Assembly: GCA_947561395.2 (NCBI GenBank)
Contig: OX387187.1
Coordinates: forward strand, 32,717,829 to 32,781,828
DNA: 64,000 nt
DNA from: Buxus sempervirens
Taxonomy: Eukaryota > Streptophyta > Magnoliopsida > Buxales > Buxaceae
Direction of reading: 5' to 3'
The translations under genes were made by a program, and so were the position numbers. Position 1 is the stretch's first letter. The number at the start of each line of letters is the position of its first letter. Below, piece by piece: positions 1 through 64,000 of this stretch. A model generated the notes under the pieces. That model made no database searches. It saw nothing but the letters and a program-made list of their open reading frames with translations, and was not told the DNA's origin.

Positions 1-2256
1 GACCAAAGTCAAATTTTGTCAAAGAAGAAAATGTGAGTAACTGAAATCAAATTTCGGTTATTATTAATTTTATGTGTAACCAAGGAATTATTTCAGTTAT
101 GAGTAAATTGGGTTTTAGTCGAAATTAAATTTCGGTTTGTTCCGGAAAGATCTGGGGAATATTTGGTTGTTGGGCTTCATCATGATTTCCGCGTGGGCGT
201 AACAGAATGGCAACCGAAAGGCAATTTTGGTTAAACTTCTTTTTGCTGATAACCGAAATTTAATTTCGGTTATAGTTCTCTTTTAGTATAACCGAACTGT
301 GTTTTTTGTTTTACTATTTTTGCTTCAAATTGAAAAAACGCCGTGAGATCTCACTTATTTACAGCCATACCTGTGTCTGGGAAGCGAGAATTCCCCAATT
401 TAGACTCTGGAATTGATCTAATTCCATCAATCCAAGCCTTAGAGATGAGGTGGAAGGATTTAGACACATTTTTGTGCCTACCCTTGTGACTATCCTACCC
501 TTGGCCTTGCTTATAAATAGAAGGCCCCTCCTCTTGCAAATGGCTGATAGTTTGAAGCTTGGAAGCTCTGCAAGAAGAAGGGAACCCCTGTCGGATTGCT
601 GTCTCAAGACTCTCAAGCTACTAAGGTATAATTCTGTTTATCTTACTAGTCTTCTCCTTTGCATTTCAACTCCCAACTTCTACCTTTCTGTAGTGTAAGG
701 CCACTTGGTGTTCTTTGTAGCCCCAAACCTCTTCCAAAGTACCTTGGAATCCTCTCTAGCCGTAAAACGTGAAAAGAGAGCCTGGGGAAAAAGAAGATGG
801 AATGGATCCTTTAAGCTAGAACCTATTTTGACTGATTTGAATATTTTTGTGTGTTGATTATTTGTGCTATCTGGATCTGGAGAAAATATTAAGATTAATT
901 CTCACTATAGCATTTGATCTTTGTTTTCACCTAGAAATATGATTGTCAACACTTCTTCACACACTTTTCACTGTTTTCATCAAATGAGCTAGATCTTGGA
1001 TCCTCCATGCTTCATATGGAAAATCTGAGATCTCAGGCCTAGAACAAATTTTTAGGACTTCATGAGATGGTTTTCATGATTTTCAAGTTGTTTTGGTCGA
1101 ATTCACTTGCACACATGCACTGGTTTTCCTTCTTTATTCAAAGTTATTCAAAATAGGGCAGCATCTATAGCCTGTATTAGAATGCTCATAACTTCATTAT
1201 CCGGATGAATTTTTGAGTGATTTCAAAGACATGTGATAGATGAGTTTGTCTATTTTATTTTGGGAAATTTTCATTAATTTTTATGGAACCAATTTTTGAT
1301 ACCATTTGTTCAAAGTCGGCAGGTTAGTTCAGTCCAGATTGCTGAACTTATCACTTTGACTGAGCACTATTTGCTCATTTTTTATCCATTTTGAGTGATT
1401 TCAATCTCTTTGTTTCCCTTGAAAAGTCTACTTTCAATTCCAATAGGTTTCACGAGATTTTGTTTTGATTTGTGGCATGTACGCTTGATTGACTCAAAGT
1501 TGCTCTGTAAGAGAGTTCTGGGTTAATCTGTGATCCTCTAGGCATGTTCGAGAGGTCGCCTAAGTCACGAATGGATGGAGTTTCGTGTGAGGCCTATTTC
1601 GTCTGAAAAATGGCACCACATACTTCATCCATGCAAGTTTTCATGGATTTATATGGTGCCAAACTTCACGAATAAGGTTTCAAAGATTCCTACTCACTAC
1701 TTTTTATGATTTACTTCAGTAATTTTGACCAAGTGTTCTTCTCTCGTTTTGAATCACATTGAATTGCAATTTTTACTGAGTATGCTATTTCTTACTAGTT
1801 TTTCAATGGCTTTGATTTCATTTGATTTGGATTTTAATTGAGTGATTTGTGATTAATCAAAGCTTTCAAGCTATTGCAATTCGATTTTCCCAGATTTTAC
1901 CTTAGCTTGGTTTCTCTTCATTTTTAGTTGGATTTTTGTTCACTCATGAAGTTCTAGAAGTGGTATATCCATGAGGAGAACCCAAATTCATTGGTCTACT
2001 CATATAGAATAATCACACATTTTGTTTACTTTCAAGCACTTTTTGTCTATGTTGATTAGCAAGCAACCTTTTGAGCATGAACAAGCATGTGGCCACCGTC
2101 TTGTACGGATGAGCGGGGGTGCCTAACACCTTCCCCTGCTCATAACTAATTCCCCTTACCTGATCTCTGGATTTGACTTCGAACTAAAGCTACTTTGGCT
2201 CTATTTATGCATGTTAGGATCCCTTTGGTGTCCATTCACACCTTAATATTGAATGG
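1..2256 (+). mobile_element. LTR of a Tat/Ogre-like Ty3/gypsy element, 5' end outside window
   Basis: Long LTR-type sequence with no coding content. A core promoter (TATAAATAG near 512) is followed by a transcribed stretch shared with two further copies at 6,613 and 8,751, including the shared 'gccgtaaaacgtga' block and a repeated 'cataacttcat' block. The end carries the 'gcgggggtgcctaacaccttcccc' type block that I associate with Tat/Ogre LTR ends (only part quoted), directly followed by a primer-binding-like site. Its upstream part (1-300) has repeated dyads of the AACCGAAATT/AATTTCGGTT type. Old: it differs strongly from the other two copies, so they may be different subfamilies. Family assignment is by recall. 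Confidence 0.7.
512..520 (+). promoter_or_regulatory. LTR TATA box (TATAAATAG)
   Basis: TATAAATAG lies in the same relative place in all three LTR copies (about 512, 7,032 and 9,332). Each time it is followed by 'gaggc/ggccc...tcctcttgcaaatg'-like sequence and a 'gctctgcaagaa'-like segment. Conservation between diverged copies supports a real LTR promoter. Confidence 0.7.
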
Positions 2257-2270
2257 TGGCGACTCTACAT
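2257..2270 (+). other. Primer-binding-site-like sequence
   Basis: TGGCGACTCT follows the LTR end. It resembles the primer binding site of Tat/Ogre-type plant elements (tRNA-Arg type, from general knowledge). It supports reading 1-2,256 as a 5' LTR in plus orientation. Confidence 0.5.
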
Positions 2271-2323
2271 CTTTTGAACCCCGTGTGAGGATGAGGAAGT
2301 GATCGAGGTGATTTTTCCTTATT

Positions 2324-2830
2324 TCACAAGGATAGATGGGAAGGCTCATTTGACGAAGGCTGTCTAGACCTAGAAGGACCTGAAGTTTGAGCTAGACTTC
2401 TATCCCTTGTAGATTTGTCTAATACAAGCCGAAGTTTGACATATGATTCAGAAGGAGAAGGGACAATTCCTTTACTCAAAATTATGTTGAAAATGAGAAC
2501 ACCAAAAGGAAGTTTATGAGAAACCCCTTTAGAAGACTTGACTCTTAGGATGTGGTAGAAGATTGTGGATGTTGTACATAAGGGTTTTCCATAAAGAAGA
2601 GCATACAAAAGTCTTGCCTTGCTAGGAATTAGATCCGAATAGTGTTCTGTGGGAGATACATTGGCACATACAAAGAGATTTAAGATTCTCATTTCTCCCA
2701 AAAGAGAACCATGAGAAAGAGCTAAGGAAGAAGAAGATGAAGAGGCTTTAGAACTCAACAACGATTGATTAATTTCATGTAAAGATGGGCTGTTAGGGGG
2801 ACTAAAATAGTTAAATTCAGGATTGTTCAA
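2324..2830 (-). CDS. Antisense ORF of the LTR element, C-terminal piece (putative plant transposon protein family)
   Basis: Open stretch of about 168 codons on the strand opposite to the LTRs. Its core (residues about 45-130: 'SDLIPSKARLLYALLYGKPL' and following) matches in pattern the middle of the ORFs at 19,544, 28,806 and 40,612. The shared pattern is an 'arg-ala-LLLYALV' type helix, then a hydrophobic segment, then 'LPFG'. I know this as the 'putative plant transposon protein' domain (Pfam PF20167, by recall). Antisense ORFs are known in Tat-lineage elements. The piece is cut off from its N-terminal half by the inserted solo LTR at 2,837-5,744. Fossil; function unknown. Confidence 0.55.
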   Translation of the reverse strand: MNNPEFNYFSPPNSPSLHEINQSLLSSKASSSSSSLALSHGSLLGEMRILNLFVCANVSPTEHYSDLIPSKARLLYALLYGKPLCTTSTIFYHILRVKSSKGVSHKLPFGVLIFNIILSKGIVPSPSESYVKLRLVLDKSTRDRSLAQTSGPSRSRQPSSNEPSHLSL

Positions 2831-3139
2831 TCTTGGTGTAATAACCTAGAATTTTCATAAGGATAGTTTTGTCCTTTTCTAATTATTTTGAGTGATTATT
2901 ATTAATTAAATAATTTACTAGTTCTAAAAATTTAATGGAAGACAATTTAGCTTTAATTTGGATTTAAATAACATTTTTGTAGCTTATTAAATAGAAAAAG
3001 GGTTATCTATTTATTATGCTTAATTAAGAGGGTTTAATCTATGAATACTATGAGAAATAAGGTGAGTAAGTGTAATTTAAAAATGAGGAATAAATATAAT
3101 ACGAAAATTAGAATAATTATCATTTTATATGTTTTTTAG

Positions 3140-3172
3140 AAAAAAAAAAAGGGGGGGGGGGGGGGGGGGGGG
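3140..3172. repeat. Homopolymer A11-G22
   Basis: A run of about 11 A followed by 22 G inside the solo LTR. Length may be affected by sequencing error. Confidence 0.9.
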
Positions 3173-3479
3173 TATTATTTTAAAGTGGGATTAGTTAACC
3201 CTATTGGCTAGGTATAAATAGGATGTGAAATTAGAAGGATGTCAAAACCCTAGGAGAAGGCTTTGACGGCTAGGAGAGTAATGTTTGGATTTTTCAAGCT
3301 GAAGGAGAAGGCTTTGGAGATTGAAAAGATGGATTCACAATGCAACCGTTCAGGTAGGTGGATTTAGAGTCCTTTTTCCAACGAAAATTTCAGGTTATAG
3401 AATAGAGTATTCACAACATGGCATTCTTCACATCTTTACTTGTGTGGATACCTAGATGATGATTCACAAATTTCAGGTT

Positions 3480-3482
<3 letters not shown>

Positions 3483-3538
<56 letters not shown>
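3483..3538. repeat. (AT)n microsatellite
   Basis: About 28 AT units inside the solo LTR. Confidence 0.95.
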
Positions 3539-3540
<2 letters not shown>

Positions 3541-3859
3541 CTGTTTTCTATTTATTTGTGTCACTTATAGAGATGCTTGATGCAGAAATAAATTCATGGA
3601 TTAAATGGTCACTGTTAATTGATACATCGTGGACAATAAAACCCTGTTCTCTTTCTATTGGATTGATTTCCAGAAGAGAGAGAGAATCAGAATAAGAAAT
3701 ATGGGTTCTCAAATTTGACTATTATAGAAGAAGGAGAAGATGGGTATTTTCGTATGAGTCATATAACCATCACTGTAGATGAGGTCAGCCTTGCTGTTTG
3801 AATCGTTTACTAGAATACAGAAGAAAAAAAAAGTAAGAAGGAAGAGGACGAATACAGAA

Positions 3860-3860
3860 A

Positions 3861-3919
<59 letters not shown>
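3860..3919. repeat. (GA)n microsatellite
   Basis: About 60 bp of GA repeats with one phase slip, inside the solo LTR. The open reading frame across it is a low-complexity artefact. Confidence 0.95.
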
Positions 3920-3920
<1 letters not shown>

Positions 3921-5749
3921 TTGTTTCTGTAGAGGGACAAGGTAGGAAGATGGGGGATTGGGTTGCTTTTCCATGGAAGAGAGAGAGAGTTGGGTACGTT
4001 GTAATGCAGGGGTGCTATTTTGTAAATTAGAAACTGCTTTAGGTTAGCTTGTTATTTCAAAAACTTAAAGTAAAAGGAGATTCTTAAGAGAAAGATTACA
4101 CCTCTCTGGTCTGTACACGGCTTTACTACAATACATATTTTAATGGAATTATTTACTTTATGGTCATATGGCTTTACTTTATGGTCATTACAATTGAACT
4201 ATTTACTTTATGGTCATATGGCTTTATTGTCATTGCAATGGAACTATTTACTTTATGGTCATATGGCTTTACTAGAGTGAATATTTTTAATGAACAATTA
4301 AATCACTATTGATGTGAGATCCGTGAATATTAAAAAGGTATTATTATTGGAATATTTGTATACTATATTAATAATAATTAAAAAGGTGTATCTGTTACAG
4401 TGAACCATATTGATATTGAATTGCAATATAATAACACTTTAAATTCATATATTATCTATATGTGTGGTGTGTGAGTTACTTGGGAAAGTGATGGTTTCAA
4501 CTTACATAGACTTTTTATGATTGTTTTCTCACCCGTGTATCTCGGGATAAATCAGGATCCTCTCCATGTAACTTGGATTGAGGATTTGGGTTCCCCAGGT
4601 ATCTTGGGATGAATTCTTGTTTCCCTCCATGTATCTTGGAGTGGTGTTGATGCTATGGTTGGCACTATTGGAATGGATTGGTTATTTTGATTTTGGTTTT
4701 AGTGTCTAGCGGGCGTAGCTATGTATGGATCCATGCGTCAGCTAGGTAATGAAATGGCCTGGTCTTTGTTAGGTTAATCCCATGGTCCATATATGCGTAC
4801 CACCATGTATCTTGGTGAGGCCTTCCTGTATCTGGTTGAACTGCAGCAATCCGTACCACCGTGTATCTCGGTGAGGTCTTTATTTGTGTTTATTGTTGCA
4901 GTCTGATTGGGTTGTTCTTGCCAACCCAATTCTGTATCTGGTTGGGTTCTCCCTATGTGATAGTCCGTGTGTCTCGGCTCACATACGGCGGAAGGTGGCA
5001 ATTGGAACGGGTAATTGAACTCTTAAAGAAGTCTAGTTTCACGAGTCCTGTTATGTCACATTGAATTGGTACTGGTTGTAAACTGCTTTGGAAACACTAT
5101 TGGTATCGTACTGGAAATTTGTGAACATGTTTTCTTTATACGACATTTTCCTGTTTATCGTTTATGAAATTAGTGTTTGCGACTAATGAAAATCATGTGA
5201 AAAATTATATGTGGAATATGTAACTGACAGATTGAAATGCATTAAGAAACTTGTATTATTGTGGCTGTTTACTTATTAATGTTGCCTATTTATGAAATAT
5301 TGCATTACTGTTATTATTATTTTTGTGAGGGGGTTATTCTATAGTCAGATGTTCTTTTTGGGACTCGGACTGTAAGATGAAACCTACTGGGCATTGCTCA
5401 TCCTACCATTTTACAGGGATTGAGGTTTGTGTGGATTAGAAGCAGGATACGAAGAAGTGGACTTGTACCTTGATCGACGCACCTTGACGTTGGTTTGGCC
5501 TACTTAGCATAGGAAAGTAAATAGCTTTTATTGCTGAAATGTGATAATAGATGGTGTAATTTGCAATTAATGTAGGATTCTTTAAATTTATTGTATTGAA
5601 TTTCCGGTCTCATTTAGTAAGATCTGGGTTTATATTCAATTGCTTTATTCACTTTCACTCACGTCCTTATATTCCTTAAGAGTTCAGCCATATTAGTTTC
5701 ATTATATATATAAAAAAAATCACCTTGAATTTTGGGGCGTTACACTTGG

Positions 5750-6271
5750 TAAGTCAAGAAATGAAGCAATAAGATCAATAGAGAATTCAAAATACTGACC
5801 TCTAACAAAGGCAGTAACTTTGCCTTGATTTTTGAGATGTATATCATGAAGGTTGGCATAGAATTCCCGGACTAAATCAGAATAAGCTACCCCAGAAATG
5901 GATGCTAGAGATTGCCATCCATAAACAGTGAATATTCTAAAAAGGATAGATTCTTCAAAGTCTCCTAAATATAGTTGCCTTTCAGTCAAAAGAGCTCTAT
6001 GAGCAAAAGATGTCTCATATTCAGACCTCCCAGCCCCAATTAACCTCTCAAAATTAGGAATTGGCTGGGGTACAGGTTCAACATTTTCTTGAAAGGATTT
6101 TTCAGAGGAATGAGAGGAGGAGGAGCTGGACAATATCTCCTCTCTTGGTAACTCCCTAACAGATTGGGACTTTTTTCTAGAGGAGGAAACCAATCTCTGA
6201 GATTTTCTTCTAGTGTTTGGAGTGCGAGAAGAAGAAGCAGGGGATTTGGTGGATTTCCTTTTTGGAGGCAT
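5750..6271 (-). CDS. Antisense ORF of the LTR element, N-terminal piece
   Basis: Starts at an ATG with 'MPPKRKSTKSP', a basic Ser/Lys-rich leader like those of the ORFs at 28,806 (MPRTKNSS) and 41,838 (MPKRKTLGRK). After a Ser-rich linker comes a folded segment ('GWQSLASISGVAYSDLVREF' and 'YANLHDI'), comparable to 'GWDNLFTNFLLPSQHLVYEF' plus 'YSNIHNI' in the MULE-1 ORF at 19,544. This is the N-terminal half of the putative plant transposon protein family. The other half lies beyond the inserted solo LTR. Role in the element unknown. Confidence 0.6.
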
Positions 6272-6612
6272 AATGAGGGATCTTAGAGCATTACCCAAGG
6301 CAGACAAAAAAAACATAAACAGCATGTTATTCTATTGAAAAACAATTTTTTTATACAAGGATACTGAAATACGACCACTGATAATTGCAGAGAATGACCG
6401 AAAAAAAATCAATAGTACACTATAACCTATAATGCAAACAGCAGGTATGATGAAAAAGAATCGCACAACCAAAATAAATTTAGCAGGGTATGAATATTCA
6501 TCCAAGACACTACTCATGCTTAATCACGACTGCTACAATACCAAAAACACAAATGTCTGAAAATTTGAACAACAGAAACAATATACAAGCGAGCACATTG
6601 ACGATTTGACGA

Positions 6613-8750
6613 TGTAGACACCCCAAATTACACAGTAAAAATGATGAATAATTGGCAGGAATCATTCTTTCCTTTGTAACCAGCACAAGAATTCATGACT
6701 TAAGCATTTTTTCTTGTATTCGACAACTCAGGTTGGATACAAGCATATCCTTTTATATCCGACACAAGTCGTCGCATACAAGCAGATATTATTGTATCCG
6801 ACAACATGTATCGGATACAAAAAGATTTGCTTGTAACCAACCTGATTTGTCGGATACATGTTTTTTTGCTCAAAATTGAGTAAATCCGAGAGTTTTTCAC
6901 TTTTTTACTGTTTTAGTTTTACACATCCTTATGAAGTGGAAATCTCGGGAATAGCCTTAGGGTTAAGTGTGGGGGGTTCTAGACATCATTTTGTGTCTAG
7001 CATCATACAAACCCTAACCCTAACCTTTGCCTATAAATAGGAGGCTCATCCTTAAGCAAATGGCCATAAGTTGGAGATTGAAGAGCTCCGAGTGAAGAAG
7101 GGAACCGCTGCCGCACTGCTTCCAGAAACCCAGGTAAGCCTAAAACCCTCTTTATTTTTTTGTCTTTACATTCTAGGGTTAGCTCTTTTCTTCTACCTTT
7201 CTGTAGAATAAGGCCTACTCTTTGTGTATGCAACCCCTTCCTCTACTCAAAGTACCTCGAGACTCCTTCTAGCCGTAAAACGTGAAGAGGGATCTAGGGG
7301 AAACGAGATTGAGGATTGATCCTTAGTTTTAGAACCCTTTTGAAAAGCCTTTTGATTCTATGAAAACCGTTTCATACTCAAAGTACCCTAAGATTATCTC
7401 GAAGAACCGTAAAACGAGGAGAGAGAACTAAGGGAAACAAGAATGGAACGGAACCCTAGGTTTTTTTTAGAACCCCATTTGATTGATGAATCCTATATGT
7501 TGTTATGTATGTGATTGAAGATTTGATTTGTACACATGCATATATTGCACTTCTTTTGTCGGAATCGGCTTATATTTGGGATCTATTGCATTTATTGTGA
7601 TAGATCTGAAATAAGTAGCCCCAAGTATTTCTGGGATGTTTCTTATTGATTTCAAATGAGTTTTTCTCAAGTATTGAAGATCTCTAGGTTTAACCTCTCG
7701 GTTTTGGGCATTTTTGCTCCACTTTAGGGTTTTGGCATATTCTTTTCAATCGAAGAGAATGGTGAGCCAAACTTAGGCCCTACTTCTTCCTAGAGGTTCT
7801 TCAACACTTTTTCAAGTGGTTTTGATTTATATTGCATGGGCTCCACACATTCAATCACCGTTTTGGATTGATTTTACTTAAAAAGGTCTAAACTGAATAG
7901 CAGCTGTACCCTAATTTCAGACACTCATAACTTCATCATCCAGATGAATTTTGGAGTGCTTTCAAAGCCATGGAAAAGGTGAGGCTGTCTAGTTTATGCC
8001 TGTAAAATTTCATTAATATTTATAAAGGGGATTTATGACACCATTCAGTCGAAGTTGATAGGTCAGTTTAGGTCAAACTGCCGAACCTATCACTTTGAAT
8101 GGGCACTATCTGTTCGTTTTAAATCCGATTCAAGTGATTTTTCTTTCTGTGTCTTCCTTTATGAGTCTACTTTCAAATCCAATTGGTTTCATAATTTTTT
8201 GATTTTATTTGTATCTTGGGTAACAGATTTACTCAGAACTGCTCAACAGCATATTTCTGGGCCAATATGTGATCCTCGGGGCCTGTTTGGGAGGTCACCC
8301 AAGGCACATCCAAATGAATTTTTGTATAAGGCTAGTTTCATTTGAAAGATGACCCTACAGACTTCATCCATGCAAAAATTCACGGATTTATATCAAACCA
8401 ATTTTTCCCAATGAATTGCTAAAGTTGCCAACTTGTTACTTTTACCGATTTCCAACAGCAGACTTAAAAGGAGCATAACTCCTAGGGTTTTAACCGGATT
8501 TAATAGGAAATTTACATGAGTCTTTTATTTATCATAATCTTTCAAATGGATTTTGTTTGATTCAATTTAAATTAGATTTGAATGATTTCAAGAAAAATGG
8601 CTCTAGCTTTTACCGAATTTTCCGGATTTCTCTCAACTTGGTTTTGTTCAAGTTTTGTCTAGATTTCCATTTAATGATGATATCCCAGAAGTGATACTAA
8701 CATAAAAGAGGATCTAGAATTCATTGGATTTCTCATGTGGAAGTATCATT
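6613..8750 (+). mobile_element. LTR of a Tat/Ogre-like element, 3' end lost
   Basis: Starts TGTAGACACCCC and follows the 1-2,256 LTR through TATA box (7,032), leader and body. It stops at a point matching about 1,990 of that copy, where a second TGTAGACACCCC begins. It may be the 3' LTR of the element beginning at 1, but divergence suggests a different subfamily. The U3 part (6,690-6,870) has repeated TTGTATCCGACA / TGTCGGATACAA dyads not found in the other copies. Fossil. Confidence 0.65.
7032..7040 (+). promoter_or_regulatory. LTR TATA box
   Basis: TATAAATAG in the position equivalent to 512 and 9,332. Confidence 0.65.
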
Positions 8751-9944
8751 GTAGACACCCCAAATTGCACCTCGATATAAGAGAATACTCAAAGGGGGCT
8801 TTAAATGTCTTATTTGAGCATTGACATTTGTCAAAAACTCAAAAACTCTCAAAAGTGGTGCTAACCGTACTAAATACACGGTTTTTGTAATTTTGGTCTC
8901 AACCGCCCTGTATGTGCGGTTGCAACCGCACACACAGCACGGTTGATATCCATGCTTGTTGCGTGAGCTGCCACGTGGCTTCGCGAAGCTTCGGCCGTTG
9001 AGCCACGTCGACAGTAATCATGACGAGCGTAACTGAATTGAACCACCCTATATGTGCGGTTTGGTTAAATTTGCATAGAAACCGCACTTATAGTGACGGT
9101 TCTGTTGAAACCGCACTGAGTATACGATTTTGGCTGTTTCGGGAATTTGCGAAATTGCTCGATTTCTGAGCCTTATTTACGCATATTACCTCTCTCTCAG
9201 GGACTTGAACTCCCTATTTCACCCTCCGAAACTTGCTGAATTACTCCAATTCAAGCCTTGGAGGAGAATTGGAATAATCTAGAAGGCTTTTTTGGCCTAC
9301 CCTTGGGACTCTTCTACCCCTGGCTTGGCCTATAAATAGAGGGGTCCTCCTCTTGCAAATGACTGACAATTTGAGGCATAGAAGCTCTGCAAGAAAAAGG
9401 AGAAACTCTGCTGGATTGTCTACTGAAGGCTCAAGCTACCAAGGTAAAGCTCCTTTAAGGTTCCAGTACTCTCTTTACAATTCCAACTCCCATCTTCTAC
9501 CTTTCTGTAGTGTAAGGCCTCTTTGTGCATTTTTGTAGCCCCAAACCTCTTTCAAAGTACCTGGGATTTCTCTCTAGCCGTAAAACGTGAAGAGAGAGCC
9601 TTGGGAAAAAGAAGTAGGAATGGATCCTCTAGGCTTAGAACCTACAAGTGATGAAGAGCATGCTATGTGGTTATTTTGAACCTATGGATATTTGTTTTCT
9701 GATGTTTTTGCATGTGTTTCTGGAGAAGTTGAGTGAATCCTTGCTCTCGATAGCAATGGATTCCAAACTTCTCCTAGAGAGCTGATTTCCACCTTTACAC
9801 ACACTTTTCACCTTTTTTTTCGTCAAGTAAGCTAAATCTGGGATTTCCATGTTTAATACGGGAAATCTGGATTTATTAGCTTCAGAATGAATTTTGGAAC
9901 TTCATGAGGTGATTTTGATTGATTTCTAAATGTTTGGTCGAAAT
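8751..9944 (+). mobile_element. 5' half of a Tat/Ogre-like LTR, nested in or abutting the previous LTR
   Basis: Starts TGTAGACACCCC, has its own U3 dyads (AACCGCACA / TGTGCGGTT type, 8,865-9,125) and a TATA box at 9,332. It then follows the 1-2,256 copy closely up to a point equivalent to about 1,085, where it meets the LRK10-like kinase exon with no gap. More like the 1-2,256 copy than like 6,613-8,750. Fossil fragment. Confidence 0.65.
9332..9340 (+). promoter_or_regulatory. LTR TATA box
   Basis: TATAAATAG preceded by 'cctggcttggcc', conserved with the copy at 512. Confidence 0.65.
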
Positions 9945-12453
9945 CATATGAATTCTTCCCCAGTACCTTTGGACTCATTCAAGACCTTAACAGCAACTGG
10001 GCATCCGTCAAAAAGCTTCCCCTTGAACACACTTCCAAAACCTCCTTGGCCTAAATTTTCCTTAAATGAGTTGGTCATTTTCTTCAAATCAGAATACTTG
10101 TATCTTCTTGGAGCCTGGGATTCATAGCTCTCAAAAAATAATTCCACATGTTGATCACTCTCCTTCTTACGGTTGAAACACAGTTTATGCCGGTAAATAC
10201 CAATAAGAATTAATACTCCAAGCACAACTGCAGCTATTACAGATGATACTATACCTGCAAGCATGTGGAATTATTGAACCAGAAAATCATAATATAGTAG
10301 AATTATAAGATTATGATTCTTCTACAAGAAATCCTTGGAATTGTTTCATAAACAAACCTATCAAGGCCTTTGAACCATTGGAGCCTACAATGAAACAAAA
10401 ACAAAAGCATGTCATTAATCATCTATTTCTTTGCAATGCTTGTTGTTACTTTCAGTTGATATCCATCTCTAAGGATATGAGATAGCTAAAATATCCTACT
10501 ACTTTGCTGACAACTAAAAGTATTGCTTATGTCAACATATATGATTACCTGTACTTGTTCCTATGTAAGCATTGCCTCCAGCAGCTGCAAAAGGTGAAGC
10601 TGCAAAAGGTAAAGCTCAGTTGCATCAACATTGGGATTATATTTCCATATATTATTTTATGAAAGGTTACCTATAGGTAATGACTAATGAGTCTGTTAAC
10701 TCTATGCAACGATTGAATGCGTTTTTCTTTCATGACTACTGACTAGCATGAGGTTGATTCCTGGGATATGCCATCTATTTTTTTTTTCCTTTAAAAAGAA
10801 TTGAAGGAGATTAAATTTGCATCCAAATTGACTACAAAAGATAAAAGCAAAGTAATCTTACAAAGGATAAAAAGTTCAAATTTTATAGGAAGTTAATGAC
10901 TCTAATTAACCATTAGTATTTTTGTACAAACTTTTGCACCCTAACTTGGACAAATTTTCACAGTGGGAACCTGAAGTTTGTACCATCATACCAAGAGATG
11001 TTCTCTAAACATACAAAAAAATATAAAATTCTTTGGTTGCATGTTGTCTAAGGGAATTAACTGGTTAATAGGTCAAGAAAATTCTCTTGCTATTCGAAAG
11101 GCTATTTGTCACATAAATCTTGCTTTCGTTATAATTCGTTCCACTACTTCATGGAGGAGGAAAAACAACAGGGAAAGTGGAAAGTAAATATCAGAAAGGG
11201 AATAAAAAGAACATATTAGAAATAATGATGTCATACAACTAAAAAGAAAATTTTTTATCCTCAAATTAACTTCCAATTTGATAAAATAACAATAAAGCAA
11301 AAGAAAAGCCTTATGTTAGTTCTTATCTTGACAAGATTTTCAGCTCTACATGGTGGATCCCAGAAACTACAGCTCTAATCCAGTTATAAGTTGACTTGTA
11401 TATAACTAGATCATGTAGCATGACAAGTAGAAACTATAGGTGCGGGAAGTGAAGATCCTAGTGGCTTATTCTTCAACATTTTTATCAAAAATTTAAATCT
11501 GAGTCTTCCAAAATTCACAATAAAAATTTCTTGTTTGGTCCAAGAAACATCTCAGGAGCAGAAAACAGAGAGAAGGCAGAGAATCATTCTGTCTGCTCTT
11601 TATCAAAGTCCTAAGCGCGTACTTAAGATGAAAATATTGTAAGAAGATTAAAAAGATAAACATTTCGTGGAAGTACCATCATTGCAGCTTTTGCTGCGGG
11701 GATGATCACAGCAAAGACACAAGAACTGGTTATTATAAAATCCGCAATGGCCACTGCTTTCCCCACATTCACTGCAGTCATTTTCACTCCATTCCAAAAT
11801 AAATCCTTTCTTTAAAAAATCTTGGTAATTTGAATTTATTATACTTTCCAAACTTGCATCTTCATCCACATCCATTGGCATTTCTACTGATGATCGGCAT
11901 GTCTTCTGTGAATAATTCAAGAAGCCCAAATTTCCCTCATGGACAAACCCAGCAAAAGAGTAGTGACTGGAATTGCTAGCACATTGAACTTTATAGTACT
12001 AATTCTCGGTTGGAACTTCAGAACAATTGTAGAAGAATAAGATAGAAGCATGGGAAGAGCTAAAATTAAAGGGAGTTCCATTAAGGGTGGAATTGTATTG
12101 AGGAGTGGGGCAGTTGCTTTTCAAGGCTTTGGAATCAATGACCAAAAGTGAATGGTTTGAGTAAAAGATATCTCTTATGATATAATCATCATCAGAAATC
12201 TTAAGAACAGGCTCAATATTGTCCTCACAAGTCACTCTAAAGTTTGGAGGTCCACAGTAGGATTCTTGTTCATGAGGGATCCAGAAGGATAGCTTATGTT
12301 TGGGTCATTACTGCAGTTTCGTGGTGCACAAGCTTCAAACTTCTGATCAGCCCATGCAGATTTTTCCACCAAGATGGAAAGGAAGATGATATTGATCAAT
12401 GCAGAAGAGAGTTTTCTGAAGAATTTGAACATGAACAAGCTGTAATTAGCCAT
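9944..12453 (-). pseudogene. LRK10-like receptor kinase, truncated in the kinase domain
   Basis: Minus-strand gene. The ectodomain exon (about 11,675-12,453) starts with a hydrophobic signal-peptide-like segment, then 'CAPRNCSNDPNISYP' (GUB_WAK_bind). The frame then shifts by one lost T in ISYPFW, after which 'ESYCGPPNF' and 'ILFFYNCSEVP' follow. An in-frame TAG (11,999-12,001) follows 'TEN'. The WAK_assoc cysteines (DCSECGESSGHCGF) follow, and the exon ends at a splice donor. Small linker exons are likely near 10,550-10,600 and 10,357-10,390. The last exon (9,944-10,257) has a transmembrane helix ('VIAAVVLGVLILIGIY'), the juxtamembrane 'RRYKYSDLKKMT' and kinase 'LGQGGFGSVFKGKL...VAVKVL' with the glycine loop and ATP-binding Lys. 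It stops at 'GTGEEF', where LTR sequence begins. The remaining ~200 kinase residues are absent, so it cannot encode an active kinase. Confidence 0.9.
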
Positions 12454-12691
12454 CTAGAAAGGGAGAATTTGGAAGATGACAGAAGAACAGAGGAAGAAAA
12501 CAGAGTGGGTGGAAATGGAAGGGGTGAACTTTTATATGTTTAATATATTCTTTAACATTCTTCGATTAACTTTCGTTTGTAAAGAATGTAATAAAATCCT
12601 CCTCCATTAGTCAAAAACATGTAAGTAAGTAGCTGACCTAAAGCTGCTACTGAAATTAGAAATTATAGACCATATGAACAAAACAAGACTT

Positions 12692-13437
12692 ACCATTGCA
12701 TTCCCACTCATATAATATATCCCCACCTGGAGACTTGCAGGCGCAGTCCATAACATCAGGGACACCTGAGTAGCAACACAACCCACCGGAGCTCTCACAC
12801 TGCCGGCACTGCATGTCACGGATGCCGAAATTCATGTTGAACCCATCCTGCAGGGCGTTCCAGTAATTGCTATTATTCAGTTTCTCAACTGCTGTACTTC
12901 TGATGGGATATGTCACAACTGTGTCACATGCTCGGCCGATAACAGAAGCCCACGCATCAATGGGGAAAGTCCAGTAAGAGCGGCTTTCACCCAGACAATG
13001 AATCTGGCGTGTGTAAGTAGGCACCACGAAAGAGCAGTTATAGAAGAATCTAAGGAAGGTGGTTCCTTGGGTGTACCTTGTAGTGCTGCACCAAAGCTCT
13101 CGCGATCGATATCATGACGGGGTAGATGGCATGGAGTGTCTTCGTAAACTTCCATGGCTATGAGGGTGATGCTTCTTTCAGAATAGTCGATGTTCTTCAC
13201 AAAGTATTTGTTGTTGCCATAGGCGCTGGTGAAAGTAAGCGTTTTGCCCTCACACGAAAGGCCAAGACCCCTGTATCCACAGTATTGGATACCGTTAGTT
13301 TGAACCCAAAAAGGATAACTAATGTTGAGACCATTTTGACAACCCATGACAGGAAGGGACGAGTTGGTTGAATTCACAGTACTGGCATGATGATTGATAA
13401 TAAGGAAGATGAAGAGGAGGAGATGGTGGGAAGACAT
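12692..13437 (-). pseudogene. LRK10-like ectodomain exon (GUB_WAK_bind + WAK_assoc) with a frameshift
   Basis: First exon of an LRK10-like gene. 'MSSHHLLLFIFLIINHHAST' is a signal peptide, followed by 'GLNISYPFWVQTNGIQYCGY' (GUB_WAK_bind) and 'YFVKNIDYSERSITLI'. A one-base loss near 13,070 shifts the frame; the copy at 55,6xx keeps that base (LPGYTQGSTF). In the shifted frame 'FLRFFYNCSFVVP' and the cysteine-rich WAK_assoc part (CRQCESSGGLCCYSG) continue to a GT donor after 'WECNG'. No kinase exon of its own lies between it and the next gene, so it is an ectodomain remnant or the 5' part of a double-ectodomain gene. MULE-1 sits about 130 bp upstream of its ATG and separates it from its promoter. 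Confidence 0.88.
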
Positions 13438-13559
13438 TGAGGAATCCTGGTCTAACCTCCAATATCTGAGAAGCCATGTATTTACGATGAACTGATCCTT
13501 GCTCCATAGTCCAAGTCAACGAAGGCAAGCGCTTGAAGGGACAGGTAGAGGGACACGTA

Positions 13560-13568
13560 GAAAACAAC
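13560..13568. repeat. MULE-1 target site duplication, left
   Basis: GAAAACAAC; the right copy at 35,019-35,027 is GAAAAGAAC (8 of 9 match). A 9 bp TSD is the Mutator hallmark. Confidence 0.85.
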
Positions 13569-13755
13569 GCGCGCGGATCCTCTGTGAAGCGCATCGCCTA
13601 TGAAGCAAAGGCATCCTCTGTGAAGCGCAATCCAACGGACTAGAATAAGCGAAGGTTATAATAGTAATTTTGAACGAAACGCTTAAAAAATTATTAAAAC
13701 TCTCCTCGGCTCTCTCCTCGGCAATCTCCTCGTCTCGATGAAACGTGCGAAACAT
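13569..13755 (+). repeat. MULE-1 left terminal inverted repeat
   Basis: Reverse complement matches 34,840-35,018 nearly base for base over about 170 bp, including the blocks 'ggatcctctgtgaagcgc', 'cttttgaacgaaacgctt'-like and repeated 'ctcctcggctctc'. Similarity fades near the shared 'cgtgcgaaaca' block. Confidence 0.93.
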
Positions 13756-13840
13756 AGTATTTAATTTTGGATCCTCTCCACGTCCGCAACGTGCGAAACA
13801 TATTATTTATTTTTGGATCCTTTCCACGTCCGCACTTTAC
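13745..13840 (+). repeat. Subterminal tandem repeat, about 58 bp x 2
   Basis: The block 'cgtgcgaaacatAGTATTTA' through 'ggatcctctccacgtccgca' is repeated at once with a few changes. It sits directly inside the left TIR, a usual place for transposase-binding subterminal repeats. Confidence 0.7.
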
Positions 13841-14099
13841 CCGACATTGCGCCATTTCTGGACCTTCTTCGTCTTCGTCTTCGTCATCCTCATCGCATAC
13901 GAAAGGGACAGGATCATACTCCATTTGCTTCACAGAGGTTTCCCTTTCTTACAAACGCGCGCGCCCACTTGACGAAAGAAAGGGACCACCACCATCACAA
14001 GAACTTCGTAAGTGAGGGACCACCACGACAGCCACCAGCCTCATTGAAAGACGACTGTAAGTCGTTATTTAATTTTATAATATAATAAGTCAATGACCA

Positions 14100-15040
14100 A
14101 ATGTATCATAAGGAGCCATGGGTACCAGGCGAAATAAGCCAAAGGTACTGCTCCAAATAACGATGGGTACCTGCCGAGTTAAGCTTTAGGTACGCCCGAA
14201 GAGCTCCCCAAAAAACATTTTCGTAGTCAACAAATAAACCTAAGGTACCCCACAAATCAGATTAAGGTACCCCACTCTTAGCCCAAGGTACCACATATAA
14301 GCCTAAGGTAGCTCCCATATAAACCTAAGGTACCCCATGGTAAGCCAAACCCACTCACGAAAATTAGCCTAAGGTACCCCCTAAACCTACAGTACCCACA
14401 ATATAAGCCCAAGGTATCCCCAATATAGGTCTAAGGTACTTCCTGAAATCGTGATTCGGCGATTTGTCCTGAGACCTAATCGCTACGAAACAGAGACAAT
14501 GTTTCACTGCTTACAGTTAATCGCAAATCTGCGATTCGTCGTCTGATTAATCGCCGCACCTAATCGCCAGGTCACGATTAATCCTGTACTTAATCGTGAT
14601 GAAAATCTTGGGAAGTAAGGCTTAGATTCCTCTCCCCTCCCCAATTAATTCATAATTGGTGGGTTACTCAAGGCTTAGGGGGCTGGTACCTAAGGCTCAC
14701 TTGTTTGTACCAAGGCATTTTTGGGGTGTACCTAGAACATTTTGGGTGGGGGTGGGGGGGGAGGATATTTGGGGATACCCAAGGCTTATTTGTGGGGTAC
14801 GAAAGCCTTATTTTGTTGGGGGTACCGAAGGCTTAATTGGGTTTTGGTAAGCCAATTTGTAGGTGTACGTAAACCAATTTAGGGGGCCTATTTGTGGGTA
14901 CCCAATTCTTATTTGTGGGGTACAAAATGCATATTTGTGGGGTACGTAAGGCGTATTTCAATTTACATTTTGATTTTATAGATGGCACATGTAAATAGTC
15001 ACATTGCAAAGTTTTTTTTATCAATTTATGTATTTATTTG
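14100..15040. repeat. MULE-1 spacer hairpin 1: GGTACC arms around a GATTAATCG core
   Basis: No gene. Left part (14,115-14,440) repeats a 'taagcctaaggtacccc'-like unit every 20-40 bp. The middle (14,450-14,600) holds several ATTAATCG/CGATTAAT units. The right part (14,660-14,990) repeats the complement, 'ggggtaccTaaggctta'-like. The whole can fold on itself. It ends just before the Ulp1 gene start. Confidence 0.8.
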
Positions 15041-15047
15041 TAGATAA

Positions 15048-18000
15048 ATGGCACCAAGCGGGGAAGGAGTTCGCAATAGATGTAGTCCTCAACGACTTCT
15101 AAAAATTATCAAAAGGTTGAACGAGTCCCAGAAGCTAGCTGTTAGAGAAATTGGGCTGGGAAGCCTTCTGGATATGACGATTAAACACTGTTATAAGGGC
15201 AACATTGTGTCCTTATTGGCTTCATTTGATCCCGAAAAATGTTGCCTTGAAGTAAGTGGAAGGACGTTTGAGATATCACCTCCTGATGTTCAGCGGATAT
15301 TGGGGGTGACCTCTGCCGGGGAGAGTATGGAAATCGATGAGGTGGAAAATGACCTCACAGAATTAAAGAAAATGTATTGTGATGATAAAGGTAAGATACC
15401 TTTAGGAGAGCTGGAGAGAAGACTGCAAGAGAAGGAGACGGCGGATGAAGATTTTTTGAGGCTTTTTGTATTGCTTGCATTGGGCTCATTTTTATGCCCT
15501 CAAGCTAAGCCGGAGGCCAACACAAAGTTCTTAAATCTCATAATGGATATGGAGGGACTCCGTACCCTCAACTGGTCGAAGTTGGTTCTTGATTGGCTCA
15601 TTGCTGCAATCCGCCGATACAAGGAGAAGCACCAAATATATGTCGGTGGTTGTTTGGTTTTTCTAAAGGTAAATTATTGTTATACACACATTTCATATAT
15701 TTGGTATGCTTAAATTGTAATGGAAGAAATGTTTAATCAATCGCAGATGTTCTATTATGAATGCTTGCGCATGGATGGGAGCGCGATAGAGTTGGATGCA
15801 ACAGCTCCTCTCATCACCGTGTGGAATGATGAGGATGTGTTGGAAAGGGAGAAAGAAGGAAAGGAAAAGGACATGAATATTCCGGAACATATTGAATATG
15901 AAAATGTTCCGGAGTCCGATAAATCAAAGGGGAGGAAGAAGGTATATTATATTGTATTGTATTTATATTTTCGAATAGGGGGTACTCAATATCAATATTC
16001 ATTATACGTACATGGACATAAATTTTACTTGATTATGTGTTTTAGGAGGATAAACTGAGGGCAGCGATAAAGAAGCTAACAAAGGTAGTTGCTGCCCTTC
16101 AGCGTGAGGTAGCCAAATCCCCGAGATTGAAGGCTTTGGAGAAGGAGGTAATGGAAATCGGTTTTTGTCATTATTCATTATAAGTTCCAGATCTTATAGA
16201 AATGCAAATGTTTGTGGCTTGATTTGTTTAGGTGGAGAGATTGAAGTTGATGATAAGCAATCTTGGAGTAGGGCAAGCTGAACTAAGAGATATGGTTCTC
16301 GAGCTTGTTGGATATGCTCGGCTACCCTACCCCTGAATGTCCACGTGAACCATTTGAGGTTCCAGTGAACGTTGCTTCTGCACCGGAGGGCCCTTGCCCG
16401 GTGTCGCCGATGGAAGATATTGAACCTAGGGCGGAATGTATCCCGGATCCAACAGCGGGAGAATATGAAGGTTCAATCGTTCCATTTCAACCCGTTGAGG
16501 CTCCGAGATTGAAACGAATGAAGATTCCCTGCAAGGCAAAAAGAAGCCCTTTTACAACCATCACCGGGGAGAAAAAGAAGAGGGCCAGAAAGAGTAAGCA
16601 ACCGCTCGATGCCGAGAGGCCAACGCAAACAGTAAGTAGTATATAATTGGATGTCTAATTGCATGTCAACCATTCATGTAAAACTTTACCATAGTATATT
16701 GAAGAGCAAAATTGTCGATGTAATGATCATGTGACCTACATGAAATATATTTCAGGTACCATCTTACGATGATGATCGTGCGGAGGCTAGGTTGTTGCCG
16801 GATCTGAACACTGCAGATCCGTCCATACAGCCATTGGTATGTTTGTTCTCAGTTTTTCTAAAGGAATTGTTTTTGTTTTTCGGTTAGAATTAGGTTGACA
16901 GCCATATATTCATTTTTTGGAATTTTTAATAAACTTGTAGGCAAGCGAACCAGTGGATGCATCTTCTAGTAGGACGCCTGTGGATGCTGGAAGCGCGGTC
17001 TGCAACTATGCATTCCGTAAGGACCTCGATCCAGAGTACGTACTTTCGCATATTTATGTTTGACGCGTTGTTGCTTTGTAAATTGTTGCGTATGGTTTGA
17101 CTGTTTCTTTTGTGGGATATATATGTAGCGAGGTTTTGGTGAGATTCTTTGATGTCTTCATTGCCCGCAGTGAGTTCGAATGTTTGAAGCCTGAGAAATG
17201 GGTTACCAACTGGGTAGGAGTCTAACAACCTAAGTATCTTGTCAAATCGCATAAATATTTGGATTCTTAGATTTTATTTTTTTCTATGTAGATCTTGGAT
17301 TGCTACATGCGGATGCTGAATTTCCAGGAACAGCAGGTTGGAGGCCCATGTTACTTCTTCCTGTCAGATATTGGGGTAATTATTACGACATTCTTCAAAA
17401 GAATTTGACACTGTCTGTAATACTCCTGTTGAACCTATATTATAACTTTTCAGACTTTTTGCGCGGCAGAAGAAAACCGAGAACTTACCAGACTTAATGA
17501 TCAATTTGATCCATCGTACCTACTGAATATAGTGAACTACAAAATGGTAAGCTTAACTCACCATTGTTGCTTGGATCTTTTAATAGGGTAGGGCTAATAA
17601 ATATGTTTGTATGCAGTTGTTTTTCCCTATATTGGAGCAAGAACATTGGTACATGTGTGTTGTTGACATGAATAAAAAGAAAGTCTTTTTTTTGAACTCG
17701 ATGAAGGTGTGGAGAACCCGTGAAGTTCTCACTGGAGTGGTAAGTGATCAGCGTAATAATTTCTTGTGTCACTAATGTTGTTATTAAGTATCAATTTTTA
17801 TATTTCAGCTAAAAGCAGTAGATATTATATGCACCTGGCAATGGGAAAAGCAAGTTTTAGTAAGCAAATTTCCAAGGACGAAAGCAGAGGCTCTTAAGCT
17901 TCCTCGGCAAGGCAACCCGTACGTTTTCCACCTATTCTTTCTTTTCTATACTTACTACGATATGATATTAATAGCATTAACTTGTACTCGCATCTTTTGT

Positions 18001-18262
18001 AGCCATGACTGTGGAATCTTCGCCATGAAGTTCGCCGCTTTCTGGAGAGGAGAACTTTCTCCTCCATTCACGCAGGTACGCTACAACTCCTAACCTATCC
18101 AGTTGTGTTTTCAAAATCTCCAAATGATCACATTATTAATATAGTTTTGTTAATTTTGAATAGAATGATATTCCGGGCTTCAGAAGAAGCATTGTGAGTG
18201 AGATGATCCTCCACGAAGAAAACACGGTGAAGGATGATATTGTGAAGAAGAGTTCTACCTAG
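15048..18262 (+). CDS. MULE-1 DUF1985/plant-mobile-like + Ulp1-type cysteine peptidase, 13 exons
   Basis: Exons: 15,048-15,668; 15,747-15,941; 16,046-16,147; 16,232-16,631; 16,756-16,836; 16,941-17,035; 17,129-17,213; 17,292-17,375; 17,454-17,546; 17,617-17,739; 17,809-17,918; 18,003-18,075; 18,164-18,262. All have GT-AG borders and the phases fit, except exon 4 (400 nt), where the frame slips by one base near 16,300 (before 'LDMLGYPTPECP'). About 719 aa. The N-terminus (RCSPQRLLKIIKRLNESQ..., GLGSLLDM, VQRILGVTSAG) is the domain also found at 47,787-48,389. The C-terminus is Ulp1-like: 'EQEHWYMCVVDM' (His), 'VFFLNSMK' where the family has Asp, 'PRQGNPHDCGIF' (Gln and Cys). Such peptidases cleave SUMO/ubiquitin-like conjugates. 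The Asp-to-Asn change and frameshift make activity doubtful. Confidence 0.85.
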
Positions 18263-19540
18263 GGGGAGAGTTCGATGTATTAACATTTTTATATTATACA
18301 TGCATCACACTACAAACTAAAATTTTAATTTTTGGGGAATCTGTATGTATTTATTTGAGGACAAGGGCGCACAAGGATGTTCCTGTAATGAATGCTGTAG
18401 CTGAATCAAGCATTCACTTGGATTTTACTTTTATGGCATGTTTAGTTTTTTATGATGTTTCACGATCATATTTTTGTAAAGTATTGTGTACATAGGACAT
18501 TGTATCCATTGAATAAAAGCTTGGTTATTTTGATTGCTTAAGTTCTGCCACAGATTCGTCAAACTCGTTGATCGTAAATTATGCCAAATTTTAAAACAAG
18601 TTACTATACATTAGGTACTCCCCCCCCAAAACAAAATGAAGGTACGGTTCGTGTGAAGTTTAAGGTAACCCCGTAACCGGCACAATGTACCACCCCCACC
18701 CCATATAAGCTTAGGTGTCACCTAGTAAGAGTTGCGTACACGCCGAAATAAGGCCAAGGCGCCCATGAAATAAGCCTAAGTTACATCAGCAAATAAGCCA
18801 AAGTACCCCTAAGTAATACCCAGGTACCCCCAAAATTAATATTAAGGTAACCCATAAGTAAGCCGAAGGTACCCCCAAGTAGGAACTGATAATGAACAAA
18901 ACGCGCTGACGTTAATCATTAACGCCCGCACGTTGCAACTTTAAAGTGCACAGTACGCGCGAGCGTTACCAGGAAAGATTCGCGCGTTGAATGTGCTCCC
19001 ACTATTTTGTACGTGTGGGTACCTTCGGGTTTTCAGTGGGGTACCTCAAATTTACCTTTGGGGTACCTAAGTGTTACTTGGAGGTACTCTCCCCTTAATT
19101 TGGAGTATTTTTTGTGGATAAATTAAGGCTCGTGTGGGGGGTACCTTGGGCTGATTTGGGGGATACGTAGGCACGTTTGGAAGGGTATCTCAAGATTAAG
19201 ATTAATATAAGCTGACTTTTTTTGCATTCCCCGTCTTCCCACGGCCTTCGTTGCAGATTTTAATCATTTCGTATAATACCTTAGTCTTGTAGGTGGAAGT
19301 TCATTACCATAGGCTAATATAACCAGCAACTTCGATTGGTTGTTTTGCATGTACACGCATTACGACGTGCTAGACCCAATGTGTGTGTATTGGGGAGATA
19401 GAGGAATATGACAAATGAAAGCTAAGACCAAACAATATTTGCTTTGCATGCACTTATCGCAATGTTTTACAGGCACATAAGTAAAAAAAGATGGTCAAAT
19501 AAGATGCATTCGATACTCAGATGACATGAAAAGAGGTTCA
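18263..19540. repeat. MULE-1 spacer hairpin 2: GGTACC arms around an ACGCGCG core
   Basis: 3' flank of the Ulp1 gene (to about 18,600), then 'aagccNaaggtacccc' units (18,610-18,885). A core follows at 18,890-18,990 with paired 'acgcgctgacgtt', 'aacgcccgcacgtt' and 'acgcgcgagcgtt' motifs, then inverted 'ggggtaccttNgg' units (19,010-19,195). No gene seen. Confidence 0.75.
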
Positions 19541-19543
19541 AGA

Positions 19544-21426
19544 CTATGGGGCAGGCCCTGCTGGATCAGGAACTTTGTGTGCAGGCTCAAGGGGTTCAAG
19601 CAACAAATGTTCATCTCGAATGTACTCCGCATCACTTGGAGGAATATGCTCTCCAACGACACCTTGAGAAGCTGCATCGACAACTATCCTCCGTTCTCCC
19701 TTGTCCCTATTCAGCCTGTGAAGCTCCTGATTTTCCAATTCAAAGTGCTTCATGGCCCGGCTGTAGTCTTGTTGCATCTCCAAATATATCTCGTTCAGCC
19801 TGATCTGCTTCTGATGCACTGCTTTTAGTGTGTCATCAGAATTCCATACTGTCGACCTCACCCAACTCAACTTGCTGTCAATTTGTGCAAACTTCGGCTT
19901 AATCACTTCTCGTACATCCTTTCTCACAGAGTAGGTGTCACTTTCTACGTTCTGAAGAAGATGTTCCATCTTAGCAACGTGGCGATCAGTTTCATGCTTG
20001 TATGCAAGCTGACCATCGTACAATTGTTTTATCTGCTGCTTCATCGTCTCCTGGTTCTCAAGAAGTAGCTTGGTTTGATTCATCAACTCACATTGCATGC
20101 CCATAACCTGTGAAAGGATTGATGCGAGTCCACGAGGAAATTGGGAAGAAGTTGTTTGGTCTATAGGAGCAGCAGTAGGAGCAGGCGTCGATGAGGATGG
20201 AATATCATGTTCCATAGGTTGATCATGTGTAGCAGACTCCAGGAGAGGAATATCATGCTCATGTCCTATAGAAACATTGGGGGGAGGAGATGGAGGAGCA
20301 GGAGCATCTTCACCAGCAGTGGGAGGAGATGGAGGAGCAGGAGCATATTCACCAGCAGGGGGATGAGATGGAGGAGCAGGAGCATCTTCACCAGCAGGGG
20401 GAGGAGATGGAGGAGCAGCAGCATCCTCACCAGCAGGGGGAGGAGATGGAGGAGAAGGCGCATGGACCCCTGAAACAGGGGGAGGGGGTGGAGGAGCAGG
20501 AGCATCTTCACCAGCAGGGGGAGGAGATGGAGGAGAAGGCGCATGGACCCCTGGAACAAGGGGAGGGGGTGGAGGAGGAGGATGAGACTTGTTGTATTGC
20601 CCCTTGGACTTATTATATGTTGCAGTATTGATAGGAGGAAGGAGAGCAAGTAACTCATACTCGAGGAAGTCAATTTGATGCATCTTGACTATCTTTGCAA
20701 TGGCACACCCGAGAGGAAGTCCACACCTACGTTTGGTATCGAGAAAACAGTCAAGCATAGTCGAAATCATGATGGTGGGAACATCAATTGAATGCCTGTT
20801 GACCAATGCATAAAGCAAGAGTGCCCTCATAGGAGGCACAGTTGATCTGTGACTCACCGGCGCAACGTTAGAGCATTGGATTTTGTATATGAATGAGGTG
20901 TCAAATGTAAACTTGGAGGAATCCAGAGCTTTGCCCTCATAGTCCCCCTCCCTCTCAGTGGTCAGTAAACAAGCAGCCACTTCATTGAGCAATTGTGGTA
21001 AGGGAGCATCAACATACGGGAATTCAGGATTCTCAACTCTCGGAATACCTAGGGCCCCAGCGATGGTATCAGAATCTACATGGATGGGCTGCCTTCTGAG
21101 AGAGGTATCGAAGGATGGACCGTCTGCGATGTTGTGGATGTTTGAATAGAATTCATATACTAGGTGTTGGGATGGGAGCAGGAAGTTGGTGAAGAGGTTA
21201 TCCCATCCTCTCCCGGTAAATGCTGCACTAATAGACTCGGGGAAGTCTTCTAGAATAACCCCTCTTTCAAGCAAGATTTGTCTGTGGCTGACATCATTCT
21301 CGTACAGCTTCTTGGCCTGCCGATCGATGAAGATTGAATTATCAAATGAATCAGTCCTGCGTTTCTTATTGGCTGTCCTGGAGGATTTCTTAGGTTTAGA
21401 AGATGAGGCTCTGGTCTTAGGGCCAT
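19544..21426 (-). CDS. MULE-1 putative plant transposon protein A, proline-repeat and coiled-coil form
   Basis: Minus strand. The main exon runs from about 21,426 (an AG acceptor precedes 'GPKTRASSSKPKKSSRTANK') down to the stop at 19,544; an upstream exon is expected and not identified. Order: basic Ser/Lys leader; the conserved domain ('RGWDNLFTNFLLPSQHLVYE' to 'YKIQCSNVAPVSHRS', 'MRALLLYALVNRH', 'CGLPLGCAIAKI'); a tandem proline block with repeats of PPSPPPAGEDAPA (about seven units, 20,275-20,580); then a long charged heptad-like C-terminus ('LENQETMKQQIKQLYDGQ', 'MEHLLQNVESDTYSVRKD') that looks coiled-coil. No catalytic motif is visible and its role is unknown. The frame is open throughout. 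Confidence 0.8.
20275..20582 (-). repeat. In-frame proline-rich tandem repeat
   Basis: Units of about 39 bp encode PPSPPPAGEDAPA with variants (EDAAA, EYAPA, VPGVHAPS). They lie inside the ORF at 19,544-21,426. Open frames on the opposite strand here are shadows. Confidence 0.9.
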
Positions 21427-22080
21427 CTAAGATTTCAGAAGAAGAGAGGAAGAAAAATAAATATGCACAAAACAACACATAGCAAACGATAATGTTAGAC
21501 ACAGAAAAGATGAGTGCTACCGAATGCAAATAATATAGAATGTGAATAATATGAATAATTGTGTGGAAAAAACCCACTCCCTATATACATAAAAAAAAAC
21601 CCCAACACTTGAGGAAAAAGTGCAGGCGTTATTCACGCGCCAGGGAGATAACAATAGGGATGTGTACTTGTCAAAGGCTTATAGGAAAAGTGAATAGTAA
21701 CTTGATTGCAACCGATAATATAAACCATTCCGACGAAGATAAACCAAAATGTACCTCTTCAAGACATTAGAATAAACACATAGATCGGAAACCCTAAATG
21801 AACAAATTAATACCCTAATCGTAACATATAAAATCAAAGCAGTAAAGTTCGTAAAGCATCTCGTAAGTCCTACGAACCAGAAATATAGGCTTTGAAACTC
21901 TTCCAGAAGAGAAGTGGTACCCACCCTGAGAAGACTTTATCGCAATGAAGATGAAGCGCTACGGATGGCTTTGATTCGCATGGACGAAATAACGCGCCAG
22001 ACCTGTTTCTTTGTAAATATAGGCAAACGCCCGAACGCACGCGCCCAGCACGTGCGCGCGTTGATATTAAATATGTGCCA
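21427..22080. other. 5' region of plant transposon protein A; no other gene seen
   Basis: Probable promoter, 5' UTR and first intron of the minus-strand gene. Weak A/T-rich sequence; I see no tRNA, conserved ORF or array. Confidence 0.4.
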
Positions 22081-22395
22081 AAACATCAGGAATTCTTCAA
22101 AGGGTACCTTCGGTTTATGATTGGGGTACCCCAGGCAAAATGTGGGGATACCTCATGCAAAAACGCGGCGGTACCCAAACCCGAAGCGAACGTCCGAGCG
22201 TTCACGAGAACGTGCGCGCGTTGATATTAAATATGTGTCGTCCCCAGAGCCTCTTAACTTTTTTAAAGTGTCCCAACGGGTTTTGTTCACGAGAACGTCC
22301 GAGCGTTCATGTATGTACATTTGTATATGTGTGTACACATGATTGTACACATGTGTGTACATGTGTACACATGTACATGTATATATGTGTACACA

Positions 22396-24420
22396 TGTAC
22401 CCAGGTCTGTACATGTGTACACATGTACATGATATATGTGTACACAAGTACATGTTCTTTAACGTGTACATGTACGGACATGTGTGCACATGTACACACA
22501 TGTCTACATCTGTTCAAATGCATGTAAATGTACATGTATGTGTACAAATGTACACACATGTACATGTGTGCTCATATTGACATGTGTAAGCGTGTACACA
22601 TGCACACACATGGGCACATGTGTGTACACACACGCACATGTGTACACATATACACATGTGTAAATGTGTACACAGATGACAATGTCCATGTGTACATTTG
22701 TAAGGTACATCAGCAAACAAGCCAGAGGTGCCCCCAAATGATAACTTACGGTAGGCACAATTACGAAAACAAGTACGTCATAGGTACCCCACATAAAACG
22801 TGGGTACCCAAACAATAACATGACGGTACCCCATACTGATGGCGAAGGTACCCAATATAAGGAATTACTAGGAAACATTAACGCGCGGACGTTAAGGTCC
22901 AACGCGCGAGCGTTAAAGCTATTAATGCGCGTCCGACAGCTGTCTTCTTCGGCAGGAACGTTCGCGCGTTCATGACCAACGTCCGCGCGTTGACGTCTCT
23001 TCCACTTTCCTTCTACAGGGTACCTTCGCTTTTAAAACAGGGGTACCTTCGTATTATATCCTTGGGTACCTTATTATTATTTGGGGTACCTGTGTCCTAC
23101 ACTAATTTACGCACCTGTGCTTGTACATACATGTGTACAAATACATGAAAGCAGCCGATACACATCAAAAAATGTACTAACATGTGTGCACAGATGACAA
23201 TGTCATAGGAACCCCAACTAATACGTGGGTACCCAAGGATAGGAAATGAAGCTACCCCACACGTAAGGCGAAGGTACCCAATATGAGGAATTACTAGGAA
23301 ACGTTAACGCGCGGACGTTAAAGTCGAACGCGCGAGCGTGAAAGTTATTATTGCGCGTGCAACAGCTGTCTTCTTCGGCAGGAACGTTCGCGCGTTCATG
23401 ACCAACGTCCGCGCGTTGACGTCTCTTCCACTTTCCTTCTACAGGGTACCTTCGCTTTTAAAGCAGGGGTACCTTCGTATTATATCCTTGGGTACCCCCC
23501 TTATATTTGGGGTACCTGTGTCCTACACTAATTTACGCACCTGTGCTTGTACATACATGTGTACAAATACATGAAAGAAGCCGATACACATCAAAAAATG
23601 TATTAACATGTGTGCACAGTTGACAATGTCATAGGAACCCCAACTAATACGTGGGTACCCAAGGATAAGGAATGAAGCTACCCCATACGTAAGGCGAAGG
23701 TACCCAATATGAGGAATTACTAGGAAACGTTAACGCGCGGACGTTAATGTCGAACGCGCGAGCGTGAAAGTTATTAATGCGCGTGCGACAGCTCTCTTCT
23801 TCGACCGGAACGTTCGCGCGTTAGAGACCAACATCCGCGGGTTAACGTCTGTTGCCCTTTCCTTCTACTGGGGTACCTTCGCCTTAACACCTGGGTACCT
23901 TCATATTATATTTTGTGGTACCTTAGGTTTAAGTGGGGTACCTGTGGCCTACCCTAATAATTGCTTCGGTACATGTGTCTACTTGTGTACACATACATAC
24001 AAGCAAGCCTATACACATCAAAGAATGTACTTACATGTGTGTACACAATTACACACATGTGTGTGCGTGGGTATACGTACATGTACACAAGTACATGTTC
24101 TTGTACGTGTTTACAGGTACAGAAATTTGTAGACATGTACAGACATGTGTGTACATGTACACATGTGTACATGTGTAAACATGTATGTACATGTACATGT
24201 GTACACACATGTACCTGTACCTGTGTACACACATGAACATGTTTACAAATGTACACACATGGGCACATGTTTACACACATCTACATGTGTGCACATTGGT
24301 ACATGTCTACTCATATATAAATGTACATGTTTACACATATATGAGTACACATGTACACACATGTCTACATCTGTTCAAATGCATATAAATGTACATGTAT
24401 GTGTACAAATGTATGGTTAG
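22396..24420 (+). repeat. Left arm of the long inverted repeat
   Basis: Pairs with 25,640-27,146 in reverse orientation. The outer part (22,396-23,160) and its mirror (26,390-27,146) are almost identical: translated mirror frames of 132 residues at 22,504-22,902 and 26,634-27,032 differ at one residue. The inner part (23,940-24,420) pairs with 25,640-26,030. A ~430 bp direct duplication (23,100-23,530 and 23,531-23,960) occurs only in this arm. Confidence 0.85.
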
Positions 24421-25639
24421 GCACAGTTACGAAGAAAAGTACGTCATAGGAACCCCAACTACTACGTTGGTACCCAAGCATAGAGAATGAAGGTACCCCA
24501 TGCGTAAGGTGAAGGTACCCAATATGAGGAATTACTAAGAAAAGTTAACGCGCGGACGTTAAAGTCAAACGCGCGAGCGTTAAAGCTAATAAAGCGACAA
24601 CGGTCTTCTTCGGCCGGAACGTTCGCGCGTTAGAGACCAACGTCCGCGCCTTGACGTCGGTTCCTCTTTCCCTCTACTGGGTACCTTCGTTTTGAAGCCG
24701 GGATACCTTCGTATTATATATTGAGGTACCTTTGTTTTAATTTGGGTACCTGTGGCCAACCCTAATATACGCTTCTGTGCATGTCCATATATGTGTACAT
24801 GTGTAAATATGTATGTACATGTACATGTGTACACACATGTACCTTTACCTTTGTACATACATGTACATGTTTATACCTGTACACACATGGGAACATGTTT
24901 ACACACATATACATGTATGCACATATACACATGTGAACATGTCTAATCATATATACATCTACATGTTTACACATATACACATGTGTACATGTGTGTGCAC
25001 GCATATATACATGTACATGTGTACACATATACACTTTGTACATATGTAAACAAACGTACATGAACACGTGTACATGGCTCAGGGACCCAAGAATTACGAC
25101 CAGGGCGCGCCGCCTTGAATAACTCTAAGGTACATCAGAGAATAAGCCAAAGGTGCACCCCAATATTGCCTTACGGTGGCAACAATTAAGAAGCCAGGAA
25201 TTGTATGGGTACCCCCCATACATGCCTTTAGTTGTTCCAAAGGAAAAAAGTTAAAAAATCCGATATGGGTACCCCTGTAAAATTCAGGTACTCCCCAAGA
25301 AATATTGGTGTACACCGCATTACACCGAAGGTACCTCAGGATATGCTCTGCGTAAAGAACATTAACGCGCGGACTTTCTTCTAAACGCTCGCGCGTTAAC
25401 TTCCCTTATAGCTTAAACGTTCGCGCGTTGAACAATAACGTCCGCACGTTAATGTTTCTTTGTTATTCCTCTTTCGGGTACCTTCACCTTTCCTATGGGG
25501 TACCTTCATATTATTTTTTGGGTACCTACGTTATATTTGGGGTACCCATACAATTCCTGGCGTCTGAATTGTAGCTACCGTAAGGCATCATTGGGGGGGG
25601 TGGTGGTGGTGGTGACCTTTGGCTTATTCTCTGTGTATA

Positions 25640-27146
25640 CGTGTAAACATGTGCATTTATATATGAGTAGACATGTACCAATGTTTACACATGTATATGT
25701 GTGTAAACATGTGCCCATGTGTGTACATTTGTAAACATCTACATGTGTGTGCACAGGTACAGGTAAATGTGTGTACACATGTACATGTACATACATGTTT
25801 ACATATGTACAGACATGTGTGTACATGTCTAACATTTCTGTACATGTAAACACGTACAAGAACATGTACTTGTGTACATGTACGTGTACCCACGCACACA
25901 GGAAAATGTGTACTTGTGTGCACAAATGTAAGAACATTCTTTGATGTGTATAGGCTTGCTTGTATGTATTTGTACACATGTAAACACATGTACCGAAGCA
26001 TATATTAGGGTAGCCCACCGGTACCCCACTTAAACCTAAGGTAGCACAAGATATAATACGAAGGTACCCCGGTGTTAAAACGAAGGTACCCGAGTAGAAG
26101 GAAAGGGCTACAGACGTTAACGCGCGGACGTTGGTCTCTAACGCGCGAACGTTCCAGCCGAAGAAGAGAGCTGTCGCACTCGCAATAATAACTTTCACGC
26201 TCACGCGTTCGACATTAACGTCCGCACGTTAACGTTTCCTAGTAATTCCTCATATTGGGTACCTTCGCCTTACGTGTGGGGTAGCTTCATTCCCTATCCT
26301 TGGGTACCCACGTATTAGTTGGGGTTCCTATGACATTGTCATCTGTGCACACATGTTAGTACATTTTTTGATGTGTATCGGCTGCTTTCATGTATTTGTA
26401 CACATGTATGTACAAGCACAGGTGCGTAAATTAGTGTAGGACACAGGTACCCCAAATAATAATAAGGTACCCAAGGATATAATACGAAGGTACCCCTGTT
26501 TTAAAAGCGAAGGTACCCTATAGAAGGAAAGTGGAAGAGACGTCAACGCGCGGGCGTTGGTCATGAACGCGCGAACGTTCCTGCCGAAGAAGACAGCTGT
26601 CGGACGCGCATTAATAGCTTTAACGCTCGCGCGTTGGACCTTAACGTCCGCCCGTTAATGTTTCCTAGTAATTCCTTATATTGGGTACCTTCGCCATCAG
26701 TATGGGGTACCGTCATGTTATTGTTTGGGTACCCACGTTTTATGTGGGGTACCTATGACGTACTTGTTTTCGTAATTGTGCCTACCGTAAGTTATCATTT
26801 GGGGGCACCTCTGGCTTGTTTGCTGATGTACCTTACAAATGTACACATGGACATTGTCATCTGTGTACACATTTACACATGTGTATATGTGTACACATGT
26901 GCGTGTGTGTACACACATGTGCCCATGTGTGTGCATGTGTACACGCTTACACATGTCAATATGAGCACACATGTACATGTGTGTACATTTGTACACATAC
27001 ATGTACATTTACATGCATTTGAACAGATGTAGACATGTGTGTACATGTGCACACATGTCCGTACATGTACACGTTAAAGAACATGTACTTGTGTACACAT
27101 ATATCATGTACATGTGTACACATGTACAGACCTGGGTACATGTGTG
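25640..27146 (-). repeat. Right arm of the long inverted repeat
   Basis: Mirror copy of 22,396-24,420 without the 430 bp internal duplication. Two further inverted pairs overlap the scheme: 24,430-24,800 with 27,230-27,560, and 25,130-25,225 with 27,980-28,075. The region was therefore built by several inversion-duplication steps. Confidence 0.82.
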
Positions 27147-28230
27147 TTCTTGTTTGCACACATGTAAGTACATTGTTTGGTGTGTACCGGCTTGCTTGTA
27201 TGTATGTGTACACATGTATGTACATGCATAGACGCGTATATTATGGTTGGCCCCTGGTACCCCAATTAAAACTAAGGTACTGCACTATATAATACGAAGG
27301 TACCCCGGTTTCAAAACGAAGGTACCCGGTAGAGGGAGAGGGGAACAGAAGTCAACGCGCGGACGTTGGTCTTTAACGCGCGAACGTTCTGGCCGAAGAA
27401 GATCGTTGCCGCTTTATTAGCTTTAACGCTCGCGCGTTTGACTTTAACGTCCGCGCGTTAACTTTTCTTAGTAATTCCTCATATTGGGTACCTTCGCCTT
27501 ACGTATGGGGTACCTTCATTCCCTATGCGTGGGTATCCACGTGTTAGTTGGGGTACCTATGACGTACTTGGCATGTGTACACATGTCTGTACGTGTACCC
27601 ACGCACACACATATATACCTGCATTTATATGTGTGTGTGTTCCTGTTTGCACACTTGTAAGTACATTTTTTGTTGTGTATCGGCTGCTTGTATGTATTTG
27701 TACACATGTATGTACAAGCACAGACGCGCATATTAGGGTAGGCCACAGGTACCCCAGTTAAAACTAAGGTACCCAATGAGATAATAATAAGGTACCCCTG
27801 TGTTACAGGTAAGGTACCCCGTAGAAGGAAAGGGGCACAGACGTCAACGCGCGGACGTTTGTCTTTAACGCCCGCACGTTCCGGATTAAGAGGACAACTG
27901 AAGCGCGCGCTTTCTGAAGGACCTTTCACGCGCTATTGTATGGGGTACCTTCATATGTTTTTTTGGGTACCTGCGTGTTATGTGGGGTACCCATACAGTA
28001 CCTGGCTTCTTAATTGTGGCAACCGTAAGGCATTATTGGGGGGCACCTTTGGCTTTTTCCCTGATGTACCTTAGAATTTTTTGAGGGGTGCCGTGGTCGT
28101 ATTTCTTGGGTTACCTCGCTACAACTCTGTGCTATTGGTGCTTTCTTCATGGGGTCACGTTTTGGAAAACTTTGCACAGTACCTTGGGCTTAAGTCTGGG
28201 GTAGCATGGCCTTCTTTAGGGGGTACTCAG

Positions 28231-28805
28231 ATTTGTATGTATTGAAGGTTCAAAAATACGTGCACATATCTTACATGAGTCACATTCATAACGTGACATG
28301 AATGTTATAAACTCTCACATCATTCAATACCTTTCCCATGATTTCTAGACACATTATTATATCATAAAAATATAATATTTTCATACAGCAAGTCGCTGTT
28401 TCATCAGGGTTAGGTCCCATGCGTAATCGGAACATGGCGATTAAGCATGCGATTAATCTATTGATTTGTACGACTAATCGTGCGGCCGTATGTATTATTT
28501 GTATGCGCACAAGCGAGGGTTTATGTTTGGGTGTATAAATAGAGGGTTTCGCTCCACTTCGTACTCACGAGTAATCTAGGGTTTCCTACACATGGGTCCC
28601 CTTATTTCACTGTTCTCCTGCTGCCTCTCGCCTCCAAATCACGATTAATCTACGGTATACGCACTTCCTGTTTCTTCCAGGGTTCTCCAAGTCTGTATAC
28701 TCTCCAACTCAAGGCCAAATATACGGGGTTTACGGTTTGGCTCCACCAAGTTTCCACTGTGAGTTGTGTCGAACATTGTTTTGTTCTCTGTCATTTTCTC
28801 AAATC
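28231..28805. other. 5' region of plant transposon protein B
   Basis: Contains a short GATTAATCG-like cluster (28,410-28,500), a TATA-like 'tataaatag' near 28,534 at a plausible promoter distance, and a leader up to the ATG at 28,806. No other gene seen. Confidence 0.5.
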
Positions 28806-30101
28806 ATGCCTCGAACAAAGAATTCTAGCATGCGCCATAAGAGGAGAAGGGATAGGACTCCTGCACCTGCAAGTCCCTCATTATCTTCCGACTCTCATTA
28901 CAGCCCTTCTGAGATAGAGGAACCCAATCCCTCTCAGTCTACCATCCACAGGGAGCCTTATTCTCCTGATAATTCATCGTCTGCACCTTCTGAAGCCGAG
29001 CAGATTCGGCAGCGACCCTTGATTGTTGAGAAACCGGTTCTTAGATCATGTTTAGAACCATATGGTATTGTACAGATTCTGGAAGCTGTTGGTTGGTCCG
29101 GCATTCTAGATTGGGGGGATGCTGCCAACTCCTCGACTGTTGCTCAACTTTATGCCGGATCCCGTAACTTGTCCACCCCTCCTTTTCGTAAGCCTGCATT
29201 TGAGATCAAAGTGGCAGACTCTACATATACTGTCACACCTGACTTGATAAGTGATCTAATGGGTATACCTAGATCAGAGATCCGTTTCCTGAACCCACCA
29301 ACGCAAGAGGAACTTGCTGAGGCCACTCAATGTCTGTGTGGGATTGATGCACCATGGAAAAAGACTGTGCTTCAAGCTAATCAGCTCTTCCCTGCGTATA
29401 GAATACTCCATCTCATCTTCACATTCAATGTCTATCCTAGGTGCGGTAATAAGTTCGAGCTGACCAAGCCCATGGTCTTCCTTCTCTACCGTCTCATTAC
29501 TCGGACGCGCCTTTGTATGCCCACATTCATTTGCAGACATATATGTCAAGTTGTCCATTCATCTCGTCCCAGAGCCCTTCCGTTTGCCTATCTTATGACC
29601 AGGATTGGGATGAGGTTTGGTTTACGTGGACCTCCTGATTCCATGGTTATTTCAAGGCAATTTTCACAGATGAATCTAAATCAAATGCAACTTGCACCTT
29701 TGCACCACCACTGTCACGCGGCTCAGAGATCCGAAGAATCAATGGCGCACCAACAGCAGCCACAACAAAGAGAGGAAGCAGAGCCAGCACAACCTTCGTC
29801 ATCACATCCTCGTCCACCCACTTCTCAACCCAGCTCTTTCAAGACATATTCACGACGTGGACCGTCGTCAGAAGCCTTTCGTAGGCTTAGCCAAGACGTT
29901 GGAGAGATTCGAGAGGATTTTGGCAGTCTACGACGTGATTTTGGAATGTTTCAGGAATCTATCACTCATGAAGTTGGTGGACTAAAGAAGCTGGTCAAGA
30001 AAGCCGTGAAGATAGTGACTCATCTCTTCACTTGCTCCACTCAGCAGACTCCATCCCTCCCACCACTTCCCGGGTCTGATGACGATGACATTGCACCATA
30101 G
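28806..30101 (+). CDS. MULE-1 putative plant transposon protein B
   Basis: Single-exon ORF of 431 aa. I choose the ATG at 28,806 because 'MPRTKNSSMRHKRRR' matches the basic starts of the related ORFs (MPKRK, MPPKRK). The upstream in-frame extension begins with TTG. The conserved core runs from 'RQRPLIVEKPVLRSCLEPYG' through 'GWSGILDWG', 'LISDLMGIPRSEIRFLNPP' and 'YRILHLIFTFNVYPR' to 'RPRALPFAYLMTRIGMRFGL'. It is much closer to the MULE-2 ORF (40,612-41,838) than to protein A of the same element. A Gln/Pro/Ser-rich linker and an amphipathic C-terminus (EVGGLKKLVKKAVKIVTHLF) follow. The frame is fully open. Function unknown; no catalytic motif seen. Confidence 0.82.
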   Translation: MPRTKNSSMRHKRRRDRTPAPASPSLSSDSHYSPSEIEEPNPSQSTIHREPYSPDNSSSAPSEAEQIRQRPLIVEKPVLRSCLEPYGIVQILEAVGWSGILDWGDAANSSTVAQLYAGSRNLSTPPFRKPAFEIKVADSTYTVTPDLISDLMGIPRSEIRFLNPPTQEELAEATQCLCGIDAPWKKTVLQANQLFPAYRILHLIFTFNVYPRCGNKFELTKPMVFLLYRLITRTRLCMPTFICRHICQVVHSSRPRALPFAYLMTRIGMRFGLRGPPDSMVISRQFSQMNLNQMQLAPLHHHCHAAQRSEESMAHQQQPQQREEAEPAQPSSSHPRPPTSQPSSFKTYSRRGPSSEAFRRLSQDVGEIREDFGSLRRDFGMFQESITHEVGGLKKLVKKAVKIVTHLFTCSTQQTPSLPPLPGSDDDDIAP

Positions 30102-31222
30102 TGTGCTGATTTTAGACGTACTTCTATGTTTTGGATATAAATGTCTTTATCACAACGCAACTCAGATGTGTAGAATGTACTCATTTCCCATAGTAAAAGT
30201 ATTCGTAATTACAGCATCATAATCCTCTGTTGTTTCCATTTGATATAACTTTGTCCATCAATCTACTCCGAATCAGTTCCTTCTTTGAAAAGATGATTGG
30301 CGGTGCACCGTAGGCCTCATTTGGGGGCTACCTAAGGCATCATTGGGGGGATTCCTTGAGGACAAGGGCATAATTACAGGGAACAAAGTGGTACGTTAGG
30401 AAGTAGGAAGAATTTCCTTATAACGCGCGGACGTTACGAACCAACGTTCGCGCGTTGAAATCTCAATCACCAATTCGTACTGCAACGTTCGGGCGTTGAT
30501 ATCCCAGGTACACGCGTCATGCTATTTGTGCAGAGGGTACCTTGCGCTTATTTGTGGGGTACCTAAAGCATGATTGTGGGTACCTAACGCGTAATCCACA
30601 GTACCTAAGGTCCAGATGGGTGGGTTCTTATTGTTGTTTGAGGGGATACCTTAACTCTTCAGTTGGGGTGTACAAAATATATATATTGGGGGGTTTTGGG
30701 AGCCATTATGGGTGGCGCCTAAGGGTTGATTTTGGATGTACCTGTGTTATTAATGGGGGAACCTTATTTTGATTTGGGATGTACTTGCAAGAGGAACAAC
30801 AAGAAGGTCTGAAAATATTAACCAATTAACAGAACTAAATAATTAACTCAAAATTGCGATTCTCATTCCACTGTAAGTATACATTTGGTACATACACATC
30901 CTTGTACAATTAGAAAAAATGAACACTTACATTGCACTACAAGAACAATATAATTACAGGACTAACACTGTCAACACATTCAATACACACAATTCACTCC
31001 CCCTTTCTTGTCGTACCAATATACAAAAGAATCACAAATCTCCAGGGAAATGATCTAAATCTCCTTCTTGACGATATAAGCTCCCATCTCGACTATAAAC
31101 TCCTGGAGATCTCCCTACAGTAGAGCTTGAACAGGAGCCAAATTGATTCTGGCCAACAGTATTGCTTGAGTTGGATTCTTGGAATATGTTTAGACTCATT
31201 GATTCCTGTCATTAATGGAATG
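30102..31222. repeat. MULE-1 spacer hairpin 3 and 3' flanks
   Basis: After the 3' flank of protein B, weak GGTACC/'ggggctacctaaggc' units (30,300-30,350) lead to a core at 30,420-30,500 ('taacgcgcggacgttacg', 'aacgttcgcgcgttga') and then 'ggggtacctaaagc' units to about 30,790. 30,790-31,222 is the 3' flank of the transposase; nothing else seen. Confidence 0.7.
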
Positions 31223-33767
31223 TCATTGCAAAGCATTGAAAGTCTTCAAAAAGTATTGAAGAGTAGGATCTTCTAGAAAATATACCCGCAGTAGCTGTGT
31301 GTAAGTACCAGGTTGTTGGAATGGAGACAAAATTGCATATTCAGCCATAGGATATGTTCTCGATTGCATTCCCGTCACCACTCCATCTGTTCGAAACTGA
31401 TGAGAGGCCTATGGAATACATAAAATTCATAAAAAATAAGAAATCCCCCATAAAACCATAATCATGATATGATAAAACAAATACATTAGTATGAGGTAAG
31501 TATTATACCATTGTCTCACTCCATCCAGAGCTTTGACTTGCATATTGTGTTTGTGGTGGAGTTTGAGTCTGAGTTGTATTTGCCATTTGAGTTGGTCTGT
31601 CATGGTTCCTCTTGCTCTTTGGAGCCCTTTCTGAAAAATGTTTTGGTCGACGTCCACTACGACCTCGACCCGGCTTCCTCTTCAGTCCAGCAACGGTGAT
31701 TTGGATATTTTCAGATAAATTCTCTCCTTCATTCACATCCACTGTGCTCGGAGGCTTGTTCTTCAGCACATTTCCAACTTCAGTCATTAAAATGGCCAGC
31801 CCATTCGCAGCACATTCATATGCCTCGAAAGTTTCGGCAGCAATTGCTGATAATTTAACGGCATTATGGCAAAGTTCTCTATACCGTTTAACCAAGGACA
31901 GCTTTGCCACTTCCTCATCTGACATACGACTATAACTTGGGCTGCAACCCTTTGCATCCTTTGTCCACCGCTTTAATATGTATTGACTTGGGATCCTCTT
32001 AATATTTCGCATGTCAAGTACTTTGAGTGCATGGCTACACAAAATCCCAACAAATTCAAACTTACGGCAACTGCATTTCAACATATCATCCTCAGTGTTA
32101 ACTGTAACAACATGCCCTCGAGGATTATCAAATAAGCTAACTTTATAGATTTTGGATGTCTCAGTATGTGAAGTCTCATTAACAACAAGATTCTGAGCTT
32201 TTGCATATTCCGATTGAAAAATCTCAAACAGCTTCGGTGTGTATACCTCCCTTGCATGCTTTAATATGATGATTTCCGCCATCATTCTTGGAATACACTG
32301 GCTCATATTATAATTGTCTTCCTGTTCCTTGTAACGGATATCATCCAAAAGCCTTGAAAAATGCTGGAAAAAACACGAGACGTCCATGTTGTACTTCGTG
32401 TATTTCTTTAACCGACTGTTGAAGCTTTCACTCAGTTGGGTGCTCTTCATGTCAGCACAAAATGTAGTTCTTCCATATACAAGGGCCCATTTCTCCTTTA
32501 TCTTAAATATGCCCTTCAGCCACTCATTGTCTTAGAGATCGTATTTTTGAATCATTGCATCCCACGCTTCCAAGAACTCAGCCTCTTCCTCGTAATCATA
32601 TATACACCGATTGAAATCAGATGAAAAGGAGGTTCTCGTTTGGAATATGTGACCAAGATGCTTCAATGAATTTTGGTGCAAATGCCATACACATAACCGA
32701 TGATAGGTGTTCGGCAAAACAAAAGCAATTGCAGCTGACATGGCTGCATCTTGGTCTGTCAAGATGGTAACTGGCCCTTTCCCATTCATTGCCTTTATAA
32801 ATGTTTCAAACAACCAAACAAAGGATGCCTTCGTCTCATCATAAAGCATTGCGGCTCCGAACACTACCATTCGTCTGTGATGGTTGACTCCAACCAATGG
32901 TGCAAATGGCCTTTGAGCTTCGTTTGTCCTATAAGTTGTATCAAAACAAACAACATCTCCAAAATTATTGTAGTCTTCTTGCATCTTCCGATCAGCCCAG
33001 AAAAAGTTTGTTATTTCATTGTTCTCATCAACTTGTACAGCATAAAAGAAAGACGGATCGTCAATCAGTTGTCCTTCAAAATAAATTAATAACCTTGATC
33101 CGTCTCCTACTTTTATTGCTCTCCGTCTGTCACGAATCTGGTTCTTATGGTCAATAGGTAGGAAGCCCAAATTCTCTCTTCCGCCGGCTTCTCTACCCAT
33201 GAACTCAAAAGCATGCTTTGGTCGTATGCCACTGCTTTCTGCTAATACAATTTCTGCTAATTGCGCCTCTGTAACTTTCCTCTGTGAAGGTAGCATGTGG
33301 ACCTTACTTAGGGTAACAACCTCATGATTATGCTCGTCCTCAAAGCTCGCTACAAAATACATGCCATTGTCTTGAGCTCTCACACTCATGTGTGCCAAAC
33401 AACTCGTACGTGTTTCCTTTCTAGGGTTCTTCACATCTTTATCCCGTTTGTCTATTCCCTTCTTCCCTTCTTTATAGCAACAAAACTTCCTACACAACTC
33501 CTTACCATCTTTCCGACTTTTCCATCTCGTACTCTTTCGAATACTGAAGCCCTTCTGTGCTGCATAAGCATTTTAAAATCTATACGCTTCATCGGTAGAT
33601 GGGAACTCCATTCCCACGGATGGCCTAAAATTTTGAGTATGCCCTTCGCCATCATCGAACCTTAGTGCTCTTACAACTCTAGGCACTGTATTTATATCCG
33701 CTATATCATCACTAACCTCATCTCCACTTAATTGCTCACTTCCACTTGTACAAATGACTTGCTCCAT
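31223..33767 (-). pseudogene. MULE-1 transposase, FAR1/FHY3-type, with two in-frame stops
   Basis: Two exons on the minus strand: 33,767 down to about 31,500, then about 31,409-31,223 ('ASHQFRTDGVVTGMQSRTYP' to 'YFLKTFNALQ'). Domains: FAR1 DNA-binding (STDEAYRF, GFSIRKSTRW, CFCCYK-like Cys, EDEHNHEV), MULE transposase core (VVCFDTTYRTNE with Asp; TILTDQDAAM with Asp; CVWHLHQN CxxH; SESFNSRLKK with Glu), SWIM zinc finger (CSCRKFEFVGILCSHAL), and a basic tail (RKPGRGRSGRRPK) like an AT-hook. The frame is open over about 755 codons except for TAA at 33,573-33,575 (a Tyr is expected in DEAYRFY) and TAA at 32,532-32,534 (before DNEWLKGIF). All three acidic residues remain. The element is probably non-autonomous now. 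Confidence 0.9.
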
Positions 33768-34840
33768 TTGTCCCTACAACATAAAACAGATATTCCACTT
33801 AGAATATCATACTAATAACAATATATAGTACCCATGAACATCACAGGGTAACCATTCTCTTCAACCATGTGCCAAGTTGGTGTATTTTGAGGGCTTATTA
33901 CAAAACTTGAGTACGTCGGAATAATTTCTTAGTACCTACACACATGGTACCTACGAATTATTTTTACGGTACGCCAAGGGTACGAAGGTGGTACATAAGT
34001 TTTGGACCTTCTTCATTCCCATAGGTTTGGTTAAAATAAGATAGAATATACTGGCAACAAATAAAGTCAAAAAAAAGACAAAACATGTCCGCGCGATTAG
34101 CCCAGAGATTAATCGTGAAATCCGCGATTAGCATCCACGACTAATCGCCCAGTCAAGATTAGGTCTCGCGATTAATCTCAAGATTAATCGCGACTGTCCC
34201 GATTAACTTTCCAGAGAACATGAAGTCTCTGTTTCATCACGATTAAATCCCAGGATTAATCGGTGCCAGACGATTTGGGATACCTACGGAAATTTCTTGG
34301 GTACCTATGCCTTATTTTGGTTTAATTGGGGGTACCTAGGGCATTATTGGCGGTTTTTTGGTGGGTACCTACAGGTTCTTATGGTGTGTACCTAAGGCTT
34401 AATTGTGGTGAACCTCACATTTTTTCGGTGGGTACCTAAGGCTTGTTCGGGGGTGGTAATGGCTTATTTGACAGCTGTTTATTTCTGGGCGTACCCTGTC
34501 GATGTGTGGCGGCGCGGCATTGTTCGCCCGACCATCATTTCAATTTATTTAAGGTTCCACCATCTTCGGGGGTTGACATTAATGGAAAAGGCCAAAAATC
34601 TGTTTATGTACCTGGTTTACATTGGTTGTTGGAGTCTTAAATAGAAACCCATAATGGTGGAGTGAGTGGTGGTCCCTTCTTCTTTAACACTTGGAAGTGG
34701 AACTGTGGTAGCTGCCTTCCTTTTCTTCGAAGTGAGAGTAAAGACAGCACCTTTCCCGCCAATGTCAGAGTAAACACAGAAATGTCTGAGTAAGAACAGA
34801 GAAAGTTCGGACGTGGACAAGATTATAAGTTAAATAATAT
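33768..34840. repeat. MULE-1 spacer hairpin 4: GGTACC arms around a GATTAATCG core
   Basis: Upstream region of the transposase, then 'ggtacctacNaatt' and related units (33,900-33,990), a dense core of GATTAATCG / CGACTAATCG motifs (34,090-34,275), and 'gggtacctaNggcttatt' units (34,280-34,450). It mirrors spacer 1 at the other end of the element. No gene seen. Confidence 0.75.
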
Positions 34841-35018
34841 AAATGTTTCGCGCGTTTTCGTCTTGCCGAGGAGAGAGCCGAGGAGAGTTTTAATAGTTTT
34901 TTAAGCGTTTCGTTCAAAATTACTATTATAACCTTCGCTTATTCTGGTCCGTTGGATTGCGCTTCATAGAGGATGCCTTTGCTTCACAGGCGATGCGCTT
35001 CACAGAGGATCCGCGCGC
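34840..35018 (-). repeat. MULE-1 right terminal inverted repeat
   Basis: Reverse complement of 13,569-13,750 with few differences; ends GGATCCGCGCGC. Confidence 0.93.
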
Positions 35019-35027
35019 GAAAAGAAC
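35019..35027. repeat. MULE-1 target site duplication, right
   Basis: GAAAAGAAC; pairs with GAAAACAAC at 13,560-13,568. Confidence 0.85.
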
Positions 35028-36000
35028 TTGGTTCTTCTCTGTTTTCCTCACCAACCAGATATTTTGTAACTCGTTGGTTTATTTTGGGTGACCCAACTGG
35101 TTCAACCAACTCCCTAAAATGGTATGAGTTGGTTGGGGTGTCCAATAAGGTGGATTGATCAGATTTATCCCATGGTTTTTTCTTGACGAAAAATTTTAGT
35201 GTATTCTCTCTTGCTCTTTTAGTGTTTGATATATTGCTGTATTATTTATTGCTTTGTTTTTATCTATTTATTTTGGCTTACTCAATTTCACATAAGTATT
35301 TGGGGCCCAACAAAAAGCCCTTGGGAAGTTCTTAAACCAAAAAAGTAAATTGGTGAATGTTTAAATCTCTAGGTTGTTGCATAGGAACTAGGAAAAAATA
35401 GAAATGCAAGTGACTCTAGCATCGTTTGGTATGGATTCTACCAAAACCCAAGGTTTACTAAGAGGCCGTTTGGTAACGTTTTTTTTAAAAACAGTTTGAA
35501 AGCTAAAAACGGTTTCAAATGTTTGAGTTTTTGAAAACAGGTGACAGGAAACCCGTTTGGTAACCATTGCTGTTTTTTTAGGATTTTGAAAACAGGTGAC
35601 AAAAAACCTGTTTGGTAACCATTACTGTTTGGCAGTGGTGTGGCAAAAAATGTATTATTTAGCTAAGAACTTAAAAAGAAAAAAGGTCGTGGTTTTGGAT
35701 TGTCTTTAATGGGTAAGCCACTCACCGAGTCGGTTTCGGTTGGGTTTTACTTTTCTCAAAACCGAACCGTCGCTATCCCTATTCAACTGAACCCTGCGCT
35801 CTCCCTCTCCTCATTCTGTCCCAGCCTTCCAGTTCTAGCAAGCCAGGACGAATGAATGACAATTATAACACTTTCAATGCTCATCACCCTTTAATCGTTG
35901 GACTTTGATGGCCAGGGTCTTTCGCAAATTCCTTCAAAAGTCATAATCTTTGAGAATCATCACAAGTTTCGGCTACCCACAATCATCGAATCTCCGGCCC
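35028..36000. other. Former upstream region of the LRK10-like gene, then unassigned sequence
   Basis: 35,028-35,175 ('acttggttctt', 'gggtgacccaact', 'ccaataaggtggattgat') is the same sequence as 56,105-56,215, upstream of the duplicated LRK10-like fragment, so it is host DNA displaced by MULE-1. From 35,460 repeats of 'gtttggtaac' and 'ttttgaaaacaggtgaca' appear (two units, 35,520-35,620), typical of a small DNA transposon end, but I could not pair them. No gene seen. Confidence 0.6.
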
Positions 36001-36199
36001 ACATTCTTTCTTAACGAAACGCTTCTCAGTGAAAATAAACTCACTGATAACAGTAATCCATGCCCTCTCTCTGGTTCTGTAAAGAGGGAGAATGCCACAC
36101 ATTTTACTTCCTCCTTGATCTTCCCCAATTTCCCTTTTGTGTATCATTCAAACCCTATTTCTGCTATTGAGTTCTATCAATCAGACGCCGAGGATATGG

Positions 36200-36560
36200 A
36201 ATCCGGTGGCTCACAAACGGTATGGGCTGATAGCGTCAAGCGGAAGAGGAAGGCGAAGAAGTTGAGGTTGAGGAGTACGATGGAGGAGAAACAGAAGTTG
36301 ATGAAGAAGAAGAAGAAAATTTTGGGGTTTTGGGGAAGAAGAAGAATGTCAGAAGTCGAAACCCCATCTCGAGTGAAATCTCAAAACCGCGAAGCATGTT
36401 CGGTTGAAGGAAGCAATATACAATCAAATCTCGAAACCCCATGTCCATGGCCCTGGTTTAGCTTGCGTTTTTTGGGGAAGGAAAGGGCCGTAGAGGGTTT
36501 TGACGAAACTCAGGAGTGGAACGTTTGCATTGGTAGGGGTTTTGGACGAATCTCCTCAAG
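36200..36560 (+). other. Possible coding fragment near the left end of MULE-2
   Basis: An open frame from 35,950 includes 'TVWADSVKRKRKAKK', which faintly recalls a short Lys/Arg-rich mitochondrial ribosomal protein motif. An overlapping frame reads acidic (Glu-rich) through the same stretch. The region could be a captured host exon or just purine-rich subterminal DNA. I do not assign a gene. Confidence 0.2.
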
Positions 36561-36639
36561 GTATGAACCTATTGTGGCTAATCATTTTTGGGTATGTTTA
36601 TCAAAGATTTTCCCTAATCGGTTTTCCTCATAACCATTC

Positions 36640-37290
36640 ATTGGAATCGCCTGAAGCTCATCGCTTTATTGATCGACGTGTTCGACTAGAAGGCGATTAA
36701 TCGAACAATGAACACATTTTTCATCCAATAAATCGAGTAGAAGTCGATTAATCGGTTAATGAACTTATTGTTCAATGTTATTTGGTGTGTTTTTCGTAAT
36801 GCTGTGTTTAGTATAAAGATGTTTGTGGGTAGCATGTTGACTCTAAAGACTCTTAATGGGTAAGAGAGATGATGTCAAAGTTTTTAAAAAAATTTAAATA
36901 CATTTGTTTAAAATTTATGAATTAGAAGGCATAACAAGGCCACTTTAGCTGACAAAAGCCTAGAAATTTGAAATATTAAACTTATGTCATTGAAGAGAAA
37001 TATAATTGTAGGGTTATTTAACCAATATCATGGCTAGGTAATTTAGGCTTTATCTAACAATGAAATGGTCAAGTTGGTCATTGTAAAATAAGATTGTAAT
37101 AGTTCCATTAATGGGTTAATTAACCTATTGTTCAATGTTATTTAGTGTGTTTTTTATAATTATGAAATATTTATAAAACGTTTCAGTGCTTTGAATGGTT
37201 AACTCGACACGGCTATTTTATCTATTATTAATGCGATGGTGCTCTATTCTGAAAATTGAGGAAAATAAATTTTTGAAATTGGTGAATGAA
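36640..37290. other. Upstream region of the MULE-2 Ulp1 gene
   Basis: A few CGATTAATCG-like motifs (36,660-36,760), then A/T-rich sequence with a repeated 'tgttcaatgttatttRgtgtg' block (36,768 and 37,130). Further 5' exons of the Ulp1 gene may lie here but I could not identify them. Confidence 0.4.
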
Positions 37291-37292
37291 AT

Positions 37293-39260
37293 GTAGGTAA
37301 GCCTCAACGAAGACGAAGTTGTCCAACACACATGGCAAGTGGAGGAAATGACAGAAGCATGAATGGATTGCCTGGCAATCTATCTCAGGTGGTTAACTAG
37401 TATTCTATATTCACACTTGAATCTAATTTTAACACTTGATTATTGATACAGATATTACAGGAACAAATGGACCAGATGGCAGCTGCTGCTCAGGAGATGC
37501 AACGTCATTGCACGGAATTGAAGTTGTACCTCCAAAGACATGGAGACACACCAACCCATGGTGAACAGCCGGATTCAGCCCATGATTGGTGTTCATCCCA
37601 TGAGTTGAGATGATCAGCATCACTGGTTGAAGCCGTTGCTGATGAGCAAGGGTCACCAGTGCAAATTGCTGATGAGATTGCGTCACCAGAACCGAAGGTT
37701 GTTTCTCCAAGTAAATTCAAGCGAATGATTAAGAAACCCAAAAATTTGTGTTCTCCGTTCGTTGTCCGACACAAATTCCCTCCGTTGAAGCCTGATGAAA
37801 AGCGGGTTGTCGAATATGTAAATGAATTGCGTCCAACAAAGTAAGTAATTCTTTATATATATTGTTTCTGAGAGAACATGAAGTTAATGTGTGGAGATGC
37901 TTATATTTGTGTGCCAGATCGACGGAAAACACAATTAGTTTTCCCTCAATGTAGTGTTTCAATTGTGACATGAATTTCTTATTATTGTGTAGCTTGGTTG
38001 TTGTGGATTATATTGGAATGCATATTACAGTGGAAGAGATGCATTGCTTGGCAGATGGATGTTGGGTCGGCAGCATGGTATGTTAGTTTTATCTCGTTGT
38101 ATAGCTAGTTAATTCCACAATCATATTAACGGTTATATCTATTATGTATTATGTAATATAGGTAATAGCAGCATATGCTATTTGCCTTATCAACCGACAA
38201 GGTTTATATTCATCAAGAGTCACAAAGCATTATTGTTCTCCCGTTGTCACTGTAAGCATATTTGACTATTCTAGCTTGCATTAAATTTGTGTAATAAGGT
38301 ATGCATATGCGTTTCTAATTCTATTGTAAATCATAGGATATAATCATAAACGGCAAAGGGGAGATTGAGATTGATACGATGTATAAGAAGTACTTCTCTC
38401 TGAAAACAATTGGGTTTCTCCTCCGTGAATGTGAAATGGTAAATTAAGTATGTTTTTTATAGAAATAAAAAACATTTTGTCTTATAATGTTCTTCCAATC
38501 ACATGTTTATATTGGGCTTCTCCTCCTAATTAATAGTTAATGTTTTATGTAGATTTTTCTACCAGTATGCCAAAGGAACCATTGGTTCCTTGTAGTATTG
38601 AATGTGAAAGGAAAAAGATTTGAATTGTTGGACTCGAATAGTAGTTCTAGACAAGGTTTGCAAGGGGAGGCGGTCAATAAACTTGTAGGTTTGCATTTCC
38701 ATTGTTAATTTGTAATTTAAATTTACTAAGCATCCTTCTATGTTGTCGTGGAAGTGTTTGACTTAGATGATAGTGCAAGATATTTTAATTTGGCAGGCAA
38801 AATTTTTTGAGGACTTTTTTGAGACATTTGTCCACGGAAGACCGCTTGGGATTCCATCATGGGATAGGGAGTATGCATCAGTGCCTCATCAAAAGAACGG
38901 GTAAGATAATGTCTTTGTGGATGATTGGTGTTCTACACTGTTCTAATACGTTTATGTTTTGTTTACCCCGAACTTGTGATGTAGGTTTAATTGTGGTGTT
39001 TTTGTGTTGAAGTTTATGGAGTTTTGGGATGGGCATGTGCTAAACCCTCAATTTGGACAGGCATGCTTTCTTTTTCCAGAACTTAATTACATCATATGCA
39101 TTTATTATCTTATAGATGATTGTTTGATGCTAAGTTAATGTTATTACTTGTTATGAAGCAGGATAATATCCCATACTTTAGGAAAAAGGTGATGGCGGAT
39201 TTGGTGTCGGATCCAACTAACAGGTTAAAGGATAAGGTGTTACATCGTCATATTGGTTGA
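37293..39260 (+). pseudogene. MULE-2 Ulp1-type cysteine peptidase, one in-frame stop
   Basis: Likely exons: start ATG 37,332 (or an upstream exon joined at 37,293) to 37,388; 37,452-37,840; 37,993-38,077; 38,162-38,251; 38,337-38,438; 38,553-38,684; 38,797-38,900; about 38,986-39,060; about 39,163-39,260. An in-frame TGA follows 'WCSSHELR' in exon 2 (37,611-37,613); afterwards the frame stays open to the end. Catalytic set: 'QRNHWFLVVLN' (His), 'FELLDSNSSS' (Asp), 'PHQKNGFNCGVFVLKF' (Gln, Cys), all present. The intron after 'NPQFGQ' starts with GC instead of GT. Unlike MULE-1, this gene lacks the N-terminal mobile-like domain, which sits in a separate gene at 46,969-48,951. Expected activity: cleavage of ubiquitin-like conjugates. 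Confidence 0.83.
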
Positions 39261-40611
39261 TGCTTGGAGAAGACACTTCCATGTTTGGGGTTGTATAGTG
39301 TTTTGTATTCATAGGAACATGAACTACTTTACAATGTTTTGGTGTTATCTTTTTTTGGAGTGATGCGATGTTTGGGGTTGTATAGTTTTTTTTACTCATA
39401 GGAATATCAACTACTTTTAATGTTTTGGTTTTTTTCATTTTTGGGAGTGATGTGAACTTCATGTACTTAGAAAGTTTTGGTGTTTATATATGTCTTGTTC
39501 AAAGTGCATTTACAGTTCAAAGCATGCTGTAGCAAGTAATGAAGGCATTGTATTAATCGCTGAAAAAACAATTAACCTGTTATTATTTTGATTAAGCGCA
39601 GGACAAATGTTGATCAATCGATAACAAATCCGATTAACCGTAGGTTCATCGATTCATCGATCGAAATGCACCATATAACCATTAGACGAGTATCACAAAG
39701 TTCCGATTAATCAAATAATATTACGATCAATCGTAATTAAATCGATTAATCGGTCACTCATAAACCCCAGAAAAAGGTCACTCTGTATTTCGTATCGGCA
39801 ATTTCGCGATTCATCTGCTTGACTTTGAATCGATTAATCGTAATTACGATCAATCGTAATTAATGTTCCGATTAATCGAATAATATTACGGTCAATTCGA
39901 TTAATCGGTAGTTAATCCTACATAAACCCCAGGAAAAAGGTCACTCTGTATTTCGTATCGGCAATTTCGCGATTCATCTGCTTGACTTTGATTAATCGTT
40001 AATCATTTCGATTAATCGTGAATATGTACATGCAGTGGCCAAATTAGATAATAGTCGATTAGTCCAGGGTTAATCCTGCATGGTGAAGAGACTGAAGGAC
40101 GCGCTCTGTTTCTTAAATTGATAATTTACCGATTGATCGATATTTCAACGATCAATCGAGATTAGTTTCCAATGAATCGAATTTGTACTTTTGAGTCGCG
40201 ATCCTTAATCATTCAAATTCCGATTCATGTTCCGATAAATCGATGTATATTCCGATCCATCGATGTCTTAATCGTAAACATTTCAAATGGACAAATGTCC
40301 AACTAAAAATAAAGACACAAACATAAACAAAAGATCCATTTGATAGCGCACAAATATTCCCATTTAAACATACCACATTATATTGCTTACGTGCGGGAAC
40401 ATAAAAAAAAAGTCATAAAGTTATCAAAGTTAAACAAGTCAAGTTCATAAAGTTAAAAAAGTCAAGTTATCAATTAAACAAGTCAAGATAACCAAAAAAA
40501 CATCTCCCACATCTTCACTGACATGAACTACACAACCTCCTCTGCTGCTGCACCTGCATCATCATCTGCATCGGACTCTAGCAAAGGTGGTAGCGATGGC
40601 TCCTGTTGACT
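39261..40611. repeat. MULE-2 spacer rich in CGATTAATCG, with two ~160 bp tandem units
   Basis: 39,540-40,290 holds many copies of CGATTAATCG, GATCAATCG and TTCCGATTAATCG. A unit containing 'aggtcactctgtatttcgta' and 'cgattcatctgcttgacttt' occurs at about 39,770 and 39,930. 40,290-40,611 is the 3' flank of the next gene. No gene seen. Confidence 0.8.
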
Positions 40612-41838
40612 CTAGCAGGTATAAATGTGGATCACCACCCGCAACACCCGCTTCACTAGTCGCTTCAACCCTCCAAGCTCCTGTCTGACCTCCTCCTTGA
40701 AAACTGCAAATTCGTTAGCTTGTGGTTGTGAAGTCGACGCTTCTCCATGCATATGACCGAGGCCTAAACGCCTACCGTGGTGTGCACGTTGCAGATCTGG
40801 TATGGATGATGTAGAAGGCATGGATGATGTCGATGGTAGCTGGGGCCCCTCTGGTGCTACACCTGCCTCATGCTCCTGCTGAGAGCTTGATGATCTCCCG
40901 GTGTCCGTACGCTGATGAGGCAACGGATCTAAATACATGAGTTGGATGTTGGTCTTGGAGAGAGGGATTGAACAGACAGTAGATTCAACCGGACCTTGGA
41001 GACCATGTTGTTTGGCAAGTTGGGTCATCAGATAATCGAAAGGAAGAGATCTAGGATTGGATGTTGCTTTACTTCTACTGGCAGAGAGGATAAACTGACA
41101 AATGTGCTTGCAAATCAACATTGGCAGACACATTCGAATGCCCTGAACAACCCGATACAGGAGCATCACCATGGCAGGAGTCATGTCATACTTATTACCA
41201 CGCCTCAGGTACACATTAAATGTGAAGATGTGGTGGAGAATCCTATACTTTGGCATCATACTACCAGCAGTAAGGGCGGCTCTGTGCCACTCGGCGTTAT
41301 TCCCACAGAGGGAACGCGTTGTCTCCGCAAGGTCCGACTGGAGGGGGGGATCAAATGTGCGCACTTCATTACGCGGGATGTGCATCAATTCACTGATGCG
41401 GTCAAGGGTGACAAGGACAGCTTTACCATTTATATCAACTGCAAATGCAGGATCTGGTTCATGGGGAAGAGTTGTAACACGTGCATTCTCATAGAGACGA
41501 CACACGACCAACCTGTTTGCATCACCACCCCAGTCCAAAATACCCTCCCATCCTATTTTCTTAAGAAGTGGTTCCAAACCATATTTCGAAATTTGGTCTT
41601 TGAGTACAGCTTTCTCAACGACCAATGACCTTTGGATGCGTTGCCCACGCCCCCCAAGGGCAGCGGATGGTGCCTGTTCTGGAGACAACGAAGGCGAACT
41701 CGTAGCCCTGGCTACAGGCTGCTCAGTATCGTCTGGGTCATAGTCTGACCCAGACGGAGGGAGATCATGAGGGGGAGGAGATGGGGTAGGCATCATTGCC
41801 TTCTTAGCCTTACGACCTAAGGTTTTTCGTTTGGGCAT
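40612..41838 (-). CDS. MULE-2 putative plant transposon protein
   Basis: Intact single-exon ORF of 408 aa. It starts 'MPKRKTLGRKAKKAMM' (basic) and then has a Pro/Ser linker. The conserved domain runs from 'RSLVVEKAVLKDQISKYGLE' through 'GWEGILDWGG', 'ISELMHIPRNEVRTFDPPLQ', 'KYRILHHIFTFNVYLRRGNK' and 'MLLYRVVQGIRMCLPMLICK' to 'SLPFDYLMTQLAKQHGLQGP'. The C-terminal amphipathic part (EVRQELGGLKRLVKRVLRVV) is like that of MULE-1 protein B, so these two are close homologues in different elements. Function unknown. Open frames on the plus strand at 40,996-41,628 are shadows. Confidence 0.85.
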   Translation of the reverse strand: MPKRKTLGRKAKKAMMPTPSPPPHDLPPSGSDYDPDDTEQPVARATSSPSLSPEQAPSAALGGRGQRIQRSLVVEKAVLKDQISKYGLEPLLKKIGWEGILDWGGDANRLVVCRLYENARVTTLPHEPDPAFAVDINGKAVLVTLDRISELMHIPRNEVRTFDPPLQSDLAETTRSLCGNNAEWHRAALTAGSMMPKYRILHHIFTFNVYLRRGNKYDMTPAMVMLLYRVVQGIRMCLPMLICKHICQFILSASRSKATSNPRSLPFDYLMTQLAKQHGLQGPVESTVCSIPLSKTNIQLMYLDPLPHQRTDTGRSSSSQQEHEAGVAPEGPQLPSTSSMPSTSSIPDLQRAHHGRRLGLGHMHGEASTSQPQANEFAVFKEEVRQELGGLKRLVKRVLRVVIHIYTC

Positions 41839-42540
41839 GGTGGCTTTAAAGCAAAGACGTCAAGGCACAGACGAGAACAACAATGGAAGACACAAGCCCA
41901 TTATAGACAAAATCATCCAAGCATTCAAGTACGCGCAACACAAATGAGAAAGGCGCACGAAAGAAGATCAAAACCCCAAAAAACAAATTAAACAAACAAC
42001 AAACAATGTACACGAATCGTTAGTTCATTGGAAATGGAATGGAGCAAAGAAGTTGTAAAATCTTAGCACGTCTTACCAGAAGAAGAACTTCCACGATTGA
42101 CGCTATCTCCCAAGAAGAAGTCGACGCAAAAAACCCTAGGGACGGTGGAAAGGATGAGAAATGAGGCATGACAAATGAGAAGACGGTGACACTGGTACGC
42201 GCATCAAAAATATTTCAGAGAGTTAATCGCAAGGGTCATGTCAGTTGGAAGATATGCGCGCGAAACCAAGCGTCGCTTGGTTTCGCCACTTTCGATTAAT
42301 CGACAAAATCCCTTGATTCATCGGTTGTTTAAGTGACAAAATGATAATTGTACGGTTAATCGACTATCTTACGATCAACCACGAAATAAACGATTAATCG
42401 ATAAGTTGCCGATCATTGAATTTCAAACTGCCCCACGTAGTTAATCGTCATCGTTACGATTAATCAATATAGGATCGATCAAGTTCATAGGTCATTCTCT
42501 CTTCTCCGATTTATCAAAAATCTTTGCGATCAAGTGTATC
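41839..42540. other. 5' region of the MULE-2 plant transposon protein gene
   Basis: Probable promoter and leader of the minus-strand gene to about 42,240, then CGATTAATCG-like motifs (42,290-42,480). No other gene seen. Confidence 0.5.
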
Positions 42541-43310
42541 GGAAATGTATCCCACGATGATGTAATTATATCCTTCTTTGATTAATCGTAAGATACCATC
42601 CCTTTCTTCAGGTTGTTCCCACGAACCTCTATAAGTATCCTTCGATTGCTTAAAGAGTATCTTACGAAGAAATATTTTTATCCTCGATGCTAATAAGATA
42701 TCCCCCAATTACGACCCGGATATAAGTGTAGTAATCGTGGGATACCATCTTACGCTTCGTGAATTGCCAACAATAATAAATAAGTATCCCCTGAAATACG
42801 TAATTGTATCCCACGAATAAAAAATGTATCCACCGAATAATGAAATTGTATCCCAGAAAGGCATTAATCAAAATTTACTCAATCGATGAATCGAAAGTGT
42901 CTCCCCAAGTACACGTCGGATATAAGTGTTGTAATCATGGGATACCATCTTACGCTTCATGAATTGCCAACGATAATAAATAAGTATCCCCTGAAATACG
43001 TAATTGTATCCCACGAATAAAAAATGTATCCACCGAATAATGAAATTGTATCCCAGAAAGGCCTTAATCGAAATTTATTCAATCGATGAATCGAAAGTGT
43101 CTCCCCAAATACGCGTCGGATATAAGTGTTGTAATCGTGGGATACCATCTTAACTTCGTGAATTTCCAACGATTAAAAATATGTATCCCATGAAATATGT
43201 AATTGTATCCCACGAATAAAAAAGGTATCCACCGACTAATGAAATTGTATCCCACGAATATAAAACGTATCCTTCGATTTTTAAAATTGTATCCCACGAA
43301 CGGTTAATCG
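42540..43310. repeat. ~200 bp tandem repeat with GTATCCCACGA motif
   Basis: A unit containing 'ggatataagtgtNgtaatc', 'gtgggataccatctta', 'aattgtatcccacgaataaa' and 'caatcgatgaatcgaaagtg' recurs at about 42,718, 42,918 and 43,118. GTATCCCACGA and its complement TCGTGGGATAC make internal inverted pairs. The ORFs here are repeat translations. Confidence 0.88.
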
Positions 43311-43334
43311 CTTTTTAAATCTTCGATAAAGAAT

Positions 43335-43836
43335 TCGATTCGATTAATCGAAACTTGCCGATGAAAGACTGGGCTATTAGCTATCCATGATAACCGATTA
43401 ATCGTAACGGATGACCGACTAACCATTAATGTTTGATGCATCGACGAAGTGCCGACTCAAGTTACAGAGTGTCCATTTTCTAAGATAATTTGCAGGATTA
43501 AGGATCAATAAATCAATTACTGCCGACGAAGGACATAGCGAATAGCAACCGATGATAACTGATTAATCGTAACGAATCACCGACTAACCAAGAATTCTTG
43601 ATTAATCGATGAAGAGCTGATTCAAATTACTGAGTGTCGTTTTTGTAAGACAAATTTCAGGACTAAGACCTGATTAATCGAGAATTGCCGATGCACAACT
43701 GGGCGCATAGCAACCGATGGTAACCGATTAATTGTAACGAATGACCGACTAATCATAAAGTTTTGATTAATCAATGAAGAGCCGATTCAAATTACTGAGT
43801 GTTGTTTTTGTAAGACAAATTTCAGGACTAAGGCCC
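43335..43836. repeat. ~165 bp tandem repeat array, part 1
   Basis: Units carrying 'attgccgatgcacaactggg', 'gcatagcaaccgatggtaac' and 'gattaatcgtaacgaatgac' start at about 43,343, 43,518 and 43,682. The array is interrupted by the solo LTR and continues at 46,335. Confidence 0.88.
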
Positions 43837-44439
43837 TGTAACGCCCCGGATCCGTGTTGTTCAATAAAGATATAACACGTCTCACGGAGGTTAGGCAAGG
43901 ATCGTTAATCAATTTATGATCGCTGGATAATCATATAGCTATAACCTGACAGAGTGCACATTTCCATTTATGCAAAATTGTAACATTTAAACTGAACTAG
44001 AATTGTATGGTTCAACCCCAATTAAACTTTAATACATCTCAATTAATTCAAAGTTCTCAAATTCAGAACAGATAACCTACTAGTCTAAGGAAGGTAATAG
44101 TAATCCTCCTCCCTATAAGCCTCAGCAGGATCTACCCCAGTAATCGCCTCACCACGAGTATCTGAAAAACAAACAAGACAAACAACGGAGTGAGATACGA
44201 ATATCTCAGCGAGTAGCACATGCATGCAGAAATAGTTGATCACAATTTAAACTATGCATCGACAAACACTTAATATGGTTAAACAACCAACATCAATTCT
44301 CAAATCGAAATCAAGACTTGTTCTAATCAAACAAATCACATCTTAGTTAAGTACGGCAACACATCGATTGGTCAATGTCATGACTATCGTTTAGTTGATA
44401 AATTAAACATGCCAAGTAGACACTCCACACCTCCATGTA

Positions 44440-44575
44440 CACAGTTCCGGCCTACTCAGGGTTTCGGATACTCTGAAATGACGGCCTACTCAGGGTTTCG
44501 TCATCCAATGCAGGCCTACTCCCCGGGTTTCTGCACTGACAACCAGGCCTACTCAGGGTTTCTGGCTGCTCTACA
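44440..44575. repeat. ~33 bp tandem repeat inside the solo LTR
   Basis: Four units of the GGCCTACTCAGGGTTTC type. The plus-strand ORF across them (SGFRHP..., YSGF) is an artefact. Confidence 0.85.
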
Positions 44576-45174
44576 CCAGTCGTGGCAACACACAAGGCCA
44601 TGCAATTCCAACAACCAACAATAACATCACATTACTAAGCTTAAACATCTGGATCCAGGACAAGCTAGACCAAAACAGTAAAACATCGTATAATCTCAAT
44701 TCCAATATCAAAATAAAACCATTCATTCCACATCATGTAAAACTCATCACAATTCATCACCTGTCCCTCTGGACCAAGCAGTACCTCAAGTACTTTCAGT
44801 ATTTTCTCATTTCCGTAACACATGTCATTTGGAAGTAAAACTCAATTCATTCATACCAAGGAAATCTTTACAATACATTTAAAGTTTCCAAACAAGTGAA
44901 ACCAGAATAGAATAACTCCTCAATCAAAACAGTGTATAAAACAGAGGAAATGTAACTAGTAACTATTAGTGGTTTGGTATCCAGCACAACACTCATAATT
45001 AACCTAAACTCAACTTGAAAGCTTTTAAGAAGTTCACTAAATTTTCCTCTAATAATTTCCTAGGCAAAATAGATTCCAAGGTTCCCAAACAAGTGAATAG
45101 TGAAGTGGTTTAACCCTCAAGTAACCCAAATACTCTTAGTTAAATCAAATTTCCAATTCAGTAAGCAAAATAGG

Positions 45175-45430
45175 GTCTGCGCTCACTTCCTGAAGTGGGC
45201 GCGAGGTGAGCGCCGGTCGGCGGTAAGGAAACAGGTAAAAATATACCTAGCACTCACTCGACGCTAGGTGAGCGCGAGCTGAGCGCGAGACGGGTGCGAG
45301 GTGGGCGCGAGATTCGCGCGAGATGAGCGCCGGGTTTTCTAGTGAGCGCGAGCTGAGCACCAGGTTCGCGCGAGCTCGGCGGTGGGTAGTATTTAACGAG
45401 GCGCCTAACTCTTAGGTGGGCGCCAGTGAG
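45175..45430. repeat. GC-rich GTGAGCGCGAG tandem block
   Basis: Irregular repeats of GTGAGCGCGAG, GGGCGCGAG and GAGCGCGAG within the solo LTR. Composition is far above the surrounding GC content. Confidence 0.75.
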
Positions 45431-46334
45431 CGGATACCCCCTGTGATTTTCATTTCTCTGTTATTTCAAGATCTACATGACTGGCCGGTTTGTTTATCTC
45501 TGTAATTGTTCCACTACACTCCTAATACTCCCAGAAGACTTCCCAACCATATTTGGATTTAATCTAAACACTTTTAAATAGAAGATAAAATTCAATCTCC
45601 GAACTCTGTTCATGTCATTTCCAGAAAACCAGAAACCAGAAAACTCATACATCATTTAAGATACAAAACATGCATCAGAATAAGCTCACGAAAACCTCAA
45701 ACACAAAACCCAGTTGTAAATCAGTGCTACTCACCTGAATGCTGAATGCGCTTATTCCCGAATATATCAAAACCTCGGCCGATCACCACTCCGGCCACGC
45801 ACGCGAATGAAAAATCTCTCCAAACAAAACTTCTCGAGCAGAGAGAGATAACCCACTGAAGTTAAACTCCAAAATCCTTCCATTAGCCCTTGCGATGCTT
45901 GTTCTTCACGAGCAGAGCCCTAATCGCCACTCCAGCCGAAATCGCTCAATTCTCCTGATACTCAGACTAGCGAAAAAAATGTTTCCGTAAGTAATACGCA
46001 TATTTCCTTTAAACCCAAAACCCTACTTTCCCTATTTGTACTTGCGAGATGCATACGCCGCTCGATCAACCCTTTTAACCCCTTGATCCTTTGCATGCTC
46101 GCCCACCGGAAACACTACATGTTCCGCATCCACTTACGTTAATAAGCACACAACTATACTTTAATAATAATAATGATAATAATACGATTTTTCAGAAAAA
46201 TGGCTATATAACGCCTGTACATACGAGTATGGGCTAAGCCCTCAAACCACAAAATCACCTGATAAACACAGTTATATATATAAGAATAAATAAATAAACA
46301 AACAATAAAACTTACCAAAAATCAGGGTCTTACA

Positions 46335-46610
46335 GGCCCGATTCATCGAGAATTGCCGATGCACAACTGGGCGCATAGCAACCGATGGTAACCGATTAAT
46401 CGTAACAAATGACCGACTAATCATGAATTTTTGATTACTCGCAGACGTTCCGATTCAAATTCCAGCGTGTCGTTTTCCTGAGACTAATTTCAAGATGAAC
46501 ATCCAATTAATCGAGAATTGCCAATGCACAACTGGGCTCATAGAAACCGATGGTAACCGATTAATCGTTTATTACTAACGATTAATCATTGATTTGACGA
46601 TGCATCTAGA
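46335..46610. repeat. ~165 bp tandem repeat array, part 2
   Basis: Continuation of the array at 43,335-43,836: units at about 46,350 and 46,515. 46,610-46,968 is A/T-rich 3' flank with no gene. Confidence 0.85.
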
Positions 46611-46968
46611 TTTTGTCGATTAGATGGACGGTTGGTTTTTTTGCTGTGGTGCACCACATCGTGCATTGCATAAGATGACTTTGGGTTAATCATAACAAAA
46701 TGTTAGAGTAACCAGTATTTTGATGAGCAATTTATTAATTAACGATCGCAAATGTTTAGTTCCTTTGTTAGAGGTCTATGAATTTTGAGTTCATTGTCGG
46801 ATTGATTCAGGTATTTGAGTGTTAGAATAAGAAAAAATAATATCAATTTCTTAATTGTTTTGAATGTGCAACCTAGCAAAAAAATTGTTAACCATGCATA
46901 CATCACTTACTTTTGCATGTTAGCCTCTCCAATTATCAATTACAGACTCTCACCAATGTAATAACATC

Positions 46969-48951
46969 TCAGTCACCTATATCTTTATCAGCTCTACTAT
47001 TGCGGCTTCCATATGCATCTCTTACAGCACTGATGGCTGTCCGATATGCATCATTCATTATCTGTAACTCTTTCCGCATGTGCACCAGCCGACCAGTCAC
47101 ATCCTGAAAATAGGAGAATGATAGAGTTGGTTACATTAGAGGGTCAATAATAGGACTGTAATGAATGGAAATTGCTGATGAACGGTTAGACAAGGTATGA
47201 ACTATATCTTACAAAGTCAATAATAGGAAATTCAGAGTTCAGATCTTCAGGGGTAACTGGAACATCCTCCTTTAACCGTTCCGGTGTAGACTACACACTA
47301 GAAAATAAATAAACACAACATTCCAATGTCGTTATAAGTCAAAAATTGTGAAGAGGGGAGCAGATCCATACTTGCGCTTTTGATGGAAATTCGCTTCTGC
47401 ATGCGGAACTTCCAAAACCGGTGTCAGACATCAATGCCTCCAAATTGACCTACAAAACACATGCTCACAATTAATTCACCTTGTTGTATAATGCATCAAC
47501 CCGAGCTAGCATATACAATGTAAAGTAAAGTAAACCTGTCCGAGGCCGAATCCACCGGCTTTCCTCTCTGCGGCTTCCCGTGCCTTCAAACGCTCTTTTG
47601 TCCAAACCAACAAACGTGGCAATCGTCTATCTGGATTCGGCGGGCCATGAAGAAAACGCTCATAATAGAACAACTGGAAAAGATGAAGGCAAGCAATGGA
47701 ACCATCGTCATGGATATGTGTTTGTATATTCAGAAAATATACAAAATGCAAAAATAACATGAATACTTCGAATTAACAGTTCTCACCTGCAAGAACAAAA
47801 TGCAACCACCTATGCATTGCTTCTTCTTCAACTGAGCTACTTTGATTTCTTCGATAAGGCGGTGAAGAACAAACTCTGCCCAATTTAGGGAAGGCAAGCT
47901 ATGTACATCTACCACCGTGCGTAAAAAACTCCTACTAGCACAAAGGTTCGCATTTGGGCACAAAAGACAACCCATTGCGAATAACACAAACGCTCTTATA
48001 AAATCAAGGCCACACTCAAGGGTAGCTAACCTAGACTGCAACTCTGTAAGGGGAATACCATGCTTCTCAATCTTAAACAAACTACGGACCTCCTCCACTC
48101 TATCATCTGGTTCAAAAGTGCTGACTGGCTCTCCTACATGACTAATCCCCAATATGGCACTGACATCTAAACTAGAAATAGGAATGGAGTACTCTCTGAT
48201 TTGTATGCAACAATTGTGTACATCGACTTGATTAACAAACCAAATACATAAATCTCTCTTAAGGGACCTGCTGTGAAGATGAAGAAGGGACCCAAAACCA
48301 ATGGCTTCTACCACTGAACGCTGTTCTGCCGTAAACCCGTTGCAACACTCCACGAATCGCAGTGGAGAGCATCGAGTGAACATACATGACTGCAATATCA
48401 CGTGTACTAATGACGTACCAAAAAAAAACAATAAACTATATATGCTTCGTTGTACGATCAATCGTAAATTGGAAGCATGGTAAAGTGGCACAACATACCT
48501 GATTAGCTTTCTTTTTCAGTGCTTCAGACCGAGATGTTTTCCATTCAGCTGCACGTTGGGCAGCTCGCTCATAATATGGCCGCCTCGCTTCGGCATCCAT
48601 ATCCCGCCACACTGCTGCGGCACTGTCATTAGCCTACAAAGAAATTATACAATGGCATGAACCGTGTCAAATCTGTTTGCAACTAATCGGGAAAAATACC
48701 TTCTTTAAGATTATCTGTTCTCCACCCTTTGCACAATTTTTAATGTACTCGGACCTACATGGGATACAAGAAAATAAATCCATCAAATACAATCATTATT
48801 ACACTAACTGTTTATGATAAGTCTATCAAACACATGCAACAAATATCACGTTTCCTTACTTGAATATAACCCAAGGATTTGGAGGTCTTTTTGCCTTCGC
48901 TACCGAGGTAGAAGCTTCTCCAAGATCATGAGTAGGTGCATTTTCGTCCAT
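46969..48951 (-). CDS. MULE-2 HMG-box-like + DUF1985/plant-mobile-like protein, 8 exons, intact
   Basis: Exons (minus): 48,951-48,860; 48,754-48,700; 48,633-48,499; 48,389-47,787; 47,673-47,536; 47,449-47,372; 47,290-47,213; 47,103-46,969. All introns are GT-AG, phases fit and there is no stop: 437 aa. Residues about 23-93 look like an HMG box: 'AKRPPNPWVIFKSEYIKN', then 'NDSAAAVWRDMDAEARRPYY' and 'ERAAQRAAEWKTSRSEALKK', with the KRPPN start, the W...M/L-EARRPYYERA pattern and a basic tail. Exon 4 is the domain shared with the MULE-1 Ulp1 protein (RCSPLRFVECCNGFTAEQ, GFGSLLHL, VSAILGISHVGEPV, IPLTELQSRL). Exon 5 'LFYYERFL' matches MULE-1 exon 2 'MFYYECLR'. HMG boxes bind or bend DNA; I infer a DNA-binding accessory protein. 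No peptidase domain. Confidence 0.82.
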
Positions 48952-49424
48952 GACTAACAAAGATATAATAACTTTATGCTAAAGCATGTGCAAGAACACA
49001 CATAGTAATCAATTAACCGCATTTCACAGGAAGGTTCTAATATTACAACAACACATCGTCAAATAAAACAATGATAAGGAAGTAATAATAAATAAAAATT
49101 AACATTGTCCTCCAACCAAATATCAATTAACTACAACAAATCCTCCCCGCTGTCTCCAAACCAACACTCATTGATCCGCAGTTTTCAACGATACAACATT
49201 TGTTTGCCTTCCGCTTTGTTTACTTTAAAGGGTTGAAACGCATCCACACACAGCTTGAACCTACAAGAATTGTTATTAATAACAAAGCTTACTTACTACA
49301 AGTAACTTGGCTAGACGAAATTAGATTCACATCATACAAAATAACAGTGGCTACCTCTATGATAACTACATCCAAGACCAACCTCTAGATTGAAGCCCTG
49401 CATGTAGCTCGGTTGTGTCCTGCC
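48952..49424. other. Promoter/leader of the HMG-box gene and 3' flank of the transposase
   Basis: A/T-rich sequence with no array and no further ORF of interest. Confidence 0.5.
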
Positions 49425-51681
49425 TCATTGCAACGGGAACAGTGGACCGGCCGCTTGTTTTGGAATTGAGACTATGCACTTCTGCCGAGACCGCCCAGGT
49501 CGTCGCTTTGTTTTAGGGGGCAGAATGCTTGTTGGTGTTTCAGATGAGTCAGCAAGAGATATCGCATCAATATCCATAACATTAGGTATGTCATGTGTTG
49601 GTACACTACGCACCAACTCTGCATATATCAGCTCTTGAGTACACATGTGATAACACTGCTCCACATACTCATATAAATTTAGTGATTTCTTTTGCAAAAC
49701 AGCACATGCATGTTCACAAGGTATGCCGAACATTTGCCATCGCTTGCATGTACACTCACGTCTCAAGATATCCACAGTAATGTTTCTATCACATGGCCTG
49801 ACTTTATATTCATGTTCACCACATTGTATTACAAACAACCCCACTCCTCGTGCTATATTCTCTTCAATTTTTTTCGCAATGCGACCACAAATAAGTGTCT
49901 CCCTTGTGCTGATCTCGTTCTTCTTCCTTACCAACATCTTAGTTAACTTAACCCTATGTGCATCAATGAATCTTAAGATAGGATATTTCCTCCCTCCAAC
50001 ATCCAAGCATTAAACAACTCGGCTACATTTGAATATAGCTTATCCCAACGCTTCCTAGGAAACAAGGAATTTGCCCAATGTTGAGGAACATTTTGCTCCA
50101 CCCAACCAAACATTTCAGGTGGATATGATTGCAATACATCCATCGCCATATCAAAATCCTCTGGAAGCCGAGCATAAGCTATATCATCCAATAATCCCAA
50201 AGCCACCTTCTTCGCTCTGCCTAGATGAAATTGATTAATGAATTTGCTGAAATTTTCTTTCACATGCCGATAGCAATGAGCATGATTTTGAAACCCAAAT
50301 GTGCTACCCACAGCATTGATAATACTTTGATGCCTATCACTCACAATCACAACATTGGCTCGACCTCCAATTGCATACTTGGCCCGTTCGAGGAACCATA
50401 GCCAATCCTCATTATTCTTAGCAGTCACAATTGCATAAGCTATCGGGTACATACCATCTTCAGCATCGAGAGCTGTAGCAGACAATAACGTTCCTTGATA
50501 TGGTCCGCTAAGGTGGGTCCCGTCAATGAAAACTAAAGGTCTACATCCCACTGCAAACCCTCTCAACGAACAAGAGTATGCAATGAACAACTGCTTAAAC
50601 TTCCCCTCATCACTCGATGTACACCAAGCCACCGTCCCTGGATTGGACTCCATCAAGCGTTGACACATCCATGGAATAAGTTTGTACGAGTCCTCCGCAT
50701 TTCCATCCATCTTCCTCTTCACTTTCTCCTTGCTCCTCCAACATTGCTGGTATGTTAAATTCATCGCATGATCATTATGAAAGTCCTTGGAAATTTGTCA
50801 TGGCAAGTAATTCGGTGTCTCTCTTACTGTTTTCTCAATAACACCAGCTATCCACTTCGATCGCACAATCGGCTTTACTGAGACTTCATCTTGTGCCGAG
50901 TGTTTGTGTGTATTCACAAACTTGTGCACCATCATGCAGTCCGTATGTTTCACACGACCTACGTTAACTTTCCAAGGACAATCTTCAATAGAAAATCTGG
51001 CAAAGATATATTCTCAACTATTTTTCTTGAACACATAATGGAATTTGTTGCCGATGGCATGCTTGTAGACAGCTTGCCTGAATTCATCACCACTCCTAAA
51101 AACCTGACCATCACCAATAATTTGTAATTGCCACATGCTAGACACAAGTGGTGCCCTATTGTGTTCAATACAACTCCCAACAACTGTAGGCTCCCGATCA
51201 ACAAATGTGACCACAATTGGTTCAACCAACAGTTCACTACTTATTAAATTAGTCGTCCTAGAAAATAAACTAGTTTAAGTATTAAAACACTAGTATGATA
51301 ACAAACACTACGACTTTGTAAGTCAAATATGTGATAATCACCTTCTGGAAGACTGAACGCTTTGCAATTGCCCTTCACCGTCAAATAAGTACACATTCGC
51401 AGAACGTTCGTTGTGGGTGATAAGTAACCCCGCTTGATCAGTAAGTGGAAGTAAAGCACTCTTATCGTACGTAAGAAAGTACTTCATAGACAAACACACT
51501 GAAGATATCCCAAATTTACTACAGACATCACTTACAAATTCATCGTACTGTGTATTACCACTTATATTCAAACCATCTAAACGACCCCCTGATATGATAC
51601 AGACTTATCTTGCTCTATAACTATCTCTCCACCTATATGCAAGTAGCAAAACAACGACTTCTCCAGGGGTGGTTGAGCCAT
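49425..51681 (-). pseudogene. MULE-2 MURA-type transposase (MuDR), broken at four places
   Basis: Starts at ATG 51,681 ('MAQPPLEKSLFCYLHIGGEI'). A PB1-like N-terminus follows, then an intron (about 51,352-51,253), the MuDR DNA-binding part ('QVFRSGDEFRQAVYKHAIGN', 'IEDCPWKVNV'), and the MULE core: 'LVFIDGTHLSGPYQG' (Asp), 'VVIVSDRHQSI' (Asp), 'CYRHVKENF' (CxxH), 'AELFNAW' (Glu). A SWIM finger (CTCKRWQMFGIPCEHAC) and a basic tail (KRRPGRSRQK) complete it. Breaks: a frameshift in a G run near 51,590; TGA at 51,014-51,016 and at 50,798-50,800, both plausible CGA (Arg) to TGA changes; and a frameshift near 50,005. Order, spacing and key residues are otherwise as in the family. It cannot work as it stands. 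Confidence 0.9.
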
Positions 51682-53180
51682 ACTGCACTCCACACACCAT
51701 GTTAACAAGGTGAACGAATGCATGATTAATATAAACTACTCAAAATAACAACTTAGGCTATCAATTATCTACCCCTATAAACCTATATCATGTGCACCTT
51801 AATCAACTTCAATAAGGAGGTGAACATGTAAACCCAATTTCATGAAGCTCTGGAAATGTGTTATTTCCAGAGTAATAAATATAATGGCAAATGCAACAAA
51901 ATAAAACACCTTATTTTGCTAGGGTGACAATGAGGAAACAGAGGAATGCAAAAGTTTGACAAAATGAAAAGAAACAATGATTTTTCTAATTTTTTTCTAA
52001 GCAATGATTCAAGAAGAACTCTAGTCCTTCATATTTGACAATGATGTATATTGCCAAAACACAGAACATTCTCAAAAATTCATCAACACATAGGTAGTAG
52101 CTTCCATGAAGTTAGGAAATTTCACCACAATTTCATGATCTTCCCTATGCCCAAGATCTTTGGAAATGTCGTCAAACTCTAAGCTCTATAATTGTTTTCC
52201 TGTATTTTTTTAATTCTTAATGCATAACTTGCATTGGAATTTTACACCTAAAGATATTTTCCATTGATCAAATTGCGTTCAAATTCTTATGCTACAACAT
52301 AATTTCCTTGGGTGTTTCTCTTTTTTGAAGAAATGTTATTTCCAGAGTATTAAATATAATGGCAAATGCAGCAAAATAAAACACCTGTCTTATAACAATA
52401 CAGATAAAATAGGCGTGTTGACTCAACCATTCAAGGGACTCAAATTTTTGAAATTTCTAGAGCAATACAAACAGCATATTGAAAATTGAGATGATTGCTC
52501 ATATTTCGATTAATCGAACTATTGAGCAACCCCCATTTCGAAGGCATCGATTCAAAGACTAAAACGAATGTAATCCAAATGTTCTTCGTCACTTTCACAT
52601 GGTGTAGGAAACCCAAATACATCCATCACTCACGGATTAGGAGAAAAACGTTTCACAAAAGATTATGATTAGGGAAAATCTGTTCACACCTTGAAGTGAT
52701 TACTTCACAACCTCCACGAAATAAATGTCCTGCAACTAACCTCCAGATTGAAACCCTCCACGGCCGTTTTCTTCTTCGCTCGACAGAAGCAAGGCCCAAA
52801 CGATCGCTTGAGAATCTGTGAGATGGTAGAGATGAGAAGGGTTACAATGCCTTTCAAACCTTCTCAATCGCAAGCGCCAATGGTCGATACTCACGCCGGG
52901 ATGATGGGTCGCCGTCGCTCAGGGAAGCCTTCAACGTTCGTCTTTTGGTTTCGCACTTAATCGTTCTTTGATAACGATATGGTGTTTTCGAACGAAGAGG
53001 GAAGGGCAAAATGGGGTCTTCAAAATATGCTACAGTGTTTTCGGACCACTTGGTAAATAGTTTTGAAAAGTGGCATGATTCGGTAGGAAAGACTTTTCGA
53101 CGTCTGTTTTTGTATTTACTTTTCAAAAGACGGTCGTATTTGAAATTTTCCCTTGAAAAAATTGTACTTTACACTTTCTC
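51682..53180. other. Right end region of MULE-2
   Basis: A/T-rich sequence with one CGATTAATCG-like motif (52,510). A repeat 'gttatttccagagtaNtaaa' followed by 'tataatggcaaatgcaNcaa' occurs twice (51,860 and 52,335). 52,655-52,770 pairs weakly with 36,480-36,640. No gene seen. Confidence 0.5.
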
Positions 53181-54935
53181 CCACGTTAACTTCTAAATAC
53201 AATTATTTTTGGAAAATGACTATTATTGCTTTTGTGTGCCTTCTTTAATAAGCATCTTGTACACTTTCTGGTTGCCTTCCCAAGCATACCTTTATAAGCT
53301 CAAGTCATTGTGAAACCCAACCCCACACACCCCACACAGTTAGGAATGGCAATGGTGGTGGGTTAAACGGGTGAATCGCTCTGCCCTGAGGAGGACTGTT
53401 CCCCCGCAGATTGAAGAACGAATTGGGTGAGAAGGAAGAAGCAGATAACAAAGAAGGTAGAAGATGAGGAAGGCAAAGGAGTAGAGGTAGAACCCATTTC
53501 ATCTAAACTTGCTCTGAGTGAGCCTAAAACAAGATTCCACTCAAGAATGCTCGTCTTGCTTCTTCTGCATTAAAATCCCAGTCATGGTTCAGGACTACAA
53601 GGTGAAGATCTTCAATACTTGGGAGTTTGTCTTGTTGACGCGTTAATTGACTTAAACCTGTGAACTTGAGAAGAGTCCTGAAAGGACATGTAAAGATTTA
53701 TGAGGAGGGAAGTTTCCTACTCAGCTTCCCCATTGAAGATGCCTAACTTTAATGGAAAGCGATGTCTATAAGAAAAGGATAATTGTCTTCACCCTCAAGT
53801 TGCGGATAATTTCGGGTTCTATTCACCCTCAAGTGGCTGATAATCTTTCAATGGAGTCCACATCCTTATTTTTATTTTTTGACTTCACAGCAATGGAAAT
53901 CATTTATTAACTGGTTTTGAATAAAAGTTTTCCAAATAAAACAGGTTCAGACGATGAAAGGTTCTGTTTTATTTCCACCCTTTTGTTTTATCTTCATCAT
54001 GAGTTTTATTAACTGTTTCTTCTATCTTGTGGGATGATGCTTAGAACGAGGTAAAGACACAGACTGAATGATCATTTGCAGTCCATAAGTCCATTGACAA
54101 GCAAGGAAAGGAAGAATGAAAAAAATAATAATAATAAGAAAATAAGGAGAAGAAAAGTCCAAGTGGGCCTTGAAGAATCATAAATTGAGACTCATGAATG
54201 GAGCAGGGCAAATGGCATGGCTACTTCCATATTTCCCACTTGATATGACTGGTTTTGTTGAAGATAAATTAGATTAAGGGCAAATTAGATCATCTCTGCT
54301 AAACTTTATCTTCAGTAATGATTTTTCTCTCAAGTATGTCTATTGATATTTTACACATGAGACAAGAATTATGCTGTAAAGGCTCTATTAAGACGAGTTA
54401 ATTAGTCAAAAAGGAAAGGATGTCTAGTCGTATTCGAAGTTACCAGCTAGACTTCAGTATCTACTTTCAAGAAATTTGATACTACAATTTCTCCCTTCTG
54501 CCATCCATCCCTTATATCTCCATTTTAATTTTTTTTTTCTTGTCCTTCTTTTCAGTTAAACTAAATGCTTTAATATGTTTGAACCCAGACAATTATAATT
54601 TATAGAACTAAAATGACTACTAATGTGGTCAAAGGGGTTGTATAAATGGGATTCTCTAAAAATTCCAATTGAAAATGATGGTAGTGTATGCTAATAAAAG
54701 TTTTACCTTGGTGCCCCAACTAGGGAATTTGTATAAAATAAGAAGGTATAAGTGACTTTTATCATAATGTTCCAAATTCTATTGTCTTATAAGACATTGG
54801 GGCAAGAATGATTCACTAAGCACAAAAGTTCTCTAATTGAAGCTGTTGTATGTCATTTGCTAAACATTGTCATTTATAACTTGATAGTGGGATGTACTAT
54901 TCTCAAAGAACTCAGAAAAGAATCTCATCTCAAAG
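53181..54935. other. Host intergenic sequence
   Basis: A/T-rich. Two copies of a 'ttcaccctcaagtNgc...gataat' phrase lie at about 53,795 and 53,825. A 'taggaatggcaatggtggtg' string at 53,341 resembles a hAT end but has no partner. I see no gene. Confidence 0.4.
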
Positions 54936-56215
54936 GTGAAAGGCTTTATACTTCTGATCCGCCCATGAAGATTTTTCCACCAAGGTGGAAAGGAAGATGA
55001 AATTTATCAATGCAGAAGAGAGTTTTCTGAAGAATCTGAACATGAACAAGGTGTGATTAGCCATCTAGAAGGGGAGAATTTGGAAGACAACGGAAGAACA
55101 GAGGAAGAAAACAGAGTGGGTAGAAACTCATCAGAATCTCTACCCAGTAGAGAAAAACAAATAATATAAAACAAAACATAGCATGAAAAAGAATATCAAA
55201 ATACCACTAGGACATTATATATACCCTCTATATGATCCTAGTCAATTGCACAGGAAAAATCAAACTTAAAAGACTTCCAACTCTCTCCTTCCCTTGTAAG
55301 CAATATCAACTATATATCTTTCATCCTTTAGAGTTTCACTCTTTTAGGTTATTGCTTTTGCTGAAAGGGCCATTTACTTTTGTCTAAAACAATATTCCCC
55401 AAAAAGGCCTTTTTTATTTATTTCTCTTCCCCCAAAATATCATCCGCTCACACAACACCATTCCACACCATTGTACTCTTCTTTCATTAACTTTCATTTC
55501 TCTGATAAAGTCCTCCTCCATTAGTCAAAACAAGTGAGTAGCCAACCTAAAGCTTCTACTGAAATTAGAAATTATAGACTATATGAACAAAAGAAAGTGC
55601 AGTTAGAGAGAACCTAAGGAAGGTGGATCCTTGGGTGTAGCCTGGCAGTGCTGCACCAAAGCTCTCGCGATCGATGACATGACGGGGTAAATGGCATGGA
55701 GTGTCTTCGTAAACCTCCATGGTTATGAGGGTGATGCTTCTTTCAGAATAATCGATGTTCTTCACAAAGTATTTGTTGCCATGGGTGCTGGTGAAAGTAA
55801 GCATTTTGCCCTCACACTAAAGGCCACGACCCTGTATCCACAGTATTGATTACCGTTAGTTCGAACCCAGAAAGGATAACCAATATTGACACCATTTTGA
55901 CAATCAAAGACAAGAATGGAAGGGTTGGGTTGAATTCACAGTACTGGCATGGTGATGGATAATGAGGAACACGAAGAGAAGGAGATGGTGGGAAGACATT
56001 GGGGATTCCTGGTCCAACCTCCAATATGTGATAAGCCATTTATTTAGTTGAGTTGGTCCTTGGCTTGCTCCACAGTCCCAGTCAAGCGCTTGTAGGCAGA
56101 CTTGGTTCTTTTGTGGTTTTCCTCACTCCTATCCAACCAGTGCTTTTGTTTGGGTGACCCAACTTGTTCAACCTATTAATTGACTGGAGTGTCTAATAAG
56201 GTGGATTGATTGGAT
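54936..56215 (-). pseudogene. Broken duplicate of the LRK10-like 5' region
   Basis: 54,936-55,135 matches 12,330-12,525 (signal-peptide end of the downstream LRK10-like gene plus its upstream DNA). 55,490-55,600 matches 12,555-12,690. 55,600-56,010 matches 13,045-13,437 (signal peptide 'MSSHHLLLFVFLIIHHHAST', 'VKNIDYSERSITLI'). 56,090-56,215 matches 13,520-13,545 joined to 35,028-35,170. Relative to the first copy about 350 bp carrying the WAK_assoc region is missing, and the frame is broken near the start (after 'NSTQPFHSCL'). It keeps the base that the first copy lost near 13,070. No kinase part. Shows the locus was duplicated before MULE-1 inserted. Confidence 0.88.
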
Positions 56216-56399
56216 TTATCCTACGATTGTTTTTTTCCTCTACCCTAAGGGTTTCTTTAAACTAGTGGTTCAGGGTGGTTTTTAGACACATAAGTTCAAA
56301 ATTTTTAATGTCTTTTTGGCAATTTTAATATTTCTGTTCCTTCTGTATCTCTCTTTTTCTGATTCTCTCCCTCCGGTGTTTCACTTGTCATAATCCAGA

Positions 56400-56680
56400 C
56401 TAGCAGGGCTCACGTGCAGTACTGCACGCACGTAAAAAAGGGAGGGAGTAGTTTTAAAACTGCACGCGGAGAGAGAATAAGTGGGGAGAGAGGGAATGGA
56501 GAGAGGAGAAGTGAGGGTAATTACAAACTAATTGTTTTTTAACGAAAATGGTGAGTTGGAACAGGTATAACCTTGTATTATTGAAACTAAACTATACAGG
56601 AGATGGGCATTTTGTGAAAGTTGTAACTTTTTGTTTGGCACGATTCCCAAAAAGGGCGCCTCGCTTTATCTATAGATAGA
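56400..56680 (-). mobile_element. Small Helitron-like element (3' end at 56,400)
   Basis: On the minus strand the sequence ends with a perfect 16 bp palindrome (56,413-56,428, CGTGCAGTACTGCACG), then a short spacer and CTAG followed by T, the Helitron 3' signature. A possible 5' end (TCTATCTATAGATAAAG) lies near 56,680. Most of its length is a diverged inverted copy of 57,245-57,510. No coding content. Confidence 0.6.
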
Positions 56681-56938
56681 TATAAACAAAATTCTCATCT
56701 TTTAGCCCCTTTCTCTCTCTTCTCAACCGATCCCAAATACATTTAAGTTTAATCTGAAGTTCACAAACAATTTAGTATTTTTGCCTAGTAGATTGTTTAA
56801 TCCAATTTGATCGTCTGATCCAACTTTCGTTTAATTATATTCCTCTCCCTTATGAACATCGCAATTGGGAGTCTGCGATTGAAAACTATGAGCTAAAATT
56901 AAAGCGTTTCGCCTATATCAGTATTTTTTTAATTATTA

Positions 56939-57117
56939 CTAGGGACTGCACGCGCTACGCGCGTAGAAAACATGAGCCCACTTTAATAAATAGCCAAGGT
57001 AGTTACAATAGTGGGGGATTGTTTTGTTTGGAAAGGATAATGCTTGGAAAAGAAAAATGTGGCCAAAATCTAGAGGGAATATTCCCTCTCTTCTCTTTAT
57101 ATATAGTATAAATGAAA
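56939..57117 (-). mobile_element. Tiny Helitron-like element (3' end at 56,939)
   Basis: On the minus strand: palindrome CTACGCGCGTAG (56,955-56,966), then 'cgtgcagtcc' and CTAG+T. A possible 5' end 'TCATTTATACTATATATAAA' lies near 57,117. Ends by pattern only. Confidence 0.5.
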
Positions 57118-57507
57118 AGAAAAACATCCTCTTTTTTTTTTAAAAACAAAATTGGACTAGCAAGGCACTTATCTAAAAAGAAAAATGAATTTAGGTAATT
57201 ATGACTATTTAATCACTTTTATTAAAGCTTAACAATGATGTGTAAAGGCTTTTTGGAAAATGTAACATTATGATTGGCACACTTCCCAAGGGGTACCTTG
57301 GGAAGGGTGTCCAAAACAATTTACAACTTTCCCAAAATATCCATCCCCTGCATAGTTTGGTTTCAATAATATAGGGTTATACCCGTCTCAACTCACCTTC
57401 TTCGTTCAAAAACAGTTAGTTTGTTGTAACTTCATCCACTTCTCCTCTCTCCATTCCCTCTCTCCTCACTTCTCTCTCCATTACCTCTCTCCATGTGCAG
57501 TCTTGCA

Positions 57508-57515
57508 CATGCAAC
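57508..57515. repeat. hAT target site duplication, left
   Basis: CATGCAAC; identical copy at 60,834-60,841. An 8 bp TSD is typical for hAT. Confidence 0.9.
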
Positions 57516-60500
57516 TAGGCATGAGCAACGGGCCGTGCCGGCCCCGGCACGCCACGGGCCTAGGGCCCTGGGGGCACGGCCCGTTTGGGCACGGCCCGCG
57601 GGCCCGCGTGCCAGCCCGGGCCCGCGCTCGGCGCGGGCGCGCGCGGGCCCAAGCGGGCTGGCCCGCGCGCCGGCCCGCTTGGCACGCCCCAACGGCAGGC
57701 ACGCGGGCCAGCCCGCCAGAGAGCTAGCCGTTGGCTAGCTCTCTTTTCCCTCCATACAAGTGGCTTTTAGCCAATTTTATGCCTATTTTACCCCCCTCCC
57801 CCCAACAGCCATATAACAACTATATTGGGGGGATATAGTTGTAATTGATGATAAAAAGACCTTTTCTACCCTTCCAACTGCAAAATAACAGTCATATTGA
57901 AGGGTAGAGGTAGTAAAAAGCCACTTTTAATTTTCTATAAATAGCCACTCCCTTTCCCACTCCAAACCACACCACTTCTACAATCTCCTACTCTCTTCTA
58001 ATTGATTGTCAAATAGTTCTTTGCTCTAATTGTTGTAATTGGAAATTGGTGATACTTGATCTCTTCTAATTGTTCAAGCATCAAAAGTGGGAAATTGGAC
58101 TCTGGAGGTTAAAGGCTTCAATTGCAAAGTTCAAGATTCATTCTAAAGAGGTATTCTTCTATTTAATTTTCTGATTTTAAAATTAGTATAAATATTATTA
58201 TTATAAGTAAGTCTCTCCTTCTACCTTTCTTATAAATTAATATCACCAAATAGTTATTATAATATTATTTATTAAGAATTTTTTTTTTCAAAAAATTTGA
58301 TAATGGACCCTAGGTATCCTATGTTTTTTGACACTGAAGAAAGGGAATATCTTAGACCCCTTTCTGACCCAGTATTTTCTGATGATATAACCCAACCCCA
58401 ATATAATGACCCTCCCATCCAAGGTCTTGAAACAGAATTACCTTCACAGGATATGGGATCATCTTCCCTACCACCTAGGAACACCAAGAGGAGTAGAACC
58501 TCCGGTGTTTGGCTCAATTTTACCATTGAAAGTGTAGGGAGTGAAGAGAAGGCAGTGTGTAACCATTGCAAAAAACATTTTAGTTGTAAAGGCAAAGGTG
58601 GTACAGGCCACTTGAACCGGCATTTGCAAAAATGCCTTCCAAAACATGGCCAAATTGACCCTAGGCAAACCCAAATTTCTACTAGTAGTGTTGCTATGAG
58701 TAATTTTATTTTTAATCAAGAAGAAACTAGGCTTGAAATAGTAAAGTGGGTAATTCAAGAAGAATTACCCTTTAGATTAATAGATTCTAAAAGATTTAAC
58801 CGTTTAATAACTAAATATTTAGCACCACAATTTAAACCTTTTTCACGCCACACTTTAAGAAAAGATGCAATAAAATTATATGGAAAAATGAAAACTGCAT
58901 TAATAGAAACTTTGTCAAATAGTACTTTTAAGATAGCTTTAACCTCAGATGTTTGGACAAGTAGACAACAAATAAGCTATTTAGCTATAACTGCACATTA
59001 TATTGATGAAAATTGGAATATGGAAAAAAGAATAATAACTTTTGAACCACTAGATGCTAGCCATACTGGAATGAATATATCAAATGCTATAAGTAGAAAT
59101 CTAAGAAGTTATAAAATACACAATAAAATAATGGCTCTAGCACTTGATAATGCAAGTGCTAATAATATTGCAGTAGGAATATTAAGACAACAATTAAACT
59201 TAAATATAGATGGAAGTTTATTTCATGTTAGGTGTGCTTGTCATATCCTTAATTTAGTTGTGCAAGATGGATTAAAAATTGTTCAACACCATTTAATAAA
59301 TATTAGAGATGCAGTAAGATTTATAAAACAATCTAGCACAACCGCTAGAGAATTTAAATATTATTGTGAAACTTTAGGAAAACAATATAAAAAAATTACC
59401 CTAGATGTTGAACATAGGTGGAATTCAACATATTTAATGCTAGAAGCTGCACTAGGATTAAAACAAGAAATTACAATATTTTATAAAAGTAAAATGCCTG
59501 TATGTGACTTAGAAGATCTTGATTGGCAAATAGCCGAAATTTTAAGAGATTTTTTAAAAGTTTTTTATGATGCAACAAGATATTTATCAGTAATTTATTA
59601 CCCAACATCTTCAAGTATTATAACTTGTTTATATCAAATAAGTATTTGTTTTAAACAATATAGAGATGTACCCATTGCTAAGGAAATTATCCCTGCAATG
59701 GAAATTAAAATTTTAAAATATTGGCAAGAGATGCCTAATTTATATTGTTTAGCTACTATAATGGACCCTAGGATTAAATTAGGAGTTGAAGACTTAATAG
59801 ATGGAATAAATGAAAATATGAATTCTACTTTTCAAATAGATATACGTAAAATAAGAAATCTATTAGAAAGACTTTTTTGTGAATACGATACTAGTAGTAG
59901 CATACAAAGTCATACGTGAACCCAACAAACACAACCAGATAATTCCCCTTGGAATTTTTTAAGTGGGAGAAGAAAGGGAAAACAACCAGCTTCTAGTAGT
60001 GGGGGATCATCTGAATTAATGATTTTTTTAGAAAGCCCCCCAATGAGTTTTAATACTATAGAAGAGCATAATGCTTTTAACATTTTGACATGGTGGAAGC
60101 AAAATCAGGTTAATTATCCTGTGCTTTCCGCCATGGCACGTGATCTACTAACGGTTCTGGTGTCCACAGTTGCATCGGAATCAGCTTTTATTGCAGGTGG
60201 ACGAACCGTGGATGATTACAGGAGCAGATTAACGCCGGAGATGGTGCAAGCATGTGTTAGTCTTACAGATTGGTTAAGGGCAGAACTGAGAGAACAAGAA
60301 TATGAAGATGATCAACTTGCTGGAGACTTTGATGATTTGAATATTGATTTTAGTCAACTAGAGTAGTCTAAGTTTTGTTATAATTTTTGTAATCAAAGTA
60401 TAGGAATTGTACTTTCTCTTTTTTTTTTGTTTCTTTTAAACTGCAAATGATAGATAGATGAGTGGGTGCCAACCTAGTTGGGATGTGCTTATACTATAGT

Positions 60501-60833
60501 GATGCAGTATTATTTGTTCAAGTAATTATGTAATTTTTGCAAAGTTGTAAATGTACTTGTGCTAATTAATGAATTTATATTTTTTTGAGCAAAATTTATC
60601 TCAATATGTGTAAAACAATTTTGTGAATAATAAAAGTATTTTTTGGGATTTTTTTGGGATTTTTTAAAAAAAATTAAATTAATTGGCCCGCCGGCCCGGT
60701 GGGCTAGGCCCGGCACGGCACGCCTGCTGGGGCGTGCCGTGCCGGGCTTGGGTATTAGCCAAACGGGCCTGGCGTGCCGCGGCCCGCCCGAGCACGCCTC
60801 AGGTGTGCCGGGCCAGCCCGCCGCCCATCCCTA
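57516..60833 (+). mobile_element. hAT DNA transposon, 3,318 bp, complete ends
   Basis: Perfect 8 bp TSD. The ends TAGGCATGAGCAACGGGC and (complement) TAGGGATGGGCGGCGGGC form short TIRs. Subterminal regions (57,525-57,730 and 60,685-60,830) are extremely GC-rich with many GGCCCG/CGGGCC motifs, whereas the interior is A/T-rich. It encodes one transposase. It sits in the 3' hairpin of a Helitron-like element. Confidence 0.93.
58303..60366 (+). pseudogene. hAT transposase (RICESLEEPER-like) with one in-frame TGA
   Basis: Starts at ATG 58,303 ('MDPRYPMFFDTEEREYLRPL'). A BED zinc finger spans residues about 67-110 ('VWLNFTIE', 'AVCNHCKKHF', 'HLNRHLQKC'). The hAT core follows ('FKIALTSDVWTSRQQISYLA', 'ALDNASANNIAV', 'CACHILNLVVQDGL', 'EHRWNSTYLML'), then the C-terminal dimerisation domain ('FNILTWWKQNQVNYPVLSAM', 'STVASESAF', 'RSRLTPEMVQACVSLTDWLR'). 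A single TGA (59,917-59,919) after 'QSHT' interrupts an otherwise open frame of about 688 codons; the following codons continue in frame. The stop could be a CGA-to-TGA change, as it is preceded by ACG. The DW and E of the catalytic core are kept. The insertion is probably fairly young. Confidence 0.93.
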
Positions 60834-60849
60834 CATGCAACCCTACTAG

Positions 60850-61804
60850 TATAAATGATACAGGCTGGGTATATTAGATGTGTTTTTGGATTGGGCTTGG
60901 ACATTACAAGCCCAATGTTTGGGTTGGGCATACTTGGACGAGTATAAGCCCCGGCCCAAGCCTGCACAAGCCCACCCATTGATCAGCCGTACTACTAGCA
61001 TAAGAAAAACTTCAATGAATGTTGGCAAATTGGTTTATACTTTGGCGTATATTTTTGACATATATATCCACAAGTTTTAAAAGAACGATGACAAATAAAA
61101 TTATAAGAAATAAATATTTATAGATATTGTGTGCAATTGAAAGGTTAGTTTCTGGGCCTACCGGCAATGTTGGCGACAAGTGTGATGAAGAAGCCTCCGT
61201 ACTAAGAATTGGAGTACATTACTGTTTCGTAGATATAATAATTAAAATAATACAAAGTTAGATAGCGAATCATAAGAAGTTTAACAATAATAATTACCTG
61301 GAATATTGGCATCATTCGGTCAAAAAACTTGGGGATAAAACAGAGAACCGATTGACCCAAATTTGTTTGGTATTATCTATTCTCTTAAATGGAACGGCTT
61401 CGGGCTGACGTGGCCGCCTCGCGCGGCCTCGCCGGCCCGAGCCTCTTCCCTCAGCGTTAAGCGGCCCGACCCTGTATTATTATTATTTTTCTTATTAAAA
61501 TATCGTTTTTTCTTTTTTTCTCATCAAGAAGGATCGTGAAGGCTAAACCCTCTCTGTCTCCCTTCTCTTCGACGAAGCAAGCAAAACCCTAACTATTCCT
61601 CGCTTTCCTCTCTGGCATTCTCCAAAACGGCGACTCCGTCCCTTCTTGGATCCGGCGACCGGCTCATTGGAAGAGCCGAGGCAAGCACCGAAAGGGTTTA
61701 TATCGTTCCCGATCTTTCGTTTGAATCTAAACAGATCCTCTTCTTCATCTCATTTATTTCATCAACAAATTTTTTTTTTCTCCTCCAATGGGTTTGATGG
61801 CCAG
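60850..61804. other. Intergenic sequence and possible 5' leader of the signal peptidase gene
   Basis: 60,850-61,370 shows no gene. 61,500-61,700 is pyrimidine-rich with 'aaaaccctaa', like a plant 5' UTR. I could not find an upstream coding exon with confidence. Confidence 0.4.
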
Positions 61805-63678
61805 GCCTTGATGGGCTGATGAAAGTTTTAGTTTTGTTTCTCATATGGTCAATGTTTCTTGAGGTTCGATTCATACATTCGACTTCCATGTACCCCACTC
61901 TCCATGTTTGGGACCGAATCATCGCCGAGAAGGTAATTTTTAGAAATCAGATCTTATGATATTGCTTAAATGTTGAGGTTTGAATTGTTTCTTTTTCTTT
62001 ACTTTTATCCTTCTATACTTAGTATGATAACAATTCTGTAGATGTAAAATGCTTGCAATTTGTAGAATTATTCTTTGTAGTGGAATTGAATGAGACAGCC
62101 AACTGCTTTCGTCATGTAGTTTTTTTTTTTGAATTCAATCTGTGCTGTCCCACTCACGAACACGAAGTATGGAAAATGAACGAACATATTATCTTCCTGC
62201 GGATCATTATCCAGTAATTTACTAAGATTTGTAGCTTCCTTTTTTACTTTTTGTTATCTCTGCTCTAAATTACATCTTTGGACTCTGGCTTGGAAGTCAG
62301 AATTGGAAACTATTTCTGAAGAATGGGATATTAATGTAAAATTTCAAGCAGGAATTCAATTAGATTGTGGCCCTCATTTGCACTTACAGTTTTTGCTATT
62401 TAGTTCATCCTGTAAGCTGGGGAAGGGAACTTGAATTTCTAATACTGAAAATTCCCACCCTTTTCTAAGCTAGGTTCTCATCGCTATCAATTTTTGGATT
62501 AAATTACTCTTTCAACTTGATTTTCCCTGTAATATTTTTCTTGATGATATCACTTAAAAACGTTGAAGGCACAATAGTTTGTTTTACTATTGTGATTCAT
62601 GATTTATATTTGTCATTGTCATCTCCTTTATAAACTATACATATATACCAAAGTATACTTTATTGATTGAATTTTTTTTTCCTATAGTAATGATACACAC
62701 CTCTAGGACATTATGTGTATCAATGGAGAAATTTATTGTTTTCTAATAAAATTGCTCTTTTTATAAAATTGTGTTGTTAATAGAGCAATTTTTGTTTTTT
62801 ATTTCTTTTTTTATTTTTAAAGTTTATCTTCTGAATTAGAAAGCCTCTTTACGTTTTAAGTGTTTCTTTATTCTGTCAATAATTAGCCACTTTTCCAAGT
62901 AATAATCAATGCTGTTATTGCCTCCAACAATTGGGAAGTTGTGACACAATCCATCTGCAAAGGGGCATTCAAAAATATGGTGTCATGATGTCTCAGTCCT
63001 GGTTATTTCCATGATGGTTCATCCATCCACTATTTGAATAATCATTAAATGACATGGACTCATAATGGTTAGGACTGTTTCTAAAGCTTCAGAAATTTTA
63101 TCGTTTATAAAATGTTAGTCTAAACAAGAGGAAACTCTTAGTGATTTTTGCTGTTTGGATTCTGGTTTAGGATTCATAAATAGGAGTTCTATTGTATGTA
63201 AACCATATTATTTCTGAAAATAGATGCTCAGACAATAAACAAGTGAAGTTTTATATATATTACCCTTTTTTTCAGGTAAAGTAAGGTGGTTATATTACAA
63301 TAATGTAAATGAGAATGGTAGTCCAATGTACACGAAGCACATATAATAGGCCAGAAAAACATGAATATGGTTCTCCCAGCAAGAAAAGTAAATTAGATCC
63401 CCCAACTAATACCTCCATAAAAGCAGAATAAGGAACATCTATGAATTCCAGGAACATGGAGGTCTTTAGTTGTAATCTCCTGCTTAAAACCATAGACTTT
63501 TGTCATAATTTTTTATACTTGGTATTTACACTTCCATAGTACTGATACCTTTGATGCTTATGGTCACTCTTACAGTGAAGTTCTCTTCTCATTTTTGGTT
63601 GGTGGCTAGGAATATGGATTCAAGAAGGAAGATGTGTTCATCAAAAGAATTGTAGCAAAAGCCGAAGGTTTTGTTGAG
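61805..63678 (+). pseudogene. Plastid-type signal peptidase I gene remnant (thylakoidal/chloroplast processing peptidase)
   Basis: Exon 61,805-61,932 reads 'GLDGLMKVLVLFLIWSMFLE' then 'VRFIHSTSMYPTLHVWDRII' and 'AEK' before a GT donor: a membrane anchor plus the SxSMYPT box with the nucleophile Ser. Exon 63,610-63,678 reads 'EYGFKKEDVFIKRIVAKAEG', ending 'FVE' before a GT donor; the Lys of the catalytic dyad sits in VFIKRIVA. The exon expected between them (VSYYFRKP...SDIV) seems to survive only as a decayed trace at 63,198-63,240. Pro and Gly conserved in the family (IPS, VGDR) are His and Trp here. The 3' part lies beyond the window. Pseudogene is the better reading, but an unrecognised middle exon cannot be excluded. 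Confidence 0.6.
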
Positions 63679-64000
63679 GTACAACCTGTAAAATATGAGT
63701 TTTTATTGTTTTAAATTATTCTTGAAGAAGTATTTGATACATCCTCAATGTGTATCCGTTTATTTTTTAAATCATTTATTTACGTCTTTATTTTATTTTA
63801 TTTCATATTTTGTTACATCTTCTGCTTCTCACAACTTGATGTATGCTGTTTACCATTTTCTTGAGAGCTTAACCAACTTAAATTTTCAGTTCTAATGTGG
63901 ATGCATTATTTATAACAAACATGATATGCAGCCATCCCATTTTAGAAGAGACACAGGATTAAATAGAATTGACAGTAATAGCTATCGTGAAACTGAAGGG
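63679..64000. other. A/T-rich sequence after the signal peptidase exon
   Basis: Probable intron or downstream sequence; no exon recognised. Confidence 0.3.

Follow-up and report, generated by a model that had tools for sequence, protein, structure and literature searches.

Two MULEs (E1 and E2) lying side by side in the 64-kb window, the whole stretch of Buxus sempervirens DNA that we analysed, carry a like set of accessory genes but differ in their transposases and in the motifs of the dense, regularly spaced arrays that occupy most of their non-coding DNA. Judged from sequence, the pair is probably a variant of the known plant sequence-specific anti-silencing MULE system. The VANC-like interpretation put forward in an earlier sequence-only reading was partly supported: the gene-avoiding motif arrays in non-coding DNA, the accessory genes and a DUF1985 match favor it, but its assignment to the PF20167 'plant transposon proteins' found no support in the form given. 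Support is partial because the DUF1985 match, found in gene A, is significant yet below the Pfam cut-off. Regular site spacing and conservation of motifs over linkers add to it.

Structure and gene content of the two elements

Element E1 (Table 1) is bounded by an inverted repeat (13568–13724 vs 34863–35019, 97% identity, 157-bp TIRs), and so its ends are neither absent nor degenerate as in VANDAL elements. The 9-bp target-site flanks, GAAAACAAC and GAAAAGAAC, match at 8/9 positions, and the flanking sequence was found again in the window without the element, in diverged form, up to ~56.2 kb. Together with FAR1, MULE and SWIM domains, these features are those of a Jittery/FAR1-type MULE. The E1 copy may be inactive, because one in-frame stop separates the two main ORFs of its transposase (the N-terminal ORF was identified) and the frame of gene A is not settled. 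For E2, a right limit at 46610, where the stretch described earlier had ended, was ruled out by inverted end similarity reaching ~52774 (36476–36622 with 52632–52774, 65%; 37098–37251 with 52372–52523, 69%). Ends this degenerate are VANDAL-like. No credible target-site duplication was found at the E2 ends, where the sole hit was T-rich and not believed.

Table 1. Coordinates of the elements, genes and arrays in the window (E2 limits are the probable ones)
Feature	Position	Strand	Content or evidence
E1, TIR MULE, 21.5 kb	13569..35018	.	TIRs ~157 bp, tips GCGCGCGGATCC
E1 left subterminal spacer	14121..14958	.	GGTACC arms flanking GATTAATCG cluster
Gene A, candidate VANC	15048..18260	+	DUF1985/PMD-like N-terminus, middle part, Ulp1 (C48) protease
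Dyad module, gene A/gene B spacer	18823..19145	.	Degenerate CG boxes; 6 GGTACC; self-inverted 18802–19088
Gene B, PF20167 protein (stop-to-stop ORF)	19544..21580	-	PF20167 1e-20
E1 large array	22103..28076	.	Nine dyad modules, some within 426-bp repeats
GATTAATCG sites 5' of gene C	28420..28650	.	Sites 28450, 28642
Gene C, PF20167 protein (E2 counterpart: gene F)	28806..30101	+	PF20167 1.7e-13
E1 partial module	30405..30600	.	CG boxes and single GGTACC arm; no exact-site mirror arm
E1 transposase	31503..33773	-	FAR1 4e-23, MULE 1.8e-27, SWIM 8.1e-8
E1 right subterminal spacer	33946..34454	.	GATTAATCG cluster and GGTACC sites in single orientation
E2, degenerate-TIR MULE	36476..52774	.	Outer limits approximate
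E2 Ulp1 (C48) gene	37300..39261	+	C48 5e-15; exons joined by eye
E2 GATTAATCG array	39704..40018	.	Motif positions and counts
Gene F, PF20167 protein	40615..41838	-	PF20167 2.1e-16
E2 array	42293..43832	.	GTATCCnnCGA, mostly 20/22-bp spacing, 200-bp units; then 165-bp GATTAATCG units
E2 165-bp GATTAATCG units, resumed 3' of solo LTR insertion	46335..46600	.	Direct repeat
E2 PMD gene, possible N-terminal HMG box	46972..48980	-	PMD 3.2e-5, below cut-off; gene model by eye
E2 transposase (ORF pieces), MuDR-type	49425..51740	-	MULE 1.5e-18, SWIM 1.3e-10, DBD_Tnp_Mut 6e-12
CGATTAATCG inside E2 right end	52507..52516	.	Motif position

The two transposases are barely alike, being FAR1-type in E1 and MuDR-type in E2. 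In contrast, the accessory genes correspond: PF20167 genes C and F share 39% identity over 426 columns (1e-92), the PMD exons of gene A and the E2 PMD gene share 34% (1.9e-39), and the Ulp1 parts share 28% over 142 columns (3.9e-19). A C48 domain lies inside both elements, as in Kaonashi-type MULEs (7.9e-16 in E1).

The exons of gene A were joined by eye, and its reading frame is provisional near 16290–16340. Exon 1 matched DUF1985 (5.1e-5, 23.7 bits vs a Pfam cut-off of 35.1) and PMD (5e-4), and a longer piece matched PMD at 2.3e-6 and DUF1985 at 8.4e-5; the PMD matches fall below the Pfam cut-off of 34.9. The middle part of gene A had no credible Pfam match, the E2 PMD exon had no DUF1985 match, and DUF287 was not matched in the E1 and E2 pieces scanned. 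An HMG-box protein had been named for DNA-binding assays; the HMG_box match, in the E2 PMD gene, is itself below cut-off (3.8e-5, 24.5 bits vs 25.4). Gene B contains about seven tandem 39-bp (13-aa) repeats (TRF, 20280–20544) and a weak DUF1664 match in its C-terminal part (0.0055). The products of C and F have amphipathic C-terminal segments, with moments over 18 residues of 0.63 (C) and 0.76 (F) and a value of 0.52 for B (values without a control set). PDB sequence searches (0 and 2 chance-level rows) and viral contigs yielded no credible relative, Rfam and tRNA scans gave no matches, and NCBIfam gave chance-level rows only.

Distribution, spacing and conservation of the motif arrays

Motifs were counted on both strands and compared with 50 dinucleotide-preserving shuffles per region, with 'outside' meaning within the 64-kb window. 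Of the 89 GGTACC sites, 87 fell in E1 spacers, which total 12,083 bp (4.5 expected). One lay in the 9,055 bp of E1 genes including introns (at 16755, near an intron/exon border), one at 57292, and none in E2. ACGCGCG was similarly confined (35/38 in E1 spacers, 0.5 expected; 0 in E2 spacers), and CGTTAA was weaker (33/47, 8.4 expected, the others scattered). Exact matches to a longer CG box, AACGNNCGCGCGTT or its reverse complement, numbered 27, none of them outside E1 spacers, and GTATCCCACGA had 8/8 sites in E2 spacers. The motif GATTAATCG gave 44 strand-counts. E2 spacers hold 34 of them (0.1 expected) and E1 spacers 7; one more is at 28642, 5' of the gene C ATG (28806), and the E2 right end has 2, at 52507–52508. 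These represent 30 distinct sites, because 14 palindromic CGATTAATCG count twice. The arrays were thus confirmed as dense far beyond chance and as avoiding the genes, and enrichment inside over outside the elements was upheld in the window for GGTACC, the CG box and GTATCCCACGA. On the same window counts these three words are element-specific, but GATTAATCG is common to E1 and E2. PF20167 pieces at 2324–6331 had no comparable surrounding array (k-mers of 1–12300).

Within E1, the left end (13725–15047) held 10 GGTACC and 2 GATTAATCG, and the right subterminal spacer 5 and 4, with an inverted match to 14460–14565. The region 21581–28574 held 63 GGTACC, 29 ACGCGCG and 86 TGTACA; the last belongs to an additional array type (TGTACA/ACATGT) absent from the earlier description and interspersed, with 1.2-kb inverted repeats, in the large array.

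One alternative is that host transcription factors use the motifs, chiefly GATTAATCG, as promoter elements, and GATTAATCG does lie upstream of genes A, C and the transposase in E1 and of Ulp1, F and the transposase in E2 (starts by eye). However, GATTAATCG arrays are also found at the 3' ends of genes (39.7–40.0 and 46.4–46.6 kb), 63 GGTACC in a single spacer far exceeds the need of a promoter, and a host factor would not account for the differing E1 and E2 motifs. We regard this alternative as very unlikely.

GGTACC had been read as a palindrome suiting a dimeric binder. The core is palindromic, but the extended site is directional (GGGTACCT/AGGTACCC) at 61/89 sites and a fully palindromic 8-mer at 14/89, which weakens the dimer argument and rules out strict palindromes bound by a dimer as stated.

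Sites recur every ~22 bp in E1 and every 20/22 bp in E2, or about 21–22 bp, which is near two helical turns. Of the 56 adjacent GGTACC gaps of ≤70 bp, 52 deviated by no more than 2.5 bp from a multiple of 21.7 (as do 23% of integers 6–70). The best period was 21.8, or 11.0 when the big spacer was left out (13 gaps), and 10.5 bp fitted clearly more poorly (0.57 and 0.54) than 11 or 22. In the E1 right spacer the 21.7 period fitted 1/3 gaps. All 17 E2 gaps of ≤70 bp lay no further than 2.5 bp from a multiple of 21, and CG-box intervals were exactly 21 bp in 9/26 cases and never shorter. The spacing of E2 and of much of E1 falls in duplicated units.

Most E1 sites form mirror-image modules in which GGGTACCT arms flank CG-box cores. 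Of the 11 minus-then-plus modules, 10 have a core of CG type and an inner gap of 131–173 bp. Motif columns were 0.85–0.86 identical across all modules (rest 0.65–0.69) and 0.79–0.82 in a hand-picked set of diverged modules (rest 0.52–0.61). In each of six tests, 0 of 317–324 circular shifts was as extreme, with the caveat that the module alignment is possibly motif-anchored.

These data bear on the possibility that the arrays have no reader and are repeats of a satellite-like kind, propagated by slippage and gene conversion. Tandem and inverted duplication accounts for much of the array (426-, 200- and 165-bp units), and the TGTACA arrays resemble a degenerate microsatellite. Against this, GGTACC and ACGCGCG occur together in 5/5 E1 spacers, with the mirror layout in 3/5; the array words rank top in the four small E1 spacers alone (GGTACC 24 vs 1.5 expected); and the arrays avoid genes and, subject to the same alignment caveat, conserve motif columns above linker columns. 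We consider such an origin decidedly unlikely.

CpG steps in the 11 modules comprised 217 CG, 19 TG/CA and 38 other, with no excess compared to transitions at non-CpG C/G (75/1041). The CpG level is not diagnostic, as the solo LTR within E2 is likewise at 0.90. CpG retention in the modules can reflect youth or gene conversion, and is only consistent with anti-silencing. In E2, 8 CGATTAATCA and 2 CAATTAATCG alongside the 14 CGATTAATCG are possible CpG decay.

Candidate readers of the arrays

The better VANC candidate appears to be the DUF1985/PMD-Ulp1 gene (gene A) rather than the PF20167 proteins named earlier, because DUF1985, known in VANC proteins, sits in that gene. The link between PF20167 and the PMD/DUF1985 exon was weak. 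An hhalign comparison of the PMD and PF20167 alignments gave a probability of 1.2% (E 0.044); after the PF20167 pieces at 2.3–6.3 kb were added, the score was 24.6 (probability 5.4%; maximum of 60 column-shuffled controls, 19.6). Both AlphaFold models were too poor to use (pLDDT 41.5 and 40.5); each shows a strand-strand-helix flanked by helices, in matching positions. The link is suggestive only, and a certain homology of PF20167 to VANC was rejected.

A different reader seems better suited to the CG boxes. Subterminal repeats of Spm/CACTA elements serve transposition or transposase autoregulation, and the arrays could likewise bind the transposase itself (the FAR1 domain on CG boxes), or mark a MURA-like TIR hypomethylation, with the accessory proteins incidental. 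The candidate E1 transposase site would be AACG-N2-CGCGCGTT. The FAR1/FHY3 binding site is published as CACGCGC (PMC8599713), which ACGCGCG resembles; the word is dense only in E1, which has FAR1, and E2 has DBD_Tnp_Mut instead. The E1 TIR tips are GCGCGCGG. MuDR MURA and Spm TnpA are reported to accompany hypomethylation, a likeness in that an element's own protein is tied to that element, but for MURA the TIRs are named, whereas sites fill internal spacers in E1 and E2 (PMC10398659). Moreover, exact CACGCGC occurs merely 6 times in the window (5 in E1 spacers), the 27 exact CG boxes are split 25 in the gene B–gene C spacer and 2 between gene C and the transposase with 0 at the ends, and GGTACC, GATTAATCG and GTATCC are left unexplained. 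As an account of the arrays as a whole we find this unlikely. For the CG boxes alone, being CACGCGC-like and dense only in the element with the FAR1 transposase, that protein is the simpler reader, and they were set aside as a VANC motif.

Whether the spacers are binding-site arrays that label each transposon for DNA-binding proteins it encodes is in our judgment about evenly balanced. If they are, the DUF1985/PMD protein would bind the arrays cooperatively, as VANC21 does on YAGTATTAY arrays, and would relieve the members of its own element family of silencing marks, perhaps through local de-SUMOylation by Ulp1. This reader would be fused to Ulp1 in E1 and separate from it, perhaps HMG-linked, in E2. 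From which element carries what, we infer that GGGTACCT (E1 only) and GTATCCnnCGA (E2 only) may be read by element-specific forms of the reader, the E1 CG boxes by the FAR1-domain transposase, and GATTAATCG by a common protein, for instance the PF20167 products of genes C and F or that of the PMD gene.

More tentatively, as a reading that we hold less likely than not, we propose a portable anti-silencing cassette (DUF1985/PMD reader, Ulp1, PF20167 protein and GATTAATCG sites) that could pass from one MULE lineage to another even where their transposases are highly dissimilar. Each lineage might supply a phased array of its own as the new target (GGGTACCT in E1, GTATCCnnCGA in E2), and the boxes in the middle of most modules of E1 would belong to its FAR1-type transposase. 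On this view PF20167 would be distantly related to the DUF1985/PMD fold.

Relation to known systems and significance

Eudicot VANC genes are said, in work by Sasaki (2022, EMBO J), to have gained and lost DUF1985, DUF287 and Ulp1, and VANC specificity reportedly arises from motif sequence, density and helical periodicity. That description resembles ours in its DUF1985-like and Ulp1 parts, motif density and near-helical spacing. VANC proteins carry DUF1985 and DUF287, and their targets are short motifs dense in non-coding DNA, in tandem repeats, and differing between related elements (PMC5735166); Ulp1 is present in some VANC genes (PMC13317346). E1 and E2 resemble these in their dense, non-coding, tandem-repeated motifs that differ between two related elements, and perhaps in an accessory gene with DUF1985 (a weak match, in E1 gene A). 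In its degenerate TIRs E2 is VANDAL-like, and by domain content its transposase is MuDR-type and possibly of the VANDAL clade; E1 differs in its long TIRs and FAR1-type transposase. Both differ in their PF20167 accessory genes and in motifs unlike YAGTATTAY. Arabidopsis VANC21 binds arrays with motifs in one orientation (PMC5735166, PMC10398659), whereas E1 has several motif classes in mirror-image modules. A further likeness is to the Ulp1-carrying Kaonashi/KIU MULEs of melon, rice and grapevine: the C48 gene runs opposite to the transposase gene, an arrangement known from KI-MULEs, and E1 resembles them in having DUF1985-like and Ulp1 parts together; phased motif arrays and PF20167 partners are not described in the accessible parts of those accounts (PMC2528002, PMC6117577, PMC13317346). 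Among the papers listed in a literature search, judged by title and opening of the abstract, none showed arrays in FAR1-type MULEs or PF20167 in MULEs.

Few ways are known for a transposon to free itself with little harm to the host, and sequence-specific anti-silencing is among them. If our reading is true, this mechanism is not bound to VANDAL-type MULEs; the accessory set could remain similar across differing transposases, and the target motif would be exchangeable. PF20167, a family named merely 'putative plant transposon protein', would gain a possible role. E1 and E2 give testable protein-motif pairs, which are candidate tools for locus-specific epigenome editing.

Element limits and gene content

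Two Mutator-like elements, E1 and E2, adjoin each other in the window, which its genes indicate to be plant DNA; all tests were internal to these 64 kb. Wall-associated-kinase-type domains (GUB_WAK_bind, WAK_assoc) lie on either side of E1, and the 9-bp flanks of E1 agree at 8 of 9 positions. Fragments of E1's flanking sequence were found again, lacking E1, from 54.9 to 56.2 kb, which we interpret as a diverged empty paralogue of the E1 site, the target site itself not being cleanly preserved. The sequence-only reading had ended E2 at 46610. This extent proved too small: degenerate inverted similarity reaches further, so that two genes at 47–52 kb, for PMD and for the MuDR-type transposase, are probably part of E2. 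A search for the exact E2 ends did not find them.

Features of the window (gene models in both elements were drawn by eye; DUF1985, PMD and HMG matches were all under curated cut-offs)
Feature	Position	Description
E1	13569-35018	157-bp TIRs, 97% alike; tips GCGCGCGG
E1 gene A		DUF1985/PMD-like, then Ulp1 C48
E1 genes B and C		Family PF20167, named "putative plant transposon protein"
Gene B repeats	20280-20582	About seven 39-bp repeats; 13-residue proline-rich peptide repeats
E1 transposase		FAR1-MULE-SWIM; one in-frame stop
TGTACA/ACATGT arrays	22304-27600	Dense, between E1 dyad modules; 86 TGTACA in 21581-28574
Inverted repeat	22391-27145	Heart of E1; 1187 bp, 95% complementary
E2 ends	36476-37251 vs 52372-52774	Degenerate inverted similarity
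E2 Ulp1 gene		
E2 gene F		PF20167
E2 GTATCY	42547-43289	21 sites
E2 PMD gene		Possible HMG box
E2 transposase		DBD_Tnp_Mut-MULE-SWIM
PF20167 pieces	2324-6331, minus strand	Two; 2.4e-12 (over cut-off), 8.7e-9 (under cut-off)
Receptor-kinase-type gene fragments	12332-13519; 54943-56085	Duplicate; pieces 81-92% identical; host background beside E1
Solo-LTR-like insert	43837-46334	2498 bp, TG...CA; perfect 5-bp duplication GGCCC; within E2's 165-bp GATTAATCG repeat units; contains tandem repeats with GGCCTACTCAGGGTTTC
hAT transposase	58276-60366	BED, RNase-H-like, dimerisation domains; two ORFs, stop between

Pairwise blastp was used to compare the elements' genes. Gene C matched its E2 counterpart, gene F, at 39% identity (426 columns, 1e-92, composition correction off), the PMD exons at 34% (197 columns, 1.9e-39) and the Ulp1 parts at 28% (142 columns, 3.9e-19). 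In contrast, identity between the transposase catalytic-domain ORFs was only 23.5% (51 columns, E 1.4), while the SWIM-bearing ORFs reached 34% (35 columns, 9e-5), the E2 transposase N-terminus being left out. By these values the accessory set is more conserved between E1 and E2 than the transposases. This contrast may reflect exchange between lineages or just different rates, between which two elements cannot discriminate. The PF20167 pieces outside both elements are probably a single split gene of another element, and no E1/E2-type motif array was present around them (1–12300). No relatives of the accessory proteins were found in viral contigs, the sole sequence collection scanned.

Motif arrays and their layout

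The E1 spacers, its non-coding stretches outside the genes, held 87 of the window's 89 GGTACC sites (binomial 2.7e-60, the sites being non-independent because of duplication). In the four small E1 spacers, with the big array excluded, AGGTAC, GGTACC and GGGTAC were the top k-mers against a first-order Markov expectation, followed by CG and GATTA words. The full E1 site is GGGTACCT(TCG); the palindrome proposed earlier holds for its core, but the surrounding context is directional.

Orientation, assigned by flanking bases (9 of 87 sites not assignable), flips about a centre in eleven modules, mirror-image sets of GGTACC-type arms, distributed over three of the five E1 spacers. Ten modules have CG-type cores and inner gaps of 131–173 bp; the eleventh, at the left end, is centred on GATTAATCG. 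In the spacers at 30.4–30.6 and 33.9–34.5 kb, exact sites keep one orientation throughout. A transcript across the inverted repeat in E1 might form long double-stranded RNA, a possible silencing attractant.

Sasaki's 2022 work on VANC systems reportedly adds helical periodicity to their features. Among adjacent E1 gaps of ≤70 bp, 52 of 56 lay near multiples of 21.7 (exceptions 31, 33, 60, 62). Because spacing inside duplicated units is non-independent evidence, the small spacers matter; gaps outside the big spacer (n = 13) gave a best period of 11.0. A 10.5-bp period fitted E1 gaps clearly more poorly, so exact helical phasing is not demonstrated. Gaps between E2 GTATCY sites were 20, 22, 43 and 44, plus one of 83 and two of 92; all 17 of ≤70 bp fell near multiples of 21, most sites lying within three 200-bp repeats. 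E1 CG boxes (ACGCGCG-type sites) were spaced exactly 21 bp apart in 9 of 26 intervals.

Constraint and CpG content

An alignment was made of the eleven E1 modules, which had been picked by position; one module served to set the motif columns, and identity was scored among the others. Motif columns scored 0.85–0.86 versus 0.65–0.69 for the rest across all other modules, and 0.79–0.82 versus 0.52–0.61 in a hand-picked diverged set, in an alignment possibly anchored by the motifs themselves. None of 317–324 circular shifts was equally extreme in any of the six tests of motif-column identity.

CpG loss is expected in an old, heavily methylated element. At module-consensus CpG steps, 217 of 274 cells were kept and 19 were TG/CA; per base this change (19/548) was lower than transitions at non-CpG C/G (75/1041). 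CpG observed/expected was 0.95 (E1) and 1.46 (E2) in spacers, 0.59 and 0.61 in genes, and 0.44 and 0.56 in the flanks; the solo LTR also reached 0.90. Masking the motif words left 0.69 in E1 spacers and 1.26 in E2 spacers, thus placing the bulk of the E1 excess in the motifs. Youth, selection or low methylation can each explain these values.

Comparison with VANC systems

According to Hosaka 2017 (PMC5735166), VANC21 binds YAGTATTAY arrays in VANDAL21 non-coding DNA, where motif density matters; motif arrays have been altered through tandem repeat formation; and VANC proteins carry DUF1985 and DUF287, along with variable regions that contain peptide repeats in tandem. Another source places Ulp1 in some VANC genes (PMC13317346). 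The best-fitting gene here is gene A, with its DUF1985/PMD-like part (DUF1985 match under cut-off) and Ulp1, and the 13-aa repeats of gene B are reminiscent of the VANC peptide repeats. From presence or absence in two elements, the FAR1 transposase would be a candidate CG-box reader, and PF20167 could be a second candidate reader, for the remaining motifs. In our reading, the arrays would be targeted by proteins that the elements themselves encode, the likeliest purpose being anti-silencing; we give this reading an even chance.
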